Origin: Hyphomonadaceae bacterium
GTDB lineage: Bacteria > Pseudomonadota > Alphaproteobacteria > Caulobacterales > Maricaulaceae
DNA length: 61,369 bases
Assembly (NCBI GenBank): GCA_013001295.1
Contig: JABDMW010000059.1
Coordinates: 1-61,369, forward strand
Direction of reading: 5' to 3'
Below are positions 1 through 61,369 of this stretch, one piece after another. The notes under the pieces were generated by a model. That model made no database searches, was not told the DNA's origin, and saw only the letters and a program-made list of their open reading frames with translations. How positions within the stretch are numbered: the stretch's first letter is position 1; each line of letters starts with the position of its first letter. The position numbers and the translations under genes were made by a program.

Positions 1-509
1 ATGTGGATCCGGAAGCGCCATTCACCAGCCTTTTGCATGGTGGTGGACAGGAAAAACGCCGCCGCGCCGGGACGCTCAACGCCGCCGGTATCGCCGGATT
101 TGGCGCGTCTGCCAAAGTTGCTGATACGGGTTTGGATCATCTTGAAGACATCCGCGACGCGATCGAAGCCGGCCTAAAAGAAATGGAACCGGATTTGGTG
201 ATCTTTGGGGAAGGGTCTTCACGTATACCCAATACAAGCTTTTTCGCTGTTCCAGATACTGCGTCTCAAACTTTGATGATGGGGCTGGATCTGGAGGGCA
301 TCAGCGTCTCAACCGGGACAGCGTGTTCGTCAGGCAAAGTCGGGGCGAGCCGGGCTGTGACAGCAATGGGATTGGCGGACAAAGCGCCACATGGTTGCAT
401 CCGTCTCAGTCTGGGATACACGAGCCAGCCCGAGGACGCCGAGCGTTTTTTGGACACTTGGGCAAAGATTAGAAAACGTACACGTGTACGGCAAAAAGGA
501 GCCGCCTGA
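1..509 (+). CDS. Cysteine desulfurase, C-terminal part (5' end outside window)
   Basis: The visible 168 residues are the C-terminal half of a class I (NifS/IscS-type) PLP cysteine desulfurase, which takes sulfur from L-cysteine as an enzyme-bound persulfide for Fe-S cluster assembly. Seen: the [14 protein letters not shown] segment typical of the small-domain entry, and the long active-site loop with [10 protein letters not shown], whose cysteine carries the persulfide (about 60 residues from the C-terminus). The reading frame is open to the window edge, so the PLP lysine and N-terminal domain lie upstream. The stop TGA overlaps the sufB ATG by one base, so the two are translationally coupled. 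A second, SufS-type desulfurase lies in the same operon at 4792-6009; two desulfurases in one suf operon is common in alphaproteobacteria. Confidence 0.93.
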
Positions 510-2011
510 TGGGCAGCATAGACACAAAAGTCAAAGACGGCATCGAAGCCGAAACCGTTGAAGGCGTCAAAGGCCTTGAAGCGGACAAATATAAATACGG
601 CTTTGAAACCGATATCGAGCAGGACTTTGCCCCCAAAGGCCTGAACGAAGATATTGTTCGGTTTATCTCGGCTAAAAAGGAAGAGCCGGAATGGTTGCTC
701 GAATGGCGATTGGCGGCCTATCGGCGTTGGCTCAATATGGAAGAGCCGAAATGGGCCATGGTCGATTACCCTGAAATCGATTATCAGGATGCCTATTACT
801 ACGCGGCTCCGAAAAGCGATAAAGACGGCCCCAAGTCTTTGGACGAAGTCGATCCGGAATTGCTCGAAGTTTATGCCAAGCTCGGCATTCCTTTGAAAGA
901 ACAGGAAGTCCTGGCGGGTGTGCAAGGCGCTCCCAAAGTCGCCGTCGATGCGGTGTTCGATAGTGTCTCGGTGGTCACAACGTTCAAGAAAGAGCTGGCC
1001 GAGAAGGGCGTGATCTTTTGTTCGTTCTCGGAAGCCGTCAAAGAACACCCGGAACTGGTCAAAAAATACCTGGGCTCCGTGGTGCCGCCAACGGACAATT
1101 TCTTCGCGACGCTGAATTCGGCTGTGTTTTCTGACGGATCATTCGTCTACATCCCGCCGGGCGTGCGTTGCCCGATGGAGTTATCGACATATTTCCGCAT
1201 GAATGCGCAAGGGACAGGTCAGTTTGAACGCACATTGATTATCGCTGATGAAGGCTCATATGTATCCTATCTCGAAGGCTGTACCGCGCCGATGCGCGAT
1301 GAAAACCAGCTACACGCCGCGATTGTTGAAATCATCACCCATGACAATGCGGAAGTGAAATATTCGACCGTGCAGAACTGGTGGCCGGGCGATGCCGAAG
1401 GCAAGGGCGGGGTCTATAACTTCGTGACCAAGCGTGCCGATTGCCGGGGTGTAAACTCGAAAGTGTCCTGGACCCAGGTTGAAACCGGATCGGCCGTCAC
1501 ATGGAAATATCCGAGCTGCGTGCTGCGCGGGGATGGCTCGCAAGGTGAGTTCTATTCCATAGCCATCACCAACGGATACCAACAGGCCGATACCGGCACC
1601 AAGATGATCCATTTGGGCAAGAACACAAAATCCCGGGTGATCTCTAAAGGGATCAGTGCTGGTAAATCCAATCAAACTTACCGTGGTCTGGTTAGTGCCC
1701 ATAAAAAGGCGACCGGCTCACGCAACTTTACCCAGTGCGATAGTCTCCTCATTGGCGATCAATGTGGGGCGCATACCGTGCCCTATGTGGAAAGCAATAC
1801 ACCGAGTGCCCAGTTCGAGCACGAAGCGACAACATCGAAGCTATCGGATGATCAACTGTTTTATTGCCGCCAACGGGGGTTATCGGAAGAAGATGCGGTC
1901 GCCTTGCTCGTCAACGGGTTCTGCCGCGATGTCTTACAAAAGCTCCCCATGGAATTTGCCGTCGAGGCGCAAAAGCTCGTGGCCATCAGCCTTGAAGGCA
2001 GTGTCGGATAA
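509..2011 (+). CDS. sufB: Fe-S cluster assembly scaffold SufB
   Basis: A 500-residue SufB, the scaffold subunit of the cytosolic SufBC2D complex on which nascent Fe-S clusters form. Seen: the signature block [20 protein letters not shown] near residues 197-216, followed by the [17 protein letters not shown] stretch, the long beta-helix core, and the C-terminal [14 protein letters not shown] segment characteristic of SufB/SufD. Full family length. The start ATG overlaps the stop of the upstream desulfurase. The gap to the next gene is 23 bp, with no terminator. Partners sufC and sufD lie downstream, but separated from sufB by two inserted genes and a repeat. Confidence 0.97.
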
Positions 2012-2034
2012 TCGAATTAAATTAGGAAATTAAA

Positions 2035-2430
2035 ATGGCTAAAAAATCAGAAACAAAACGTAAGCTTATTCAGCTTTCAACCGGTGAACTACATTACGCA
2101 ATGTCGCGCGCGGTTGCACAAGGCGATTGGTGCTTTGTCTCCGGCACAGTTGGATATGACTATACTAAGAACGAATTGCCGGAAAGCGCGGCGCAACAGG
2201 CCCAAAACACCTTCGCCAATATCATGGCGGCGCTTAAATCGGCAGATTTCGAGCTCGGGCACACCATCCGGGTCCAATACACTGTGTCTGACCGCAAATA
2301 CATCCCGGAAGTCTTGCCTGTGATCAAACAGCATTTTGGACAAATCCTGCCCGCCGCCACCATGGTTGTCGCGGGCATGGTCGACCCAAAGATGAAAATC
2401 GAAATCGAAGTGACAGCGTTCAAGGGATAA
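2035..2430 (+). CDS. Rid-family (YjgF/UK114) protein lacking the catalytic arginine
   Basis: A 131-residue Rid-family protein. Archetypal RidA hydrolyses reactive enamine/imine intermediates made by PLP enzymes. Seen: SGTVGYD near residue 37, the NIMAALKSADFELG helix, and the C-terminal PAATMVVAGMVDPKMKIEIE block. Aligned by eye with E. coli RidA, that block should read PARSCVEV, where Arg105 is required for deaminase activity; here the arginine is alanine, so this belongs to a non-archetypal Rid subgroup and may not be an imine deaminase. The RBS AGGAAA is well placed before the ATG. It sits between sufB and the rest of suf, next to two PLP desulfurases, so a role near cysteine/PLP chemistry is possible but is inference. 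Confidence 0.85.
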   Translation: MAKKSETKRKLIQLSTGELHYAMSRAVAQGDWCFVSGTVGYDYTKNELPESAAQQAQNTFANIMAALKSADFELGHTIRVQYTVSDRKYIPEVLPVIKQHFGQILPAATMVVAGMVDPKMKIEIEVTAFKG

Positions 2431-2467
2431 TATGCTGATATGCGCCCAAATATCACCTCAATCTTTT

Positions 2468-2607
2468 CCTCTCCTGGGGGAGAGGTCCGCGCGCCGACAG
2501 GCGTTGCGGGGTGAGGGGATCAATCCGTCATGCGTATATGGTCGTTCAAAAACAGGAACTTTATTTCCCCTCACCCTCGCTTCGCTCGACCTCTCCCCAA
2601 GGAGAGG
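2468..2607. repeat. Intergenic palindromic repeat (REP/MITE-like)
   Basis: An approximately 140-bp element made of two imperfect inverted arms of about 45-50 bp. The left arm begins CCTCTCCTGGGGGAGAGG and ends GGGGTGAGGGGA. The right arm begins TCCCCTCACCCTCGCTTCGC and ends CTCTCCCCAAGGAGAGG. Each arm also has its own small CCTCTCC/GGAGAGG hairpin. Families with this CTCTCC...GGTGAGGGGA look are widespread between genes in proteobacterial genomes. It fills nearly all of the 198 bp between the Rid gene and the cupin gene and could form a large hairpin in the suf mRNA, which may reduce or stabilise downstream sufCDS expression. Confidence 0.85.
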
Positions 2608-2628
2608 TGAAGAAAATGGAAAAACCCG

Positions 2629-2997
2629 GTGATTGATAAAATCAACATCGACGAGAAGTTCGGCAAATTCACTGATCATTGGCGCCCGAAAATCGTTTCG
2701 GAGCTCAATGGGCAGGAATTTAAGCTGGTCAAGATCAAGGGCGAATACCCCTGGCATGCCCATGCGGACGCGGACGAGATGTTTTTCGTCTGGAAGGGCG
2801 AAATAATGCTCGAATTTCGCTCGCATACCGTCGATTTAAAAGCCGGCGAGGCGATTGTCGTGCCCAAAGGCGTCGAACACCGTCCTGTGGCCGATAATGA
2901 GGCCGAAATATTCCTGATCGAGCCCAAGAGTCTCAATAATAATGGCGATACAGACGTCGATGAAAAATACGACGCGCCCAATAATGTATGGATATAA
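2629..2997 (+). CDS. Single-domain cupin protein
   Basis: A 122-residue cupin (Cupin_2 type), a small beta-barrel that usually binds one metal. Seen: motif 1 WHAHADADEMFFVWKGE (two His and a Glu as metal ligands, residues about 43-59) and motif 2 with PKGVEHRP (the third His, about residue 84). No second domain, signal peptide or membrane segment. Function unknown; a sensor or sulfur/metal-handling role next to suf genes is inference only. The start is GTG at 2629. The purine-rich end of the upstream repeat (GGAGAGG at 2601-2607) is about 20 bases away, too far for an ideal RBS. A possible mini-ORF MEKPGD (2616-2636) overlaps the start and might couple translation. Three bases separate it from sufC. 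Confidence 0.88.
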   Translation: MIDKINIDEKFGKFTDHWRPKIVSELNGQEFKLVKIKGEYPWHAHADADEMFFVWKGEIMLEFRSHTVDLKAGEAIVVPKGVEHRPVADNEAEIFLIEPKSLNNNGDTDVDEKYDAPNNVWI

Positions 2998-3000
2998 ATA

Positions 3001-3747
3001 ATGCTAAAAATCAATAATTTAACAGCGACAGTGAATGAAGGGGCGATGACCATCCTCAACGGGTTGAGTCTGGATATTCCGGCAGGCGAAGTGCATGCGA
3101 TTATGGGGCCAAATGGTGCCGGGAAATCGACTTTGTCCTATGTGTTGACGGGCCGCGATGGCTATGACGTCACGGGCGGCAGCGTCGAGTATATGGGCAA
3201 AAATTTGCTTGATATGGAGCCCGAAGAGCGTGCCGCCGCTGGCCTGTTTCTGTCATTCCAGTATCCTCTGGAAATCCCTGGCGTGCCGACCATGACATTC
3301 CTGCGGACAGCCGTGAATGCACAGCTCAAAGCGCGGGGTGCAGAGGAGCTTTCTGCACCGGAATTCCTCAAAAAAGCTCGTAAAATAGCAGCCGATTTAA
3401 AAATCAAACCAGATATGTTGAAACGACCGCTGAATGTCGGGTTTTCCGGCGGTGAGAAGAAACGCATGGAAATTTTCCAGATGATGATGCTGGAGCCGAA
3501 ATTCATCGTCATGGACGAGACCGACTCGGGTCTGGATGTGGATGCGATGCGCATTGTTGCCGATGGCGTCAATGCCTTGCGCAGCCCGGATCGCGGCATG
3601 TTGGTCATTACTCATTATCAGCGCCTGTTGGATTACATCGTGCCGGACAAGGTGCATGTGCTGGTGGCGGGTCGGATTGCCGAGAGCGGAGATGCCGACC
3701 TGGCGAAAAAACTGGAAGCGGAAGGGTATGATGCCTACGCAGCCTAA
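3001..3747 (+). CDS. sufC: Fe-S assembly ATPase SufC
   Basis: A 248-residue ABC-type ATPase that powers conformational change in SufBC2D; cytosolic, not a transporter. Seen: Walker A GPNGAGKST at residues 36-44, the Q-loop in FLSFQYPLEIPGVP, ABC signature GFSGGEKKR, Walker B FIVMDETDSGLD and the switch His in VITHYQR. Full family length. It follows the cupin gene by three bases and its 3' end overlaps the sufD start by about 20 bases, so sufC and sufD are translationally coupled. Confidence 0.97.
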   Translation: MLKINNLTATVNEGAMTILNGLSLDIPAGEVHAIMGPNGAGKSTLSYVLTGRDGYDVTGGSVEYMGKNLLDMEPEERAAAGLFLSFQYPLEIPGVPTMTFLRTAVNAQLKARGAEELSAPEFLKKARKIAADLKIKPDMLKRPLNVGFSGGEKKRMEIFQMMMLEPKFIVMDETDSGLDVDAMRIVADGVNALRSPDRGMLVITHYQRLLDYIVPDKVHVLVAGRIAESGDADLAKKLEAEGYDAYAA

Positions 3748-4795
3748 CTTAACCGAAGCGGAGACGCGGTTGGGCGGCGCACTGCCGCACAGACGCGTGG
3801 AAGCGTGGAAATGGACCGATGTTCGCAATTCTGTCAAGGAGACGGCCAGCGGGCTTGTCAGCGCTTGTGAGCCCGTTTTTGAACTTCCATCCGATCTATC
3901 AGTCAACCGTGCCGTTAATACAGCGAAAGACCATGCAATGGGCACGCTTGCCCACAATTTTTCCGGCGAGAGCTATCTCATAGATGTACCGGCGGGATAT
4001 CAATCAATTGACGTGGTTCGGTTAAGCGGACTGTCCGCAGGTCATGCACGAATTTTCATCAAGCTCGGTAAATCGGCCGAACTTACTGTCATTGAGGATC
4101 ATCGCAGTGATGAAGCTGGATTTGTCAATATCGAGGTCAATTACGATCTGGGCGAGGGCGCATCGCTAACCAGAACGATGACCCACCGGGATCATGCTCA
4201 ATCGACCCGGATCGTCACCAGCCAAATCAATGCTTGGGCGAGTGCGAAAGTTATTCAACATGCATTGAGTTTCGGCGGCGGTTTATCGCGACTGGAAACC
4301 AATGTCGCTGCACTTGGAGAAGGGTTAAACGCGCAAATTCACGGCGCGTATCTTCTGAATGATCAGCGCCATACCGACATGACCAGCTATATCGATTTGG
4401 GCGCTCCGGATGGGGTTATTCGCCAAACCGTCAAAGGCGTGGTGACCGACAAAGCCCGCGGCGTGTTCCAAGGCAAGTTCCATGTCAGACGTCCGGCGCA
4501 ACACACGGACGCGGAAATGCGCCATGATGCCTTGATGCTGTCCGATACAAGTGAAATACGCGCGAAGCCGGAGCTCGAAATATACGCTGATGACGTCGAA
4601 TGCGCCCACGGTAACACGTTGGGCGCGCTCGATGAAAGCGCATTGTTTTACATGCGCCAGCGTGGCATTCCGCTCAAAGAAGCGCGTGCGCTTTTGACCG
4701 AAGCCTTTGTCGCTGAGGTCTTTGATGATTTGGCCGAAGATCGTCGTGACGACTTTATGACGGATATCCGCACATGGCTGGAGGCGAACTCGTGA
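3728..4795 (+). CDS. sufD: Fe-S assembly protein SufD
   Basis: A 355-residue SufD, the SufB paralogue that completes the SufBC2D scaffold and is needed for iron acquisition. Seen: N-terminal RVEAWKWTDVRN, the beta-helix core, AEMRHDALMLSDTSEIRAKP, then ECAHGNTLGALDESALFYMR, the hallmark C-terminal block of SufD. The frame is open further upstream, but that part is a shadow of sufC. I place the start at tandem ATGs (3728/3731), preceded by GGAAGCGGAAGGG, inside the last codons of sufC. Its end overlaps the sufS start by four bases (GTGA). Confidence 0.95.
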   Translation: MMPTQPNLTEAETRLGGALPHRRVEAWKWTDVRNSVKETASGLVSACEPVFELPSDLSVNRAVNTAKDHAMGTLAHNFSGESYLIDVPAGYQSIDVVRLSGLSAGHARIFIKLGKSAELTVIEDHRSDEAGFVNIEVNYDLGEGASLTRTMTHRDHAQSTRIVTSQINAWASAKVIQHALSFGGGLSRLETNVAALGEGLNAQIHGAYLLNDQRHTDMTSYIDLGAPDGVIRQTVKGVVTDKARGVFQGKFHVRRPAQHTDAEMRHDALMLSDTSEIRAKPELEIYADDVECAHGNTLGALDESALFYMRQRGIPLKEARALLTEAFVAEVFDDLAEDRRDDFMTDIRTWLEANS

Positions 4796-6009
4796 GATTT
4801 GATGTCGACGCCATTCGGGCTCAATTCCCAATCCTGACCCGGGAAATCAACGGCAAACCGGTCGCTTATCTCGATAATGCAGCCAGTGCCCAAAAACCTG
4901 AATTCGTCACGGATGCGATGAACGAATGCTACACCCATTCATACGCCAATGTGCATCGGGGCCTGCACACGATGGCCAATGAAACAACGGAACGGTTTGA
5001 GCGGGCAAGGGGGATTGTCGCCAAATTCCTGGGCGCATCGGAAGCTTCCGAAATCATCTTCACCAAAGGTGCGACAGAAGCGCTTAATCTGGTGGCCTAT
5101 GGACTGATGAGCGAGATCAAAGAAGGCGATGAGATCATCATCTCGCAAATGGAGCATCATTCCAACATCGTACCGTGGCATTTCATGCGCGAGCATTTCG
5201 GTGCGGTGATCAAATGGATCCCGGTTCTGGACGATGGAACCCTGGATATGGACGCTTATAAATCCCTGTTCACACCTACAACCAAGATTGTATCGATCGT
5301 TCACATGTCCAATGTGCTCGGCACGATTAACCCGGTCAAAGAAATCGGCAAAATCGCGCGTGAGCATGATTGCATATTTGTCGTCGATGGCACGCAAGCA
5401 GCAGTGCATATTCCGGTCGATGTCCTCGATATAGATGCCGATTTCTTTGCCATGACCGGTCATAAGCTTTACGGCCCGACAGGCATTGGCGCACTTTACG
5501 GCAAACGCGAAATGCTGGAACGCTTACGTCCATTCCAGGGCGGCGGCGAAATGATTGAGGATGTGTTTGAAGATCGCGTGACCTATACAGAGATACCGCA
5601 CAAATTTGAAGCAGGTACACCGCCGATAATTGAAGCGATCGGTCTGGGTGCGGCTATCGAGTGGATCAGCGGATTTGACCGCCAAGCCATTATTGATCAT
5701 GAAATGGGGCTCTATAGTCACGCATTGGCGGGATTGCACGAAATCAATAGCTTCAAATTGATCGGAAATGCGCCGGACAAAGGCTCGGTTTTGGCGTTTG
5801 CGCTCGACGGGGCTCATGCCCATGATATCGCGCAAATATTAGATAAATACGGGCTTGCGGTCAGGGCTGGACAGCATTGTACGCAGCCTTTGATGACCGC
5901 ATTTGGCATGCATTCAACGGCGCGGGCCAGTTTCGGTATCTACAATACCTATGAAGAAATGGATCGCCTGATTGCAGGCGTAAACAAGGCGCGGCTCTTT
6001 CTTTCGTAA
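4792..6009 (+). CDS. sufS: Class II cysteine desulfurase SufS
   Basis: A SufS/CsdA-type PLP cysteine desulfurase, about 405 residues, supplying sulfur to SufBCD. Seen: N-terminal FDVDAIRAQFPIL and VAYLDNAASAQKP, the PLP lysine in MTGHKLYGPTGIGALYG, and the persulfide cysteine in RAGQHCTQPLM (short class II loop). Start choice: GTG at 4792 overlaps the sufD stop as GTGA and has a perfect GGAGG RBS seven bases upstream (4780-4784). An in-frame ATG at 4774 would add six residues but puts that RBS inside the gene, so I prefer the GTG. No SufE/SufU partner is visible in the window. Confidence 0.95.
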   Translation: MRFDVDAIRAQFPILTREINGKPVAYLDNAASAQKPEFVTDAMNECYTHSYANVHRGLHTMANETTERFERARGIVAKFLGASEASEIIFTKGATEALNLVAYGLMSEIKEGDEIIISQMEHHSNIVPWHFMREHFGAVIKWIPVLDDGTLDMDAYKSLFTPTTKIVSIVHMSNVLGTINPVKEIGKIAREHDCIFVVDGTQAAVHIPVDVLDIDADFFAMTGHKLYGPTGIGALYGKREMLERLRPFQGGGEMIEDVFEDRVTYTEIPHKFEAGTPPIIEAIGLGAAIEWISGFDRQAIIDHEMGLYSHALAGLHEINSFKLIGNAPDKGSVLAFALDGAHAHDIAQILDKYGLAVRAGQHCTQPLMTAFGMHSTARASFGIYNTYEEMDRLIAGVNKARLFLS

Positions 6010-6035
6010 AAGAAAGGCCTATATTGGATGATAAG

Positions 6036-6437
6036 ATGAGTGAAGATATGGACACACAACCAACAGGAACTGAACGGGATGTCATCGATCTTTCCGGGAC
6101 CGACGGCATGGGTAAACCTACAAATCAAGAGATTGAACGGATTACGGCCGATGTAATCACTCAGATCAAAACGGTTTATGATCCGGAGATCCCGGTGGAT
6201 ATCTACGAACTGGGTTTGATTTATAAGGTTGAGCTCGAAGATGACCGGACGCTAAAAATTGATATGACTCTGACCGCTCCAGGCTGCCCGGTTGCCGGTG
6301 AAATGCCGATTTGGGTGCAGGACGCGTGCGCGGTGATCGAAGGCGTCAAAAAAGTGGAAGTCGACATGGTGTTTGACCCGCCATGGTCGATGGATTTGAT
6401 GAGCGATGAAGCCCGTCTCGAACTGAATATGTTTTAA
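6036..6437 (+). CDS. sufT: SufT/MIP18-family (DUF59) Fe-S maturation protein
   Basis: About 133 residues of the MIP18/DUF59 family, named SufT when in suf operons, and implicated in Fe-S cluster maturation or transfer. Seen: DPEIPVDIYELGLIY, TLTAPGCPVAGEMP with the conserved cysteine, and the C-terminal FDPPWSMDLMSDEARLELN. The start is uncertain: a TTG at 6024 is in frame, but ATG at 6036 gives a normal N-terminus with GGA seven bases upstream. It lies 26 bases after sufS and 10 before sufA. Confidence 0.92.
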   Translation: MSEDMDTQPTGTERDVIDLSGTDGMGKPTNQEIERITADVITQIKTVYDPEIPVDIYELGLIYKVELEDDRTLKIDMTLTAPGCPVAGEMPIWVQDACAVIEGVKKVEVDMVFDPPWSMDLMSDEARLELNMF

Positions 6438-6447
6438 GGAGCCAGTG

Positions 6448-6810
6448 ATGGCACGACCAAGACCAAAACTTGTAACTCTGACCGATGCCGCTGCGGCGCG
6501 GGTTCAGGAAATTCTTGCTGAACGCGATCAAGGGTATTTGCGCGTCGGCGTCAAAAACGGCGGCTGCGCAGGTATGGAATACACCATGGATTATGTGGCC
6601 GATATCGAAAAATTCGATGAAGTCGTCGAGGACAATGGCGTCACCATCGTCGTTGATTCAAAAGCCGTATTGTTTTTGTTGGGCTCGGTTGTTGATTACG
6701 AAACCACGATCATGGACTCCAAGTTCACATTTAAGAACCCGAACCAGACAGATGCCTGTGGATGCGGGGAAAGCGTGACGATTACGCCATTCGCTGTCGC
6801 CGACGCCTAG
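6448..6810 (+). CDS. sufA: A-type Fe-S carrier SufA/IscA
   Basis: A 120-residue A-type carrier (HesB/IscA/SufA) that accepts clusters from the scaffold and delivers them to apoproteins. Seen: LTDAAAARVQEIL at the N-terminus, KNGGCAGMEYTM with the first conserved cysteine, and the paired cysteines in DACGCGESV near the C-terminus. ATG at 6448 has AAGGA seven bases upstream; a GTG at 6445 is a less likely start. Last gene of the suf operon proper; the next gene starts 19 bases later on the same strand with no obvious terminator. Confidence 0.95.
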   Translation: MARPRPKLVTLTDAAAARVQEILAERDQGYLRVGVKNGGCAGMEYTMDYVADIEKFDEVVEDNGVTIVVDSKAVLFLLGSVVDYETTIMDSKFTFKNPNQTDACGCGESVTITPFAVADA

Positions 6811-6829
6811 CATTGGTAAAGCGGTGACA

Positions 6830-7432
6830 ATGAAACTCTACTGTCATCCGCTGTCACCATTCGCACGCAAGGCTATGATCCTGGCCCGCAAAAAGGGTTT
6901 ATCTGACAAGATCGAAGAAATTTGCCCCGAGAAAGACGGCGCCAACGGCTATGCCAACAGCTCCAACCCTTTGGGAAAAATCCCGGCGTTGGAACGGGAA
7001 GGGCATATCACCCTATTCGATAGCCCGGTGATCTGTGAATATCTCGATACGATCAGTGGTGATCCTTGGCTCCCGTCTGCAGGTGAGGAGCGGGCGCGGC
7101 AACAAAGGCTGCATGCGCTGGGGGACGGGATTTCAGTTGCTACCTATAATTACCGCTACGAAACCGTGCGTCCGGACGCGTTACATTGGGACGAAATGAT
7201 CGCCCGCCATACTCGTTCGCTCGAGTCTGCTGTTGACGCATTAGAGGCGGAAGTCGATGATCTTGGAAAGCCGTGGGAATATGGCAATCTCTCAATCCTG
7301 TGCGGACTTGCCTATATGGGTTTTAGAGCGCCGCATATAAATTGGAAATCGCGCGCGCCGAAATTGGCCAGCTGGGCTGAAGATTTTGAATCTGACCCGG
7401 TGTTCCAAGAAACCAATGTGTATGATGAATAA
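6830..7432 (+). CDS. Glutathione S-transferase family protein
   Basis: About 200 residues with a thioredoxin-like N-terminal GST domain and a helical C-terminal domain. Seen: MKLYCHPLSPFARKAMILAR at the N-terminus, NPLGKIPALE (the cis-proline region binding glutathione) and LFDSPVICEYLD. Cytosolic; substrate unknown. A GTG at 6824 is an alternative start two codons upstream. The stop TAA overlaps the ATG of the next gene by one base (TAATG), so it forms an operon with the TfoX-N protein and the hydrolase that follow, possibly as read-through of suf. Confidence 0.88.
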   Translation: MKLYCHPLSPFARKAMILARKKGLSDKIEEICPEKDGANGYANSSNPLGKIPALEREGHITLFDSPVICEYLDTISGDPWLPSAGEERARQQRLHALGDGISVATYNYRYETVRPDALHWDEMIARHTRSLESAVDALEAEVDDLGKPWEYGNLSILCGLAYMGFRAPHINWKSRAPKLASWAEDFESDPVFQETNVYDE

Positions 7433-7797
7433 TGGCGATTACCCAAAACGATATCGATATGGTTTTGGAGCTTTTTGATCCACTTGCTCCGATAAAATAC
7501 AGAAAGATGATGGGCGGGTTGACCATCTATGCGGCGAATGTGACCTTCGCCATACATGATCCGGACAACGGAATATATTTAAAGTCAGACGATCAGACCC
7601 ATCAATTCTTTGAAGACGAGGATTTATATAAATTCGAATTTGAAAAAAAAGACGGGAGCGTCGCCACTATGAACTACTACCCCATGCCGGAAAGGTGTTA
7701 TGACGACCCGGAAGAATTGGAAGTTTGGGCAAGGCGATCTTTGGACGTTGCCCTTAGAGCCAAAGCAAAGAAGAAACCAAAAAAGAAAAAGCCATGA
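7432..7797 (+). CDS. TfoX N-terminal-domain protein
   Basis: 121 residues resembling the N-terminal domain of TfoX/Sxy competence regulators. Seen: YRKMMGGLTIYAANVTFAI and DNGIYLKSDDQT, then MNYYPMPERCYDDPEELEVWA typical of stand-alone TfoX_N proteins. The last 15 residues are an alternating Lys-rich tail (AKAKKKPKKKKP), perhaps nucleic-acid binding. Stand-alone TfoX_N proteins are common in alphaproteobacteria and are not shown to control competence. Overlaps its neighbours by one and four bases. Confidence 0.82.
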   Translation: MAITQNDIDMVLELFDPLAPIKYRKMMGGLTIYAANVTFAIHDPDNGIYLKSDDQTHQFFEDEDLYKFEFEKKDGSVATMNYYPMPERCYDDPEELEVWARRSLDVALRAKAKKKPKKKKP

Positions 7798-8882
7798 TCA
7801 AAAAAATCATAAAAGGGGTTGTGTGGGCGTTGGTGATTGGATTGGTCGTCTTTATCCTTTGGCCGCCGGAAAAATATGAGCCATATCAGGTCACACCGGA
7901 ATATCAGGCACAGATTGATGCATTTTACATCCCGCCGATGCCCAATGGCTGGAAATACGAGAAATACGTCACGCGCGACTTTGTCAAAATCCGGATTGGC
8001 AAAGGGCCGGTCAATCCGAATGCTAAAGCCACATTGATTTTGATGCCCGGATTTACGGGATTGCTCGACCAATACGGCGAACAGCTGAGCCATTGGCAAT
8101 CCAAAGGATTTAATGTCGCCGGGATCGACATTCGCGGGCAGGGCGGGTCAGACCGCCCGTTGAAATTTAATCCCGAAAAGTCTTGGGTGAATGATTTCTC
8201 AGTATATGCCGAGGATATCGCGGAAATATTGGATGCAGAGTTTAGCGATACGAATGCACCGATTGTCATGATTGGGCAGTCTTTCGGGGCACATGTTGCC
8301 TATAGAACAGTCGCGGCACATGACACAGATGTTGCCGGACTTTTACTTACGGTTCCCGCATTTCGGCCCAATACAGGCGAAACTCCGTACGGAGCCGCAA
8401 AGTTTTTATACCGGCTTTCGCAATTGACAGGTAAAACGGATCGGTATGCGCCAGGGGCATCCAATTGGAGACCGGACGTTCAAGATTTGACGCAAAAAAT
8501 TCCCTGCAGCTCCGAGCCAAAGCGTATCTATTTACGCGATGCCATGTATGTGAAAGATCCGTCATTACGCATGGGGTCTGCGACATATCAATGGTTTGGC
8601 CAATTGATGTTATCCGGTGAAAAAATGATAACACCTGAATGGTCGAGCAAAATTGATGTGCCAGTGACGATGCTGCTTGCTGAAAACGATACAATTGTGA
8701 TCAATGATCCCGCGATTGAGGTGTGTAATGATATCGGCTCGTGCGAATACAAGATAATCGAAGCGTCTGGCCATTGCGTGCTGCAAGAGAATGATCAGAT
8801 TCTGCAGCAAGTTTATGACAGTGTCGACCAGCTAGTTGCGAAACTTGGGTCATCAACAGCCGTGTTGCCGGCCGCGCAATAA
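7794..8882 (+). CDS. Membrane-anchored alpha/beta hydrolase (lysophospholipase-like)
   Basis: 362 residues. An N-terminal hydrophobic helix (about residues 5-23) suggests anchoring in the inner membrane with a periplasmic catalytic domain. Seen: FNVAGIDIRGQGGSDRP, nucleophile elbow IGQSFGAHV (GxSxG), a downstream acid in LAENDTIVI and the catalytic His in EASGHCVLQE. This pattern fits the serine aminopeptidase/monoacylglycerol-lipase-like Hydrolase_4 group. The substrate is unknown. The start overlaps the TfoX-N stop as ATGA; the stop codon abuts the stop of the convergent helicase gene with no spacer. Confidence 0.82.
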   Translation: MIKKIIKGVVWALVIGLVVFILWPPEKYEPYQVTPEYQAQIDAFYIPPMPNGWKYEKYVTRDFVKIRIGKGPVNPNAKATLILMPGFTGLLDQYGEQLSHWQSKGFNVAGIDIRGQGGSDRPLKFNPEKSWVNDFSVYAEDIAEILDAEFSDTNAPIVMIGQSFGAHVAYRTVAAHDTDVAGLLLTVPAFRPNTGETPYGAAKFLYRLSQLTGKTDRYAPGASNWRPDVQDLTQKIPCSSEPKRIYLRDAMYVKDPSLRMGSATYQWFGQLMLSGEKMITPEWSSKIDVPVTMLLAENDTIVINDPAIEVCNDIGSCEYKIIEASGHCVLQENDQILQQVYDSVDQLVAKLGSSTAVLPAAQ

Positions 8883-10484
8883 TTATTTATCGGTTGATCC
8901 GAAAAAAGCCGGCATTGAGTCGCCAAAACCGCTTTTGTTGTTTTCGGGCAAACCACCACGTGATTTCCGATTGCCGTTTTTATTGTCTTTTGACAGAGAC
9001 TTAACGGGCTTCTTTTTATTGTCGCTGCGATCATTCCGATCATTGCGCGACCTTTGGGGCTTTTTCGCCTCTGTCTTTTCGGTTTTTTCCGGCTTATCCG
9101 ATGTGTCTTTCGCGGGTTTCTTGGACTTATGCTCTTGTGACCGTTCGCGATTATCGGGTTTGCGATTGTCGCTTCGGCCTCGACCGCGACTTTGCGATTG
9201 TCCGCGCCCACGTCCTCGACCTTTACCGGGTTCGTTTGATCGCCCGCGTCCGCGACTTTCTTTTGGAAAGTCCTCGATACCGTCAATTTCCAGCTCTTCG
9301 ATTTCTTTGACTTTGATCAGTTCCAGTATCGCTGCGTAGTTTTTCCGGTCATAGGGCGTCACGAACATAACAGCGTCGCCTTTACGTCCGGCGCGTCCCG
9401 TACGTCCGATCCGGTGAACATAGTCTTCGCTATGATTGGGCACATCATAATTCAAAACATATTCGACGGTTGGAACATCGAGGCCGCGTGCGGCCACGTC
9501 TGAGGCGACCAGAAACTGGATATCACCGCTTTTAAAGTCATCGAGGGTTTTCGTGCGCAGGCTTTGGGCCAAATCACCGTGAATTGGCGCGGCGTTGTGC
9601 CCATGAACTGTCAACGACTTCGCAACAATATCGACGTCGCGTTTCCGGTTGCAAAAGACAATACCTTGTTTGACGTCATGACTGTCAATCACATGCCGAA
9701 GTGCTGTCCGCTTTTGTTTGGTGTCATTCGCCGGCATCATAACAATACGTTGTCGTACTGTTTTGGCCGTCATATTTTGACGGGCAATCTGCACTTGATG
9801 CGGCTGGTGCAAGAATTGATCGACCAGTTTTTTGATCTCGTTCGGCATGGTCGCCGAGAAGAAAAGAACCTGACGGGTAAAGGGCGTTATATTGAATATT
9901 TTTTCGATGTCAGGAATGAAACCCATGTCCAACATGCGGTCCGCTTCATCAACGACCAGAGCTTGAACCCCTGTGAGAAGAATTTTCCCCCGTTCAAATT
10001 GATCCAACAAGCGTCCTGGTGTGGCAATCAAAACATCAACACCGCGATTAAGCTTTATCTCTTGTTCCTTGAAGGAGACGCCACCAATCAGCAAAGCCAT
10101 GCTGATTTTCATATGTTTGCCATACAGCTCGACATTTTCTGCGACTTGTGCCGCCAGTTCCCTCGTCGGGCAGACGATCAGGCATCGTGGCATGCGCGCA
10201 CGAGCACGTCCTTGCGACATACGGTGCAGGACGGGGAGGGTGAAGGCCCCCGTTTTACCGGTGCCTGTCTGCGCGATCCCGAGAACGTCTCTGCCTTCCA
10301 ACGCAGCCGGTATCGCCTGAGCCTGAATAGGCGTTGGGGTTGTGTACCCGAGATCATCGAGGGCTTTTAGAATTTGTGGTGCCAGACCCAGTTCAGCAAA
10401 GCTGATCGTTGGTTTCTCGTCTTTCACCGGCGCATCGGACGCCGTGTCATTATTATTGGTCAGTGTCTTACTTTCCCGACCCAT
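8883..10484 (-). CDS. DEAD-box RNA helicase, RhlE-like
   Basis: 533 residues: an ATP-dependent RNA helicase likely in ribosome assembly or RNA turnover. Seen: Q-motif FAELGLAPQILKALDDLGY, motif I AQTGTGKTGAF, PTRELA, motif II VDEADRMLD, SAT in FFSATMPNE, and motif VI HRIGRTGRAGRKG. After about residue 400 the protein becomes a low-complexity tail rich in RGRGR, then Lys/Glu/Asp, typical of RNA-binding extensions in RhlE. Encoded divergently from the fasciclin gene; the intervening 217 bp hold the promoters. Confidence 0.93.
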   Translation of the reverse strand: MGRESKTLTNNNDTASDAPVKDEKPTISFAELGLAPQILKALDDLGYTTPTPIQAQAIPAALEGRDVLGIAQTGTGKTGAFTLPVLHRMSQGRARARMPRCLIVCPTRELAAQVAENVELYGKHMKISMALLIGGVSFKEQEIKLNRGVDVLIATPGRLLDQFERGKILLTGVQALVVDEADRMLDMGFIPDIEKIFNITPFTRQVLFFSATMPNEIKKLVDQFLHQPHQVQIARQNMTAKTVRQRIVMMPANDTKQKRTALRHVIDSHDVKQGIVFCNRKRDVDIVAKSLTVHGHNAAPIHGDLAQSLRTKTLDDFKSGDIQFLVASDVAARGLDVPTVEYVLNYDVPNHSEDYVHRIGRTGRAGRKGDAVMFVTPYDRKNYAAILELIKVKEIEELEIDGIEDFPKESRGRGRSNEPGKGRGRGRGQSQSRGRGRSDNRKPDNRERSQEHKSKKPAKDTSDKPEKTEKTEAKKPQRSRNDRNDRSDNKKKPVKSLSKDNKNGNRKSRGGLPENNKSGFGDSMPAFFGSTDK

Positions 10485-10624
10485 AACGCTTTGACGGGCC
10501 TATTGCGTGGAATCACCCCTGTGATCCCAAGTTGAAGTTGCCGCACAATACGCATGGACAGCGTCAGGTCAAGTATTTGCTCCACACATCATATGGAGAG
10601 GTCGAGCTACCAATTGATTACATT

Positions 10625-10639
10625 TTGGAAACATTCCAA
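10625..10639. promoter_or_regulatory. Short palindrome upstream of fasciclin gene
   Basis: TTGGAA-ACA-TTCCAA, a perfect 6-3-6 inverted repeat, about 62 bp before the fasciclin ATG in the otherwise featureless divergent region 10485-10701. Candidate operator only; no cognate regulator is visible. Confidence 0.3.
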
Positions 10640-10701
10640 TCCATTTCCATTATTGGTGCGTAAACACAGGCATCAACACAAACTGAAAGGTACTTCCCCC
10701 C

Positions 10702-11247
10702 ATGAAAAACTTACTTAGAACAACAATTATTGCGGCAACAGTTGCTGGATTAAGCTTCGGCGCCGCTACGGCATCAGCCGGCGACTACAACAAAATGAAG
10801 AAAGCTGACATTGTCGAAACAGCGGTCGGCAATCCAGACCTGTCAACATTGGTCGCTGCCGTTACGCAAGCAGACCTGGTAACAACATTGCAAACCGACG
10901 GTCCATTCACAGTTTTTGCTCCAACTAATGCAGCGTTTGACAAATTGCCAGAAGGTACTGTGGCGACATTATTGAAAGATGAGAATAAAGAAATGCTTGC
11001 GGGAATTCTGACCTACCATGTCGTCGGTGCAAAAGTGAAGTCCGGCAAATTGATGGGTTTGATCAAAGCCAATGAAAACCACTATGATATTGAAACTGTG
11101 AACGGCGGAACCCTGTCAGCCTCAATCGTCGACGGATCAATTATTTTGACAGACGCCAATGGCGGAACGTCAACGGTCATCGCCGCAGACGTGAAAACGT
11201 CCAACGGTGTCGTACACGTCATCGATACGGTTGTCTTACCTAAATAG
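10702..11247 (+). CDS. Secreted fasciclin (FAS1) domain protein
   Basis: 181 residues with a Sec signal peptide (KNLLRTTIIAATVAGLSFGA, cleavage likely after ATASA near residue 27) and one FAS1 domain. Seen: FTVFAPTNAAFDKLPEGTV, LAGILTYHVV and the C-terminal NGVVHVIDTVVLP, the two conserved FAS1 boxes. Single-domain bacterial FAS1 proteins are periplasmic or secreted and associated with adhesion; the exact role here is unknown. Monocistronic, ending at a strong terminator. Confidence 0.9.
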   Translation: MKNLLRTTIIAATVAGLSFGAATASAGDYNKMKKADIVETAVGNPDLSTLVAAVTQADLVTTLQTDGPFTVFAPTNAAFDKLPEGTVATLLKDENKEMLAGILTYHVVGAKVKSGKLMGLIKANENHYDIETVNGGTLSASIVDGSIILTDANGGTSTVIAADVKTSNGVVHVIDTVVLPK

Positions 11248-11274
11248 TCGGTCGTGCCCTTACCGATTGAATGG

Positions 11275-11300
11275 AACCCGGCATTTATGCCGGGTTTTCT
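11275..11300. terminator. Bidirectional rho-independent terminator
   Basis: Perfect stem AACCCGGCAT / ATGCCGGGTT around a TT loop (11275-11296), followed by TTCT on the plus strand and flanked by a short A-run complement for the minus strand. It lies between the convergent ends of the fasciclin gene and the amidohydrolase gene, so it can serve both. Confidence 0.85.
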
Positions 11301-12588
11301 ATTCAGGTGTTGGATAACCGTAAGGTACGTCATCAGAACGCGTTGGATTGTAACGATCGCGCAATTCTGTCTGCCGGGATTTCAAACTTTGCACCTCACC
11401 ATCGATAATAACCGCGATTGGCGCGCTCATTGCTTCCAGCGGATCACCGTCCCAGACAACAAGATTGGCGTTTTGACCTGTCAAAATTTTACCCAGTTCA
11501 GGACGCCCGTACATTTCTGCCGGCGTTGACGTGATAGATGTAAATGCGCCTTCCCACGATAAGCCATTGGCTACCGCGTTGCCGGCATGTTGCGTTAACA
11601 GGCGCAGATTATGTGAGTAGCTTCCAGTTGTTGTGCGTGACATGACGGCGGTTTTGACACCCGCGTCATGCAAAATTTTGATGCTGTCTAGCTTTGAGCC
11701 CGTATCATCGAAACTGCCCGGCAGGTTTTCGGTTGGATCAATAAATACGCCAACTTGAGCCTCAGCCAAACGGTCGGCCACCATCCACGCTTCCGATGCG
11801 CCAAGAATAAGGATATTCATGGTGGGGTTTTCGTCTCTTAATTTCAATATATTGACGATATCGACGGCACGGTCTGCTTCAACGACAAGAGGAATTCGAC
11901 CTTGTATAGCGGGGCGAAGCGCACGGGCATCTGCGCGGCGTAAGGTGTCGCCATCATCCGGGCCATTAAACCGTGTGCTGTAATTGCGCGCATCGGAGAG
12001 TGCAGAGCGCAAATATGACATCGCTGCCGCTTTGGTGCCGCCTGTACTGTCAGATGAAGAATCGTAGTCCACAAAAATAAACGCTTCTTCGTCTACAATA
12101 GATTCAAAACTTCCGTTCGTAGACATCAACATGCCAATGCCGCCAAAAATATCATTTTTCGCGCCGGGAACCACTGCTGCATGGGTGATGCCGCCGGCCC
12201 GGGATACGGCTATACTGGACGTTTTCGGGTTATAGCTGTCTGCGACCCGTATTCGTACGGTCGCGTTATCACTTTCCGGGCGGGAGTCATTGGAGTTTTG
12301 TTCCGCGCCGACTTCGACGAGCCCAAGATTGCTGACCGCGGCAAATATTCCCGGGGTCACCCAAGCTGAGCTGGCATCAATCACCGTGTCACCGGAAAGC
12401 GTTTCGTCGGTTGAAAAACTGCGAACACGACCATTTTCAATCAAGATACTTGTATTTTCCATTGTGCCGGCGTCGCTATTTGTAACGACTTTGCCGCCAT
12501 TGATGGCGATAGTTTGTGCAAATGCTTTAGTTGCAAGAGATGCAGAAATAGCGAGGGCAAGGCTTGAGCTGATGAGAAGGTTTTTCAT
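11299..12588 (-). CDS. Exported amidohydrolase-like protein without metal ligands
   Basis: About 429 residues from ATG 12588: signal peptide KNLLISSSLALAISASLATK ending AFA, then an imidazolonepropionase-like amidohydrolase fold. Start choice: ATG at 12588 has AGGAG eight bases upstream, and a longer frame to 12657 would run inside the preceding gene. Odd: where the upstream paralogue has the HxH metal motif (DSHSHLG), this protein has AAVSNLG. The later histidines are also replaced (VVEADRAVDI, LGASEAWMV) and the metal-binding Asp region reads VMSRTTTGSY. It is therefore probably a catalytically dead partner, perhaps forming a heteromer with the active copy, with which it is translationally coupled (one-base gap). 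Confidence 0.85.
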   Translation of the reverse strand: MKNLLISSSLALAISASLATKAFAQTIAINGGKVVTNSDAGTMENTSILIENGRVRSFSTDETLSGDTVIDASSAWVTPGIFAAVSNLGLVEVGAEQNSNDSRPESDNATVRIRVADSYNPKTSSIAVSRAGGITHAAVVPGAKNDIFGGIGMLMSTNGSFESIVDEEAFIFVDYDSSSDSTGGTKAAAMSYLRSALSDARNYSTRFNGPDDGDTLRRADARALRPAIQGRIPLVVEADRAVDIVNILKLRDENPTMNILILGASEAWMVADRLAEAQVGVFIDPTENLPGSFDDTGSKLDSIKILHDAGVKTAVMSRTTTGSYSHNLRLLTQHAGNAVANGLSWEGAFTSITSTPAEMYGRPELGKILTGQNANLVVWDGDPLEAMSAPIAVIIDGEVQSLKSRQTELRDRYNPTRSDDVPYGYPTPE

Positions 12589-12589
12589 A

Positions 12590-13975
12590 TTATTCTCCTG
12601 TACCAGGTTGGCCAAGGCGGAAGTCGCTAATCGGTTTGAGGCCAGCGAGGCGGTCATACATCAGCGCGCCGTCTAAAAAGACCTTGTCGGCTTTTGTGTA
12701 GGTGGAGAAGGGATCTCCACTCCAAATCACAACGTCGGCTCTTTTTCCAGTTTCGAGCGAACCCGTTTGATCATCAATCCCGATGGCCTTCGCAGGGTTT
12801 ATCGCGATCCATTTCCAGGCTTCTCCTTTTGAGATGTCAATTCCGGCTCTTTTACCGTGCCCATACGCCTTTGCGATTTCTTGGTTTAATCTTTGGATTC
12901 CGTATCCGCTATCCGAATGAATAAGAGCACAAGCGCCTTGAGCGTGAACAAAAGGAATATTTTCTTGTATACCATCATAGGCCTCCATCTTAAATCCCCA
13001 CCAATCAGCCCACATGGCTGAACAGGTGTCGTTTTCTTTGAGCAGATCGCCTATCTTGTAGGCTTCAACAGAATGGTGAAAGCTGCTGACTTTGTAGTCA
13101 AACTCTTTGGCCATATCGAGAACCTGCGCCATTTCATCGGCGCGGTAACAGTGCATTTGTACCAAAATATCGCCACTGAGAACACCTGCAAGCGTTTCGA
13201 GTTGAAGATTGCGGTCACCGGGTTTGAGTTCACCAGCGTCGAGTTTTTTCTTATACCCTTGGGCTTTGATCCAATGTTTACGGTAATGCGCAAAATTGCC
13301 CATGCGCGAGGCAGGGCCGCCTTTCTGGCCATAAACGCGCTTCGGGTTTTCACCGCACGCCATTTTTAACGTCGCAGGAGCTCCAGGCATTTTCATGCCT
13401 TGGACAGTCCGCGAAGGGATGTTTCTAAGTGTTGTTCCTTTGCCGCCAAATAGATTTGCGGAGCCAGGCAAGACATGAAGTGTTGTCACGCCACCGGCCA
13501 ACGCCTCCGAGAAGCCCGGGTCCTGTGGCCATACGCCGTGTTCTGAAGACAATTCCGCCGTATTCGGGCTGGTCGCTTCATTGCCATCGGAATGCGCACG
13601 TACGCTGGGCGAAGCGTAAACGCCAAGATGTGAATGCGAGTCGATGACACCGGGCGTGACCCAGGCGCCTTGCGCATCGATTGTTACAAGTCCTTCGGCA
13701 TCAGATGAGACATCGGCCCCGACGCCCGCGATTTTCCCGTCAACGATCAGGACATTGGCATTTTCAAATTCGCCACCTATACCATCCAGAACATAGGCAT
13801 TGGTAATAAGTGTGGGCTGGCTATCGGGGGGCGAATAGGTGGAAGGAAATGCAATTTCCTTATCCCCATCTGATGATTTAACTTCTTTTTCCTTGTCCCC
13901 ACATGCACCTAATACAAGCACTGGCGCAATCATGAGGGATACGGTCAGGGCCGCCCACGATGTTTGTTTTTGCAT
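12590..13975 (-). CDS. Amidohydrolase lipoprotein
   Basis: 461 residues. An N-terminal lipoprotein signal with lipobox VLGAC (Cys near residue 25), followed by a charged linker, puts it at the periplasmic face of a membrane. The catalytic domain has a complete amidohydrolase metal set: HxH in VIDSHSHLG, His in VQMHCYRADE, His in SFHHSVEAY and Asp in IHSDSGYG, followed by NPAKAIGIDDQTGSLETGKR and ADVVIWSGDPF typical of the family's C-terminal beta-sandwich. Likely a metal-dependent hydrolase of cyclic amides or dipeptides; substrate not predictable. First gene of a two-gene operon with a degenerate paralogue. Confidence 0.88.
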   Translation of the reverse strand: MQKQTSWAALTVSLMIAPVLVLGACGDKEKEVKSSDGDKEIAFPSTYSPPDSQPTLITNAYVLDGIGGEFENANVLIVDGKIAGVGADVSSDAEGLVTIDAQGAWVTPGVIDSHSHLGVYASPSVRAHSDGNEATSPNTAELSSEHGVWPQDPGFSEALAGGVTTLHVLPGSANLFGGKGTTLRNIPSRTVQGMKMPGAPATLKMACGENPKRVYGQKGGPASRMGNFAHYRKHWIKAQGYKKKLDAGELKPGDRNLQLETLAGVLSGDILVQMHCYRADEMAQVLDMAKEFDYKVSSFHHSVEAYKIGDLLKENDTCSAMWADWWGFKMEAYDGIQENIPFVHAQGACALIHSDSGYGIQRLNQEIAKAYGHGKRAGIDISKGEAWKWIAINPAKAIGIDDQTGSLETGKRADVVIWSGDPFSTYTKADKVFLDGALMYDRLAGLKPISDFRLGQPGTGE

Positions 13976-14024
13976 GTGGCTTTATAATCAGGTTTTTCAA
14001 TCGTTCGCAAGACGCTGTTTTTAA

Positions 14025-16031
14025 TTAGACGTCGATCTCTTCTACGAATTGGGCGTGATCCTGAATATACTGAAAACGGAGGTCCGCGCGTTTGCCCATC
14101 AGGGTTTCGACGAGGGCTTCCGTCGATGGTAAATTTTCATCGTCGATTGTGATTCGGGCGAGGGCTCTTGTCTTTGGATCCATCGTTGTTGTTTTGAGTT
14201 GGGCTGGCATCATTTCGCCCAACCCTTTGAACCGTCCAATTTCGATTTTCCCGCGTCCCGTAAATTCGGTTTCCAACAGACGGTCTTTGTGCTCTTCGTC
14301 ATTGGCATACATGGATTTACCGCCTTGAGTGATCCGGAACAAGGGCGGCATCGCCATGTAAAGACGGCCTTCATTTATCAAAACCGGCATGTATCTGTAG
14401 AAGAACGTAATCAGCAGAGCGGCGATATGCGCGCCATCGACGTCCGCGTCAGTCATGATAATGACGCGTTCATATCTTAAGTCGTCCGGGTTAAATTTTT
14501 TGCCGATACCCACGCCTAAAGCGGTCGACAAATCATTGATTTCGGCATTGCGTGAAATCTTGTCCATGCTGGCGCTTTCCACGTTCAGGATTTTCCCTTT
14601 AAGCGGCAAAATGGCTTGCGTTTTACGGTTACGGGCTTGCTTGGCGCTGCCGCCCGCACTTTCACCCTCAACAATGAATATTTCCGTATTTTCCGCGGAC
14701 TTGTCCGAACAATCGGCAAGTTTGCCCGGCAGGCGGAGCTTGCGTGTTGCAGATTTACGTGACACATCCCGCGCCCGTTTGCGTCGCATGCGTTCGTCTG
14801 CTTTTTCAATCGCCCATTCCAATAATTTATTCGCCTCGGTCGGCGATCCGGCCAACCAATGGTCGAAGGGATCGCGCACTGCGTTTTCGACGATTTTAAC
14901 GGCTTGGGAATTGGAAAGTCTGTCCTTGGTTTGACCTTGAAACTCCGGGTTTTTCAAGAAAACTGAAACGAGTGCGCCCGCACCGTTCATTACGTCATCC
15001 GGTGTGATCGCGGATGCTTTTTTGGACATTCCCGTAATGTCGGCATATGCACGCAAACCTTTTGTCAGAGCCGAGCGTAAGCCTTGTTCGTGGGTTCCCC
15101 CGCCGCCGGTGGGAATGGTGTTGCAATAGGACCGGACGAAACTGTCTGCGTCGCCAAACCCTTCCGGTGTCCAGCACACGGCCCATTCAACGCGGCCGTG
15201 TCCGCTGTCTTGAGATGTCCGTCCGGCAAATACGTCTGGAGTAACTGTCGTCTTTGTTCCGAGGGTTTCTTTCAAAAAATCCGACAGCCCACCGGGGAAA
15301 TGAAAGACGGCTTCATGAGGAACTGTATCCAGCTCTTCGACCAATTCCGGGTCACATTTCCACCTGATTTCAACACCCGGCTGTAGATAGGCTTTAGCCC
15401 GTGCCATCCGGAATAAACGCGCCGGTTTGAAGTGGGCGCGGGGTCCAAAAATTTCTGGGTCGGGGTGAAAGCGCACTTTGGTGCCCCGTCGATTTGGCGT
15501 CGCGCCCAATTTGTTAAGTTTACCTTGCGCAATGCCTTTACTGAAATTCTGGCTGTAGAGTTGCTTTCCGCGCGCGACCTCTACCGTCAAGTCGTCTGAA
15601 AGCGCATTGACGACAGAAACACCGACCCCGTGAAGCCCGCCGGACGTTTGATATGCTTTGTCCGAAAACTTACCGCCGGCGTGGAGCGTCGTCATGATCA
15701 CTTCCAACGCGGATTTGTTTTTGAACTTGGGGTGAGGGTCGATCGGGATACCCCGTCCATTGTCGCTTACTGACAAATAGCCATCTGTGTCCAATTCGAC
15801 TTCAATCCGGTTGGCATGACCCGCCACTGCCTCATCCATTGAATTATCGAGGACTTCAGCAAATAAATGGTGAAGGGCACGGTCATCGGTTCCCCCGATA
15901 TACATGCCCGGGCGCAGCCGGACAGGCTCTAATCCCTCCAAGACTTCAATATCTTTGGCCGAATATGCTTTCTCTGCGGAGGCCTTTTTACCAGCGTCGC
16001 TAAACAAGTCTTTTTTATTTGCTAATGCCAT
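14025..16031 (-). CDS. parE: DNA topoisomerase IV subunit B
   Basis: 668 residues: the ATPase subunit of topoisomerase IV, which decatenates daughter chromosomes together with ParC (not in the window). Seen: GLEPVRLRPGMYIGG, Bergerat-fold motif VLDNSMDEA, SDNGRGIP, TSGGLHGVGVSVVNALS, then the TOPRIM block EGESAGGSAKQARN, PLKGKILNVESA and TDADVDGAHI, ending in RFKGLGEMMPAQL. Topo IV rather than gyrase is judged from length and the RFKGLGEM context. Monocistronic. Confidence 0.95.
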   Translation of the reverse strand: MALANKKDLFSDAGKKASAEKAYSAKDIEVLEGLEPVRLRPGMYIGGTDDRALHHLFAEVLDNSMDEAVAGHANRIEVELDTDGYLSVSDNGRGIPIDPHPKFKNKSALEVIMTTLHAGGKFSDKAYQTSGGLHGVGVSVVNALSDDLTVEVARGKQLYSQNFSKGIAQGKLNKLGATPNRRGTKVRFHPDPEIFGPRAHFKPARLFRMARAKAYLQPGVEIRWKCDPELVEELDTVPHEAVFHFPGGLSDFLKETLGTKTTVTPDVFAGRTSQDSGHGRVEWAVCWTPEGFGDADSFVRSYCNTIPTGGGGTHEQGLRSALTKGLRAYADITGMSKKASAITPDDVMNGAGALVSVFLKNPEFQGQTKDRLSNSQAVKIVENAVRDPFDHWLAGSPTEANKLLEWAIEKADERMRRKRARDVSRKSATRKLRLPGKLADCSDKSAENTEIFIVEGESAGGSAKQARNRKTQAILPLKGKILNVESASMDKISRNAEINDLSTALGVGIGKKFNPDDLRYERVIIMTDADVDGAHIAALLITFFYRYMPVLINEGRLYMAMPPLFRITQGGKSMYANDEEHKDRLLETEFTGRGKIEIGRFKGLGEMMPAQLKTTTMDPKTRALARITIDDENLPSTEALVETLMGKRADLRFQYIQDHAQFVEEIDV

Positions 16032-16102
16032 GCGCGCACCCTGTCTGAGTCGGCGTTAAAACTCTAGCGAAAATACCGGATAGAATCCAAAAAAATGAAC
16101 TT

Positions 16103-19100
16103 TTAGAATAACATCCTGACTACGAGGCGGGCAGTGTGGCGATTAAAGCCATCGCGAATGTCCGCATCGTAATCCAGCGAGAATGATGAGTAGTTAGATC
16201 CCGCCGAGAATGTAATGCCAAGTACGATCCCGGTATCAGGAAACTCTTCAGACGTCAGTGCAAATGGATTAGAACCGCTGACAAAATTACCGGTTGTCAT
16301 CACCCCGTCATTGATAAAATCGTTGCGGATTCCAAGTCGTAACGCTGGCGCGAACCATGAACGTTCACGTTCGAACCGCGCACCAATATCCAATAAACCT
16401 GTCGCGGTTCCCACTTCGGCCTCGCGACTATCGATTGCAAGGGCAATATCAGCGCTTCCTTCCTCAACAAATGCGTCTTCGTTTAAACGCAAATACGAGA
16501 ATGTAGCGGACGGACGAACATAATATTTTCCAAAAGAAATATCATAACCGGCGGATGCTGACGCATTATAATGAGTGCCTTTCCAGTCGCCCCTTGCAGC
16601 TGCGCTATACGTGCCGATCTCAACATTTCTGCTGGCTTCGAAATCGTTATATCCACCGCCCGCATAGAGATCGATGCCGAGTTTACCAACCTGGTATCCG
16701 GCATAGAGACCACCCTGGAGTGTCAGGACATCCAATGGCTCGTCAACACCGAGAACGTCTTCTACTTCTGTCGAAGCAAACCCAAAATTCACACCGACGG
16801 TCTGGAAAGGTCCAAATGATGTGTCGAGTCCACCCGTGATCCCGAAGCCATATCCGCGAAATTGTTCCGATAGACCGGCTAGATCGCGATCCGCAAAATA
16901 GGCGAATTCTTCAATCCATGCACCGCCGGGACGTTCCGGCGAACGTCGAGCTGTGTTCAAATGAGATCCAACTGCGCCCGTGGCACCGTCCACATTTGCG
17001 AGAACAAATTGCCGTGCGCTGGCCGCGAATTCCGGCAGAAGCTGATTATAAGCCGCATTAAACGAAACTTGATCGGTAATTCCTGTAAATGCAGATCCGA
17101 GATTAGGCGCGTTTTGCAGCGCTTCAAACGCGGATGTGAACGCTGCTGCCTGGACGTTATCCAGTCCGAGCTCGGACGTGGATCGCAAATCCAATGTAAG
17201 GACCAGCGTATTCGGATCGGTCACGGACCGGGTGAAATTTGTATTGTACAAGAATGGTGTTGCGTCACTTCGCAATGAACCCGCCAGTTCGTCGAAGGAC
17301 AAAGTTCCGCCGGCTCTAGCGATTTCAAACGCGATTGTCGGATCGTCAATGACGTTTGCAAGGCGAGGGGCGATGATCGCTCCGCTTTCGAAAGTGACGT
17401 CACCGGACGCATTTAATAAAGATGTCGTTCCCGCAGCCGGGTCAATGAACGGACTATAAGTCGAAGTCGCGTCAAAGTTCGCGCTGGTTGCGTTGATATT
17501 GCCGGGAGCTGTTATGGTCAGTGCGCTGCTGTCAGCGACCATGATTGTTAAGTCGCCGCCGGAGTCTGAGATCGCTCCAGTTACAACGGATCCGTTAGAC
17601 AGAGCCAGCGTATCTGCGCCCGCACCAAATTCGATATCACTATTTACCGTTCCAGCAGCAATGTTGAGCGTGTCTGCGCCAGAACCCAGGATTATATCAC
17701 CCGCTATCGCAGGATCATTTTCCTCACCGGTTTCGGTGTCGACAATCGGGGTTTGATTAAGCGTAAAACCAGCAGTGTTCGCACTCACGTCAATAGCAAT
17801 GAAATTAAAATCGGTGTCTTGTTCACCATTTACGTCGGACGACACGCCCAAGGCACTGATGAACCCGCTATTGTTGACCGTATGGAGCGTTCCGGAGCGA
17901 TCAACTAACACGCGGGCTTCCCCGTTGCGCCCAGTAATAATGGCCGTCAGTGTACCTGTATTTGTAATTTCGCTGAGCGATCCGCCCGGATCGATTTCAA
18001 TTGCTGTTACTAAGATTTGGTTGGGTGCAAGGACATTGTCGGGGTCGGCATAAACGCTCTCTGTGTCCTCAACGCCGCGGGCAAAAATTGTTCCGGAGTT
18101 GTTGATGCGTTCAGCAATGCCGTTTCCGCCGATCACGATGACACGTGCGTGGGCGTCATTGGTCGCAGCTGTTGCGTCAGGGTCGATCCCTGAGCGATAG
18201 ACTGTGGCGCTCATCACTGAGGTATTGTTGATGCCGCCGTCCAGTGTCGCATTGGCCAAAGAAAACGCCGTCGCGTCTATATTATCGAGCACTGAATCAG
18301 ATGCGAGCGTTCCTTGGTTGACGAATGCAAACTGCAAGTTTTCGTCAAAGTCTTCGTCATTCGGGTCCGTTATTTGCCCGACTTGCCCGATCGCGATCGG
18401 TGTGCCGCCGCCGTCTATCAGGATAGCGGGTGCTGACCCGAACATGGCAACGGTACCGATCTCGGTGATTTGTATACCTTGCGTCACATTTCCGCCAACT
18501 TGCAAAGCGGAACCCGCCTGCGTCAGGTTTCCTGTGCTATCGAGTTCGTCACGACCGGCCAATATTGGACGTGACGTGATGGTTTGGCCCTGTTGGGTGA
18601 CATACCCTGACGAGCTTATTGAAGAGCTAACAGTAACTGCACCGGTGACGTCGCCGCCGACATTCACGCCAACGCTGTTTTCACCTGTCGCCGAGATTGC
18701 GCCCGCAAGCGCCAAATTACCGATTACATTTCCAATTATATCTACACCTGTCGAGTTTTCACCGAAAACGGTCAAGCTTCCGGATTGAAGTAAATCTCCA
18801 ACCATGCTGGCCGTGTTTGCAAGTCTGATACCTGCCGAGTCTTGCCCTTGAATGCGGATGCTGGCATTTGTTGAATTTTCAACATTTCCTGTAAATGTTG
18901 ATCCTCCAGATATCAAAATACCCGTTCGGCCGGATCCTTGCGCAATTGTGCCGTTTCCGGTTGAGGGGACCCCATCCTCCGGTGCCGTCTCGGTCAAGCT
19001 GATCGAGTTGGTGTTGGTTATATTGCTTGTGACAGTCTGATCGACGAGAATGCCGGTCGTGTCATCAGCGTCTTCCGACGATACGATACCACTATTTGTG

Positions 19101-19324
19101 ACATCATTGTCTGAATCGACCGTAACCGCCGCACCTGTTGTGACGGCGATGCTTCCTGTACTCGTGATCGTGACATCCGATGCGTTGCCGTCTGTTCCTG
19201 CAGTACTTGTTGATATTCCGCTGGTTCTTTCGTCCGTTATTTCAACTTGTGCAAATGCGTTTGACGCGGTTGAGACCGCAACAGCAGATATACAAGTCGT
19301 CAATAATAAGTGGTGAAATTTCAT
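16103..19324 (-). CDS. Autotransporter outer-membrane protein
   Basis: About 1073 residues. Sec signal peptide (KFHHLLLTTCISAVAVSTAS, cut after NAFA); a passenger of about 650 residues rich in short repeated Ser/Thr/Gly/Asn beta-strand units (for example SILISGGSTF- and NVGGDVTG-like turns), consistent with a beta-helix; and a C-terminal autotransporter beta-barrel (about residues 800-1073) ending in the outer-membrane signature ARLVVRMLF with terminal Phe. Start at ATG 19324; a TTG four codons upstream is unlikely. Role probably surface exposure or adhesion; no catalytic motif seen in the passenger. A 16-bp palindrome lies just upstream. Confidence 0.9.
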   Translation of the reverse strand: MKFHHLLLTTCISAVAVSTASNAFAQVEITDERTSGISTSTAGTDGNASDVTITSTGSIAVTTGAAVTVDSDNDVTNSGIVSSEDADDTTGILVDQTVTSNITNTNSISLTETAPEDGVPSTGNGTIAQGSGRTGILISGGSTFTGNVENSTNASIRIQGQDSAGIRLANTASMVGDLLQSGSLTVFGENSTGVDIIGNVIGNLALAGAISATGENSVGVNVGGDVTGAVTVSSSISSSGYVTQQGQTITSRPILAGRDELDSTGNLTQAGSALQVGGNVTQGIQITEIGTVAMFGSAPAILIDGGGTPIAIGQVGQITDPNDEDFDENLQFAFVNQGTLASDSVLDNIDATAFSLANATLDGGINNTSVMSATVYRSGIDPDATAATNDAHARVIVIGGNGIAERINNSGTIFARGVEDTESVYADPDNVLAPNQILVTAIEIDPGGSLSEITNTGTLTAIITGRNGEARVLVDRSGTLHTVNNSGFISALGVSSDVNGEQDTDFNFIAIDVSANTAGFTLNQTPIVDTETGEENDPAIAGDIILGSGADTLNIAAGTVNSDIEFGAGADTLALSNGSVVTGAISDSGGDLTIMVADSSALTITAPGNINATSANFDATSTYSPFIDPAAGTTSLLNASGDVTFESGAIIAPRLANVIDDPTIAFEIARAGGTLSFDELAGSLRSDATPFLYNTNFTRSVTDPNTLVLTLDLRSTSELGLDNVQAAAFTSAFEALQNAPNLGSAFTGITDQVSFNAAYNQLLPEFAASARQFVLANVDGATGAVGSHLNTARRSPERPGGAWIEEFAYFADRDLAGLSEQFRGYGFGITGGLDTSFGPFQTVGVNFGFASTEVEDVLGVDEPLDVLTLQGGLYAGYQVGKLGIDLYAGGGYNDFEASRNVEIGTYSAAARGDWKGTHYNASASAGYDISFGKYYVRPSATFSYLRLNEDAFVEEGSADIALAIDSREAEVGTATGLLDIGARFERERSWFAPALRLGIRNDFINDGVMTTGNFVSGSNPFALTSEEFPDTGIVLGITFSAGSNYSSFSLDYDADIRDGFNRHTARLVVRMLF

Positions 19325-19350
19325 ATCCCAATCCAATTTGACCGCAAGAC

Positions 19351-19366
19351 TGGTGAGACCTCACCA
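19351..19366. promoter_or_regulatory. Perfect palindrome in autotransporter leader
   Basis: TGGTGAG-AC-CTCACCA, a perfect 7-2-7 inverted repeat ending 27 bp before the autotransporter ATG. It could be an operator or a 5' UTR hairpin. No matching second copy was noticed. Confidence 0.35.
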
Positions 19367-19490
19367 AAAACGCATTGATTCACCGTCTTTTAGACAATGA
19401 AACGGTTAACGTCGACTATATATTGATTACAAACTGCAAAGAGTTTGGCAACGGATAAATGCCCGGGTGGATCGGGCGTCGTTTAATCAA

Positions 19491-19522
19491 ATAAAAAAGG
19501 CCGACGAATAATCCGCCGGCCC
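19491..19522 (-). terminator. Rho-independent terminator of glnA
   Basis: Read on the minus strand: a GC-rich stem (GGCCGGCGGA pairing imperfectly with TCGTCGGCC around an AT-rich loop) followed by TTTTTTAT. It lies about 30 bp past the glnA stop. Confidence 0.8.
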
Positions 19523-19549
19523 TCTATTTTGGTTCAATTGTTAGCTATT

Positions 19550-20953
19550 TTAGCATTTATAATACATGTCAAATTCGACGGGATGCGGGTGCATCGCCAA
19601 TCTGTGGACTTCTTCCATCTTCAGCTCGATATAGGCATCGATCTGATCATCGTCAAACACACCGCCGGCTTTCAGGAAGTCCCTGTCGCTATCCAGGTTT
19701 TCAAGAGCTTCTCTCAACGAGCCGCATACCTGTGGAATACTGGCCGCTTCCTGCGGTGGCAAATCATACAAATCTTTGTCCATCGGGTCTCCCGGGTGGA
19801 TTTTGTTCTTAATGCCGTCGAGACCGGCCATAAGAAGCGCAGTATATGTGAGGTATGGGTTGCCGGCAGGATCCGGGAAGCGGACTTCGAGGCGTTTGCC
19901 ATTTGGAGATGCTGTCCAAGGGATCCGTACCGATGCAGAACGGTTGCGCGCCGAGTAAGCGAGCATAACAGGTGCTTCAAAACCTGGGACTAAGCGTTTG
20001 TAACTATTGGTAGAAGAGTTGGCGAACGCATTAATTGCTTTGGCATGTTTGATGACACCGCCGATGTAGTACAGACACTCTGTGGATAGTCCGGCATATT
20101 CATTTCCGGCAAACAATGGCTTGCCGTCTTTCCAGATCGATTGATGAACGTGCATGCCGGTGCCGTTGTCATTGTGCACGGGTTTGGGCATAAATGTCGC
20201 CGTTTTTCCATATGCATGGGCAACGTTGTGAACGATGTATTTATACAGTTGCATGCGGTCGCCCATTTTCAACAGGGTTGAGAACTTCATACCAAGCTCG
20301 TGCTGCGACGGTGCCACTTCGTGATGGTGCTTTTCAGGCTCCAAACCCAACTCCGTCATGACAGAAAGCATCTCGGTGCGCATGTCCTGCTCATGGTCAA
20401 TCGGTGGGACAGGGAAGTAGCCGCCTTTTGGACCAGGGCGGTGACCCATATTACCACCTGTGTACTGTGTTCCAGAGTTGTAAGGGCCTTCTACAGAATC
20501 AAGTGAGAACCCCGTGTTGTTCTGGTCTGTATTCCAGCGCACATCGTCAAAAACGAAAAACTCGGCTTCTGGACCAAAATAAACGGTGTCGCCGATTTTT
20601 GCTGATTTAATGTAGTTTTCAGCCTTTTTCGCGGTTGTCCGTGGATCGCGGTTGTAGGGCTCGCCTGTGTCGGGCTCAAGAACATCACAGAACATCGTCA
20701 AGGTTTCTTGCTGGTAGAATGGATCAATATCTGCTGTGCTTGGATCTGGCTTTAATACCATGTCCGATTCATTGATGCTTTTCCAACCCGAAATTGATGA
20801 TCCGTCAAACATGGTGCCGTCTTCGAAGAGGTCTTCGTCGACCATTGAAGCGTCGAACGTAACGTGTTGCATTTTGCCTTTGACGTCCGTGAACCGGAGG
20901 TCAACATATCCGATGTTCTCATCTTTGATTTTCTTCAATATTTTGTCAGACAT
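19550..20953 (-). CDS. glnA: Glutamine synthetase type I
   Basis: 467 residues: ATP-dependent ligation of ammonia to glutamate, the main ammonium-assimilation enzyme. Seen: [28 protein letters not shown] with metal ligands, [21 protein letters not shown] and the adenylylation loop [10 protein letters not shown], whose Tyr is the AMP-modification site of GSI-beta enzymes. Full family length. It lies 42 bp downstream of glnB on the same strand, the classical alphaproteobacterial glnBA arrangement, and ends at a terminator. Confidence 0.97.
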
Positions 20954-20995
20954 TTTTTATCCCTTTGTGAATAGCGTTATGATTACAGTTGATTT

Positions 20996-21645
<650 letters not shown>

Positions 21646-23937
21646 ATGTCTAAACAGCCAGGGCGTGTGCCTGAAAAAAGCTTCATCACTGATAAACAAG
21701 CGTTGGATTTTCATGCGAAACCCACGCCGGGCAAGCTTGCGCTCCAACCAACAAAACCCATGGCAACGCAACGCGATCTGTCCTTGGCTTATTCGCCAGG
21801 TGTCGCGGTTCCTGTCGAAGCGATCGCAGCGGATCCGGATGCAGTTTACGATTATACGTCCAAAGGAAATATGGTTGCGGTTGTCTCAAATGGTACCGCC
21901 ATTCTCGGGCTCGGAAATTTGGGTGCTGCCGCTTCAAAACCGGTTATGGAAGGTAAGGCTGTCCTCTTCAAAAGATTTGCAGATATTGATTCGTTTGATA
22001 TCGAAGTGGAGGAAGAAGACCCGGAAGCGTTTATCGAGTGCGTTAAGCGGTTTGGAAATACGTTTGGCGGTATAAATCTAGAGGATATCGCGTCTCCGGA
22101 AGCATTTATCATTGAGCAAAGACTTCGCGATGAACTGGATATCCCGGTTTTTCATGACGATCAGCACGGAACCGCAATTATTGCAACCGCCGGCCTGATC
22201 AATGCCTGCGATATCACCGGGCGCAAATTTGAAGATATAAAAGTCGTGTTGTCGGGAGCAGGGGCTGCGGGGCTCTCTGTTCTGGGGTTGATCAAAAGCC
22301 TTGGTGTCAAGGACGAAAACGCAATCGTGCTTGATAGCAAGGGTGTGGTTTACCGCGGACGCAAAGAATCTATGGATCAATGGAAGGCGCCGCACGCGAT
22401 TGATACCGATTTACGAACACTTGAAGAGGCCATGAAAGGTGCAGACGTATTTTTGGGCTTGTCTGTCGCCGGGCTTGTCAGCAAGGACATGGTTAAATCC
22501 ATGGCCGACAATCCGATTATCTTCGCTATGGCCAACCCGGATCCAGAGATAACGCCAGAGGATATATTGTCCGTCCGTGATGATGCGATTATTGCCACGG
22601 GGCGTAGCGATTATGCCAATCAGGTCAATAACGTTCTTGGGTTTCCCTACATATTCCGCGGTGCATTGGACGTGCGCGCCCGCAACGTGAACGAAGAGAT
22701 GAAGCTGGCGTGCGCCAAGGCGCTTGCAGAACTTGCGCGTGAGGACGTGCCTGAGGAAGTTGCAGCGGCATATCACGGTAAGCGACCTAAATACGGTCCG
22801 GAATATATTATTCCCGCGCCTTTCGATCCGCGACTGATCTCCAAAATACCGCCTTACGTGGCCCAAGCGGCCATGGATACAGGTGTTGCGCGCAAACCGA
22901 TCGAAGATATGGAGGCGTATGCGCAAATCCTGGCTGGACGATTGGACCCGACAGCGTCGATATTACAGGGCATTGCGGAAACAGTGACAGCAAATCCGCG
23001 TACAATTGTTTTTGCGGAAGGCGAGGAACCGGCTGTCATTCGCGCCGCGCAATCTTTCCAGCAACGCGGGCTCGGAAAAGCGATTCTGATTGGCCGCGAA
23101 AAGCCGATACGCGACAATATGGAATTGCTGGGTGTCGAGGATGACGGAAGCCTGGAAATTCTCAATGCCCGATTGTTTGATCGCAATCATGAATTCGTAG
23201 AACATCTTTATAAGCGCTTGCAAAGAAAAGGATTTTTGCGAAGGGATGCGCAAAGAATGGTCAATAACGACCGGAATGTCTTCTCCGCGCTTATGCTCAG
23301 TTTTGGACTGGCGGACGGCATGGTTACAGGGGTAACCCGCGCCTACGACAAAGCTTTGAAAGATGTCCGTATGGTTTTGGATCATACGGCCGACGAACGC
23401 ACCATGGGCGTCTCCGTTGTTGTCGGCAAGCATCAGACATTATTCATTGCTGATACAAATATTACTGAATTTCCTACGGCTGAAGACCTGGCAGATATCG
23501 CTGAAAGCACAGCTAAATTCGCAAAACGATTTGGATTTACGCCGCGGGTGGCCATGATTTCGTATTCGACATTCGGCAATCCGACGGGCGAACGTACGCA
23601 AAAGGTCAGGAACGCCGTTCGTATTTTGGACCGAAAGCAGGTGGATTTTGAGTATGAAGGTGATATTGCCGCAGATGTGGCGCTGAATCCAAATCACAGT
23701 CTGACATATCCGTTTTCGCGGTTAAGTGGGCCGGCTAACGTATTGATTATGCCCGCAATTCATTCTGCCAGCATATCCACAAAATTACTGGACTCTGTTG
23801 GCGGTGCGACAGTATTGGGACCATTTTTGACCGGACTCGAAAAGCCGGTTCAAATCGCACAGCTCGGCGCGACAGCATCCGAAATCACGCGCATGGCGGC
23901 CTTGGCTGCATATAGCTCGATCGATGTCGAGGATTAG
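21646..23937 (+). CDS. maeB: NADP-dependent malic enzyme with PTA-like domain
   Basis: 763 residues. Residues about 1-160 are the malic N-domain (YSPGVAVP, YTSKGNMVAVVSNGTAILGLG), about 165-400 the NAD(P)-binding domain (HDDQHGTAIIATAGLINA, LSGAGAAGLSV) and about 430-763 a phosphotransacetylase-like C-domain (TRAYDKALKDVRMVLDH, VAMISYSTFGNPTGERT). Large MaeB enzymes decarboxylate malate to pyruvate with NADP; the PTA domain is regulatory (acetyl-CoA/acetyl-P sensing) and not catalytic in characterised members. The last base is shared with the GTG start of the MATE gene. Confidence 0.96.
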   Translation: MSKQPGRVPEKSFITDKQALDFHAKPTPGKLALQPTKPMATQRDLSLAYSPGVAVPVEAIAADPDAVYDYTSKGNMVAVVSNGTAILGLGNLGAAASKPVMEGKAVLFKRFADIDSFDIEVEEEDPEAFIECVKRFGNTFGGINLEDIASPEAFIIEQRLRDELDIPVFHDDQHGTAIIATAGLINACDITGRKFEDIKVVLSGAGAAGLSVLGLIKSLGVKDENAIVLDSKGVVYRGRKESMDQWKAPHAIDTDLRTLEEAMKGADVFLGLSVAGLVSKDMVKSMADNPIIFAMANPDPEITPEDILSVRDDAIIATGRSDYANQVNNVLGFPYIFRGALDVRARNVNEEMKLACAKALAELAREDVPEEVAAAYHGKRPKYGPEYIIPAPFDPRLISKIPPYVAQAAMDTGVARKPIEDMEAYAQILAGRLDPTASILQGIAETVTANPRTIVFAEGEEPAVIRAAQSFQQRGLGKAILIGREKPIRDNMELLGVEDDGSLEILNARLFDRNHEFVEHLYKRLQRKGFLRRDAQRMVNNDRNVFSALMLSFGLADGMVTGVTRAYDKALKDVRMVLDHTADERTMGVSVVVGKHQTLFIADTNITEFPTAEDLADIAESTAKFAKRFGFTPRVAMISYSTFGNPTGERTQKVRNAVRILDRKQVDFEYEGDIAADVALNPNHSLTYPFSRLSGPANVLIMPAIHSASISTKLLDSVGGATVLGPFLTGLEKPVQIAQLGATASEITRMAALAAYSSIDVED

Positions 23938-25292
23938 TGGCGGATAAAAATTCGATCGATCTGACGCAAGGGCCAATTTCGGGGCACATTTTACGTATGC
24001 TGGGGCCGTTTGCACTCGCAATTGTGGCACTCTTGTCTGTTCGAATTGTTGATACGATTTATCTTGGACGTATTGGCGTTGACGCGCTTGCCGCTATGGG
24101 GTTTTGCCTTCCCATCGTATTCTTGGGAAATAGCGCGAATATCGGCCTTGGGGCGGGCACTATGTCGGCGGTGTCGCGCGCCATCGGCCAAAAAGACGGC
24201 GAGAAAGCGAAACGCCATGCGGCGGCAGCAATATTGATGGCGATTACAGTTATGGTCGTCCTGAGCTCCTTATTGCTCTTGAGCATGCCGCTGGTTTTAC
24301 AGAAAATGGGGGCTGAACCGCATATCGCAGAATTGGCCCGTAGTTATATGTTGTTCGCGCTGCCGGGCCTAACCATCGTCAGCATCGCCATGATGTGTAA
24401 TAATATTCTGCGCGCCAGTGGCGAAGCAGCATTGCCAAGCTCGATCATGATATTGGGCGCGGTTTTAAACATCATTATCGACCCGTTCTTGATCTTTGGA
24501 ATTGGCCCGTTCCCACGAATGGAAGTACCGGGAGCTGCGCTCGCATCACTGATCGCCAACTCAATAGCGGCATGTTTTGGCCTTTGGGTTGTCCTATTTT
24601 ATCGCAAAGCGGTTCATTTCAGGGACATAACGCTCGGATCCATCGGCCGCGCCTGGCGTGTAATAGGGCGGGTCGGCATACCCGCAGCATTGACAAATAT
24701 TGTTGTTCCTGTGGGTATGGTGTTGGTCACGTCGATTATTGCGTACCGGGTCGGTACAATCGGCGTCGCGACATTCAACGTTGTGATGAGTGCGGAAATC
24801 ATCGCCGTTGCTTTATTATACGCACTTTCTGCCTGTATCGGTGCGGTGACCGGGCAAAACGGGGGGGCGCGCCAGACAGACCGCGTCCGGGAAGCGTTTA
24901 TATTTTGCTATAAAATTTGTGTGGGCTGGGCGATATTCATGTCCATCGTTATGCTGGCGATCAGAATTCCAATCCTGTCCGCATTCACCAAAGACCAAAT
25001 GGTGATCGAGATGGCCAATTCATATTTTTACTGGGTCCCAATCACGATCATGTTTTATGGTTTTGTGTTTGTCACGGCAGCTGGGTTTAACGCGTTGGGT
25101 CGCCCATCTTATGGTTTGATATTCACCATCATCAGGTCGATCATCCTCTATGTTCCCCTGATCGGGATTGGGGTCTATTTGTGGGAAATGAACGGGGCAT
25201 TTATCGGTATCGCCGCCGCTAACCTGTTCTCTGGAATGATCGCTATTTTCTGGGCGTTAAAAAAAGCACCGATGACGGCCCGAACGAGTTGA
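23937..25292 (+). CDS. MATE-family efflux transporter
   Basis: 451 residues, about 12 hydrophobic helices in two MatE repeats, inner membrane. Seen: ARSYMLFALPGLTIVSIAMM and NNILRASGEAALPSSIMILG of repeat 1, and VTSIIAYRVGTIGVATFNVV with ALSACIGAVTGQNGGA of repeat 2. Likely Na+/H+-coupled export of cationic compounds; substrate not predictable. Starts with GTG overlapping the maeB stop (TAGTG), so it is co-transcribed with maeB. Confidence 0.9.
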   Translation: MADKNSIDLTQGPISGHILRMLGPFALAIVALLSVRIVDTIYLGRIGVDALAAMGFCLPIVFLGNSANIGLGAGTMSAVSRAIGQKDGEKAKRHAAAAILMAITVMVVLSSLLLLSMPLVLQKMGAEPHIAELARSYMLFALPGLTIVSIAMMCNNILRASGEAALPSSIMILGAVLNIIIDPFLIFGIGPFPRMEVPGAALASLIANSIAACFGLWVVLFYRKAVHFRDITLGSIGRAWRVIGRVGIPAALTNIVVPVGMVLVTSIIAYRVGTIGVATFNVVMSAEIIAVALLYALSACIGAVTGQNGGARQTDRVREAFIFCYKICVGWAIFMSIVMLAIRIPILSAFTKDQMVIEMANSYFYWVPITIMFYGFVFVTAAGFNALGRPSYGLIFTIIRSIILYVPLIGIGVYLWEMNGAFIGIAAANLFSGMIAIFWALKKAPMTARTS

Positions 25293-25337
25293 CGTAGCGT
25301 CAAAGATGAGGCAAAGGGTGCGCGGCCTTACCAAAGT

Positions 25338-25422
25338 GCGGGTGTGGCGGAATTGGTAGACGCGCCAGATTTAGGTTCTGGTATCGCAAGATGTGGAAGT
25401 TCGAGTCTTCTCACCCGCACCA
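25338..25422 (+). tRNA. tRNA-Leu (anticodon TAG)
   Basis: 85 nt folding as a long-variable-arm tRNA: acceptor arms GCGGGTG / CACCCGC, D-loop with GGTAGACGC, anticodon stem CCAGA / TCTGG around loop TTTAGGT (anticodon TAG, reading CUN leucine), variable arm GTATCGCAAGATGT, T-arm with GTTCGAGTC, and an encoded 3' CCA. It stands at the boundary between the housekeeping part and the catabolic island, a classical place for integration, but no integrase or repeated 3' end was seen. Confidence 0.97.
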
Positions 25423-25507
25423 TTTAAGTTTTTCATCTCATTCTAAATTAAAAGCGCTCTGACTCGGTTGAGTGTGTGCCCTCTTTTGCGCGCGTAGCCG
25501 TATAGAA

Positions 25508-25537
25508 TGCGTACGTAAGTCGCTAAAAAAATACGCA
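25508..25537. promoter_or_regulatory. 30-bp tripartite dyad, copy 1 (before KstD-like operon)
   Basis: TGCGTA, then an 18-base spacer with GC exactly at its centre, then TACGCA. It starts about 150 bp before the flavoprotein ATG. Same arms, spacing and central GC as the copies at 32481-32510 and 60015-60044. An extra half-site TGCGTA lies at 25571-25576. Confidence 0.75.
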
Positions 25538-25656
25538 ATATAGCGAAGTGTTGCTCATTTTAGCGCAATATGCGTAATAAATGCGATAGTTATTGTGTTT
25601 TTCGTTGCGAAACGTTCTTGCCTGCGGTCTAATATAGAAAAACAAAGGCGAGGGTG

Positions 25657-27321
25657 ATGAACTCAATTGATGTCGATATTTTAGTGGTCGGATCCGGGGC
25701 GGGCGCATTGACCGCTGCCATCACAGCCCACGACGCGGGTGGGAATGTATTAGTCATCGAGAAGTCAGATATGTATGGCGGGACATCTGCCACGTCCGGC
25801 GGCGGAATTTGGATACCTTGTAATCATCTTATGGCTGAACATGGGGAAACAGACACGCCGGAGGCCGCCATTGAATATTTGAAAGCCTGTATCGGTGACG
25901 CCGTTTCAGAAGAACGCCTAAAAGCCTATGTCGAGAATGCGCCTAAAATGCTCAAGGACATGGAAGACAAGTCGGACATCAGGTTTGTGTCGACACCGTA
26001 CGCAGATTATCTGACCGAAAAGCCGGGAAGTAAGGATGGCTGGCGGACGCTTGACCCCGTTCCGATGTCGGCGACCAAACTCGGGAAAGAGTTTTTCAAT
26101 ATGCGGCCGCCACATCCGCAGACGATTTTCGGCGGATTTACAATTACCGTGAATGAAGCCAAGAAAATAATCACCCGCGCCAAGGGTTGGAAGTGGATCA
26201 TGGCAAAACTAATGATTTCGTATCGGTTAGATATCCCGATGCGGATGAAATCCAAACGCCATCGTCGTCTATGTTTGGGCAATGCTTTGGTTGGACGATG
26301 TCTAACGTCGGTATTTAAACGCAAAATTCCGATCTGGCGAAACGCGCCGCTCCAATCGCTTATCGAGTCGGATGGCACCGTGACCGGAGCAATTGTGAAA
26401 AAAGACAATGAAGTTGTTCACGTCACCGCTAAAAAAGGCGTCATACTCGCGGCGGGCGGGTTTGAACATAATGCCGAGATGCGCACAAAACATCTGCCAG
26501 GACCAACGGATACCAAATGGAGTGCAACCCCGGGACAAAATACCGGTGATGCCCATAAGGCGGCGCAAGAAGTCGGTGCGAATTTAACACTTATGGATGC
26601 GGCGTGGTGGGGCCCGTCTGTTCGATTGCCTCGCGATGACCGGTCGCGTGTTTTATTCGCTGAACGCGCATTGCCAGGAATCTATATCGTCAATGAAAAG
26701 GGCGAACGCTATCTCAACGAGGCCGCAAGCTATGATGAAGTCGGGCGCCAATTGCAGGCGCATCCGAAAACAAGTTGGGTGATTTTTGACCGTCGTGCCA
26801 GAGAGAAATATGGTATTGGGCCACTATATCCAACCGCTGTCCATCCAGACTCCAAATGGAACAGTTCCATCAAAGCGGTCGTAAAAAAATCCGACACAAT
26901 TGAAGGTTTGGCTCAACAAATGGGTGTTGATGCAAAAGGCTTGCAGGCCACGGTCGACAAAGTCGCCAAATACTCTGAGAGCGGCGTTGATGAAGATTTT
27001 GGGTCAGGTAGTACTGCGTATGACCGGTATTACGGCGATCCAACAATTACGCCAAATCCGTGCTTGGCACCGCTTGCCAAGGCGCCGTTCTATGCTTTTC
27101 CTGTTTATCCAGGGGACATCGGCACGAAAGGTGGTGTCGACGTTGACGTCAACGCGCAAGCCCTAAACGTTAGGGGTAAGCCAATTGGCGGATTATACGC
27201 TACCGGCAATACAGCCTCGTCCGTTATGGGACGAACTTATCCTGGCGCAGGTTCGACATTGGGACCTGCCATGACATTCGGCTATGTCGCCGCAAAACAC
27301 GCGATGGGCGTGAACTCATAA
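25657..27321 (+). CDS. KstD-like FAD-dependent dehydrogenase
   Basis: 554 residues of the fumarate reductase/3-ketosteroid delta1-dehydrogenase flavoprotein family. Seen: dinucleotide fold VVGSGAGALTAAITAHDAGG, EKSDMYGGTSATSGGGIWIP, FAD segment GVILAAGGFEHN, the YPGDIGTKGGVDVD block matching the KstD catalytic Tyr/Gly region, and LYATGNTASSVMGRTYPGAG with GPAMTFGYVAA, a KstD hallmark. KstD introduces a C1-C2 double bond in ring A of 3-ketosteroids; similar enzymes act on other cyclic ketones, so steroid specificity is inferred from context. ATG 25657 is preferred over GTG 25654. First gene of an operon with a small beta-rich protein and a sulfatase, downstream of a 30-bp dyad. Confidence 0.85.
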   Translation: MNSIDVDILVVGSGAGALTAAITAHDAGGNVLVIEKSDMYGGTSATSGGGIWIPCNHLMAEHGETDTPEAAIEYLKACIGDAVSEERLKAYVENAPKMLKDMEDKSDIRFVSTPYADYLTEKPGSKDGWRTLDPVPMSATKLGKEFFNMRPPHPQTIFGGFTITVNEAKKIITRAKGWKWIMAKLMISYRLDIPMRMKSKRHRRLCLGNALVGRCLTSVFKRKIPIWRNAPLQSLIESDGTVTGAIVKKDNEVVHVTAKKGVILAAGGFEHNAEMRTKHLPGPTDTKWSATPGQNTGDAHKAAQEVGANLTLMDAAWWGPSVRLPRDDRSRVLFAERALPGIYIVNEKGERYLNEAASYDEVGRQLQAHPKTSWVIFDRRAREKYGIGPLYPTAVHPDSKWNSSIKAVVKKSDTIEGLAQQMGVDAKGLQATVDKVAKYSESGVDEDFGSGSTAYDRYYGDPTITPNPCLAPLAKAPFYAFPVYPGDIGTKGGVDVDVNAQALNVRGKPIGGLYATGNTASSVMGRTYPGAGSTLGPAMTFGYVAAKHAMGVNS

Positions 27322-27335
27322 ACAAGGAGACTGAA

Positions 27336-27632
27336 ATGGGATTTAACGGAACCTGGAATATTACAATGAAAACGCCGATGGGCGACCGTGAAGCGGTGCT
27401 GACATTGGCGCAGGACGGTGACGAATTATCCGGCGAGGCCACCGCCGACGGAAATGCAACGCCGGTTAAGAATGGGAAGGTCGAGGACGGCCGGGCGAAA
27501 TTCAATGTGGATTTGACCACACCCATGCCGATCACGCTTGAATTTGACGTCGCTGAAGATGGCAGCAATCTCGACGGGTCGGTGAAGCTCGGTATGTTCG
27601 GGACTTCAGATGTAACCGGAACGCCAGCTTAG
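27336..27632 (+). CDS. Small beta-rich conserved protein
   Basis: 98 residues, no signal peptide, no cysteines. Seen: GTWNITMKTPMGDREAVLTL, then alternating short strands with Gly/Asp turns (LSGEATADGNATPVKNGKVE) and a PMPITLEFDVAEDG segment, giving a likely small beta-barrel or lipocalin-like sandwich. I do not recognise an assigned function. RBS AAGGAGACTGAA precedes the ATG. It sits 14 bases after the KstD-like gene and 18 before a sulfatase, so it is co-expressed with them; a carrier or accessory role for a hydrophobic substrate is speculation. Confidence 0.75.
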   Translation: MGFNGTWNITMKTPMGDREAVLTLAQDGDELSGEATADGNATPVKNGKVEDGRAKFNVDLTTPMPITLEFDVAEDGSNLDGSVKLGMFGTSDVTGTPA

Positions 27633-27650
27633 TTTTAAAGGTTAGCGATC

Positions 27651-29246
27651 ATGGTAAAAAAGATACTTGCCGTTCTGGTTATTTTGCTGCTGGCAGGGTT
27701 TTTATTTGCCAAGGTCAAATACAAGCGGGTCGCTTCGTCGGATTTTGATTTTCCGACGGAACAAACAGCCAATTTAGCCGAGTTGGTAAAACAGCGCGCG
27801 GTCGATGCGAAACCACCGAATGTTGTCATCCTGCTGGCCGATGATTTGGGGTGGGCAGATGTCGGTTACCATGGCTCTGATATTCAAACGCCAAACATTG
27901 ACCGTCTCGCGAAAGAGGGCATGCGGCTGGAACGCTTTTATGCGACGCCGTTCTGTACCCCGACGCGGGCGGCGCTGATGACGGGCCGTGATCCGATAAA
28001 ACTCGGAGCCGCGCATGCCGTCTTTATGGCTTGGGATAATGGGGGCATTTCACCGGAAGAACATTTCATGCCCGAGAGTTTCCGCGAAGCCGGTTATCAA
28101 ACCGCAATGGTCGGGAAATGGCATCTTGGCCATACCATAGAGCAGCACACGCCGAATGCCCGGGGGTTCGACCATTTCTATGGCCATTTTAATACGGATG
28201 TTCTTTATTTCGATCACACCTTTGCCGGCGGACATGATTTTCAGGAAAACGGAAACAGCGTAAAACATGAAGGTGAATACGCTACCGATGTTCATGGCAA
28301 TCAGGCGGCAAGATATATCAATGAGATGCGCGAGCCCGAGAAACCGTTTTTCCTTTATGTGCCTTTCCTGGCACCGCATTCTCCGATGGATGCCAAAGAG
28401 GAAGATATCGCGAAGTATCCCAACCGGTTGGACACGCCCCGGCATCCTGCCAAAACATATGCGGCGATGGTGCATAGTCTGGATGAAGCTGTCGGCGATA
28501 TTTTGAAAGCATTGGACGATCAAGGCGTTGCTGACAATACGATCGTTTTGTTCTTCTCTGATAATGGTGGCTATTATAATTTCGGCGGCGTTAACACGCC
28601 GCTCAATGGGGGAAAGCTCGAAGCGTATGAAGGCGGTATCCGGGTCACATCGGTTGTCCGTTGGCCGGACGTATTGCCAGCCAATACCGTCAATGAAAAC
28701 GTCATTTCTGTTTTGGACGTATTCCCGACTTTAGCGGAAGCCTCTGGCGTTGAACCGCTCAATGTGAAGAAAATGGATGGGTTTTCGAGATGGGACGCCG
28801 TGACGGGTACTGGTGAAAAAGACCGGGGTGAGCCTCTATATTTCACATCAAATGTGCCGATTTACAACAAATTCCAATACGGTGTTTTGGATGGTCCCTG
28901 GAAATTGGTGCAGCATGTCAATCATTTGCGCCGCACGACAGAAGTGAAAAGCGAATTGTACAATGTTTGGTCAGACCCCAATGAAAGTCAGGATATTTCG
29001 GCTGAGTTCCCTGAGGAATTTGAACGCCTGCAAAACCTTCTGGACAAGCGTCTCGCACTACATCCAATCGGCGGACAATATGTAAAAATTCAACCGCATC
29101 CCGGTTGGCGCGCGCCGAATGATTATGCCGAAGTCGTTATTCCTGCTGATCAGGTCAAGGAAGATATGTGGACAGGTTTCGGGCCGTTAGCGACAACGGT
29201 ACTTCAGCAAACTCACGGTGAGCGGGGCCGTATTAAATACGACTAA
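27651..29246 (+). CDS. Type I sulfatase (arylsulfatase family), membrane-anchored
   Basis: 531 residues. N-terminal hydrophobic helix (residues about 4-21) acts as signal anchor, so the enzyme is periplasmic. Catalytic signature FCTPTRAALMTGRDP: the Cys of C-T-P-T-R is normally converted to formylglycine. Also seen: metal-binding LLADDLGWADVGYHGSDIQT, VGKWHLGH, APHSPMDA and FSDNGGYYNFGG. Type I sulfatases hydrolyse sulfate esters. Strong similarity by eye to the second sulfatase at 35329 (same motifs in register), so they are paralogues. No maturase (FGE or anSME) gene is in the window. Third gene of the dyad-controlled operon. Confidence 0.92.
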   Translation: MVKKILAVLVILLLAGFLFAKVKYKRVASSDFDFPTEQTANLAELVKQRAVDAKPPNVVILLADDLGWADVGYHGSDIQTPNIDRLAKEGMRLERFYATPFCTPTRAALMTGRDPIKLGAAHAVFMAWDNGGISPEEHFMPESFREAGYQTAMVGKWHLGHTIEQHTPNARGFDHFYGHFNTDVLYFDHTFAGGHDFQENGNSVKHEGEYATDVHGNQAARYINEMREPEKPFFLYVPFLAPHSPMDAKEEDIAKYPNRLDTPRHPAKTYAAMVHSLDEAVGDILKALDDQGVADNTIVLFFSDNGGYYNFGGVNTPLNGGKLEAYEGGIRVTSVVRWPDVLPANTVNENVISVLDVFPTLAEASGVEPLNVKKMDGFSRWDAVTGTGEKDRGEPLYFTSNVPIYNKFQYGVLDGPWKLVQHVNHLRRTTEVKSELYNVWSDPNESQDISAEFPEEFERLQNLLDKRLALHPIGGQYVKIQPHPGWRAPNDYAEVVIPADQVKEDMWTGFGPLATTVLQQTHGERGRIKYD

Positions 29247-29262
29247 ACTCGGCTCGCCCGTC

Positions 29263-30669
29263 TTATTTTTTGACGCCCTTCATAATCAAACCTGCATAGC
29301 GGTCCGAGTAGGGCGGGAGTTGAATAAGAAAGTCGCGGAATTTGTCGAGCGGTTGATGGACAACTGAACGCTCATTGGACATAGACCTAAAGCCTTCATA
29401 GCCGCCAATCCGGCCCATGCCGGAGGCACCGATGCCACCGAAAGGAAGGCGTGGATTCGTGCCGGACTGGATGCAATTGTTATTCACAACGGCAGATCCC
29501 GAAGACGTATTGTTGAGGAAATACTCAATATTGCTGTCATTCGTAGAGTAAATATACAGGGCCAATGAATTGGTTCTCGGCGCGATATGCTTGAGAACGT
29601 CCTCGCGGTTTTGATATCCCACGACGCACAATATCGGCCCAAAAACTTCCTCTTGCATGATGTTCATATCTTCCGTGACATCAGTCAGGATTGTCGGCTC
29701 AACATAGCAGTCTTTCAAATTAACAGTCCCGCCACTAACGATGGTCGCGCCTTTTTTAACGGCATCATCCAAAAGCGCTTTGATCCTTTTGGTATGGCGT
29801 TCATTGATGATGCGCGGGACGTAATTGGATTTGTCCAGACCGGTCTGCTCGGAATTGTACTGTTCCTGAATTTTTTCGGATATCAGGTTTTGAAACTCGT
29901 CTTTGACGCTTTCATGTACAATGGCATAGTCGGGAGCAATGCAGACCTGGCCGGCGTTCATAACGCGGCCCCAAGCCAGTTTGGTTGCTGCATTTTCGAG
30001 CTTCGCGGTTTCGTCAATGATGACCGGATTTTTCCCACCCATTTCAAGTGTGATCGATGTAAGATTGTCAGCGGCGGCCTTCATGACAATCTTTCCAACC
30101 GCAGTACCACCGGTGTAATAAATGTGATCGAACGGTTGTTTCAGCAGCTCTTTCGCTACGTCGACGCCGCCTTGAAAAACCTCGGCTTCATCAGTGGGGA
30201 AAGCCTTATTGACGATTTCCTGGATAATCTGAGCGGATTCGGGTGCGAGTTCGGAAGGCTTGATCGCAACAGCGTTGCCAGCTGCCACTGCGGCTAACAT
30301 TGGGACGAAGCTCTCCGCTGTCGGTGCATTATAAGCCGCCATATTGAGAACAACGCCTTTGGATTGACGCCGGATTTCACATTTCTTTCCCATCGTCGCC
30401 AATGAGTTTTTGATCTTCTCTGGCTTCATCCACTTTGCGAGGTTTTTCTTGAAGAAATCGACTTCAGACTTGAGCATGACGAGTTCCGCGGCCATGTCTA
30501 AATCATGGGTGCCACGCTCATGGTGCGCGGCTTTTATCAGATCGTCTTTACGGTCGACGGTTGCTTCCCACAATGCCTGAATTCTCGCAGTTCGCTCAGC
30601 GGCCGTCGTATTGCGCAGACGGGATGTTGATGATTTTAATTTGGCGAATTTTTCGCTAATCTCGGACAT
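29263..30669 (-). CDS. Aldehyde dehydrogenase (coniferyl-aldehyde type)
   Basis: About 468 residues of the class 3-like ALDH group. Seen: LNMAAYNAPTAESFVPMLAA and AVAIKPSELAPES (cofactor binding), TGGTAVGKIVM, catalytic Glu in LEMGGKNPVII, catalytic Cys in NAGQVCIAPDY and PRLPFGGIGASGMGRIGG. Oxidises an aldehyde to the acid with NAD(P)+. Start at ATG 30669, four bases after the SDR stop, with AAAGG upstream; a longer frame to 30729 overlaps the SDR and is rejected. Could oxidise a side-chain aldehyde produced by the SDR/P450 steps. Convergent with the sulfatase gene. Confidence 0.92.
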   Translation of the reverse strand: MSEISEKFAKLKSSTSRLRNTTAAERTARIQALWEATVDRKDDLIKAAHHERGTHDLDMAAELVMLKSEVDFFKKNLAKWMKPEKIKNSLATMGKKCEIRRQSKGVVLNMAAYNAPTAESFVPMLAAVAAGNAVAIKPSELAPESAQIIQEIVNKAFPTDEAEVFQGGVDVAKELLKQPFDHIYYTGGTAVGKIVMKAAADNLTSITLEMGGKNPVIIDETAKLENAATKLAWGRVMNAGQVCIAPDYAIVHESVKDEFQNLISEKIQEQYNSEQTGLDKSNYVPRIINERHTKRIKALLDDAVKKGATIVSGGTVNLKDCYVEPTILTDVTEDMNIMQEEVFGPILCVVGYQNREDVLKHIAPRTNSLALYIYSTNDSNIEYFLNNTSSGSAVVNNNCIQSGTNPRLPFGGIGASGMGRIGGYEGFRSMSNERSVVHQPLDKFRDFLIQLPPYSDRYAGLIMKGVKK

Positions 30670-30673
30670 GTGT

Positions 30674-31549
30674 TTAGCCTTTGTATTGCGGGATGCCGAC
30701 GGCCTTCTGGATCGCCTTTTCGGCCCCACGTTCTGACATCAGCGCGAGCATTACTTTCAAGGGTTTGACATCTTTGCCAACCAGATAGCGAGGTTTCCAC
30801 GTTTTCTTATCTAACAGCGCTAGAACTTCATCCGTGACATAATCGGGGTCATTACCATTGTTGATTTGCTCAACCATTTTCGTCGTCGTTGTTTCCTTAA
30901 GGTGGGGCTCGTAGACATCTTTAACATCCTGGGGGATATCGCTCCATATCGACTTGGTTGTTTCCTCGGCATTTGCGGTCATGTGTGTTTTAACCGCGCC
31001 GGGCTCGATGGATGTCACCTCAATACCGAATGGTGCCAATTCATTGCGCAATGTATTGGTCAACCCTTCAACCGCCCATTTCGACATATTGTAGCTTCCT
31101 GAACACGCCGGATTGGCACGAACGGCGCCCGATGCGAAATTCATGATCCGCGAGTGTGGCGCGGCTTTGCGGATCATAGGCAGGAAGGATTGAATGACCC
31201 GCATCATCCCGAACGTATTGACCTCGAACATGAGTCGCGTCTCTTTCATATTGATGCCTTCAATAGGACCCGTTCCTTTATCAGCAATCCCAGCGTTGTT
31301 GATCAACAAATCCAGCCCAGCATCACCCAGATGTTTGGCCACAGTTTTTGCGCTTGCCGTTACCGATTTGTCGGAGGTCACATCTTGTTCAACGACTACA
31401 ATGTTTTCATGGTCGCCAAGTTCAGATGTGTCGGCTCCGGGCAATACGCCAGCGAAGACCTTCCAGCCCCGCTCCGCAAGTTTTCGGGCTTTCATCGCCC
31501 CCATGCCCATAGCGGCACCGGTTATAAATGCTGTTTTTTGGCCTGCCAT
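30674..31549 (-). CDS. SDR-family oxidoreductase
   Basis: 291 residues of a classical short-chain dehydrogenase, NAD(P)-dependent alcohol/ketone conversion. Seen: TGAAMGMGAMKARKLAERGW (glycine-rich motif, slightly unusual), LINNAGIADKGTGPIEG, catalytic SGSYNMSKWAVEGLTNTLR with Tyr-x3-Lys, and VTSIEPGAVKTHM. A C-terminal extension of about 60 residues is longer than in the other SDRs here, resembling retinol-dehydrogenase-like members. Operon with the ALDH. GGGGAA lies before the ATG, and a 21-bp TetR-type palindrome lies 30 bp upstream. Confidence 0.9.
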   Translation of the reverse strand: MAGQKTAFITGAAMGMGAMKARKLAERGWKVFAGVLPGADTSELGDHENIVVVEQDVTSDKSVTASAKTVAKHLGDAGLDLLINNAGIADKGTGPIEGINMKETRLMFEVNTFGMMRVIQSFLPMIRKAAPHSRIMNFASGAVRANPACSGSYNMSKWAVEGLTNTLRNELAPFGIEVTSIEPGAVKTHMTANAEETTKSIWSDIPQDVKDVYEPHLKETTTTKMVEQINNGNDPDYVTDEVLALLDKKTWKPRYLVGKDVKPLKVMLALMSERGAEKAIQKAVGIPQYKG

Positions 31550-31578
31550 TTTATTCCCCGTATTGTTGATTGGTTGAC

Positions 31579-31599
31579 TTTCCGAACGACGTTCAGAAA
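31579..31599. promoter_or_regulatory. TetR-type operator, copy 1 (before SDR/ALDH)
   Basis: A 21-bp palindrome: TTTCCGAACG and CGTTCAGAAA around a central A. One half-site position differs (C/T against A/G). It matches the copies at 39538-39558 and 48871-48891, and the last of these overlaps the tetR start. It lies 30 bp before the SDR ATG. Confidence 0.8.
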
Positions 31600-31629
31600 A
31601 CTATGGATTACGCTCAGAGTCAAGCGTCG

Positions 31630-32391
31630 TTAAAAAGCGTCAGGGCGCAGTTGGGCATCTGTTCCGCCATCAACATAAATAATGCTGCCCTGCATATATT
31701 CAGCTGCATCTGACAGCATGAATTCAATAACGCCGGCGATTTCGTCTGGTGTCGCGACGCGGGTTTTCGGAATAGGGATAGCTTTGACACTTAGTCCGAT
31801 TTGCGGGTGATCGGCCGCACCTCTGAACATCGGTGTTTCCGTCATGCCAGGCGCAATCGCATTCAAGGTGATGCCAAGTTGGCCCCACTCGGCGGCGCGG
31901 CGGCGGACAGCTCGGGCGACTGCATGTTTAGAAAGGCCGTAAGTCAGCGCGCCATGAGCGTCACCAATATATTGCATGGTCTGCTCTTCTGATTTGTCGA
32001 GCATGGAGACGACAATGTCAGCTTCAGGGTCTGTGCGCATTTGAGCTGAATTGGAAGATATGACGACGACGCGCCCATCGGTTTTTGCTAGCGCATCTTT
32101 AAATCCGTCTAAAAGTGAGACGCACCCGTAATAATTGACCCGCGCAACCAGTTGGCCATTTTCAATATGGCCGCCAAGCCCAGCTGCAAGTACAAGGCGA
32201 TCGATTTTCCCGTCAGACATTTCGAGCGCTTGTGCGATTGCATCGGATCTGCCGTCTTTGGTCGACAGGTCCGCAGAAATTTCTGCTCCTTCAAGATCGA
32301 TACCAATAACTTTAAAATCTTGTGCCTCGAGCTTTTCTCGGACGCAGGCCCCGATTCCAGATGCTGCCCCGCTTATAACTGCTGTTCTCAT
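31630..32391 (-). CDS. 3-alpha-hydroxysteroid dehydrogenase-like SDR
   Basis: About 253 residues, length and sequence close to Comamonas 3-alpha-HSD/carbonyl reductase (HsdA, 257 aa). Seen: ISGAASGIGACVREKLEAQD, GIDLEGAEISADLSTKDGR (in HsdA the same ADLST..GR block), VVISSNSAQ with catalytic Ser, YGLSKHAVARAVRRRAAEWG with Tyr-x3-Lys, LNAIAPGMTETPMF, and the end VDGGTDAQLRPDAF, which mirrors the HsdA C-terminus. It likely oxidises/reduces the C3 hydroxyl of a steroid, and is one of the best steroid indicators in the island. Start at ATG 32391 or the in-frame ATG 32403. Transcribed divergently from the TonB receptor, with a 30-bp dyad between. Confidence 0.88.
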   Translation of the reverse strand: MRTAVISGAASGIGACVREKLEAQDFKVIGIDLEGAEISADLSTKDGRSDAIAQALEMSDGKIDRLVLAAGLGGHIENGQLVARVNYYGCVSLLDGFKDALAKTDGRVVVISSNSAQMRTDPEADIVVSMLDKSEEQTMQYIGDAHGALTYGLSKHAVARAVRRRAAEWGQLGITLNAIAPGMTETPMFRGAADHPQIGLSVKAIPIPKTRVATPDEIAGVIEFMLSDAAEYMQGSIIYVDGGTDAQLRPDAF

Positions 32392-32480
32392 TGTTACTCT
32401 CATTTTGGTTTGAACGGCTAATCTGCCTAAAGCAGAACAGATAAATCAATTGAACGTAATTGCAATAAGTGAGTCTAAAA

Positions 32481-32510
32481 TGCGTAACAAAAATGCAACA
32501 ATGCTACGCA
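32481..32510. promoter_or_regulatory. 30-bp tripartite dyad, copy 2 (between SDR and TonB receptor)
   Basis: TGCGTA and TACGCA separated by 18 bases with GC at the exact centre (ACAAAAAT-GC-AACAATGC). About 90 bp from the SDR start and 152 bp from the receptor ATG, so it can serve both directions. The rest of 32404-32661 is AT-rich with no other feature recognised. Confidence 0.75.
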
Positions 32511-32661
32511 AATCGACAAAATTTGGGTTAAAATAGGGCAAAACGCGCATTATTTTGGATATTTGCTGCGACTTCTTCATTGCGCGGGTTTTGAATATCG
32601 CTTAATCTTTCGCGCAAGAAACGAACAAAATACTGTCGATTTACAAAAGGGGAGACACACT

Positions 32662-35256
32662 ATGTCATCAGCGACTTTCAAGGGATTATCAGGATTAGCG
32701 CTTTCGGCGTCATTAATCGCGCTCAGCGCGCCAGCCATGGCGCAACTCGATGAGATCGTCGTCACGGCTCAGAAAAAAGAGCAAAGTCTGCAAGATGTTC
32801 CTGTTGCCATTGCGGCATTCGACTTACAGGCACTCGAAACTAACCGTATTGACGGCATCGAAGATATTGGCACATTTACACCGGGTGTCTATGTAACGCC
32901 GAACCCGGCTGATCCGAATGGTGTTCGTGTTAATATCCGCGGTATCGGCACATTTGACCCGCAAATCGGGCAGGACAGCCGTGTCGCTATCTATCAAGAT
33001 GGTGTTTATCTCGGGAAAACCCAGGGATTGGCTTTCGATATGCCAGATCTTGCACGGGTCGAGATTTTGAAAGGGCCGCAAGGAACGTTGTATGGGCGAA
33101 ATACCGTCGCTGGCGCAGTCAATCTCGTGTCAGCTTCTCCTGATCCGAGCGAGTATTCCGGAAAGTTCACGGCCGAATACGGCAACTTTAATCATAAAAA
33201 AATTGCTGGCGCGATCAATATTCCAATGGCTGAAACAGCTGCGTTCAGATTATCCGGTTCTTTGATGGACCGTGATGGCTGGGTCGAAAATGACGGTCCT
33301 GGAACGGACTTTGGCGGCGAAAACAAATTTGGCGTCCGCGCGGCATTTGGATTTGATGTCGGATCCGATTGGAACGTCGAATTGGCGGCTGACTACAATA
33401 AGACAAAGAAAGAACCGCTGTTCTATCAATCTGTAACGGATTTTGGTGCAGGATTGTTTGCACCTGCGATCAGTACATTTGATGGTCGCCAGGACATGGT
33501 GACAACCAGTTTCACGAATGAAGAGGGTAATCTGGAAACGAAGGGCGCGTCTATCACAGCAAATTGGGATGTCGCCGAAAACCATGATGTGAAATTTACC
33601 GCTGCTTACCGCGAAGCGGATAGTGCTCGATTTGTTACCCTCGTTCCAACCGCTAATCCTGCAATTATCAATGCGGTGACTGGTGGATTTAACCAAGCCA
33701 TAGGTGCACTCCCATTTGCATTTGGTGTGGCGGGTCAAGGCCTTCGCCCCGATTTCGGGTCTCAATTTGACGGGTCTATCCCAGAACGTGGACTTTTCTT
33801 GTCGCCACCAGGAGGATCCAAAAACCTAGAAGGGCATAACCAGATCAGCTTGGAAGCGACATATAACGGTGAATTTGCTGATGGACGTGTCGAGTATACA
33901 GGCGGTTTGTTCTATTATGACGAAGAAACCGGTACAGCAGGCGGACCAAACCTCGCAAATGCCAATGATTACTTGTTTGTTCTCGGACAGTTTGATCCAC
34001 GTGTAACAGCGCCAAATATCACCGGTTTTCTGGGTGGGCTCGGCGTACCTCCTGCAGCTCAAGGTCCAATCCCCGCAGCTGGCGTCTTGCTGTCATTCTT
34101 GCAAGGACCACTTGCACCGCAAGCCTTCCCGCTTATCAGCCAAATCGTTGGTGATGGGACGACATGTCAGCAGACGCTGATGGCTCCTATGCCGGCCAAC
34201 AATTTCTGTATCCCGACATTGTCAGTTGCATTGGGATCCGCACGTCAAACGACAACGAATTCGTTGTTCATCGACACTAAAGCATTCGCGATCTACGGCC
34301 AGGCGACATTCCATGTGTCGGACAATCTCCGGGTTACCGGCGGGCTGCGTTACTCAGATGAAAGCAAGGACGGTGTTGGCCAGACACGCTCCGTGTTTTT
34401 CAATGATAACATGGACCTTCTCGGTAATATCATTCCGCCAAATATCGCATCTTTCGAAGACGATCTTCTTGATCCTTCTGTAACGATCGAATTTGATGCG
34501 TCTGAGGATATTCTCCTGTACGCGAGCTACAAGGAAAGCTTCCGGTCTGGAGGGTTTAACTCAACCGCCGCTGGCTTGCGGATACCGGGTGAAACGTTTG
34601 GCCCTGACTTTACGTATCAGCGTGAGGATATAACGGCTTATGAGGCTGGGTTCAAAGGTGATTTTGGCAATCAATTCCGGCTGAATGTTGCGGGCTTTTA
34701 CTATGACTTCTCTAACAAGCAGACGACATTCGCTCTAAACCCGCTCATCGCGACTGAGCGTGCCATCGTCAATACAGACGATGAATTGTACGGTTTTGAG
34801 GCTGATGCGCAGTTCGCACTGACCGATGAACTGACACTACGTGGTAGCTATTCATATATTGACGGTACGGCAGGTGACACAGTCAATCCGTTAAATCCGG
34901 CAGACGTCAGAAGCTTTCCGGAACTACAGGGTACACCAAAGAATTCATTCCTTGTATCCATGGACTATAGAGCCGATAGTGGCTTCTTCGGAAACGTCTC
35001 GTACAGCTACAAAGACGAAGTTTTGGCGATCCCTGAAAGTGACTTGCGCTTCCCGTCAATCAGTCTCGTAAATGGTCGGATCGGGTATGACTTCCCGCTT
35101 GCAAATGGCAAATCGGCGACAATCGCACTTTGGGGACAAAACCTGTTTGACGAAGAATATCTCATCGACAGCCTCCCATTCGAAACATTTGCTTACCGCA
35201 CAGAAGTCTACGGCTTGCCTCGGACTTACGGCGCTTCAATTGGCGTTAAATTCTAG
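32662..35256 (+). CDS. TonB-dependent outer-membrane receptor
   Basis: About 864 residues. Signal peptide (SSATFKGLSGLALSASLIAL, cut after PAMAQ), TonB-box-like LDEIVVTAQKKEQSLQDVPV, a plug domain with GIGTFDPQIGQDSRVAIYQD and LKGPQGTLYGRNTVAGAVNL, and a 22-strand-type barrel ending in YGASIGVKF. This iron-complex-receptor-like subclass (VTAQKREQSLQDVPVAI type) is expanded in sphingomonads and marine alphaproteobacteria, where members take up large hydrophobic or sulfated molecules as well as siderophores. The start is ATG 32662 with AAAAGGGGAG upstream; the longer open frame is untranslated leader. Likely the import route of the island's substrate. Confidence 0.93.
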   Translation: MSSATFKGLSGLALSASLIALSAPAMAQLDEIVVTAQKKEQSLQDVPVAIAAFDLQALETNRIDGIEDIGTFTPGVYVTPNPADPNGVRVNIRGIGTFDPQIGQDSRVAIYQDGVYLGKTQGLAFDMPDLARVEILKGPQGTLYGRNTVAGAVNLVSASPDPSEYSGKFTAEYGNFNHKKIAGAINIPMAETAAFRLSGSLMDRDGWVENDGPGTDFGGENKFGVRAAFGFDVGSDWNVELAADYNKTKKEPLFYQSVTDFGAGLFAPAISTFDGRQDMVTTSFTNEEGNLETKGASITANWDVAENHDVKFTAAYREADSARFVTLVPTANPAIINAVTGGFNQAIGALPFAFGVAGQGLRPDFGSQFDGSIPERGLFLSPPGGSKNLEGHNQISLEATYNGEFADGRVEYTGGLFYYDEETGTAGGPNLANANDYLFVLGQFDPRVTAPNITGFLGGLGVPPAAQGPIPAAGVLLSFLQGPLAPQAFPLISQIVGDGTTCQQTLMAPMPANNFCIPTLSVALGSARQTTTNSLFIDTKAFAIYGQATFHVSDNLRVTGGLRYSDESKDGVGQTRSVFFNDNMDLLGNIIPPNIASFEDDLLDPSVTIEFDASEDILLYASYKESFRSGGFNSTAAGLRIPGETFGPDFTYQREDITAYEAGFKGDFGNQFRLNVAGFYYDFSNKQTTFALNPLIATERAIVNTDDELYGFEADAQFALTDELTLRGSYSYIDGTAGDTVNPLNPADVRSFPELQGTPKNSFLVSMDYRADSGFFGNVSYSYKDEVLAIPESDLRFPSISLVNGRIGYDFPLANGKSATIALWGQNLFDEEYLIDSLPFETFAYRTEVYGLPRTYGASIGVKF

Positions 35257-35283
35257 AATCTCTGAGGGGGGATAGGGGCGTAG

Positions 35284-35308
35284 CGGGTCGCTTATGCGAC
35301 CCGTTTTT
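35284..35308 (+). terminator. Rho-independent terminator after TonB receptor
   Basis: Perfect stem CGGGTCGC / GCGACCCG with TTAT loop, followed by TTTTT. Only about 20 bp before the next ATG on the same strand and no promoter-sized gap follows, so downstream sulfatase genes are probably expressed by read-through at a lower level than the receptor. Confidence 0.88.
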
Positions 35309-35328
35309 GTTTAAAAACGGAGCAAATT

Positions 35329-36897
35329 ATGCGGTCTCTGATTATGGCGGTAAGTGCTTGCAGCCTGTTGTTAGGATGCCAAGAAACGACAGGGGAAAAA
35401 ACAGGCGCGTCAGATAAACCAATCGAAGTATCGCAAGCCATTAGGACCACCGCGGCGTACGAACAACCCAATATTGTTATTTTACTGGCAGATGACCTCG
35501 GATGGGCCGATCTCGGATTTCGGGGGAGTGACATTGAAACGCCGAATATCGACAAGCTCGCCAGAGACGGACTAATCCTGAACCGTTTTTATGCCATGCC
35601 GATATGCACGCCGACGCGTTCAGCCTTGATGACAGCGCGCGATCCAATGAAACTGGGTTCAATCTATGCGGGGTTTCAGCCTTGGCAAAATGGTGGCGTT
35701 TCACCTGATGAGCATTTCATGCCCGAAACATTTAAGGCCGCCGGGTATCAGACGGCGATGGTCGGGAAATGGCATTTAGGGCATACAATCGAGCCGCTAG
35801 TGCCAAATTCTCGGGGCTTTGACCATTTCTTTGGTCATCTCATCACGCAAATTGACTATTTTGATTACACTGTGGCCAATGGCTATGATCTGCAGGAAAA
35901 CGGAGCCTCTGTGAGACGTGACGGTCAGTATATGACTGACGTGCACGGCGCGGAAGCGGTTCGCTATCTTGAAAAGTTACGGGATCCGGACAAGCCGTTT
36001 TTTCTTTATGTGCCATTCCTTGCACCCCATTCGCCAATGCAGGCCCCGGCCGAATTGGAAGACAAGTATAAAACGCGCCAAAATCGCCCCTTTCCAAAAC
36101 GCACGTATGCCGCAATGGTTGACAGTCTAGATCAAGCGGTTGGTGAAATTCTGGACAGTCTGGAGGCTCAGGGCTTGGCGGAAAATACATTGGTGTTTTT
36201 CTTCAGTGACAATGGCGGGCTACAAGCATTTGGCGCTGATAATAGCCCCTATCGGGGGGGGAAACTGCAAACGTTCGAAGGCGGGGTGCGTGTTAACGCA
36301 CTGATGCGTTGGCCGGGCCATATTGAACCTGGGACAGCGACGGACGATGTTGTTTCGGTACTCGATGTATTTCCGACGTTTGCAAATGCTGCCGGGGTGT
36401 CGATGGGCAACAGCAAAGAGCTGGACGGGCAGGATAGGTGGCAGGCTTTGATGGACACCGGTGAAGACCCCCGAACGGGCGATCTGTATTTCGCATCTAA
36501 TTCGCCGATTATGGACAAATACCATGTCAGTGTTTTGGAAGAACGCTGGAAACTGGTGCAGATTATTGACCACAAATCGGCATCAACTGACGTTCAGAAC
36601 TTTCTTTTTGATATCAACGCTGATCCGGCAGAAAAGAAAAATTTGGCAGAGACCAATCCCGAAGACGTCGCACGCATGGCTGACAAAATTCGCAAATGGC
36701 GCGCCCTACATCCGATCAATGGAGTCAAGGTCGCGTTGGCACCGCATCCGGGCTGGCGGGCACCTAAGGATTATGCGAAATCCGTTATACCTGCGAGCGA
36801 GTTGCAGGAAGATTATCTGGACAGTTATACGTCTGGAATGCGCGGAAAAATCTTGCAAAAAAGACACGGCGACAAAGGGCGGCTAAGCTATGAGTAG
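35329..36897 (+). CDS. Type I sulfatase, lipoprotein
   Basis: 522 residues. Lipoprotein signal with lipobox LLLGC (Cys17) anchors it in a membrane, facing the periplasm or exterior. Catalytic signature ICTPTRSALMTARDP (formylglycine Cys), LLADDLGWADLGFRGSDIET, VGKWHLGH, APHSPMQA and FSDNGGLQAF as in the paralogue at 27651. Hydrolyses sulfate esters, probably before or just after substrate import. RBS GGAGC before the ATG. Its end overlaps the MBL hydrolase start by eight bases. Confidence 0.92.
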   Translation: MRSLIMAVSACSLLLGCQETTGEKTGASDKPIEVSQAIRTTAAYEQPNIVILLADDLGWADLGFRGSDIETPNIDKLARDGLILNRFYAMPICTPTRSALMTARDPMKLGSIYAGFQPWQNGGVSPDEHFMPETFKAAGYQTAMVGKWHLGHTIEPLVPNSRGFDHFFGHLITQIDYFDYTVANGYDLQENGASVRRDGQYMTDVHGAEAVRYLEKLRDPDKPFFLYVPFLAPHSPMQAPAELEDKYKTRQNRPFPKRTYAAMVDSLDQAVGEILDSLEAQGLAENTLVFFFSDNGGLQAFGADNSPYRGGKLQTFEGGVRVNALMRWPGHIEPGTATDDVVSVLDVFPTFANAAGVSMGNSKELDGQDRWQALMDTGEDPRTGDLYFASNSPIMDKYHVSVLEERWKLVQIIDHKSASTDVQNFLFDINADPAEKKNLAETNPEDVARMADKIRKWRALHPINGVKVALAPHPGWRAPKDYAKSVIPASELQEDYLDSYTSGMRGKILQKRHGDKGRLSYE

Positions 36898-38278
36898 GAT
36901 CGTTAAATGGGTTTTGATCGTTCTTCTTTTGGTGGGGATTGGAGTTGGGTTAGCACTGAAGTTTTCCAAAACCGCTCAAAATGCTGCCTTAGACAAGATA
37001 AGCGATGCCGCCGTGAAACGGATCGCCGCTAACCCGGATGCGGCGGGCACAGTTGCCGCTGATTTCATCAACATTCCGATCGAGGCCAGAGAGATTGCCG
37101 ATGGTATCTGGCAGGGCACAGGCGTCGGGAATACACACATCGTCACGACGGATGTTGGCGATGTCATGTTTGATACAGGCCTGGTCACGCAGGCCACCAA
37201 ACAAAAAAAGGCGTTGGAAACCGCGATCCCTGATCTTGATCTTAGTCATATCATTATTAGTCATTCCCACGCCGACCATTCCGGGGGCACAAATGTCTGG
37301 CACCGCGACGGTATAGAAATTGTGACACATGCTGAATTTCCAGAAGAACAACGGTATTTGACCGAGCTTCAGGACTATTTCTGGCATCGCAATCGTACGC
37401 TGTTTCCGTTTATGCCGGAGACGCCACCGACAATGGGATTGCTTGCTTATGGCGGCATCGAACCAAATACTATTGTGGGCAACGGAACCCCGTTGAAATT
37501 TAGTCAGGGTGGTGTCGATTTCGAAGTTTGGGCACTGCCGGGTGCTGAGGGCGCAGACAATATTGTGCTCTGGCTGCCGCAGAAAAAAATCCTATTTAGT
37601 GGCGATTTTTTTGGACCGATATTCCCGCAATTCCCCAATGTCTTCACCATGCGCGGTGAGAAAATCAGAAAACCCATTGAGTATATCAATTCTCTTGAAG
37701 TTGTGCTTGCCTTGCAGCCTGAAATGATTGTTCCAAGCCACCGTGATCCAATTTCCGGGAAGGCGGAAATCATGCGCGATATCGCAAAAATGCGCGATGC
37801 CACGCGGTACGTTCACGATCAAACCATAGCCGGAATGAATGCAGGAAAAACTGTCGAACAGTTGATGACGGAAATCCGGTTGCCACCGGAACTCGAGCTG
37901 ACCCAAGAACATGGCAAGGTGTCCTGGGCGGTTAAGTCCATATGGGAGTATTACGCAACCTGGTTTCATTTTGACAAAACAACTGAGCTTTATCCTGTAC
38001 CGGTAAACTCGGTCTATGCGGATATCGTTGAATTGTCGGGGGTGGACGCTTTGATCGCAAAAGCATCAAGTTATGTTGAAGCCAACCCGCTCAAATCTCT
38101 TCATCTCATTGATATGGTTTTGGGCGCTGAACCGGCTAACAAAAAAGCCTTGGACGTTCGTAAATCGGCATTGTCGCAATTGCTAGCAGCGGCGGAGTCC
38201 GGCGACAAAAATTCTTATGAAATTTACTGGTTGAAATATAGGCTGCGTGACACTCAAGCCAAATTAGACGCCCAATAA
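36890..38278 (+). CDS. Alkylsulfatase-like metallo-beta-lactamase-fold hydrolase
   Basis: 462 residues: N-terminal membrane helix (about residues 5-24), MBL domain with the zinc motif ISHSHADHSGG, further His/Asp ligands in LPGAEGADN and SGDFFGPIFP, then a helical domain with EYYATWFHFDKTTELYPVPV and KSLHLIDMVLGAEPANKKAL resembling the alkylsulfatase dimerisation domain of the SdsA1/BDS1/YjcS group. The third, sterol-carrier-like domain of SdsA1 is missing. Likely hydrolyses primary or secondary alkyl sulfates; a different fold from the two type I sulfatases beside it. The 3' end overlaps the convergent hydrolase gene by 25 bp. Confidence 0.85.
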   Translation: MSRIVKWVLIVLLLVGIGVGLALKFSKTAQNAALDKISDAAVKRIAANPDAAGTVAADFINIPIEAREIADGIWQGTGVGNTHIVTTDVGDVMFDTGLVTQATKQKKALETAIPDLDLSHIIISHSHADHSGGTNVWHRDGIEIVTHAEFPEEQRYLTELQDYFWHRNRTLFPFMPETPPTMGLLAYGGIEPNTIVGNGTPLKFSQGGVDFEVWALPGAEGADNIVLWLPQKKILFSGDFFGPIFPQFPNVFTMRGEKIRKPIEYINSLEVVLALQPEMIVPSHRDPISGKAEIMRDIAKMRDATRYVHDQTIAGMNAGKTVEQLMTEIRLPPELELTQEHGKVSWAVKSIWEYYATWFHFDKTTELYPVPVNSVYADIVELSGVDALIAKASSYVEANPLKSLHLIDMVLGAEPANKKALDVRKSALSQLLAAAESGDKNSYEIYWLKYRLRDTQAKLDAQ

Positions 38279-39165
38279 TTCAGGCGATCACATAATGTCT
38301 CGATTGACGGGAAGGCGAATGAATTGTGCCCCGTGTTTTCAAGCACAACCAATTCGGTACTTTCTGCATTGATGAAATCCTTAGGCGCATCTTTCGGTGG
38401 AATGCCGATATCATGATCGCCAAAGGCAAAGAAAATCGGGCATGTGATCGCTTCGACCTCGGTCGTCATACTGCCCCGGATCATGCCCATCATGCCGCCG
38501 GCGGCGTAGAGTTCAGTCCCGATATCACGCAGCCGTTGGTTCAACGCTTCATTGGCACCACCGAAGGTAATTGACCCGCTGGGTCCACCCATGGGCGGTG
38601 TAAACGGCATTTTGAACTTGCGTATCACGAGCTCTTCAATGTCGTGACCAATAGCATCTTCACGGCCGATATAGGTCTTTTCATGATCATCGAGCCCCCA
38701 ATCGAGCCCGCCGGCACTGGATCCAAACAGGCAAATCGCATCGAACGGCGCGCGACGACCCTGGGTGAGTATGGTCATCATACCGCCCATGGAATGCCCG
38801 ACACCAAATAATGGTCTGTCTGTGAAATCGGCTTGCTCGAGAAACTGTTCGAGGGCCGCGTATTCATAATCGGCCGCTTGGCGGGGTTTCAAAAAAGGAT
38901 GGTCAGGGGGCAGGGGATTTGTGCCGGTGCCAGGATGATCCATTGCGATCAATGTGTGCCCGAGCTCTGTCATGCGCGATACGAAGCTGTAATCGAAATC
39001 TTCATAGGTTCCGAGATCGAAGAGCTCCGTTGAGACCCCACCACCGGGCAGGCAAAAGAACACACATCCGCCTTGAGAAGTTTCTGGCTCATATAATGCT
39101 GCGGTTAAGGCAATAGAAATTTGGTCAATGCCTTCAATTTCCGTTGAAAGCTTCCGCGTTTTCAT
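38254..39165 (-). CDS. Alpha/beta hydrolase
   Basis: 303 residues, cytosolic, no signal peptide. Seen: oxyanion region FFCLPGGGVSTELF, nucleophile elbow GVGHSMGGMM (GxSxG), a possible acid in FAFGDHDIGIP and catalytic His in ENTGHNSFAFP. Substrate unknown; an ester or thioester intermediate of the island is plausible. The start overlaps the ferredoxin stop as ATGA, so the two form one operon under the palindrome at 39538. Confidence 0.87.
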   Translation of the reverse strand: MKTRKLSTEIEGIDQISIALTAALYEPETSQGGCVFFCLPGGGVSTELFDLGTYEDFDYSFVSRMTELGHTLIAMDHPGTGTNPLPPDHPFLKPRQAADYEYAALEQFLEQADFTDRPLFGVGHSMGGMMTILTQGRRAPFDAICLFGSSAGGLDWGLDDHEKTYIGREDAIGHDIEELVIRKFKMPFTPPMGGPSGSITFGGANEALNQRLRDIGTELYAAGGMMGMIRGSMTTEVEAITCPIFFAFGDHDIGIPPKDAPKDFINAESTELVVLENTGHNSFAFPSIETLCDRLNYWASNLA

Positions 39166-39482
39166 GCTTCGGGAGCGATATCCATATCGATACCATCATG
39201 GGATTCATTTAATTGTATCTGACAACATAAGCGTGAATTCGGCTTTATTTCGACAAAATCTTCCAAGCCTTCCAGCATATAGCCTTCGTCTTCGGTGCGC
39301 TCGCCGCATTTCTCTGTCCACCCGTCAGATAAATAGACATGACAGGTCCCGCAACTTGCCATGCCGCCGCACGTCGCGTCGATAAGGCCGGCATCGCGTA
39401 GCGGTTCCATGAGGGCAACGCCTTTATCGGCTTCTAGCTTGTGCTCTTCACCTTCGAGGGTCCGAACTGTTATTTTTAACAT
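39162..39482 (-). CDS. [2Fe-2S] ferredoxin
   Basis: 106-residue plant/adrenodoxin-type ferredoxin. Cluster ligands: CGGMASCGTC (C-x5-C-x2-C) near residues 38-47 and a fourth Cys in SRLCCQIQL (two adjacent Cys). Soluble electron carrier for the P450 at 49612 and/or the Rieske oxygenases; no ferredoxin reductase gene is found in the window. First gene of a two-gene operon with the alpha/beta hydrolase. Confidence 0.93.
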   Translation of the reverse strand: MLKITVRTLEGEEHKLEADKGVALMEPLRDAGLIDATCGGMASCGTCHVYLSDGWTEKCGERTEDEGYMLEGLEDFVEIKPNSRLCCQIQLNESHDGIDMDIAPEA

Positions 39483-39537
39483 AAAAGGTCTCGCAAAAAA
39501 TCATCTTATGGGTTGACGGCATTCAAAATTCAAGTAC

Positions 39538-39558
39538 TTTCTGAACGACGTTCGGAAA
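39538..39558. promoter_or_regulatory. TetR-type operator, copy 2 (between ferredoxin and CoA-transferase)
   Basis: A 21-bp palindrome: TTTCTGAACG and CGTTCGGAAA around a central A. 55 bp from the ferredoxin start and 36 bp from the CoA-transferase start; one site can control both divergent operons. Confidence 0.83.
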
Positions 39559-39594
39559 GTCATATCAATCAAATTTAATGTTGGCAAGGTGAAG

Positions 39595-42018
39595 ATGGCA
39601 GGTGTTTTAAACGGAATAAAAGTTCTCGATCTAAGTTGGGGCATTGCGGGGCCAATGACCGGGATGTTGCTGGCGGATCATGGTGCAGATGTAACGCGGA
39701 TTGAGCGCCCAGCCGGGGACCCATTTTCGGAAATGCTTGGCTACAAAGTCTGGCACCGGGGCAAGAAAAACGCCGTTTTTGATCTCAAAAATCCTTCTGA
39801 TATGAACTTATTTAAAAAGCTGGTCGCAGAGGCAGACGTCGTCATTGAAAGTATGGCGCCGGGGAAAACCAAGTCTCTTGGCATCGACTATCCTGAAATG
39901 GCCAAGTTGAATCCGAAACTGATTTACTGCTCGATCACCGGATACGGTGAAGGAACGGCTGATCAGGACAAGCCAGGCTATGATGCTTTGGTTGCCGCGA
40001 GTTCCGGTCTGCAGTTTGAACAGCGTGGATGGCCGGAAAGCGCTCTCAATCATATGGCTGGCGAAGAAGACCCGTTTGCTGAAGCTGTCGAGATTGACCA
40101 GAACTGGGTACAAGGTGCGAACCGGGAAGGCCCTCTTCATGTCGCGTCAAAATGGCCGAGCATGGGGGCATTTTTCTCGGCTATCACAGGAATATCTGCA
40201 GCACTTTATGCCCGTACGCAAACCGAACGCGGTCAAAAAGTCAGCACGAGCCTGCAACAAGGCGCCATGGCCTGCGGCAGTGGTGTGTGGCAACGCGTAG
40301 ATGACATTCATGCCCAGGGATTTAACACCTGGATCATGGGCGCGCGTTCCCCCAAGGGCCATTTCAAATGTAAAGACGGAAAGTGGATTCACAACTGGGT
40401 GCCCAACCCGCGATTCATTTTGGAGGCCGCAAAAGGAGACGAGATTAACGCGACGCCGGACTTAACGGTGCAGAATGATCCTGACCGCTTCGGCATCGGG
40501 CCGGAAGAGCTCTTGGTAATGGCCCATTATCAACCGATTTTGGCCGATGCAGTTTCGAAGTTTAATGCCGACGATTGGGTCAAGGCCGCGGCGGACGGTA
40601 ATATGACCATGCAGCCATGCCGAACCGTGGAAGAAAGCCTCACAGATCCCTATCTGATTGACGATAAATGTGTTGCGACAGTCGACGATCCGGAACTCGG
40701 ACCGATCAACCAGGTGGGCATAACTTACCGGCTGGAAACCAGCCCCGGCGAAATCCAGGGCCCCACACGGGTGCGCGGTGCAGATACCGATTCTGTAAAA
40801 GCGTATGCGGCTGATTTACCAGATCCTGAAGAGCACACGGTTCCCGCGAAAGCTACGGGTAAAGGCCCATTGGACGGTATACGCGTTCTCGATTTAGGAT
40901 TGGCAATTGCTGGGCCTTTTGGCTGCCAATTGCTTGCCGATATGGGCGCCGAAGTGATCAAAATGAATACGCTTTGGGACAGTTATTGGCACCGCTGTCA
41001 TATTGCCTATATGGCCAATCGCGGCAAACGCTCATTGGCTGTGATGCTGAAACACCCAAAGGGATTGGAAGCGATCAAGAAGGTCATCGCTACCTGTGAT
41101 GTCGTTCAACACAATATGCGCTATCCTGCAACGCAACGCTTAGGGCTGGACTATGATAGTCTCAAGAAAGAATTCCCGCGCTTGATTTATTGCCATTCTC
41201 GCGGCTTTGAAGAAGGCCCGCGTAAAAACCTGCCAGGGAATGATCAAACCGGTGCTTGTCTGGCCGGCGTTCAACATGAGGACGGCGCACTCCATGCCGG
41301 CGGCGAAACCCATCCACTATGGTCGCTGACTTCGCTCGGGGATACGGGGAATGGCTTTTTGACGGCTGTAGGCATTTGTAATGCATTGATGGAGCGCGAA
41401 CGCACCGGTAAAGGCCAATTCGTCGATACATCAATCATCAATGCCTGCCTGCTCAACACCAGTTACGCCGTTGCGAAACCTGACGGGTCTGTGGTCGAAC
41501 GGGAGCGCCTAAATGCCGACCAAACCGGCTATGGCGATTATTACCGGCTTTACAAATGCGCTGATGACAACTGGATACAAGTTGCAGCGATTAACGACGC
41601 ACACCGGGCGGCTTTTGATGGTTTGGCGGGAGATAATAAAATCGCTGCTTTTGCCGGCAAAAGTTCAGCTGATTTGATGGCTGATTTGGCTAAGGCCGGA
41701 ATTCCTGCCGCAATTTCAGACGCGGAAGCGTCGCGTCGATTGTTCGACAATGCTGACTATAAAAAGCGCGGTTGGACCGTCGAGTATCCGCATCCTTATG
41801 TCGGCAAACTTGAACAAATCGGAGCGACATATGATTTGTCAGACACGCCGGCCATTATGCAATGCCCACCTCTCATTGTCGGCGATCATAGTAAGGCAAT
41901 TCTCGAAGAACTCGGCTATAGTGAAGAAGAAATACTCGCCATGGCCAATGAAACGGCCATTCTTTGCGATCCGCCACTGCCGGGCCAAAAAGAAATGAAA
42001 AACCCGTGGGGGCTTTAA
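39595..42018 (+). CDS. Tandem-domain CaiB/BaiF family III CoA-transferase
   Basis: About 807 residues made of two complete family III CoA-transferase domains (about 1-400 and 420-807), each starting with a matching block (GIKVLDLSWGIAGPMTGMLL and GIRVLDLGLAIAGPFGCQLL). Each has a candidate catalytic Asp (PGYDALVAASSG; PGNDQTGACLAG). These enzymes move CoA between carboxylic acids via an aspartyl-CoA intermediate. Single polypeptides with two domains replace the usual interlocked dimer of separate chains. ATG 39595 with AAGG upstream is preferred over GTG 39589. First gene of a seven-gene operon of acyl-CoA chemistry. Confidence 0.9.
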   Translation: MAGVLNGIKVLDLSWGIAGPMTGMLLADHGADVTRIERPAGDPFSEMLGYKVWHRGKKNAVFDLKNPSDMNLFKKLVAEADVVIESMAPGKTKSLGIDYPEMAKLNPKLIYCSITGYGEGTADQDKPGYDALVAASSGLQFEQRGWPESALNHMAGEEDPFAEAVEIDQNWVQGANREGPLHVASKWPSMGAFFSAITGISAALYARTQTERGQKVSTSLQQGAMACGSGVWQRVDDIHAQGFNTWIMGARSPKGHFKCKDGKWIHNWVPNPRFILEAAKGDEINATPDLTVQNDPDRFGIGPEELLVMAHYQPILADAVSKFNADDWVKAAADGNMTMQPCRTVEESLTDPYLIDDKCVATVDDPELGPINQVGITYRLETSPGEIQGPTRVRGADTDSVKAYAADLPDPEEHTVPAKATGKGPLDGIRVLDLGLAIAGPFGCQLLADMGAEVIKMNTLWDSYWHRCHIAYMANRGKRSLAVMLKHPKGLEAIKKVIATCDVVQHNMRYPATQRLGLDYDSLKKEFPRLIYCHSRGFEEGPRKNLPGNDQTGACLAGVQHEDGALHAGGETHPLWSLTSLGDTGNGFLTAVGICNALMERERTGKGQFVDTSIINACLLNTSYAVAKPDGSVVERERLNADQTGYGDYYRLYKCADDNWIQVAAINDAHRAAFDGLAGDNKIAAFAGKSSADLMADLAKAGIPAAISDAEASRRLFDNADYKKRGWTVEYPHPYVGKLEQIGATYDLSDTPAIMQCPPLIVGDHSKAILEELGYSEEEILAMANETAILCDPPLPGQKEMKNPWGL

Positions 42019-42019
42019 A

Positions 42020-42409
42020 ATGAGGCCAGATCCCATACAGCGCTTAGACACCACATTCTTCTGGGATGCATGCGAGCGTGGTGAATTTTTAGCGCAAAAG
42101 TGTGAACCGTGTAACAAGCTGTGGCATCCGCCGCGACCTATGTGCCCGGATTGTCATTCCTTGGAAAAATCAACGCAAAATCTGTCCGGGAAGGCGACGA
42201 TATTGTCATGGGTGCGCCAGGTGCGGCCTGCCAGTTTCGGGTTTAAAGAAAGCCCGATCGTCATTCTTGTCGAGCTCGAAGAAGGGTTGCGCATGGTTTC
42301 TAACCTAGTCGGCGATGAGCCGCCGGAAATCGGGGATCCAGTCGAAGTTGATTTTGCCAAAACTTCCGGCGGAAAAGCAGTGCCCGTCTTTAAGAAGGTT
42401 GCGTCCTGA
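42020..42409 (+). CDS. Zn-ribbon/OB-fold (DUF35) protein
   Basis: 129 residues: an N-terminal helix, a rubredoxin-like zinc ribbon (KCEPCNKLWHPPRPMCPDCH, four Cys as C-x2-C...C-x2-C) and a C-terminal OB fold. DUF35 proteins bind acyl-CoA and act as obligate partners of thiolase-like proteins; ChsH2/Ltp2 pairs in steroid side-chain degradation are the closest functional model. The stop overlaps the start of the thiolase-like gene by one base (TGATG), consistent with a stoichiometric complex. Confidence 0.9.
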   Translation: MRPDPIQRLDTTFFWDACERGEFLAQKCEPCNKLWHPPRPMCPDCHSLEKSTQNLSGKATILSWVRQVRPASFGFKESPIVILVELEEGLRMVSNLVGDEPPEIGDPVEVDFAKTSGGKAVPVFKKVAS

Positions 42410-43566
42410 TGGTCGCGGCATCACAACAAGCCTGTATCGTTGGGATTGGCCAAACCGAATTTTCAAAGGCTTCGGGACGATCCGAACAACAATTGGCCGC
42501 CGAGGCCGTGTTGCGGGCCTGCCAGGACGCCGGGGTTGACCCAAAATCCATTGACGGGATGACGACTTTTAGTCTCGATAACTCCGATGAAGTCGATATC
42601 ATGCGCTCATTGGGGTGCGAAGAGATCAAATATACGACGCGTTTGCCGCAAGGCGGCGCAGCCTCCGTCGCAACGATTGTGCATGCAAAAAATGCTGTTG
42701 AATCAGGTATTTGTGACACGTTCTTGATTTTTAGAGCGATGAATGAACGCAGCCAATACCGATTTGGCCAGCCGCATTTCAATATTTCTCCTGACGCGCA
42801 TAGCTCTACGTTCATGGAATGGTGTTTTCCATTCGGCGCGCAAACACCAGCGGCGTGGGAAGCACTTTCGTGCGGTCCATATCTCAACAAATATGGCGTG
42901 ACGTCAGAAGATCTGGGCCGGATTGCGGTAACATTCCGTAAAGCGGCGGCAACCAATCCCGCATCCTGGTTCTATGAGAAACCCATAACGCTCGACGACC
43001 ATCAAAATTCCCGTTGGATTGTCGAGCCGACCCTTCGCCTTTTGGATTGCTGTCAGGAAAGTGACGGCGGTGTGGCGATCATCATTACGCGCGCGGACAA
43101 AGCGAAGGATTTAATGCAAATGCCGGTACGCATATTGGGGGCCGAGTATTCAATGCTTTTCAATCACGAAATCATTTCAGATTTCTATGCCGGGGATCTT
43201 ATTCGCAACGAAAACAGCGAGATCGTCGCCGACCGGTTGGAGGCAAGCACCGGAATCGCCCCCAAAGACACCAATGTAGCGATGATTTATGATAATTTTA
43301 CGCCGCAGATTTTGCGCCAGCTTGAAGGCTTTAAATATTGTGGCATTGGTGAAGCCAAGGATTATGTTAAAGATGGGCATCTGGAATTGGACGGCAAGAC
43401 GCCTTTGTCTCCCAATGGCGGATTGATGGGGGAAGGATATATTCACGGGATGAACAACATCACAGAAGGTGTCCGGCAAGTCCGCGGACAAGCTGCCAAC
43501 CAGATTGAGAACGCGAATACAGCATTTATCGCGTCAGGAGTCGCTGGCGCAATAATTGGGAAATAA
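42409..43566 (+). CDS. Thiolase-like lipid-transfer protein (Ltp2-type aldolase candidate)
   Basis: 385 residues of the SCP-x/lipid-transfer thiolase-like family. Seen: N-terminal CIVGIGQTEFSKASGRSEQQ, and near residue 83 LPQGGAASVATIVHA where true thiolases have the nucleophilic Cys (CASG); no Cys is present. The C-terminal thiolase Cys (CxG) is also absent (FIASGVAGA). The GEGYIHGMNN motif replaces GHP. Loss of both cysteines fits Ltp2-like retro-aldolases that cleave a beta-hydroxyacyl side chain rather than thiolases. Coupled to the DUF35 gene. Confidence 0.87.
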   Translation: MVAASQQACIVGIGQTEFSKASGRSEQQLAAEAVLRACQDAGVDPKSIDGMTTFSLDNSDEVDIMRSLGCEEIKYTTRLPQGGAASVATIVHAKNAVESGICDTFLIFRAMNERSQYRFGQPHFNISPDAHSSTFMEWCFPFGAQTPAAWEALSCGPYLNKYGVTSEDLGRIAVTFRKAAATNPASWFYEKPITLDDHQNSRWIVEPTLRLLDCCQESDGGVAIIITRADKAKDLMQMPVRILGAEYSMLFNHEIISDFYAGDLIRNENSEIVADRLEASTGIAPKDTNVAMIYDNFTPQILRQLEGFKYCGIGEAKDYVKDGHLELDGKTPLSPNGGLMGEGYIHGMNNITEGVRQVRGQAANQIENANTAFIASGVAGAIIGK

Positions 43567-43575
43567 GGAAATACC

Positions 43576-43884
43576 ATGAGCCAAATTTACAAACCCGGAA
43601 CAAAATTGAGCAGTACCGTGTGCAAAACACAAATCATGGTATTGCGGGCACCGGCAGAAGAATTGACGATTACCTGCGGTGGTGCCCCTATGCAAGTAGG
43701 GGATCCAGAAGAGTTGGGATCGCTCGATAGCGCGCAGGCCAATGGTACACTGGTTGGAAAGCGATACACGGACGAAGCAGAATCCATGGAGTTTTTGTGC
43801 ACGCGCGGCGGCGAAGGAAGCGTTTCTGTGGCGGGCTATTCGATCGATATTAAGGCGGCTAAAAAGCTTCCAAGCTCCGACTAA
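43576..43884 (+). CDS. Small conserved protein of unknown function
   Basis: 102 residues, no signal peptide. Seen: VCKTQIMVLRAP (residues about 15-26), LTITCGGAPM, GKRYTDEAESMEFLCTRGGE and a C-terminal LPSSD; three cysteines. I do not recognise an assigned function, but similar small proteins beside acyl-CoA ligases are familiar to me from actinobacterial gene clusters (memory, not checked). Nine bases follow the thiolase-like gene, and its stop overlaps the ligase ATG (TAATG), so it is tightly coupled to acyl activation. The cysteines might bind metal. Confidence 0.78.
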   Translation: MSQIYKPGTKLSSTVCKTQIMVLRAPAEELTITCGGAPMQVGDPEELGSLDSAQANGTLVGKRYTDEAESMEFLCTRGGEGSVSVAGYSIDIKAAKKLPSSD

Positions 43885-45335
43885 TGAATATCCATCTGCT
43901 CCTACAAATGTCCAGCGAAGCCATGGGGTATCGCGAGGCTATTGTTTGCGGCGAAACGCGAATGACATTTGAAGAACTGGGCGAGGCGGCAGCGCAAATA
44001 GCGGCCAAAGTGGATTCTGGTGAAAAAGTCGCTTATTTGGCGGAGGCGCATCCGTCTTTCCCGGCTGCCTTATTCGGGGCTGCACTGGCAGGAACGCCTT
44101 TCGTATCATTGAATTATCGACTGTCTAAAGAACAGCTGGATGCTCAGATCGCACGCATTACTCCAGCGAAACTCATCACGGATTCAGATGTCAGCGCCGA
44201 AAGTCTTGTGACTGTTTCACCAAATGATGTCCTGGGCGGTTCAGCTTATGAAGGCGAGGCGCCTGACGTGGAGGGCGCGGTCGCAGTCGAACTGTTCACC
44301 AGCGGGACAACCGGCGAACCCAAATCTGCACTTTTAAGACATAGCAATTTGATGGCCTATGTGTTTGGCACAATAGAATTTATGAGCGCCGAGGAAGACG
44401 AAGCCGCACTACTGACCGTGCCGCCATATCACATTGCAGGGATAGCGGCGGTATTGAGCTCGACCTATGCCGGACGGCGCATGGTGCAATTGCCGAGTTT
44501 TACACCTGAAGCCTGGATTAAACTGGCGCAAAAAGAGAATGTCACCAATGCCTTCTTGGTGCCGACTATGTTGCAACGGATCGTCGACGTTGCCGGCGGC
44601 TCGCTCAATATACCATCAATGCGCAATATCGCTTACGGCGGCGGGAAAATGCCGCGCGAAACCATTGAGGCGGCCATGGATTTATTACCGCACGTCAATT
44701 TCACCAATGCCTACGGGTTGACTGAAACCAGCGCGACGATCTGTATGCTGGGTCCAGATGAGCACCGTGAAGCCTATAATAGCGATGATCCGTCGATCCG
44801 CCGCCGTTTGGGTTCAGCAGGCATTCCCATCCCGACGATTGAATTGCAAATCCGCAGCGAAGAGGGAGATGTGGTTGATCCAGAAACGACCGGACTGGTT
44901 TGGGTCAGAGGGGATCAGGTGAGCGGCGAATATAAAGGCCATGGCTCGCAATTGGACGCTGAAGGCTGGTTCCCGACCAAAGACCGCGGATATGTCGACG
45001 CGGACGGATTTCTTTTTATCGATGGACGGGCCGATGATGTGATTGTCCGGGGCGGTGAAAATATATCACCGGGCGAGATTGAGGACGTGCTTCGAACCCA
45101 TAAATGCATCAAGGACGTGGCGGCGGTCGCTGTGCCGGATGTCGAATGGGGCGAGGCCGTTGGGGTCGCTCTGGTCTGCACAGGCGATGTGCCGGACGCG
45201 GAAATTTGCGATTTGGTGAAGGCGAACTTACGTTCCTCCCGCGTGCCTTCCGTGATAAAACGCATGGATGAATTGCCTTACAATGAAACCGGAAAGCTCC
45301 TTCGACGTGTCATCAGAGACAGTTTTGCAGACTAG
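43884..45335 (+). CDS. AMP-dependent acyl-CoA synthetase/ligase
   Basis: 483 residues of the ANL superfamily: activates a carboxylic acid to acyl-AMP then acyl-CoA. Seen: A3 loop LFTSGTTGEPKSALLRHSNL, A5 NAYGLTETSATIC, A7/A8 GWFPTKDRGYVDADGFLFID and GRADDVIVRGGENISPGEIE, and A10 with catalytic Lys in LPYNETGKLLRR. Slightly short N-terminal domain compared with 500-550-residue relatives. Likely activates a side-chain or ring-derived acid for the following CoA steps. Confidence 0.93.
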   Translation: MNIHLLLQMSSEAMGYREAIVCGETRMTFEELGEAAAQIAAKVDSGEKVAYLAEAHPSFPAALFGAALAGTPFVSLNYRLSKEQLDAQIARITPAKLITDSDVSAESLVTVSPNDVLGGSAYEGEAPDVEGAVAVELFTSGTTGEPKSALLRHSNLMAYVFGTIEFMSAEEDEAALLTVPPYHIAGIAAVLSSTYAGRRMVQLPSFTPEAWIKLAQKENVTNAFLVPTMLQRIVDVAGGSLNIPSMRNIAYGGGKMPRETIEAAMDLLPHVNFTNAYGLTETSATICMLGPDEHREAYNSDDPSIRRRLGSAGIPIPTIELQIRSEEGDVVDPETTGLVWVRGDQVSGEYKGHGSQLDAEGWFPTKDRGYVDADGFLFIDGRADDVIVRGGENISPGEIEDVLRTHKCIKDVAAVAVPDVEWGEAVGVALVCTGDVPDAEICDLVKANLRSSRVPSVIKRMDELPYNETGKLLRRVIRDSFAD

Positions 45336-46584
45336 TCACGCGGCCGACTATGCCAATAAATTGCTATCCGGTTTGGGATGCGCGGAGCGCGTTGATCGTC
45401 TTTCGGATCATCCCGCTCTGGCCTGGAAGAGATCGGGGCTTCTCGATACCACCAAGCTTATGTTGTCCAGCCCTTTGGCCAGTCATGCGGACGGGGCATT
45501 GATGGCGTTGAAAGCTTTAAGCTCTCAGGCGGAGCTCCCAAAATCTGGCGCATTATTGATGGGTGAGCGGGTGCGGCTGAGGGGTCTGGTTCGGCAAGGA
45601 CGGGAAAGCGCCGGTGGGCTTGGCCGCATATTGGACACAAAAGACGGTCGTATTGCGGTGAATTTAGTGCGCGAGGATGATTGGGATCTAAGCCCGGCAT
45701 GGCTTGAAGATAATGCCGAGGATTGGGCAGACATCACTCGAATTGTTAAAACCCGCGAAAGTGACGATCTGATAACCCGCGCTTCAGAACTTGGGCTCGC
45801 CGTTGCGAAGGTTGAATTGCCCGCACGCCCGTCAGACTGGTTGACAATTAATCGATTTGAATCAGGTCCTACCAGCCAATCGCCGTTGATTGTTGATTTA
45901 TCCAGTCTCTGGGCCGGTCCTTTGGCATCAAACCTCCTGAATTTGATAGGTGCACGGGTCATAAAGATTGAAAGCCCAAAACGACCAGATGGCGCCCGTT
46001 CGGGCCATGAAGGATTTTATTCCTTGTTGAACGCAGGCAAGGACTGCGTTGCTCTGGATTTTAAGAATGCGGGTGATCTTGGTCAGTTGAAGGGCTTATT
46101 ATCCGAGGCTAACATTGTCATCGAGGCCTCTCGTCCGCGCGCCTTACAGCAATTGGGAATTGTGGCTGAGGAATTCGTCGCCGCAAAACCGGGAATGATA
46201 TGGGCACGCATCACGGCATATGGCAGATCTGAAAACCGCATCGGGTTTGGGGATGATATTGGCGTTTCGGCTGGTCTGACATCACTTATGGCAGATGCAT
46301 ATGATGAACCCTGTTTCGTTGGCGATGCAATCGCTGATCCGGTATCGGGTTTGCATTTAGCTTTGGCGATACAGGCATTGCGTTTACAGGGTGGAGGTGC
46401 TGTGCTCGATATTTCGATGCGTGATGTGTTGCGGTACGCGATGGGTGATCTGCCTGCAGACCCGGCAAAAACGGCGCGGGAATGGCAAACAATCGCCAAC
46501 CAAGACAATCAACCTCTTTATTCTCTGCGAAGTCCGGTTGGAGCTGTTAAAGCCTCGGGAGCTGATAACGGCAAATGGCTATGA
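45268..46584 (+). CDS. CoA-transferase family III protein with apparent domain permutation
   Basis: Up to 438 residues. The standard CaiB N-terminal block (LIVDLSSLWAGPLASNLLNL and IGARVIKIESPKRPDGAR) begins only near residue 205, and the candidate catalytic Asp lies in IGFGDDIGVSAGL near residue 335. The first 200 residues (ERVRLRGLVRQGRESAGGLG, DGRIAVNLVREDDWDLSPAW) look like the segment normally found after the catalytic domain. So the order seems circularly permuted. The start is unclear: ATG 45268, ATG 45283 and GTG 45307 are all in frame inside the ligase 3' end. I use the longest. The stop overlaps the next ATG (CTATGA). Confidence 0.8.
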   Translation: MNCLTMKPESSFDVSSETVLQTSHAADYANKLLSGLGCAERVDRLSDHPALAWKRSGLLDTTKLMLSSPLASHADGALMALKALSSQAELPKSGALLMGERVRLRGLVRQGRESAGGLGRILDTKDGRIAVNLVREDDWDLSPAWLEDNAEDWADITRIVKTRESDDLITRASELGLAVAKVELPARPSDWLTINRFESGPTSQSPLIVDLSSLWAGPLASNLLNLIGARVIKIESPKRPDGARSGHEGFYSLLNAGKDCVALDFKNAGDLGQLKGLLSEANIVIEASRPRALQQLGIVAEEFVAAKPGMIWARITAYGRSENRIGFGDDIGVSAGLTSLMADAYDEPCFVGDAIADPVSGLHLALAIQALRLQGGGAVLDISMRDVLRYAMGDLPADPAKTAREWQTIANQDNQPLYSLRSPVGAVKASGADNGKWL

Positions 46585-47882
46585 TCATTAAAAACGTGGA
46601 TTTGGATGGGCAGCTCACGGATGTGCGATTGGCGGATGGATTGATCGCGGAGATCGACGATAATTTGACCGGGCTGAATATGATCGACGGGCACGGCGGG
46701 GCGTTGATCCCCGGCCTGCATGATCATCATATTCACCTCAATGGCACGGCGGCGGCCATGAATTCGGTGCGATGCGGCCCCCCCGAGGTAACCGCTGCAG
46801 CAAAACTTATCGAAGTGCTGAACAAACCTGGATCGGGGTGGTTGCGCGGTGTGGGCTATCATCATAGCGTTGCCGGGGAAATCGACCGTGCCTGGCTGGA
46901 TGAACACGGTCCCGACCGCCCAATTCGCATTCAACACAGAGGCGGGCGGTTATGGATTCTCAATAGTCTCGCAATGAACGAACTTGAGTTATCTGAGCCA
47001 AATAACGGGCGATTTTACGATGCCGATCTGCACATTCGAAAAACATCAAGTTTTCCAGATTTGCGCCCATTGATCCAAAAGCTCCTGTCCTGGGGCATTA
47101 CCGGCGTTACCGAAGTCACACCCAGCAATAGTATCGCTGAATTCAATCACTATTTAAAAAATACGGCGCCACTTCGTGTGACTGTCATGGGAAAGGCAGC
47201 ATTATCCGACCTTGGCCATAACCAAGTGGGGCCGTTAAAGTTGCATTATCATGATCATGATCTTCCCGAGCTCGACAATCTGGCAACTGAAATAAATGCC
47301 GCGCATAATAGGGGCCGGAATGTTGCTGCCCATTGCGTGACGCGGGCTGAACTGATGCTGACCTTGGCGGCGATCGAACAAGCGGGGCCGTTAGCCGGTG
47401 ACCGGATTGAACATGCGGCCATCGCCGATGAAGCCGCAATTGATTGGATGAAGAAGCTGGACATGATCGTCGTGACCCAGCCTAATTTTATCGCTGAACG
47501 CGTTGACGCCTATGTCGAAGATGTCGAGCCTCACGACCTCCCACATCTTTGGCGGCTGAAATCATTCCAAGACGTGGGACTGAAACTGGCTGCCGGGAGC
47601 GATGCGCCGTTCGGCGATCCAAATCCGTGGAAGGCCATGGCTGCCGCGGTGTCGCGACCATCCGGATTTGAAAACGAGGCGATTTCACCGGAAACCGCGC
47701 TCGCATTGTATACAAAACCGGTCAATGACGCTGGCGCCCCGGCCAGGCAAATTGCCGTAGGCGAGCAGGCCGATATATGCCTACTGGATTGCAACTGGGC
47801 GGACGCACGACGCGATCTCGCCGTTGTCAATGTCAGAGCAACATGGATTGGTGGAGAATTAGTCTATCATCTCGTCGATTAG
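46575..47882 (+). CDS. Amidohydrolase (YtcJ/Amidohydro_3-like)
   Basis: 435 residues, cytosolic. Metal motifs intact: HxH in HDHHIHLNG, His in NVAAHCVTRAE, His in DRIEHAAIADE and Asp in LAAGSDAPFGDPNP. The C-terminal ALALYTKPVNDAGAP and VGEQADICLLDCNWADARRD close the beta-sandwich. Likely hydrolyses an amide or cyclic ester; a lactone or ring-opening step in the pathway is possible but unproven. The start is ATG 46575 or 46581 (the latter as ATGA overlap). Its 3' end overlaps the convergent hydratase by 24 bp. Last gene of the operon begun at 39595. Confidence 0.87.
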   Translation: MAMIIKNVDLDGQLTDVRLADGLIAEIDDNLTGLNMIDGHGGALIPGLHDHHIHLNGTAAAMNSVRCGPPEVTAAAKLIEVLNKPGSGWLRGVGYHHSVAGEIDRAWLDEHGPDRPIRIQHRGGRLWILNSLAMNELELSEPNNGRFYDADLHIRKTSSFPDLRPLIQKLLSWGITGVTEVTPSNSIAEFNHYLKNTAPLRVTVMGKAALSDLGHNQVGPLKLHYHDHDLPELDNLATEINAAHNRGRNVAAHCVTRAELMLTLAAIEQAGPLAGDRIEHAAIADEAAIDWMKKLDMIVVTQPNFIAERVDAYVEDVEPHDLPHLWRLKSFQDVGLKLAAGSDAPFGDPNPWKAMAAAVSRPSGFENEAISPETALALYTKPVNDAGAPARQIAVGEQADICLLDCNWADARRDLAVVNVRATWIGGELVYHLVD

Positions 47883-48827
47883 GCCCCAATCGAGGGCGGT
47901 TTTCGCTTTTATCTTTTCCATGGACAAAGCCATGTAGGCTGTGCGTTGCCGACCAATCCGATAAGGAATGCTGGCCGTACCGCCGGCGCCGGGGATCAAG
48001 CCATATTTCAATTCCGGGAGCTGAAACCAGGCCTTGGGCGATGCTGAAATATGGGTGCCAAAGGCTGCCATTTCTGCTCCCGCGCCAACAGCCGCGCCAT
48101 TGACATGAATGTGCAGGTTGTCACAAAGGCGCGCTAGACGCCACGCCGGAAGTCGAAGCGTGCGGATCCAATGAGCGGTTGCCGGATCAATAACTTCCCC
48201 GAACTCCGAGACTTCGCCGCCAGTTGAAAATACGCGTCCCGCACCCGTCAATTTGATCTTGTCCAAACTAGTATCCGTGAGAGCCATATCGAGCGCCTCA
48301 CACAATGCATCGCGCATTTCAGTCCCGACCGCGTTTAGATTGTCAGGATCATTCATCACCAGTTCAAGTGTATTATTGTTAGTGGTCACTGAAAGAGGTG
48401 TCGGGGCTGCAGCCTTTTTCGGGGGCTCGGGTTCTCGATTGGCTAGCCAATTCGCAAACTCGGGCCCTTTCTGCACCGTGGCGTAGGCAAAACTCTCCGC
48501 GATTAAAGAAAACTGAATAGACAATAATTCAGTAAAACGTAGGTGTTGCACTAAAATCATTGTAGCCAAAGGCGCTTTTTCGATATTCTTGGCAAGCAAA
48601 GGCAATTTTGCATCATTGTCCAATACTACATCGCATGCAGGCGCAAGGTCGCCGTCACCAATGCCGATAACCGGGCAGGGCAGATCTTTGAGCCATTCTG
48701 CCAGTCCTCCTGCTTTTCCCGATATTTCAACCGCCAAATATGGGTTTGCAGAAGTGGGGCCGAAATATTCGCGTCGAGCGGTGGCCGCAAGAGCTTCCAA
48801 TTCATTAAATGTTGTCAGTTTTGCCAA
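47859..48827 (-). CDS. Enoyl-CoA hydratase/isomerase with extra N-terminal domain
   Basis: 322 residues. The C-terminal half (about 140-322) is a crotonase domain: LNAVGTEMRDALCEALDMAL, oxyanion loop GAGRVFSTGGEVSEFG, HVNGAAVGAGAEMAAFG and PELKYGLIPGAGGTASIPYR. The N-terminal half (about 25-125: YLAVEISGKAGGLAEWLKDL, CPVIGIGDGDLAPACDVVL) resembles a shortened, degenerate crotonase repeat, followed by a Pro/Ala linker (EPEPPKKAAAPTP). Hydrates or isomerises an enoyl-CoA. Divergent from tetR, sharing the operator at 48871. Confidence 0.88.
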   Translation of the reverse strand: MAKLTTFNELEALAATARREYFGPTSANPYLAVEISGKAGGLAEWLKDLPCPVIGIGDGDLAPACDVVLDNDAKLPLLAKNIEKAPLATMILVQHLRFTELLSIQFSLIAESFAYATVQKGPEFANWLANREPEPPKKAAAPTPLSVTTNNNTLELVMNDPDNLNAVGTEMRDALCEALDMALTDTSLDKIKLTGAGRVFSTGGEVSEFGEVIDPATAHWIRTLRLPAWRLARLCDNLHIHVNGAAVGAGAEMAAFGTHISASPKAWFQLPELKYGLIPGAGGTASIPYRIGRQRTAYMALSMEKIKAKTALDWGLIDEMID

Positions 48828-48870
48828 TTCCAGTGCCGTTTCTCTTGACTTGATCTACGTGTTGGGTGAA

Positions 48871-48891
48871 TATCCGAACATCGTTCGGAAA
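48871..48891. promoter_or_regulatory. TetR-type operator, copy 3 (at tetR start)
   Basis: A 21-bp palindrome with perfect core CCGAAC-ATC-GTTCGG. It begins 44 bp from the enoyl-CoA hydratase start, and its last base is the A of a possible tetR start codon. This placement implies autoregulation. Confidence 0.85.
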
Positions 48892-49601
48892 TGTCAAATA
48901 TGAAATCTAATCTCGCGAATACAGACGATAAACAAAGAAGTTACGGGCGTCCACGCCTGTTAACCCACGACGAAATTCTCGATTCAGCCGTAGCGCTTGG
49001 GCTCGAGGGCCTCTCCATGAAAAGATTAGCGACCTCGCTCAATGTTGGCACAGCCACATTGTATCAATATTTTGATAGCCGAAAGACTCTCATGCGCGCG
49101 GCTGCCGTTCACGCATTGTCCGACGTCGAATTGCCAAAAGACATCGATCAGCACTGGACGACCTATGCTTCAGAATTTGCCGGAAGTTTAATCGATATTT
49201 TGGCGGAAAACCCGAGTTATATTCACTCCAACCAACATTCGGATTATGGCTTTGAAGTACAGTTTAAGCTGGTGGAACAATTCTTGAGTGTCATGAATAA
49301 GCGCGGATTTGCACCCGAAGACGGGATGCGTGTTTTTAACATTGTCGGTACAGCCGCTTTTGCCGGGGCCACAGAAACAGTCAGGCAGCGGGAATTTGAA
49401 GTCGATGGAGAGAAAATGGCGGACGTCGCGCAGCGTCAGTTTAATCGTCTGAGCTCAGGAGAATTCCCGATGATGAGCCAGGCCATTTCAGCATTTACCG
49501 CGACGCCCCAAGACAAAATAAAAGCGCTTCTTACGGCAGCGTTTGCCACGATCGCCCGGGAACGGGGCGATAATCCTGATGATATCAAATTAAAGCTCTA
49601 G
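48891..49601 (+). CDS. TetR-family transcriptional regulator
   Basis: 233-236 residues. N-terminal helix-turn-helix: GRPRLLTHDEILDSAVALGL, MKRLATSLNVGTATLYQYFD, SRKTLMRAAAVHAL (about residues 20-75); the C-terminal domain should bind an acyl-CoA or steroid-like effector. Two in-frame ATGs (48891 and 48900); the operator ends on the first, so 48900 or leaderless translation is likely. Probably represses its own operon (P450, Rieske, SDR, propeller, VOC) and the units at 31549, 39482, 39595 and 48827, all of which carry the same palindrome. Confidence 0.92.
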   Translation: MSNMKSNLANTDDKQRSYGRPRLLTHDEILDSAVALGLEGLSMKRLATSLNVGTATLYQYFDSRKTLMRAAAVHALSDVELPKDIDQHWTTYASEFAGSLIDILAENPSYIHSNQHSDYGFEVQFKLVEQFLSVMNKRGFAPEDGMRVFNIVGTAAFAGATETVRQREFEVDGEKMADVAQRQFNRLSSGEFPMMSQAISAFTATPQDKIKALLTAAFATIARERGDNPDDIKLKL

Positions 49602-49611
49602 GGAAAAAGAC

Positions 49612-51009
49612 ATGAGCGAAGCAAATGTAAAAGATAAATCAGCCAAAATCCCCAAGGTTAAGGGGATTCCGTTTGTCGGCAGTACAGTGGAAATGGCCAA
49701 AGATCCGGCAGCGTTTTTTGTGCGGGCGTATCGCGATTACGGTCCGGTCTACCAGGTCAATGTGTTTGGTCGCAAACAATATGTAATCGCCGGGGTAGAA
49801 GCCGCAAAACTGATGTCGACCAAAAAGGGGCGGGAAGGACTAAGGTCGAAAGAGTTTTGGGACGACTTTGTCAATCACTACGGAGCGTCTAAAACACTGA
49901 CCCAGATTGATGGGGAAGAGCACCGAAAAATGCGTGGGATTATGCGCAAGGGCTTTTCCAGAGAAGCTGCAGCCGGACGCTACCATCTGCTGACAGAAAT
50001 CGCGGACAAGTCGATTGTGCGGGATTGGAAAACCGGTGAAAGCGTCCCGGTTGTGGAAGCCTTTCAATACATGATTGTGCAAATGATTGGTGAGATGATG
50101 TCCGGTGATGCACCGCTTGAATATGTTAAAGATATCCGCACTAACATATTGTTTTTGTTAAATGTATTGGTCGCGCGCGTGCGGCCGAAAGTATTCTTGA
50201 AATCGCCAAAATTCAAAAAAGCCAGCAAACGGGTCGATGAATTGGGTCAAAAAATGATTGCCCAGTTCGAAGCCTATGCCGAGTCTGGCGAACTTCCGGA
50301 TAATTTGCTCGGTGATGTGTATCAGGCCCATATCGACGACCCTGAATTTGTACAGGCGCGTGATTTGGGCGTCCTCCTGACCGGGCCATATGTTGCCGGA
50401 CTCGATACGGTTGCCAACACGGTGGCGGCTGCAACGTATGGGATTTTGAAAACGCCCGGTGTATTGAAGAAAGTGCAGGCGGAAGCGGATGAACTTTACA
50501 AAAAAAATACTGTCACAGAAATGGATATCCGTGGTCTCGATTATATTCAAGGCTGTCTCAAAGAAGCCATGCGGCTTTGGCCGATCGCCGTGGCGCAAAT
50601 GCGCACCACAAATCATGATCTTGAATTCGAAGGGCATATTATTCCTAAAGATGAATTGATTTTTATCGGAACTTCCGTTCCGCATTTTATGGAAGAGTAT
50701 TTTCCGAACCCGGAAAAATTTGATCCGGAACGGTTCAACGAAGAACGCCGCGAACACATGAAGCCAGGCGTGTATGCACCATTTGGACGGGGGCCACATT
50801 CCTGCCTCGGACAAAATCTTGCAGAAGTATTGATGGGCGTGATTATGGCGCGCTTGTTCCACAGGCTCGATCTGTCTCTTGATCCGCCTGACTATGTTTT
50901 AAAAACCAAATCGGCGCCGACACCGGGGCCGGCGATGAGTTTCGCCGTTAAAGTCAAAGGCGAGCGATATCCCGCCAAACAATTAATTCCAGAAGTGTTA
51001 GAAGAGTAG
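49612..51009 (+). CDS. Cytochrome P450
   Basis: 465 residues, soluble. Seen: I-helix oxygen groove GPYVAGLDTVANTVAAATY, K-helix ExxR in CLKEAMRLWP, PERF-like region FDPERFNEERR, and the heme Cys loop FGRGPHSCLGQNLAEV. Catalyses O2-dependent hydroxylation, likely of a terminal or ring carbon of a hydrophobic substrate (CYP125-like side-chain attack is one possibility). Electrons probably come from the ferredoxin at 39162. RBS AGGGAAA before the ATG, 10 bases after tetR. Confidence 0.95.
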   Translation: MSEANVKDKSAKIPKVKGIPFVGSTVEMAKDPAAFFVRAYRDYGPVYQVNVFGRKQYVIAGVEAAKLMSTKKGREGLRSKEFWDDFVNHYGASKTLTQIDGEEHRKMRGIMRKGFSREAAAGRYHLLTEIADKSIVRDWKTGESVPVVEAFQYMIVQMIGEMMSGDAPLEYVKDIRTNILFLLNVLVARVRPKVFLKSPKFKKASKRVDELGQKMIAQFEAYAESGELPDNLLGDVYQAHIDDPEFVQARDLGVLLTGPYVAGLDTVANTVAAATYGILKTPGVLKKVQAEADELYKKNTVTEMDIRGLDYIQGCLKEAMRLWPIAVAQMRTTNHDLEFEGHIIPKDELIFIGTSVPHFMEEYFPNPEKFDPERFNEERREHMKPGVYAPFGRGPHSCLGQNLAEVLMGVIMARLFHRLDLSLDPPDYVLKTKSAPTPGPAMSFAVKVKGERYPAKQLIPEVLEE

Positions 51010-51018
51010 GAGGCCACA

Positions 51019-52041
51019 ATGAACAAACCAATCGATAAAGACCATATCCAGACAGGTGAAGAGCTGGAGCGCTGTCCGTTTCCAATTCCTTATGGATGGT
51101 TTTGTGTCCATTTTTCACATGAGCTCAAAAAGGGCGACATCAAGATTGAAAAAATGTTCGGCAAGGAATGGGTGCTGTTCCGCGGCGAAGATGGTTCGGT
51201 CGGCATGACAGACCCGTTCTGCCCGCATTTGGGCGCCCATCTGGGGCATGGCGGCAAAGTTGTTGGCAATAATATTCAGTGCCCGTTCCACAATTGGGAA
51301 TTTGACTCCGAAGGATGGTGTAAAAAGATTCCCTACGGCAAGGTCATGCCGGGCGTTGCGCGCAAGAAAGCGATACTGAAGGCGCTTCCAGTCGTTGAGA
51401 AATACGGCGCGATCTGGGTCTGGTACCATCCAAAAGGCGAAGAGCCGAAATGGGATTTGCCTGTTCATCCGGAATTTGAAGATCCAGAAAACCACGTCGA
51501 AACAAAATTTCATTCGTGGGATATCGGAACCTGTATTCAGGAGATGGGCGAAAATTCCGTCGATACGCCACATCTGAAATTTCTGCATGGTGCGCCAATT
51601 ATTCCGTCCGTTGCGGCGAAGGCCGACCGTCATATCTGGCACTACGATATCATGGATGGGTATATCGTTGGCGAAAGCCATGGACCGGGCCTTGCGCCGA
51701 ACCGTCACTCGAAAGATGGTGTCAGCATGTTGATGTATGCCATGCCGGCACCTGTCGATGAGGAAATGTCGCGTGTGCGTATGATGTTTACCTGGAAGAA
51801 GTATCCGGAGGGTTCAAAAGAGGCCGCAATCGGTCAACACCTTTATGAGCACTCTATTGGTGAAGCGGAAGGTGAAGATTCCGCCGGTTTTGAATCCGTT
51901 GATCTGATCGTTTGGGACAACAAAAAATACCGTCCGAAACCACTTCTTTGCGATGGCGACGGACCTATCTTGGCATGGCGCAAATATTTCAGACAATTCT
52001 ATGTTGATCTGGATGAAAACGATCCTGCGGTGGCCATGTAA
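51019..52041 (+). CDS. Rieske non-heme iron oxygenase, KshA/VanA-like (first)
   Basis: 340 residues. Rieske cluster: [13 protein letters not shown] and CPFHNWEFD (C-x-H...C-x2-H, residues about 69-95). Mononuclear iron: [14 protein letters not shown] (D-x2-H-x4-H), with a later Asp expected. Single-component oxygenase alpha subunits of this type include 3-ketosteroid 9-alpha-hydroxylase KshA. Strong RBS GGAGG before the ATG. The stop overlaps the next SDR start (TAATG). The reductase partner is not in the window. Confidence 0.93.
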
Positions 52042-52829
52042 TGGGCAGACTTTCAGGTAAGGTAGCCATCGTCACAGGCGCGGCGCGCGGAATGGGCGAG
52101 GCGACGGCTCGCTTGTTCGCGGCTGAGGGCGCAAAGGTCGCACTCGGCGATGTCATGGTTAAAGAGGGCGAAGCAGTCGCCAAAGATATTGGCGATGCTG
52201 CTTTTTTTCAAAAACTGGATGTGTCGAGTGATGAAAACTGGGCGAGTTTTGTGGCTGCGGTCGTCGACAAATTCGGAACGATAGATGCTTTAATCAATAA
52301 TGCAGGCCTGGTGCATTTCACGCCGATTGAACATTTTAATCCCGACGATGCGAAAAGTATTTTGGGCGTTAATACAGTAGGCCCGATGTTAGGCGCGAAA
52401 CATGTTGCTCCTATTATGAAAAAGGCTGGCAAGGGCTCCATTGTGAATATCAGTTCCGTTGACGGCCTTCGCGGCTGTAATGGATTGACGCTGTACACGG
52501 CCAGTAAATGGGCCTTGCGGGGATTGACCAAATCTTTGGCCTATGAACTGGGCACTAGCGGTATTCGCGTAAACTCAGTGCATCCCGGCGGCGTAGATAC
52601 ACCGATGGGAAATGCCAGAGGTCTGCCGCCGGATCAGCTCAATATGGCTTTCCGCCGCGTCCCGCTTCAGCGCATCGGACAGCCGGAAGAAATCGCCAAT
52701 GCATCGTTATTTTTAGCGACCGATGAGGCGAGCTATATTTCGGGTGCTGAACTGGCCGTGGATGGCGGTTGGGGCGCAGGCTATTTCCAACCGGTTCTCC
52801 CGGGAGCGCCCGAAGGCTTGCCCCCGTAA
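52041..52829 (+). CDS. SDR, 3-alpha/20-beta-hydroxysteroid dehydrogenase type
   Basis: 262 residues of a classical SDR. Seen: [20 protein letters not shown] (TGxxxGxG), [14 protein letters not shown], catalytic Ser in [31 protein letters not shown] with Tyr-x3-Lys, [14 protein letters not shown] and the end [14 protein letters not shown]. This architecture is typical of 3-alpha(20-beta)-hydroxysteroid dehydrogenases and related cyclohexanol/steroid SDRs. Same operon as the P450 and Rieske oxygenase; the next gene starts on the base after its stop. Confidence 0.92.
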
Positions 52830-54404
52830 ATGAAAAAACTGCTTAAAATTTTAATTATCCTCGCCATCTTGTTGGTGGGGATTTTTAAATTCGTCTTACA
52901 TCGTATGAATCATGAGATTGCGGCGGTCACCCCTTTGCCCATGAGTACCGAGGGCGTGGATTTAACAGCGACGATCGACCCGAATTTTCAACCGAAACAA
53001 ATGGCACCGACGGGCGAACCACAACATCCGTACATGGCGGTTACCGACACCAGTGCCATGCATTCGGGCACATGGGAAAGTGACACCCATCCGGCACGCG
53101 CCGTATTTTCTAAAAACCCAAAGGTATTGACGCGACGCGCCGGCGGCACGGCACCCCGCCAATGCGCGACCTTTACATTCACGTCCGAAGGTTATCCGCT
53201 CATCCTGTGCGGCGGGCTGACAAGCTTCCGCCTGCAACTCTTGGATCCGGATGATCTGACTTTATTGGCGTTTTATGATTTGCCGATGCGACCCTCGACA
53301 CTGGAAGCCGGGATCAAACGGGATTCAGATATTATCTTCACCGATACGTCCGGCGGGGCGTATTTCTACTTAGACCACGAAGACCGGGCCGTCCTGGCCG
53401 ACAGCAAACAACGTATCCGCCGTATTAAGCCGGTCAAATCAGGAGACACGTGGGAGTTTGTCGAAACAGATAGCTGGGATATGACCGAATATCTGCCACG
53501 CGACTGTTTCAAACTGACCAATCAAAACCCCAAAGGCGAGTGTGATGCAATCACAACGGTTCAACCCGATTATAATGGCTTGCTTTGGTGGGTGACCCGC
53601 AATGGCCGCATTGGATCATTGGACATGGAAACCGGAAAGGTTGTAGCGACGGATCTGGGCGGCGAGGAAATCCAAAATTCATTCGCGCTCGACGAAAGCG
53701 GGGCATATATCGTCTCCGACCACGCTATGTATCACATGAGGCTCATTGACGGCATGCCGACACAGACCTGGCGTATTCCCTATGATCGCGGAACGAGCCG
53801 TAAGGTTGGTAGCATTAATCAGGGTAGTGGCACGTCGCCATCTTTACTCCGCGACTACGTCACTTATACGGACAATGCTGATGATCATATGAATATCCAT
53901 GTGGCACGCCGGGGTGAATTGGAGGAAGGACAAGAACGTCATATCTGCCAGGTTCCCGTATTCACAAAAGGGGCCAGCGTCACGGATAATTCCATGATTA
54001 CCCATGGCCGCTCAATCATCTTGGAAAACAACGCCGGCTATACCAACTCAATGATCCAGAAAGATTACAATGATGTCGAAGGCGGCGTTGTCCGCGTTGA
54101 TGTGCGTGAAGATGAAAGTGGCTGCGACATCATCTGGACGAATGACCTCAAGGTCCCATCTGTCGTGCCGAAGCTCTCGCTCGGCAACGGCATTGCTTAT
54201 TTCTATAGCTTTGATCTCTTGGATAACGGTGACCGGCTTTGGTCGCTGGTTGGGCTCGATTTCGAAACCGGAAAAGAAGTCATTCGCGTCCCGACAGGAA
54301 CCGGCGAGGCGTATAATAATAATTGGGCGTCAATTGCGATCGCGCCCAATGGCGATACTTATGTGGGAACGCGTCGCGGCATTTTGAAAGTGACAGATCA
54401 ATGA
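52830..54404 (+). CDS. Membrane-anchored beta-propeller-like protein of unknown function
   Basis: 524 residues. N-terminal hydrophobic helix (KKLLKILIILAILLVGIF), so periplasmic with an anchor. The rest is a series of about 40-60-residue beta units with patterns such as LLWWVTRNGRIGSLDMETGK, RLWSLVGLDFETGKEVIRVP and IAPNGDTYVGTRRGILKV, resembling PQQ-like or quinoprotein-type propellers. No clear PQQ-binding or heme motif (no CxxCH) is seen. Five to six cysteines are scattered (RQCATFTF, LILCGG, PRDCFK, GECDAI), possibly disulfides. Translationally linked to the SDR and VOC genes. Might bind or shuttle a hydrophobic substrate in the periplasm; this is inference. Confidence 0.75.
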   Translation: MKKLLKILIILAILLVGIFKFVLHRMNHEIAAVTPLPMSTEGVDLTATIDPNFQPKQMAPTGEPQHPYMAVTDTSAMHSGTWESDTHPARAVFSKNPKVLTRRAGGTAPRQCATFTFTSEGYPLILCGGLTSFRLQLLDPDDLTLLAFYDLPMRPSTLEAGIKRDSDIIFTDTSGGAYFYLDHEDRAVLADSKQRIRRIKPVKSGDTWEFVETDSWDMTEYLPRDCFKLTNQNPKGECDAITTVQPDYNGLLWWVTRNGRIGSLDMETGKVVATDLGGEEIQNSFALDESGAYIVSDHAMYHMRLIDGMPTQTWRIPYDRGTSRKVGSINQGSGTSPSLLRDYVTYTDNADDHMNIHVARRGELEEGQERHICQVPVFTKGASVTDNSMITHGRSIILENNAGYTNSMIQKDYNDVEGGVVRVDVREDESGCDIIWTNDLKVPSVVPKLSLGNGIAYFYSFDLLDNGDRLWSLVGLDFETGKEVIRVPTGTGEAYNNNWASIAIAPNGDTYVGTRRGILKVTDQ

Positions 54405-54907
54405 GTGGGTTCGGCCCGATAACTCAGTTGGGGTATCTGACGAATGATTTGGACAAATCAGCCAATTTGTGGGCCAAAGTCATGGGCGTCGGCCCGTTCA
54501 CCAAAATGGCAGGCGTTATCATGCCAGCGACCATGGACGGGGCGACCGTCGATATCAAAATCAATCTCGCGCTGGCCTATCAAGACGATGTGCAAATTGA
54601 ACTCATCCAGCCATTGTGCGACAGCCCGTCGCCCTATCAAGCAAACAAACGCGCCGGGATATGGGGCTCGCATCATACGCAATTCACCGTCGACGACCTC
54701 GATGCGGCCATCGCGAATTGCGAAGCCTCAGGCATGGAAATGGCGTGCGAAATAACGTCCGCAGGATCACGCTATATTTATATGCGCAGTGACGCTGGCT
54801 GGATCGAACTTACAACCCCAAATCCCGGTCTGGCCATGATGTTTCATATGATCAAACAATCTTGTGCTGATTGGGACGGGGAGAGTGTTTGGAATGTTCT
54901 GGGGTAG
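54401..54907 (+). CDS. VOC (glyoxalase/bleomycin-resistance) family protein
   Basis: 168 residues. Seen: GPITQLGYLTNDLDKSANLW and KVMGVGPFTKM (first VOC module), WGSHHTQFTVDDLDAAIANC (His metal ligand, second module) and YIYMRSDAGWIELTTPNPGL with Glu. VOC proteins use a divalent metal for isomerisation, epimerisation or extradiol cleavage; methylmalonyl-CoA-epimerase-like roles are common in CoA pathways. Start at ATG 54401, overlapping the previous stop as ATGA; the upstream frame extension is a shadow. Last gene of the tetR operon. Confidence 0.87.
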   Translation: MSGFGPITQLGYLTNDLDKSANLWAKVMGVGPFTKMAGVIMPATMDGATVDIKINLALAYQDDVQIELIQPLCDSPSPYQANKRAGIWGSHHTQFTVDDLDAAIANCEASGMEMACEITSAGSRYIYMRSDAGWIELTTPNPGLAMMFHMIKQSCADWDGESVWNVLG

Positions 54908-55226
54908 AGCGACGTTCGCTTCGGGGGCAAAGCGGACCTCCCGCGAGTGTCCTAATTGGAGCGATTTTAGGACGCTCACTAATGTGCGTTTTCGTTTCAC
55001 AACTTCGCATCACTGTCTTCTTCGCTCAAGCCATGCCGTATAATGCGGGATTTTTTCAAAGCCGAATGTGGTGTGCGGGTTTTAAGTTTCGTGTCTTTGA
55101 GATTCCGCTAGCCAGATATTTTGTTTATTGGTTCTAAAGTATTTCACAAGTTCTGACGCTAGACGTGTAAGACAACGGCTTTCACAGCTAACAATTAAGC
55201 TAAGGAATAGGTACAATTATTATTTT
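54908..55226. other. 319-bp intergenic stretch with repeat copies
   Basis: Between the convergent VOC gene and the TPR gene. Bases 54909-54994 hold two inverted copies of a short repeat (described separately). From 55000 to 55226 the sequence is AT-rich; I see no coding potential, RNA gene or clear terminator there. Confidence 0.5.
54909..54994. repeat. Short interspersed repeat, copies A (inverted) and B
   Basis: Copy A is on the minus strand (54909-54955; complement reads TTAGGACACTCG...GGTCCGCTT...CCCCGAAGCG). Copy B is on the plus strand (54961-54994; GCGATTTTAGGACGCTCACT then AATGTGCGTTTTCG). Head-to-head they can form a hairpin. They match the copies at 57433-57532 on the other side of the TPR gene. 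Confidence 0.7.
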
Positions 55227-57332
55227 TTATTGATCCGCGTAATCAGGGATTTTGCTTACCAAAAAATTCGTCCATTTGCCGTCGGTTAGGTACCAGGCCC
55301 GGATTTTCGGATGATTGACAATGTCTTTGTGAAACCACCAATAGATAGCGATAAAATCAAGTCCAGCCCATTCTGAATTATTTGCTTTTTCCGCAAGGAT
55401 CAGTTCAACCGAACGTTCGAGGTCAAACCCTGACAAGGCCACAAACCCCTGAACCCCGGTGGCGTTATAGTTGGGACTGCGCTCTCTTATTATTTTCTCG
55501 GTGAGGGTTTTCGCCGCATCAAAATCACCCAACGCAAAATGAGCCTTTGTAAGAAAATCGTCTATGTTCATTCCGACATAATTTTCTTTTTCGATCAAAC
55601 CCTGTACGGCCAACAACCGCTTCGCGATTTTTTCGACTTTTGACTGATCACCGGTCTCCAAATAATGGGTCAACAATATATTTTGGAGAAGCACGAAATT
55701 CCAAATATTTGTTCGACCTATGACCGTGTCCAGTGTCAATGTATCTTCAAATGCAAGAGATTGGGCAATATCGATGCCCCAAATACTGATCAAAGAATCA
55801 TGTAGAAAGACATTATCAATAAGGTCGTCCAAATGATCGGCGTTTTGTTGTTTGAACGTTTCATAAGCGGCCAGGTCACCGGTGAACCGCAGCCTGGTTA
55901 CAGCACTGGCATAATCATCATAAATGCTCTTTCCGGATATGTTTTCGAACCGCTTTGAGAGCAATTCAGACATTTCGGGGTTATTTTCAAAATAATACAA
56001 GGACCCCAACAAAATCCTTGCGTGCAAGGGGTCAAGTTCGTTTGCCTTGCGAAAAAAAGGTTCCGCCCCGGCACTATCCCCGTTCAGGACATGCCACCAC
56101 GCCATTACATACCAACCCATCGCGTCTTCCGGATATTGCGCCAGAATACGATCAATCGTTTTTTTGCGCCCGTACTGGAAGCCTGGCTCGTTCGATTCTG
56201 CGACGCTATCACTGGCCAGGGCTAAGAGTGTTTCCAGATTTTCCGGGTCCAGTGAGACGGCCTTGTCGAGGGCCCGTTTACCGGTCGCCGTCAATTCACC
56301 GAGTAGTTTTTGTTGCTGTGGTCCTTTAAAGTAGTCGTTGTCTATGATGTTACGAATTGTGTGGTCACAAATTTCGTTCAACAACCCCCAGGCCTCCGTA
56401 AAGTCCGGATCGACCTTTACGGCTTGTTCCAGAAGCTTCCGGGTGCGTGTCAAACTGTCTTCGCTCTCGCGCTCTGTCCGGTCGATGCTGCGGGCTTTCT
56501 GATAAAGATCATACGCACGGACGCTGCGGGTCGGCATGTTGTACAGAGTGCCAACGGTATCAGGCTGGATTTCCAGATGGACAGCGTTGCTGATCTCGCG
56601 CGCTATCGCGCTCTGTACAGCAAATACGTCCAACAATTCGCGGTCATAATTGCTGGCCCATATATGTCTGTCAGTGGCGGTCTCGATAAGTTGGACGGTA
56701 ACCCGGACATGATTGTTGATGCGACGAACCGACCCTTCAAGCACATAAATGACATCAAGCTGTTCGCCGATCTCAGTTACCGAAAGGCTTGAGCCGACAT
56801 ATTTTTCAGATGATGTGCGCGATGTAACTTCGAGACCGTCAATATATGACAAATTGGTCAATAATTCTTCGTGAACGCCACCCGCGAAAAAGGCATTCTC
56901 GCTAATCGCGCTCATGTTCACCAAAGGGAGTACGGCTATCGAGGAGCCTTCAGACCGGAGGGGGGCCGATCGCGTATCCGCGCTAAAAAATGAAGTGTAG
57001 ACGACGCCGCCTGCAATCAAAATCAGTCCACCAATGATGATGAAGTTAATTTTGTGTCCGCTCCCGTCCGACGTGGAAGCGTCAGGCGTCGCATCTTGCG
57101 ATCTTTTAATCCCGTCCGGCGTCAATTCAAACGCCCACGCGAAGACCAAGGCCAACGGAAAGCCGATCAGCAAGGTCGCGACGATCATCCCGTCAAACCA
57201 ATCCGGCAATCCAATCGAAGTTTCGAGGATGGACGCGAATTGCATCAACAGCCATCCAACCACCGCATAGACACCGGCCACACGGAAGATATTTCGCCGT
57301 TTCAATTCCGAAAAAATATTACTCACAAACAC
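55227..57332 (-). CDS. Membrane TPR protein with TolB/FlgO-like N-domain
   Basis: 701 residues. N-terminal conserved block FVSNIFSELKRRNIFRVAGV, three membrane helices (about 18-35, 48-68 and 95-113), then a domain SIAVLPLVNMSAISENAFFA, YVLEGSVRRINNHVRVTVQL and RHIWASNYDRELLDVFAVQS that is shared with bacterial adenylate-cyclase-like/CadC-like TPR proteins, followed by TPR-type helical repeats to the C-terminus. There is no cyclase catalytic domain and no DNA-binding domain. Possibly signalling or envelope-complex assembly. It carries neither island operator and is flanked by short interspersed repeats, so it may be a separate insertion. Confidence 0.82.
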   Translation of the reverse strand: MFVSNIFSELKRRNIFRVAGVYAVVGWLLMQFASILETSIGLPDWFDGMIVATLLIGFPLALVFAWAFELTPDGIKRSQDATPDASTSDGSGHKINFIIIGGLILIAGGVVYTSFFSADTRSAPLRSEGSSIAVLPLVNMSAISENAFFAGGVHEELLTNLSYIDGLEVTSRTSSEKYVGSSLSVTEIGEQLDVIYVLEGSVRRINNHVRVTVQLIETATDRHIWASNYDRELLDVFAVQSAIAREISNAVHLEIQPDTVGTLYNMPTRSVRAYDLYQKARSIDRTERESEDSLTRTRKLLEQAVKVDPDFTEAWGLLNEICDHTIRNIIDNDYFKGPQQQKLLGELTATGKRALDKAVSLDPENLETLLALASDSVAESNEPGFQYGRKKTIDRILAQYPEDAMGWYVMAWWHVLNGDSAGAEPFFRKANELDPLHARILLGSLYYFENNPEMSELLSKRFENISGKSIYDDYASAVTRLRFTGDLAAYETFKQQNADHLDDLIDNVFLHDSLISIWGIDIAQSLAFEDTLTLDTVIGRTNIWNFVLLQNILLTHYLETGDQSKVEKIAKRLLAVQGLIEKENYVGMNIDDFLTKAHFALGDFDAAKTLTEKIIRERSPNYNATGVQGFVALSGFDLERSVELILAEKANNSEWAGLDFIAIYWWFHKDIVNHPKIRAWYLTDGKWTNFLVSKIPDYADQ

Positions 57333-57432
57333 CCCTCATTACGATGACCCAAGTTAGAGGTATTTAGATAAATTGCTATATGTTTATCGGGCGGTTCTAT
57401 TTTCAATTCTCAATCATTTGAGCAACTTTCTT

Positions 57433-57532
57433 GGGGCGTTTTAGGACTCTCGGCGAGTGGCCGTAATCTCAAACATTACCAACGGCCGGTTTTGGGCGTT
57501 TTAGGACACTCGGCTAATGTCCGCTTCGGGGA
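57433..57532. repeat. Short interspersed repeat, copies C and D (direct)
   Basis: Two direct copies exactly 60 bp apart, each with core GCGTTTTAGGAC(T/A)CTCGGC then (G/T)A(G/A)TG(G/T)CCG. Copy C is 57433-57469; copy D is 57492-57532 and is the fullest (core continues AATGTCCGCTTCGGGG). The 230-bp gap 57333-57562 contains nothing else I can support. Confidence 0.7.
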
Positions 57533-57562
57533 TTTAACCGACACAAAAAAATTAACCCGCAA

Positions 57563-58639
57563 TTACTCCGCGGCGTCCATCTCCCAGGGGTCGCGTTTCG
57601 TGCCTTTGGTCACCCAATGCCCGTTTGATTTGGCTTGATATTTTTTGGCATCTTTGCGCGGATTGTAGAACTGTTTGTACCAGGCCCGGGCTTTGCCGAA
57701 CGGGCCGTCACCGACCACTTGCATAATGCTCAGGCACGGTGCCTTGTTGGCCCAGACATCGAAATCTTGCAAGAGTGCGAGTTTTGAACCTTCCTGGAAT
57801 GCAGGAACGGCTTCCTCGTCTTCGGGCGTCATCGGATGGTTGGGCGGCTCAACCGTTAATCCGTGCCAGGCTCGAAGTTGCCCGTCTTCGATAGGTGTGT
57901 GGCAAATCATCATCAATGAATTATAATACCCATTCATGCGCGAAAGCAGAATGCCGGGCCCGGTATACCAGGTGTCATTGGTCATGACGTCATCAGATAG
58001 CGTGCGATGCCCTGCGGCCAGTAACTGACGAATGACATGATCTTTACACTCGCTTTCGAAATATTCCATATTGGTTGAGCCGTGGATCGGGCCGAGATGG
58101 GCCTTATCGGTCATATTGTCGATAATTTCCTGTGGGTGGCAATCAAGCACGCCCAAATGATCGACCTTCCAATTGACCCATTTCGGGTCGTCCCACTCGG
58201 GGAGAGGATGTGGCTGAAAATCGGGTTCGCCATCCTCTTCGTCGTGCCACATCAGGATCAGACCGCCCCATTCTTGGACCGGATAACTCTTGATCTTTGC
58301 GGCTTTGGGAATGGGCGCCGGTGAATATGGTATTTCGTTACACATACCATCCGGACCAAATTTCCAGGCGTGATAAGGGCAACGGATATCGTCGCCTTCG
58401 ACCTGTTTGCCGTCCATAACGATATAAGAGCTGTCATTTTTGGCGAGATGGGTTTTCATGTGCGGGCAATAGGCATCCATGACCACGACCCGTCCGGATT
58501 CGCCCCGGTACATGACCAAATCCCGTCCAAAATACCGTAGTGGAATTGGCTTTTTCGTCGCGTCCGGGCTCTCGCCCACCATAAACCATCCCCGTGGAAA
58601 GGTGAATTCGCCGATACCGTATTCTGCTGTCGTCGCCAT
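57563..58639 (-). CDS. Rieske non-heme iron oxygenase, KshA-like (second)
   Basis: 358 residues. Rieske ligands in YCPHMKTHLAKND and RCPYHAWKFGPDG (C-x-H...C-x2-H, separated by an 18-residue loop longer than in the first copy). Mononuclear iron motif DNMTDKAHLGPIHG (D-x2-H-x4-H), in the KshA-like NxxDxAHxxxIH form. Hydroxylates an unactivated ring carbon, with KshA-type 9-alpha-hydroxylation as one candidate. Clearly divergent from the oxygenase at 51019, so probably a different position or substrate. 52 bp downstream of the OYE gene on the same strand. Confidence 0.92.
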   Translation of the reverse strand: MATTAEYGIGEFTFPRGWFMVGESPDATKKPIPLRYFGRDLVMYRGESGRVVVMDAYCPHMKTHLAKNDSSYIVMDGKQVEGDDIRCPYHAWKFGPDGMCNEIPYSPAPIPKAAKIKSYPVQEWGGLILMWHDEEDGEPDFQPHPLPEWDDPKWVNWKVDHLGVLDCHPQEIIDNMTDKAHLGPIHGSTNMEYFESECKDHVIRQLLAAGHRTLSDDVMTNDTWYTGPGILLSRMNGYYNSLMMICHTPIEDGQLRAWHGLTVEPPNHPMTPEDEEAVPAFQEGSKLALLQDFDVWANKAPCLSIMQVVGDGPFGKARAWYKQFYNPRKDAKKYQAKSNGHWVTKGTKRDPWEMDAAE

Positions 58640-58691
58640 AATGTCCTCCGTCTAAATACCTATATCATTTGTACGCATATCTCAATATTCG

Positions 58692-59933
58692 TCAGGCAGT
58701 TGATGCAGGTTGAGTGTTAAGCTCCGGTGCATGCCCTTTGTGGCCGCCGTCTTCAACGCAAGCTGTGCCGCCGGGCGTATACATCAGTGTGACACATTGA
58801 TTGCACGCCGTGCAGCCAGAGTTGCGGATGTTTCCGGACTGCAATGCATTGATCAGGCCGGGATCAAAAATCAGAGCGCGGCCCAGTCCCATGGCATCAA
58901 AGCCTTCGTCCATAATTGTATTGGCATTGTCCATATTCTGGAGCCCGCCAAGATAACAGAGCGGCATATCGACAGCGGCGCGGATTTGCTTTGCCGGTGG
59001 CATGGAATACAGCGGCGTGAACTCCCGATCCGGCTCTTTGCTTTTTGGTTGCATCATCATGCCCAACCTGACGATCAGGTTTTTTGGCTTCACGGATGAG
59101 GCGGGCAGGGGATTACCAAACATTGTCGAGATAGATTCAACATTAAGCCCGTTCGATAGCTGAGCCATATGTGCGCCGGTTTTTTGCAATACCTTGGCGA
59201 TTTCTATGCCTTCTGTAACCGTGTTTCCGCCTTCTTTGCCATCGGTTTGGCTATATTTGACCGTAACCGCCAAATCATTTCCAACCGCGTCCAGCACCTT
59301 AGACAGGACTTCAGCGGGAAATTTCATGCGGTTGTGGATATTGCCGCCATACTCATCAGTGCGGGTGTTGTAAAACGGCGTGATAAACTGCGCGAGAAGA
59401 TAACCGTGGCCCATGTGGATTTCGACCGCATCAAAGCCGGATTCCTTCGCATGCAGGGCTGCTTTGACAAATTCATCGGCGATGGCATCCATATCATCGC
59501 GGTCCATTTTCTTTTTCATATAGCGCCCGGTCATGACCCCGAATTTGTTGAAACCGCCATTGGCTGAAATCGGTTTCATGGATGAGAAGTCCTTGGGCAG
59601 GAACGTAAATGCGCCAGCATGGGTGATTTGAGCCTGCGCCGCAGCACCGTGTTTGTGCACGGCGTCTGTCAACACTTTGAAGTCTGCGACCGTATCATTG
59701 GACAGGTGTGCTTGATCCACAAAGGTTTGTCCGTCTTTTGAGGTCGCACAATAGGCGACGGTCGACATGGCTGCGCCGCCTTCAGCAACCCTTTCATGGA
59801 ACTGTACCAATCCTTTGGAGATAATCCCGCCTTTGCACATGCCTTCATTGGTAGCTGCTTTGATAAACCGGTTGCGCAGTTTCAGCGGGCCGATGGTCAG
59901 GGGGGTAAAGGCTTTTGACTTTGATTTGCTCAT
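58692..59933 (-). CDS. Old-yellow-enzyme family NADH:flavin oxidoreductase
   Basis: 413 residues of a TIM-barrel FMN enzyme. Seen: TPLTIGPLKLRNRFIKAATN, AQITHAGAF, VEIHMGHGYLLAQFITPFYN with NTRTDEYGGNIHNRMKFP, and MGLGRALIFDPGL. A C-terminal cysteine cluster GCTACNQCV plus a Cys 10 residues later resembles the [4Fe-4S] site of 2,4-dienoyl-CoA reductase-type relatives, but the second FAD/NAD domain of those enzymes is absent. Reduces an activated C=C bond (enone or dienoyl type), which in steroid pathways could act on ring A or C4 double bonds. Divergent from the MFS gene with a 30-bp dyad between. Confidence 0.9.
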   Translation of the reverse strand: MSKSKSKAFTPLTIGPLKLRNRFIKAATNEGMCKGGIISKGLVQFHERVAEGGAAMSTVAYCATSKDGQTFVDQAHLSNDTVADFKVLTDAVHKHGAAAQAQITHAGAFTFLPKDFSSMKPISANGGFNKFGVMTGRYMKKKMDRDDMDAIADEFVKAALHAKESGFDAVEIHMGHGYLLAQFITPFYNTRTDEYGGNIHNRMKFPAEVLSKVLDAVGNDLAVTVKYSQTDGKEGGNTVTEGIEIAKVLQKTGAHMAQLSNGLNVESISTMFGNPLPASSVKPKNLIVRLGMMMQPKSKEPDREFTPLYSMPPAKQIRAAVDMPLCYLGGLQNMDNANTIMDEGFDAMGLGRALIFDPGLINALQSGNIRNSGCTACNQCVTLMYTPGGTACVEDGGHKGHAPELNTQPASTA

Positions 59934-60014
59934 ACGGTTTTATAAAACCGACTGCGAAATAAATCACGTCAAAAATGATGATTATGCGTGATTTCTCAGT
60001 ATAAATGCTATAAA

Positions 60015-60044
60015 TGCGTAGCAAATAAGCAAAAAAACTACGCA
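60015..60044. promoter_or_regulatory. 30-bp tripartite dyad, copy 3 (between OYE and MFS)
   Basis: TGCGTA and TACGCA separated by 18 bases with GC at the exact centre (GCAAATAA-GC-AAAAAAAC). Here the arms extend by one more pair (ATGCGTAG / CTACGCAT). It ends 18 bp before the MFS ATG, a repressor-like position, and is 81 bp from the OYE start. Confidence 0.78.
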
Positions 60045-60062
60045 TTTAGGGGTTAGCTGTAC

Positions 60063-61355
60063 ATGACGGAAAATACACAGGCCCCATCGCGTCGATACGC
60101 CTGGTTCGTCCTCGTGATGATGGTCTTGCTGTATTTGGTCAATGTGGCGGACCGGTATGTGGCATCAGGTCTTCTTGAGGAGATCAAGAAAACCTTCGAA
60201 GTCTCTGATACTTTTATGGGTTTTCTTGTCGGACCTGCATTCGCAATCGTGTATACCTTGCTGGCCATTCCGATTGCCCGCTTCGCGGACAGACATAACC
60301 GCGTACGTATAATCTGCGCCGGCGCCATTATTTGGAGCGGATTTACCGTTGCATCCGGCCTCGCGCAAACGCCCTGGACATTTGCAATGGCCCGTCTGGG
60401 CGTCGGCGTCGGTGAAGCCGCGTTTCTCGCACCTGCATTTTCACTCTTATCGGACTATTTTCCACCCAAGAAACGCGCGCTCGCTTTCGCGATCCTGAAT
60501 TTTGGCGTTTATTTTGGTCAGATATTCGGACTGGTGGGCGGCGCTGCAATCGCAGATGCGTCGAGTTGGCGAACCGCCTTTATCGCACTGGGCGCCCCGG
60601 GCGTTTTGTTGGCCTTGATGACACTGGTACTTGTTCGAGAGCCCCAACGGGGCCGATTGGACGGCCAAATACAGGATATTGACGCTGCCCGACTGTCATT
60701 TGGCGAAACCGTATCTGCTTTATTCGCGCAGCGAAGTTTCCGTTTTATGACGTTGGGCACCGCACTTGGCGGCTTTGCAAGTTATGGATTTGGGATTTGG
60801 GCGCCGACATTATTCGCCCGCGCCTTCGATTTATCCCTAACGGAAGCGAATGCCCGTTATGGTGGACCGTCATTTCTGGCCGGTATAACCGGGGCAATTG
60901 TCCTTGGCATATTGTGCGACCGTTTATCGTCCAAAGATGCGCGTTGGCCATTTCGTTTGTCTGCTATCGGCTTGGTTGGGTTCTTTGTCACGATGTTTAT
61001 TCTATGTTTTGTGAATGATATCCTGATCGCAACGCTCCTGACCTTCCCGGCTGGTCTGATGGCCGGCGGGTGGGTGATTGCCCAACAATCAGCACTTCAA
61101 GACCTATTGCCGGCGAAAGCCCGCGCGACAGGGACTGCAATTTGGGCATTTGCATTGACCTTCACGGGCTTGGCGCTGGGCGTGTGGTTCGCGGGGGCGG
61201 CGACCGATTGGCTTTCGCCGCAATACGGGGATCAGTCGATCCGGTACGCAATGGCCGCAACCCTCCTGTTCACGATACCTGCGGTTATATTCCTGCTGAT
61301 GGCCGGCAAAAGCGTCGCGGCTGACCGTGAAGCCCTGTTGCAAAGACTAGGCTAA
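60063..61355 (+). CDS. MFS transporter (spinster-like)
   Basis: 430 residues, about 12 membrane helices, inner membrane. Seen: N-terminal YAWFVLVMMVLLYLVNVADR, the loop 2-3 motif ARFADRHNRVR (G-x3-D-R-x-R-like), VGVGEAAFLAPAFSLLSDYF with PPKKRALAFA, and a central loop before SFRFMTLGTALGGFASYGFG. This spinster-like MFS group occurs in sphingomonad-type catabolic clusters next to TonB receptors, and probably moves the substrate or a product across the inner membrane. Complete; the stop is 14 bases before the window end. Confidence 0.92.
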   Translation: MTENTQAPSRRYAWFVLVMMVLLYLVNVADRYVASGLLEEIKKTFEVSDTFMGFLVGPAFAIVYTLLAIPIARFADRHNRVRIICAGAIIWSGFTVASGLAQTPWTFAMARLGVGVGEAAFLAPAFSLLSDYFPPKKRALAFAILNFGVYFGQIFGLVGGAAIADASSWRTAFIALGAPGVLLALMTLVLVREPQRGRLDGQIQDIDAARLSFGETVSALFAQRSFRFMTLGTALGGFASYGFGIWAPTLFARAFDLSLTEANARYGGPSFLAGITGAIVLGILCDRLSSKDARWPFRLSAIGLVGFFVTMFILCFVNDILIATLLTFPAGLMAGGWVIAQQSALQDLLPAKARATGTAIWAFALTFTGLALGVWFAGAATDWLSPQYGDQSIRYAMAATLLFTIPAVIFLLMAGKSVAADREALLQRLG

Positions 61356-61369
61356 AAGCTGTAGCTGCC

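Follow-up and report, generated by a model that had tools for sequence, protein, structure and literature searches.

A long, helically phased operator and a tandem Lrp/AsnC gene pair: a candidate regulatory system for steroid catabolism in Alphaproteobacteria

The stretch of DNA analysed here (the window; 61,369 nucleotides from a Hyphomonadaceae bacterium) contains three exact copies of the inverted repeat TGCGTA-N18-TACGCA, all of them intergenic. Their neighbours are those named in the first-pass annotation: a KstD-like flavoprotein gene with a sulfatase gene, the genes for an SDR and a TonB-dependent receptor, and an OYE/KshA-like Rieske unit facing an MFS transporter gene (Table 1). The best NCBIfam model for the KstD-like flavoprotein scores under its cut-off, as do the models for the Rieske protein, the OYE-like protein and other enzymes of the window, so the enzyme names given here are family-level.

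Table 1. Features of the window and of the overlapping contig C7 (window positions unless C7 is given)
Feature	Position	Strand	Remarks
Operator 1, primary dyad TGCGTA-N18-TACGCA	25508..25537	.	Upstream of KstD-like gene
Operator 1, third hexamer TGCGTA, exact	25571..25576	+	N33 from dyad, 63 bp from left arm
Operator 1, extended	25505..25602	+	~93–98 bp, three exact hexamers; profile score 43.4
3-Ketosteroid delta1-dehydrogenase (KstD)-like flavoprotein, target	25654..27321	+	PDB 7p18, 3-oxosteroid 1-dehydrogenase, E 1.6e-157
Sulfatase, probably one unit with KstD-like gene	27651..29246	+	Pfam Sulfatase
SDR, target	31630..32403	-	Pfam adh_short_C2
Operator 2, primary dyad	32481..32510	.	Between SDR and TonB-dependent receptor (ORF 32563-35256)
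Operator 2, extended	32478..32575	+	Profile score 51.7; third hexamer degenerate, CGCGCA (4/6)
TonB-dependent receptor, target	32662..35256	+	Pfam Plug and beta-barrel; scanned from ATG 32662, longest ORF starts 32563
TetR-family regulator	48891..49601	+	Alternative, rejected as cognate
KshA-like Rieske oxygenase, target	57563..58639	-	Pfam KshA_C; PDB 2zyl, E 7.8e-42
OYE-like flavoenzyme, target	58692..59933	-	Pfam Oxidored_FMN
Operator 3, extended	59950..60047	-	Profile score 41.4; without clear third hexamer
Operator 3, primary dyad	60015..60044	.	Between OYE/KshA-like unit (57563-59933) and MFS transporter
MFS transporter, target	60063..61355	+	Pfam MFS_1
Exact 127-bp overlap with start of contig C7	61243..61369	+	C7 carries lrpA and lrpB
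lrpA	C7:12411-12875		HTH_AsnC and RAM domains
lrpB	C7:12879-13385		HTH_AsnC and RAM domains

When all hexamers were compared at spacings of 0–40, this was the only inverted hexamer pair with at least three copies in the window, and 40 Markov shuffles of the window produced no such group. Allowing up to three mismatches gave 19 dyad matches in the window against 22.4 expected, which is chance level, and loose matches were at background level across the organism's own genome too; only the exact sites therefore stand out. There are five of these in 3.49 Mb, against one reversed-control match, with the two outside the window at C21:572 and C48:10181. A chance origin of the repeats, or a repeat element without regulatory function, would fit the background level of the loose matches but not the shuffles, nor the promoter placement and co-occurrence described below, and we rejected this explanation as having a negligible probability.

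The context of the dyad was examined at 100 sites, including 80 of the 86 exact sites found in family genomes; the exact sites omitted comprised G024:C2:403287, which falls within an ORF, the only site of G006, that of G107, and three of the five of G101, which lie beyond the examined stretch. Eighty-five sites were intergenic, 13 were in a called ORF near its called start and two were deeper in ORFs. Both neighbouring genes were called at 79 of the intergenic sites, counting orthologues; 56 of these sites lay between divergent genes, 23 between tandem genes and none between convergent genes, with a median distance to the start codon of 48 bp. Operator 2 has a near-identical orthologous site in Hellea balneolensis (G024 region 20534) and in other family genomes. 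The exact sites are non-random in frequency, mostly non-coding and conserved at orthologous promoters. There is thus strong support for the earlier proposal that genes for steroid uptake and first attack form a regulon of their own, with sites in one catabolic region, mostly at divergent promoters, and kept in relatives with KshA. We conclude that the sites almost certainly form one regulon. A promoter scan gave a recognisable promoter on 2 of 67 gene-facing sides.

Setting aside the two sites deep inside called ORFs left 98, which were thinned by interior identity to 45 non-redundant sites, with the window site at 60015 removed in the process. The first-pass annotation had described a tripartite 30-mer with a conserved GC on its axis. 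A GC centre was seen in four of the 45 sites (∼0 bits) against 0.8 expected from interior composition (family genomes, own included), and GC is therefore favoured mildly at most; the axis dinucleotides of the two non-window sites in the own genome are AT and AC. The tripartite form is thus unsupported. The arms and their spacing are real, but the 30-mer is only part of an operator of ∼94 bp.

The window end overlaps contig C7, which places lrpA, the first of two tandem Lrp/AsnC-type genes, ∼12.3 kb past the right end of the window. Both products have an AsnC-type HTH (PF13404, 45.4 and 53.7 bits; cut-off 27) and a RAM domain (PF01037, AsnC_trans_reg, 46.7 and 36.7 bits; cut-off 25), and both HTH regions are conserved in the four family sequences compared. 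The AlphaFold monomer models were poor (pLDDT 67 for LrpA and 53 for LrpB), and the fold search used LrpA alone, the LrpB model being of too low quality; the LrpA model aligned with stand-alone RAM modules over 68–69 columns at 1.3–1.4 Å. Scores against the named Lrp equivalogs (Lrp, AsnC, LysM, ChrS and LrpA) did not exceed 64.1 bits, well short of the NCBIfam cut-offs (180–250).

The tandem pair was found in 18 of 137 family genomes, among them Hellea balneolensis DSM 19091, and exact sites in 22, including all 18 pair-bearers (hypergeometric P 5e-19, with genomes treated as independent and phylogeny uncorrected). The 18 pair-bearing genomes contain 81 exact sites (three reversed-control matches), compared with five in the other 119. 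Four pair-negative genomes have sites: two are incomplete MAGs in which KshA is present (G088 and G089), and the other two have one site each (G006 and G107). KshA_C was strong in 17 of the 18 pair-bearing genomes, and KshA-type genes track the pair and the sites; weak PF19298 matches in five further genomes, G006, G018, G092, G097 and G144, were not taken as KshA. In G014, a 35-kb core holds nine of ten exact or one-mismatch sites, and the pair were the only regulator genes found there among ORFs of at least 90 aa, as judged by similarity to the organism's own genes and by Pfam on six of the ORFs without a clear match. A Crp-like regulator gene lies ∼7 kb outside this core, still between sites. 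The link between pair and operator is strong, and control of the operator by the Lrp pair is highly probable.

KstR is a TetR-type regulator of steroid genes. EdcR, the TetR repressor of estrogen degradation in Caenibius tardaugens, has the proposed operator TnnCnnTACnAnTnGTAnnGnnA, and both KstR and EdcR resemble the system proposed here as autoregulated repressors of steroid genes with palindromic operators (PMC8700777). Given such control of steroid genes by TetR proteins elsewhere, the window TetR, or another classical dimeric repressor, might bind the 30-mer, with the Lrp pair as a passenger. The TetR gene is the only regulator gene identified in the window and is present in 15 of the 137 family genomes, 14 of them pair-bearing. 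However, it is absent from four of the 18 pair-bearing genomes, G014 (one contig, seven exact sites), G028 (two exact sites), G068 and G085, all of which have sites, and the helically phased ∼94-bp operator exceeds a single TetR dimer. A single-dimer operator of TetR or LacI type was rejected on the length of the operator and the distribution of the window TetR. This explanation is very improbable, and the earlier statement that the window shows no matching regulator holds.

The full operator reads TGCGTA-N18-TACGCA-N33-TGCGTA, frequently with a weak fourth hexamer (-N17/18-TACGCA), and spans ∼93–98 bp, with two dyad modules 63 bp, or six turns, apart. The arms of the primary dyad, as the search pattern, are conserved by construction. 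A review describes natural Lrp sites as quite degenerate and difficult to predict (PMC2995911); in contrast, the third hexamer, which was not used in the search, is exact in 29 of the 45 non-redundant sites, 50–52 bp from the dyad centre, and matches at five or more of six bases in 37. At an offset of 51 bp there were 30 hexamer matches (at least 5/6) in 88 flanks, compared with 0.47 on average for each offset and orientation. The dyad-free pattern TACGCA-N33-TGCGTA was present in 17 of 18 pair-bearing genomes (65 matches) but in only one of 18 pair-negative genomes (one match), which also contradicts a chance origin. Some operators were counted from both sides, the sites at C7 10999/11061 and G028 11203/11265 and those of L221 and L250 being halves of one operator. 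In the window, a profile built from 27 operators of other genomes exceeded the maximum reached on shuffled sequence (6.8) only at the three sites. Operators 2 and 3 lack an exact third hexamer.

Layout and phasing were analysed in 34 operators selected because their third hexamer matched at 5/6 or better, so that hexamer conservation is by construction in this set while A/T phasing is not. A/T content between the hexamers peaks every 10.4 bp over ∼94 bp, with an R2 of 0.74 (86 non-hexamer columns), compared with maxima of 0.216 in 2000 column permutations and 0.09 in five far-flank controls. The 10.4-bp phasing and the 63-bp repeat are a well-supported signature of protein-wrapped DNA, and this pattern suggests that the operator is likely to be wrapped on an Lrp oligomer. 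In addition, C is favoured at −7 of all three hexamers, giving each a weak, dissimilar outer mate.

All 33 of the closest LrpB homologues (L070–L102) belong to tandem pairs in strict A-then-B order. Sites with up to one mismatch were present near 12 of 18 pairs (L081–L098; 42 sites in 311 kb, no control matches), compared with none of 47 single-AsnC loci (no sites in 785 kb, one reversed-control match). No such site was found by the pairs of four of four SAR86-type loci or six of 18 other loci, nor, at up to two mismatches, by the Novosphingobium ES2-1 pair. Novosphingobium aromaticivorans DSM 12444 also carries the pair. Three plasmid loci gave 3, 0 and 2 sites at two mismatches against 3, 1 and 2 reversed-control matches, and at this control level only position and an exact site are informative. 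Some locus counts had used a control with each hexamer spelled backwards in place; these were recounted with the truly reversed pattern. Whole-genome one-mismatch counts were at background in G309, G404 and G483, of which G309 has one exact site and the others none. In the class sample, two of 12 pair-negative genomes had an exact site, one each (G163 and G167). Pairs of ∼40% identity in Sphingopyxis are accompanied by one-mismatch sites; many of these are mutually orthologous, and some are in GC-rich, possibly coding DNA.

In Sphingobium sp. TomTYG65, an exact site lies at the promoter region of hsaC, between this gene and an acyl-CoA dehydrogenase gene, with the pair 7.4 kb away. The presence of an HsaC-type extradiol dioxygenase (by record annotation) beside this operator, and of KstD and KshA homologues adjoining the operator in the window, points to 9,10-seco steroid degradation, and the substrate of the regulon is very likely to be of steroid type.

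Taken together, the sites are likely to be operators of a steroid/bile-acid catabolic regulon run by tandem LrpA and LrpB on wrapped DNA. LrpA and LrpB would form an octamer, perhaps of four A-B dimers at intervals of about three turns, in which the A subunit would read TGCGTA and the B subunit the weaker mate near the C seven bases outside each hexamer. The octamer would wrap the operator with the A/T minor grooves facing inward and occlude the promoters, so that lrpAB and the regulon would stay repressed until a ligand from the pathway altered the octamer. The heteromer, the repression and the ligand are steps that we infer.

LrpA or LrpB alone might instead be the DNA-binding homo-octamer, the second gene encoding a modulator; most studied Lrp/AsnC proteins are homo-oligomers, and the operator is dominated by one hexamer type. 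By contrast, the strict A-B order and the conservation of both HTH regions suggest that both proteins bind DNA, and each hexamer has its dissimilar outer mate. Judged from these sequence features, a mixed A-B assembly is slightly favoured, with the homo-octamer a real but lesser possibility.

The pair may also act as an activator, with bending or wrapping aiding RNA polymerase, or have a dual role at divergent genes. Archaeal BarR combines self-repression with activation of a divergent gene from one apparently wrapped intergenic region (PMC10201364; PMC2995911); most intergenic sites here are likewise between divergent genes, and in operator 1 the dyad precedes the called start by 117 bp. However, the dyad is within 60 bp of the start codon at 51 of the 79 sites and so probably would cover the core promoter. 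Repression is somewhat preferred, and activation or dual control is the less likely reading.

Archaeal BarR and Ss-LrpB are HTH and RAM proteins like LrpA and LrpB; in archaeal Lrp-type operators the centres of neighbouring sites are two or three full helical turns apart, and Ss-LrpB wraps ∼100 bp of DNA on three dimers (PMC10201364, PMC2995911). Divergent promoters are also shared, as would be autoregulation, which is predicted for lrpA from upstream sites that are exact in G082, G085 and G087 and have one mismatch in the own genome. BarR binds 15-bp semi-palindromes (PMC10201364, PMC2995911), in contrast to the hexamers at 24/39/24-bp spacings repeated over the present regulon. There are also two tandem paralogues here rather than one, and the context is bacterial steroid catabolism rather than amino-acid metabolism. 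A more tentative reading, somewhat short of an even chance, is that a hetero-octamer of the paralogues may form a bacterial nucleosome-like particle on a rotationally phased ∼94-bp operator (hexamers at 0, 24, 63 and 87; one A-B dimer per three turns). Such a steroid-responsive switch would belong to a class not described before; it would occur in Maricaulales, Sphingomonadales and certain other lineages and would have travelled with plasmids and catabolic islands. Since the hexamers can be recognised, their helical spacing is fixed and the signature of wrapping is visible, the wrapped-octamer model is directly testable on this operator.

The sphingomonad steroid regulators described in the sections of the literature cited here belong to the TetR and AraC types, and an Lrp pair is mentioned once (PMC12882949, PMC8700777). 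This pair consists of adjacent Lrp/AsnC genes (NCHOL11_RS15865 and RS15860) within the bile-salt cluster of Sphingobium sp. Chol11. It is likewise tandem and in a steroid catabolic cluster, a likeness of description; its account suggests amino-acid metabolism and proposes no operator, regulon or mechanism (PMC12882949). The account of EdcR, a TetR-family protein, describes no wrapping array, unlike the operator of the Lrp pair (PMC8700777). For the breakdown of steroids and bile acids in Alphaproteobacteria, the present analysis names a candidate regulator, an operator and a list of targets.

Escherichia coli Lrp and AsnC share family domains and fold with LrpA and LrpB, which are not called orthologues as they score 31–53 bits against NCBIfam cut-offs of 227–233. 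The E. coli Lrp consensus, YAGHAWATTWTDCTR, is dissimilar to TGCGTA. A Pseudomonas aeruginosa Lrp paper was discarded as a precedent for TGCGTA/TACGCA, the hexamers occurring there in primers only. Paired paralogues with the Lrp/AsnC fold are also found among the siroheme decarboxylases (AhbA/AhbB and NirDL). These are weak structural matches to the LrpA model (4czd and 4ch7), DNA-binding regulators match better and, unlike the decarboxylases, LrpA and LrpB have clear HTH_AsnC domains.

We noted that exact matches to TGCGTA-N18-TACGCA begin at positions 25508, 32481 and 60015 of the window, all three intergenic, as the first-pass annotation had reported. When all hexamers were compared at spacings of 0–40, TGCGTA/TACGCA was the sole inverted hexamer pair with three copies in the window, and no inverted hexamer pair reached three copies in 40 Markov shuffles; loose matches to the motif in the window were at chance level. 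Across the 59 contigs of the assembly (3.49 Mb), a scan gave five exact sites, namely those of the window and one each on contigs C21 and C48 (see table). Seven further sites had one mismatch, four of them on contig C7 (13.7 kb) and two on C48 (21 kb). At the two-mismatch level the motif was not enriched in this genome (84 matches vs 133 for the reversed motif counted in the same DNA).

The dyad had also been described as tripartite, with a conserved GC at its centre. This feature is not retained: the axis is AT in the C21 site and AC in the C48 site, and the centre is GC in only 4 of 45 non-redundant sites, with ∼0 bits of information there. The context conserved in these 45 sites is WW-TGCGTA-R-WWWWW-n4-WWWWW-Y-TACGCA-WW, where the conservation of the arms is built in by the search design. 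At the TonB receptor operator (32481–32510), the interior ACAAAAATGCAAC is kept across several genera, far above the other operators, and a second factor or a promoter element may overlap it.

The distribution of the sites follows that of lrpA and lrpB, a tandem pair of Lrp/AsnC-type genes and the likely regulator. Among 137 genomes of the family, the pair was present in 18 and exact sites in 22, including all 18 with the pair (hypergeometric P = 5e-19, ignoring shared ancestry). The pair-bearing genomes held 81 exact sites, compared with 5 in the remaining 119. The four pair-negative genomes with sites were G006 and G107, both of which had a single one, and G088 and G089, which are incomplete (77% and 82%) and KshA-positive. 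Strong KshA_C matches (E < 1e-20) were found in 19 genomes: G088, G089 and 17 of the 18 with the pair, the other being G068 (76% complete). A TetR-family gene of the window (48891–49601) was rejected as the regulator of the site, being present in 15 genomes and missing from G014, G028, G068 and G085.

Genome G014 is a single contig, and its seven exact sites all lie inside 48 kb containing the pair. A 35-kb core of this region holds nine of the ten sites with at most one mismatch, and its ORFs of at least 90 aa mostly resemble enzymes, transporters and receptors of our genome; six of those with no clear match there were assigned by Pfam to SDR, SnoaL-like, acyl-CoA dehydrogenase and isocitrate/isopropylmalate dehydrogenase families. 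A Crp-like regulator gene is located ∼7 kb outside the core, ahead of the tenth site. Since only one of the 14 genomes of our genus has the pair, the steroid cluster may be an acquired island. The steroid genes are bordered on their left by a tRNA-Leu gene (25338–25422), which immediately precedes operator 1 (25508–25537); a search of the first 20 kb of the Hellea region gave no tRNA.

In our genome the pair lies on C7, with a one-mismatch site upstream at C7:12326. The final 127 bases of the window are identical to the first 127 of C7, and the lrpA start therefore corresponds to a virtual window position of 73653 (61369 − 127 + 12411). In Hellea balneolensis DSM 19091 the genes of the window, C7 and C48 are largely in one continuous gene order. 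Since identity at the C7/C48 junction is 93% over 693 bp (C7:13008–13700 vs C48:1–693), including the end of lrpB, the sequences indicate a join that is likely but not exact; the stretch would reflect strain variation or a duplicated segment. Both domains place LrpA and LrpB in the Lrp/AsnC family, the nearest solved relatives being PH0140, PH1519, LrpA, AsnC and Lrp; neither protein reached an NCBIfam equivalog cut-off.

Features of the candidate regulator pair and of additional sites outside the window
Feature	Location	Description
lrpA	C7:12411-12875	Lrp/AsnC HTH and RAM domains in product
lrpB	C7:12879-13385	Lrp/AsnC HTH and RAM domains in product; tandem with lrpA
Exact site	C21:572	Upstream of second TonB receptor gene
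Exact site	C48:10181	Flavin reductase on one side, SnoaL-like gene on the other
Additional operator (profile)	C48:2087-2184	Four hexamers, one half spaced N17

In 29 of the 45 non-redundant sites an additional exact TGCGTA was present 50–52 bp from the dyad centre; in 37, at least five of its six bases matched. At an offset of 51 bp, 30 matches of at least 5/6 occurred in 88 flanks, where the mean per offset and orientation was 0.47; a fourth hexamer at 74–75 bp was likewise raised (10 and 7 matches). Because these hexamers recur at fixed offsets, the element is TGCGTA-N18-TACGCA-N33-TGCGTA(-N17/18-TACGCA), with a module repeat of 63 bp, and is longer than the 30-mer. With the N18 dyad left out, the pattern TACGCA-N33-TGCGTA gave 65 matches in 17 of the 18 pair-bearing genomes, many being operators already found by the dyad search, and one match in 1 of 18 pair-negative genomes. 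The exception was G028, where the third hexamer is spaced 50 bp. A profile trained on 27 operators from other genomes (orthologues of our own operators kept in) exceeded the shuffle maximum in the window solely at the three sites, with scores of 51.7, 43.4 and 41.4 (30-shuffle maximum 6.8).

When 34 non-redundant operators were aligned, A/T maxima fell near 0, 10.5, 21, 31, 42, 52, 62.5, 73 and 83. A 10.4-bp sine fit accounted for 74% of the variance over 86 non-hexamer columns, compared with at most 21.6% in 2000 permutations and at most 9% in five flanking control stretches. Full four-hexamer operators, with two near-complete dyads 62–63 bp apart, were seen at some promoters (C7:10999 and 11061; G028:C145:11203 and 11265; L221:2518 and 2581; L250:2428 and 2491). 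Near an acyl-CoA dehydrogenase homologue in Sphingopyxis (L092:3985, 4072 and 4180, with counterparts in other Sphingopyxis loci), three sites are 87 and 108 bp apart, a spacing that differs from the 63 bp of the family.

The operator dyads, at ∼15, 47 and 78, are 31.5 bp or three turns apart, with continuous rotational phasing. By analogy with archaeal members, this geometry is consistent with DNA being wrapped by Lrp dimers in a chain; passages in PMC10201364 and PMC2995911 describe two- or three-turn site spacing, octamer wrapping and three dimers carrying ∼100 bp. Flanking each hexamer on its outer side is a weak mate that is not identical to it and prefers C at −7; this mate could be the contact of the second subunit in an A-B dimer. 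Mixed Lrp assembly has an in vitro precedent in FL11 with DM1, according to a passage in PMC2995911. The 79 intergenic sites (orthologues included) comprised 56 divergent, 23 tandem and no convergent arrangements, with a median distance to the start codon of 48 bp (starts from a simple ORF caller). From this closeness we infer repression by the pair; a promoter search at the sites recognised one on 2 of 67 gene-facing sides. In several genomes lrpA itself is preceded by a site.

In a class-wide sample the pair was present in 4 of 385 genomes, our own included. G309 carries both an exact site and a paired site (63 bp) 4–7 kb from lrpA, and in G483 a one-mismatch site is on the contig that also holds the pair. 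One-mismatch whole-genome counts in the three other pair-bearing genomes were at background (4, 4 and 3 vs 6, 9 and 11 in controls), and 2 of 12 pair-negative genomes had one exact site each. The signal outside the family is therefore one of position, not number.

The best 80 GTDB loci for LrpB split cleanly: 33 (L070–L102) were all tandem, A first then B, and the remaining 47 had no adjoining second homologue at E 1e-5. Sites with at most one mismatch were found near 10 of the 11 loci from Hellea and other Caulobacterales-labelled MAGs (L070–L080, some being the same contigs as family genomes), and near 12 of the 18 pairs from Sphingopyxis, Acidocella, Rhizorhabdus and others (L081–L098; 42 sites, those of Sphingopyxis largely orthologous to each other). 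None was near the four SAR86-type pairs (L099–L102) or the 47 loci with no pair. The reversed control gave 0, 0, 0 and 1, respectively. An operator other than this one may serve the L099–L102 pairs (SAR86 and a gammaproteobacterial MAG).

In Sphingopyxis sp. LC81, a one-mismatch site separates the pair from a KstD-like gene (minus strand, 50% identity) that diverges from it, and the locus includes homologues of the KshA-, OYE- and SDR-like genes of the window. The region separating hsaC_2 from an acyl-CoA dehydrogenase gene in Sphingobium sp. TomTYG65 has an exact site, with CoA-transferase, hydratase and aldolase genes nearby and the pair 7.4 kb distant. The probable steroid pathway was assigned from this hsaC neighbourhood together with the KstD-like (PDB 7p18, E 1.6e-157), KshA-like (PDB 2zyl, E 7.8e-42), OYE and lipid-transfer thiolase (467 bits, just under the cut-off of 469) products. 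The sole printed trace found is one sentence in PMC12882949, on a pair of Lrp/AsnC genes that lie side by side in Sphingobium sp. Chol11. Titles and abstract openings among the matches listed name neither this operator nor an Lrp-controlled steroid regulon, which is weak evidence of absence because coverage of the matches was incomplete and subscription journals were mostly uncovered.

On N. aromaticivorans plasmid pNL2 (NC_009427.1), the pair SARO_RS19400/RS19395 is preceded by a site that has two mismatches and whose third hexamer is exact, and Novosphingobium sp. ES2-1 has the pair and no site within two mismatches; two-mismatch site numbers at the plasmid loci (pNL2, TomTYG65 and ES2-1) were not above controls. 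Several Novosphingobium and Sphingobium plasmids, pNL2 among them, have 2–4 LrpA-like places, which suggests that a replicon may carry two or more such pairs.
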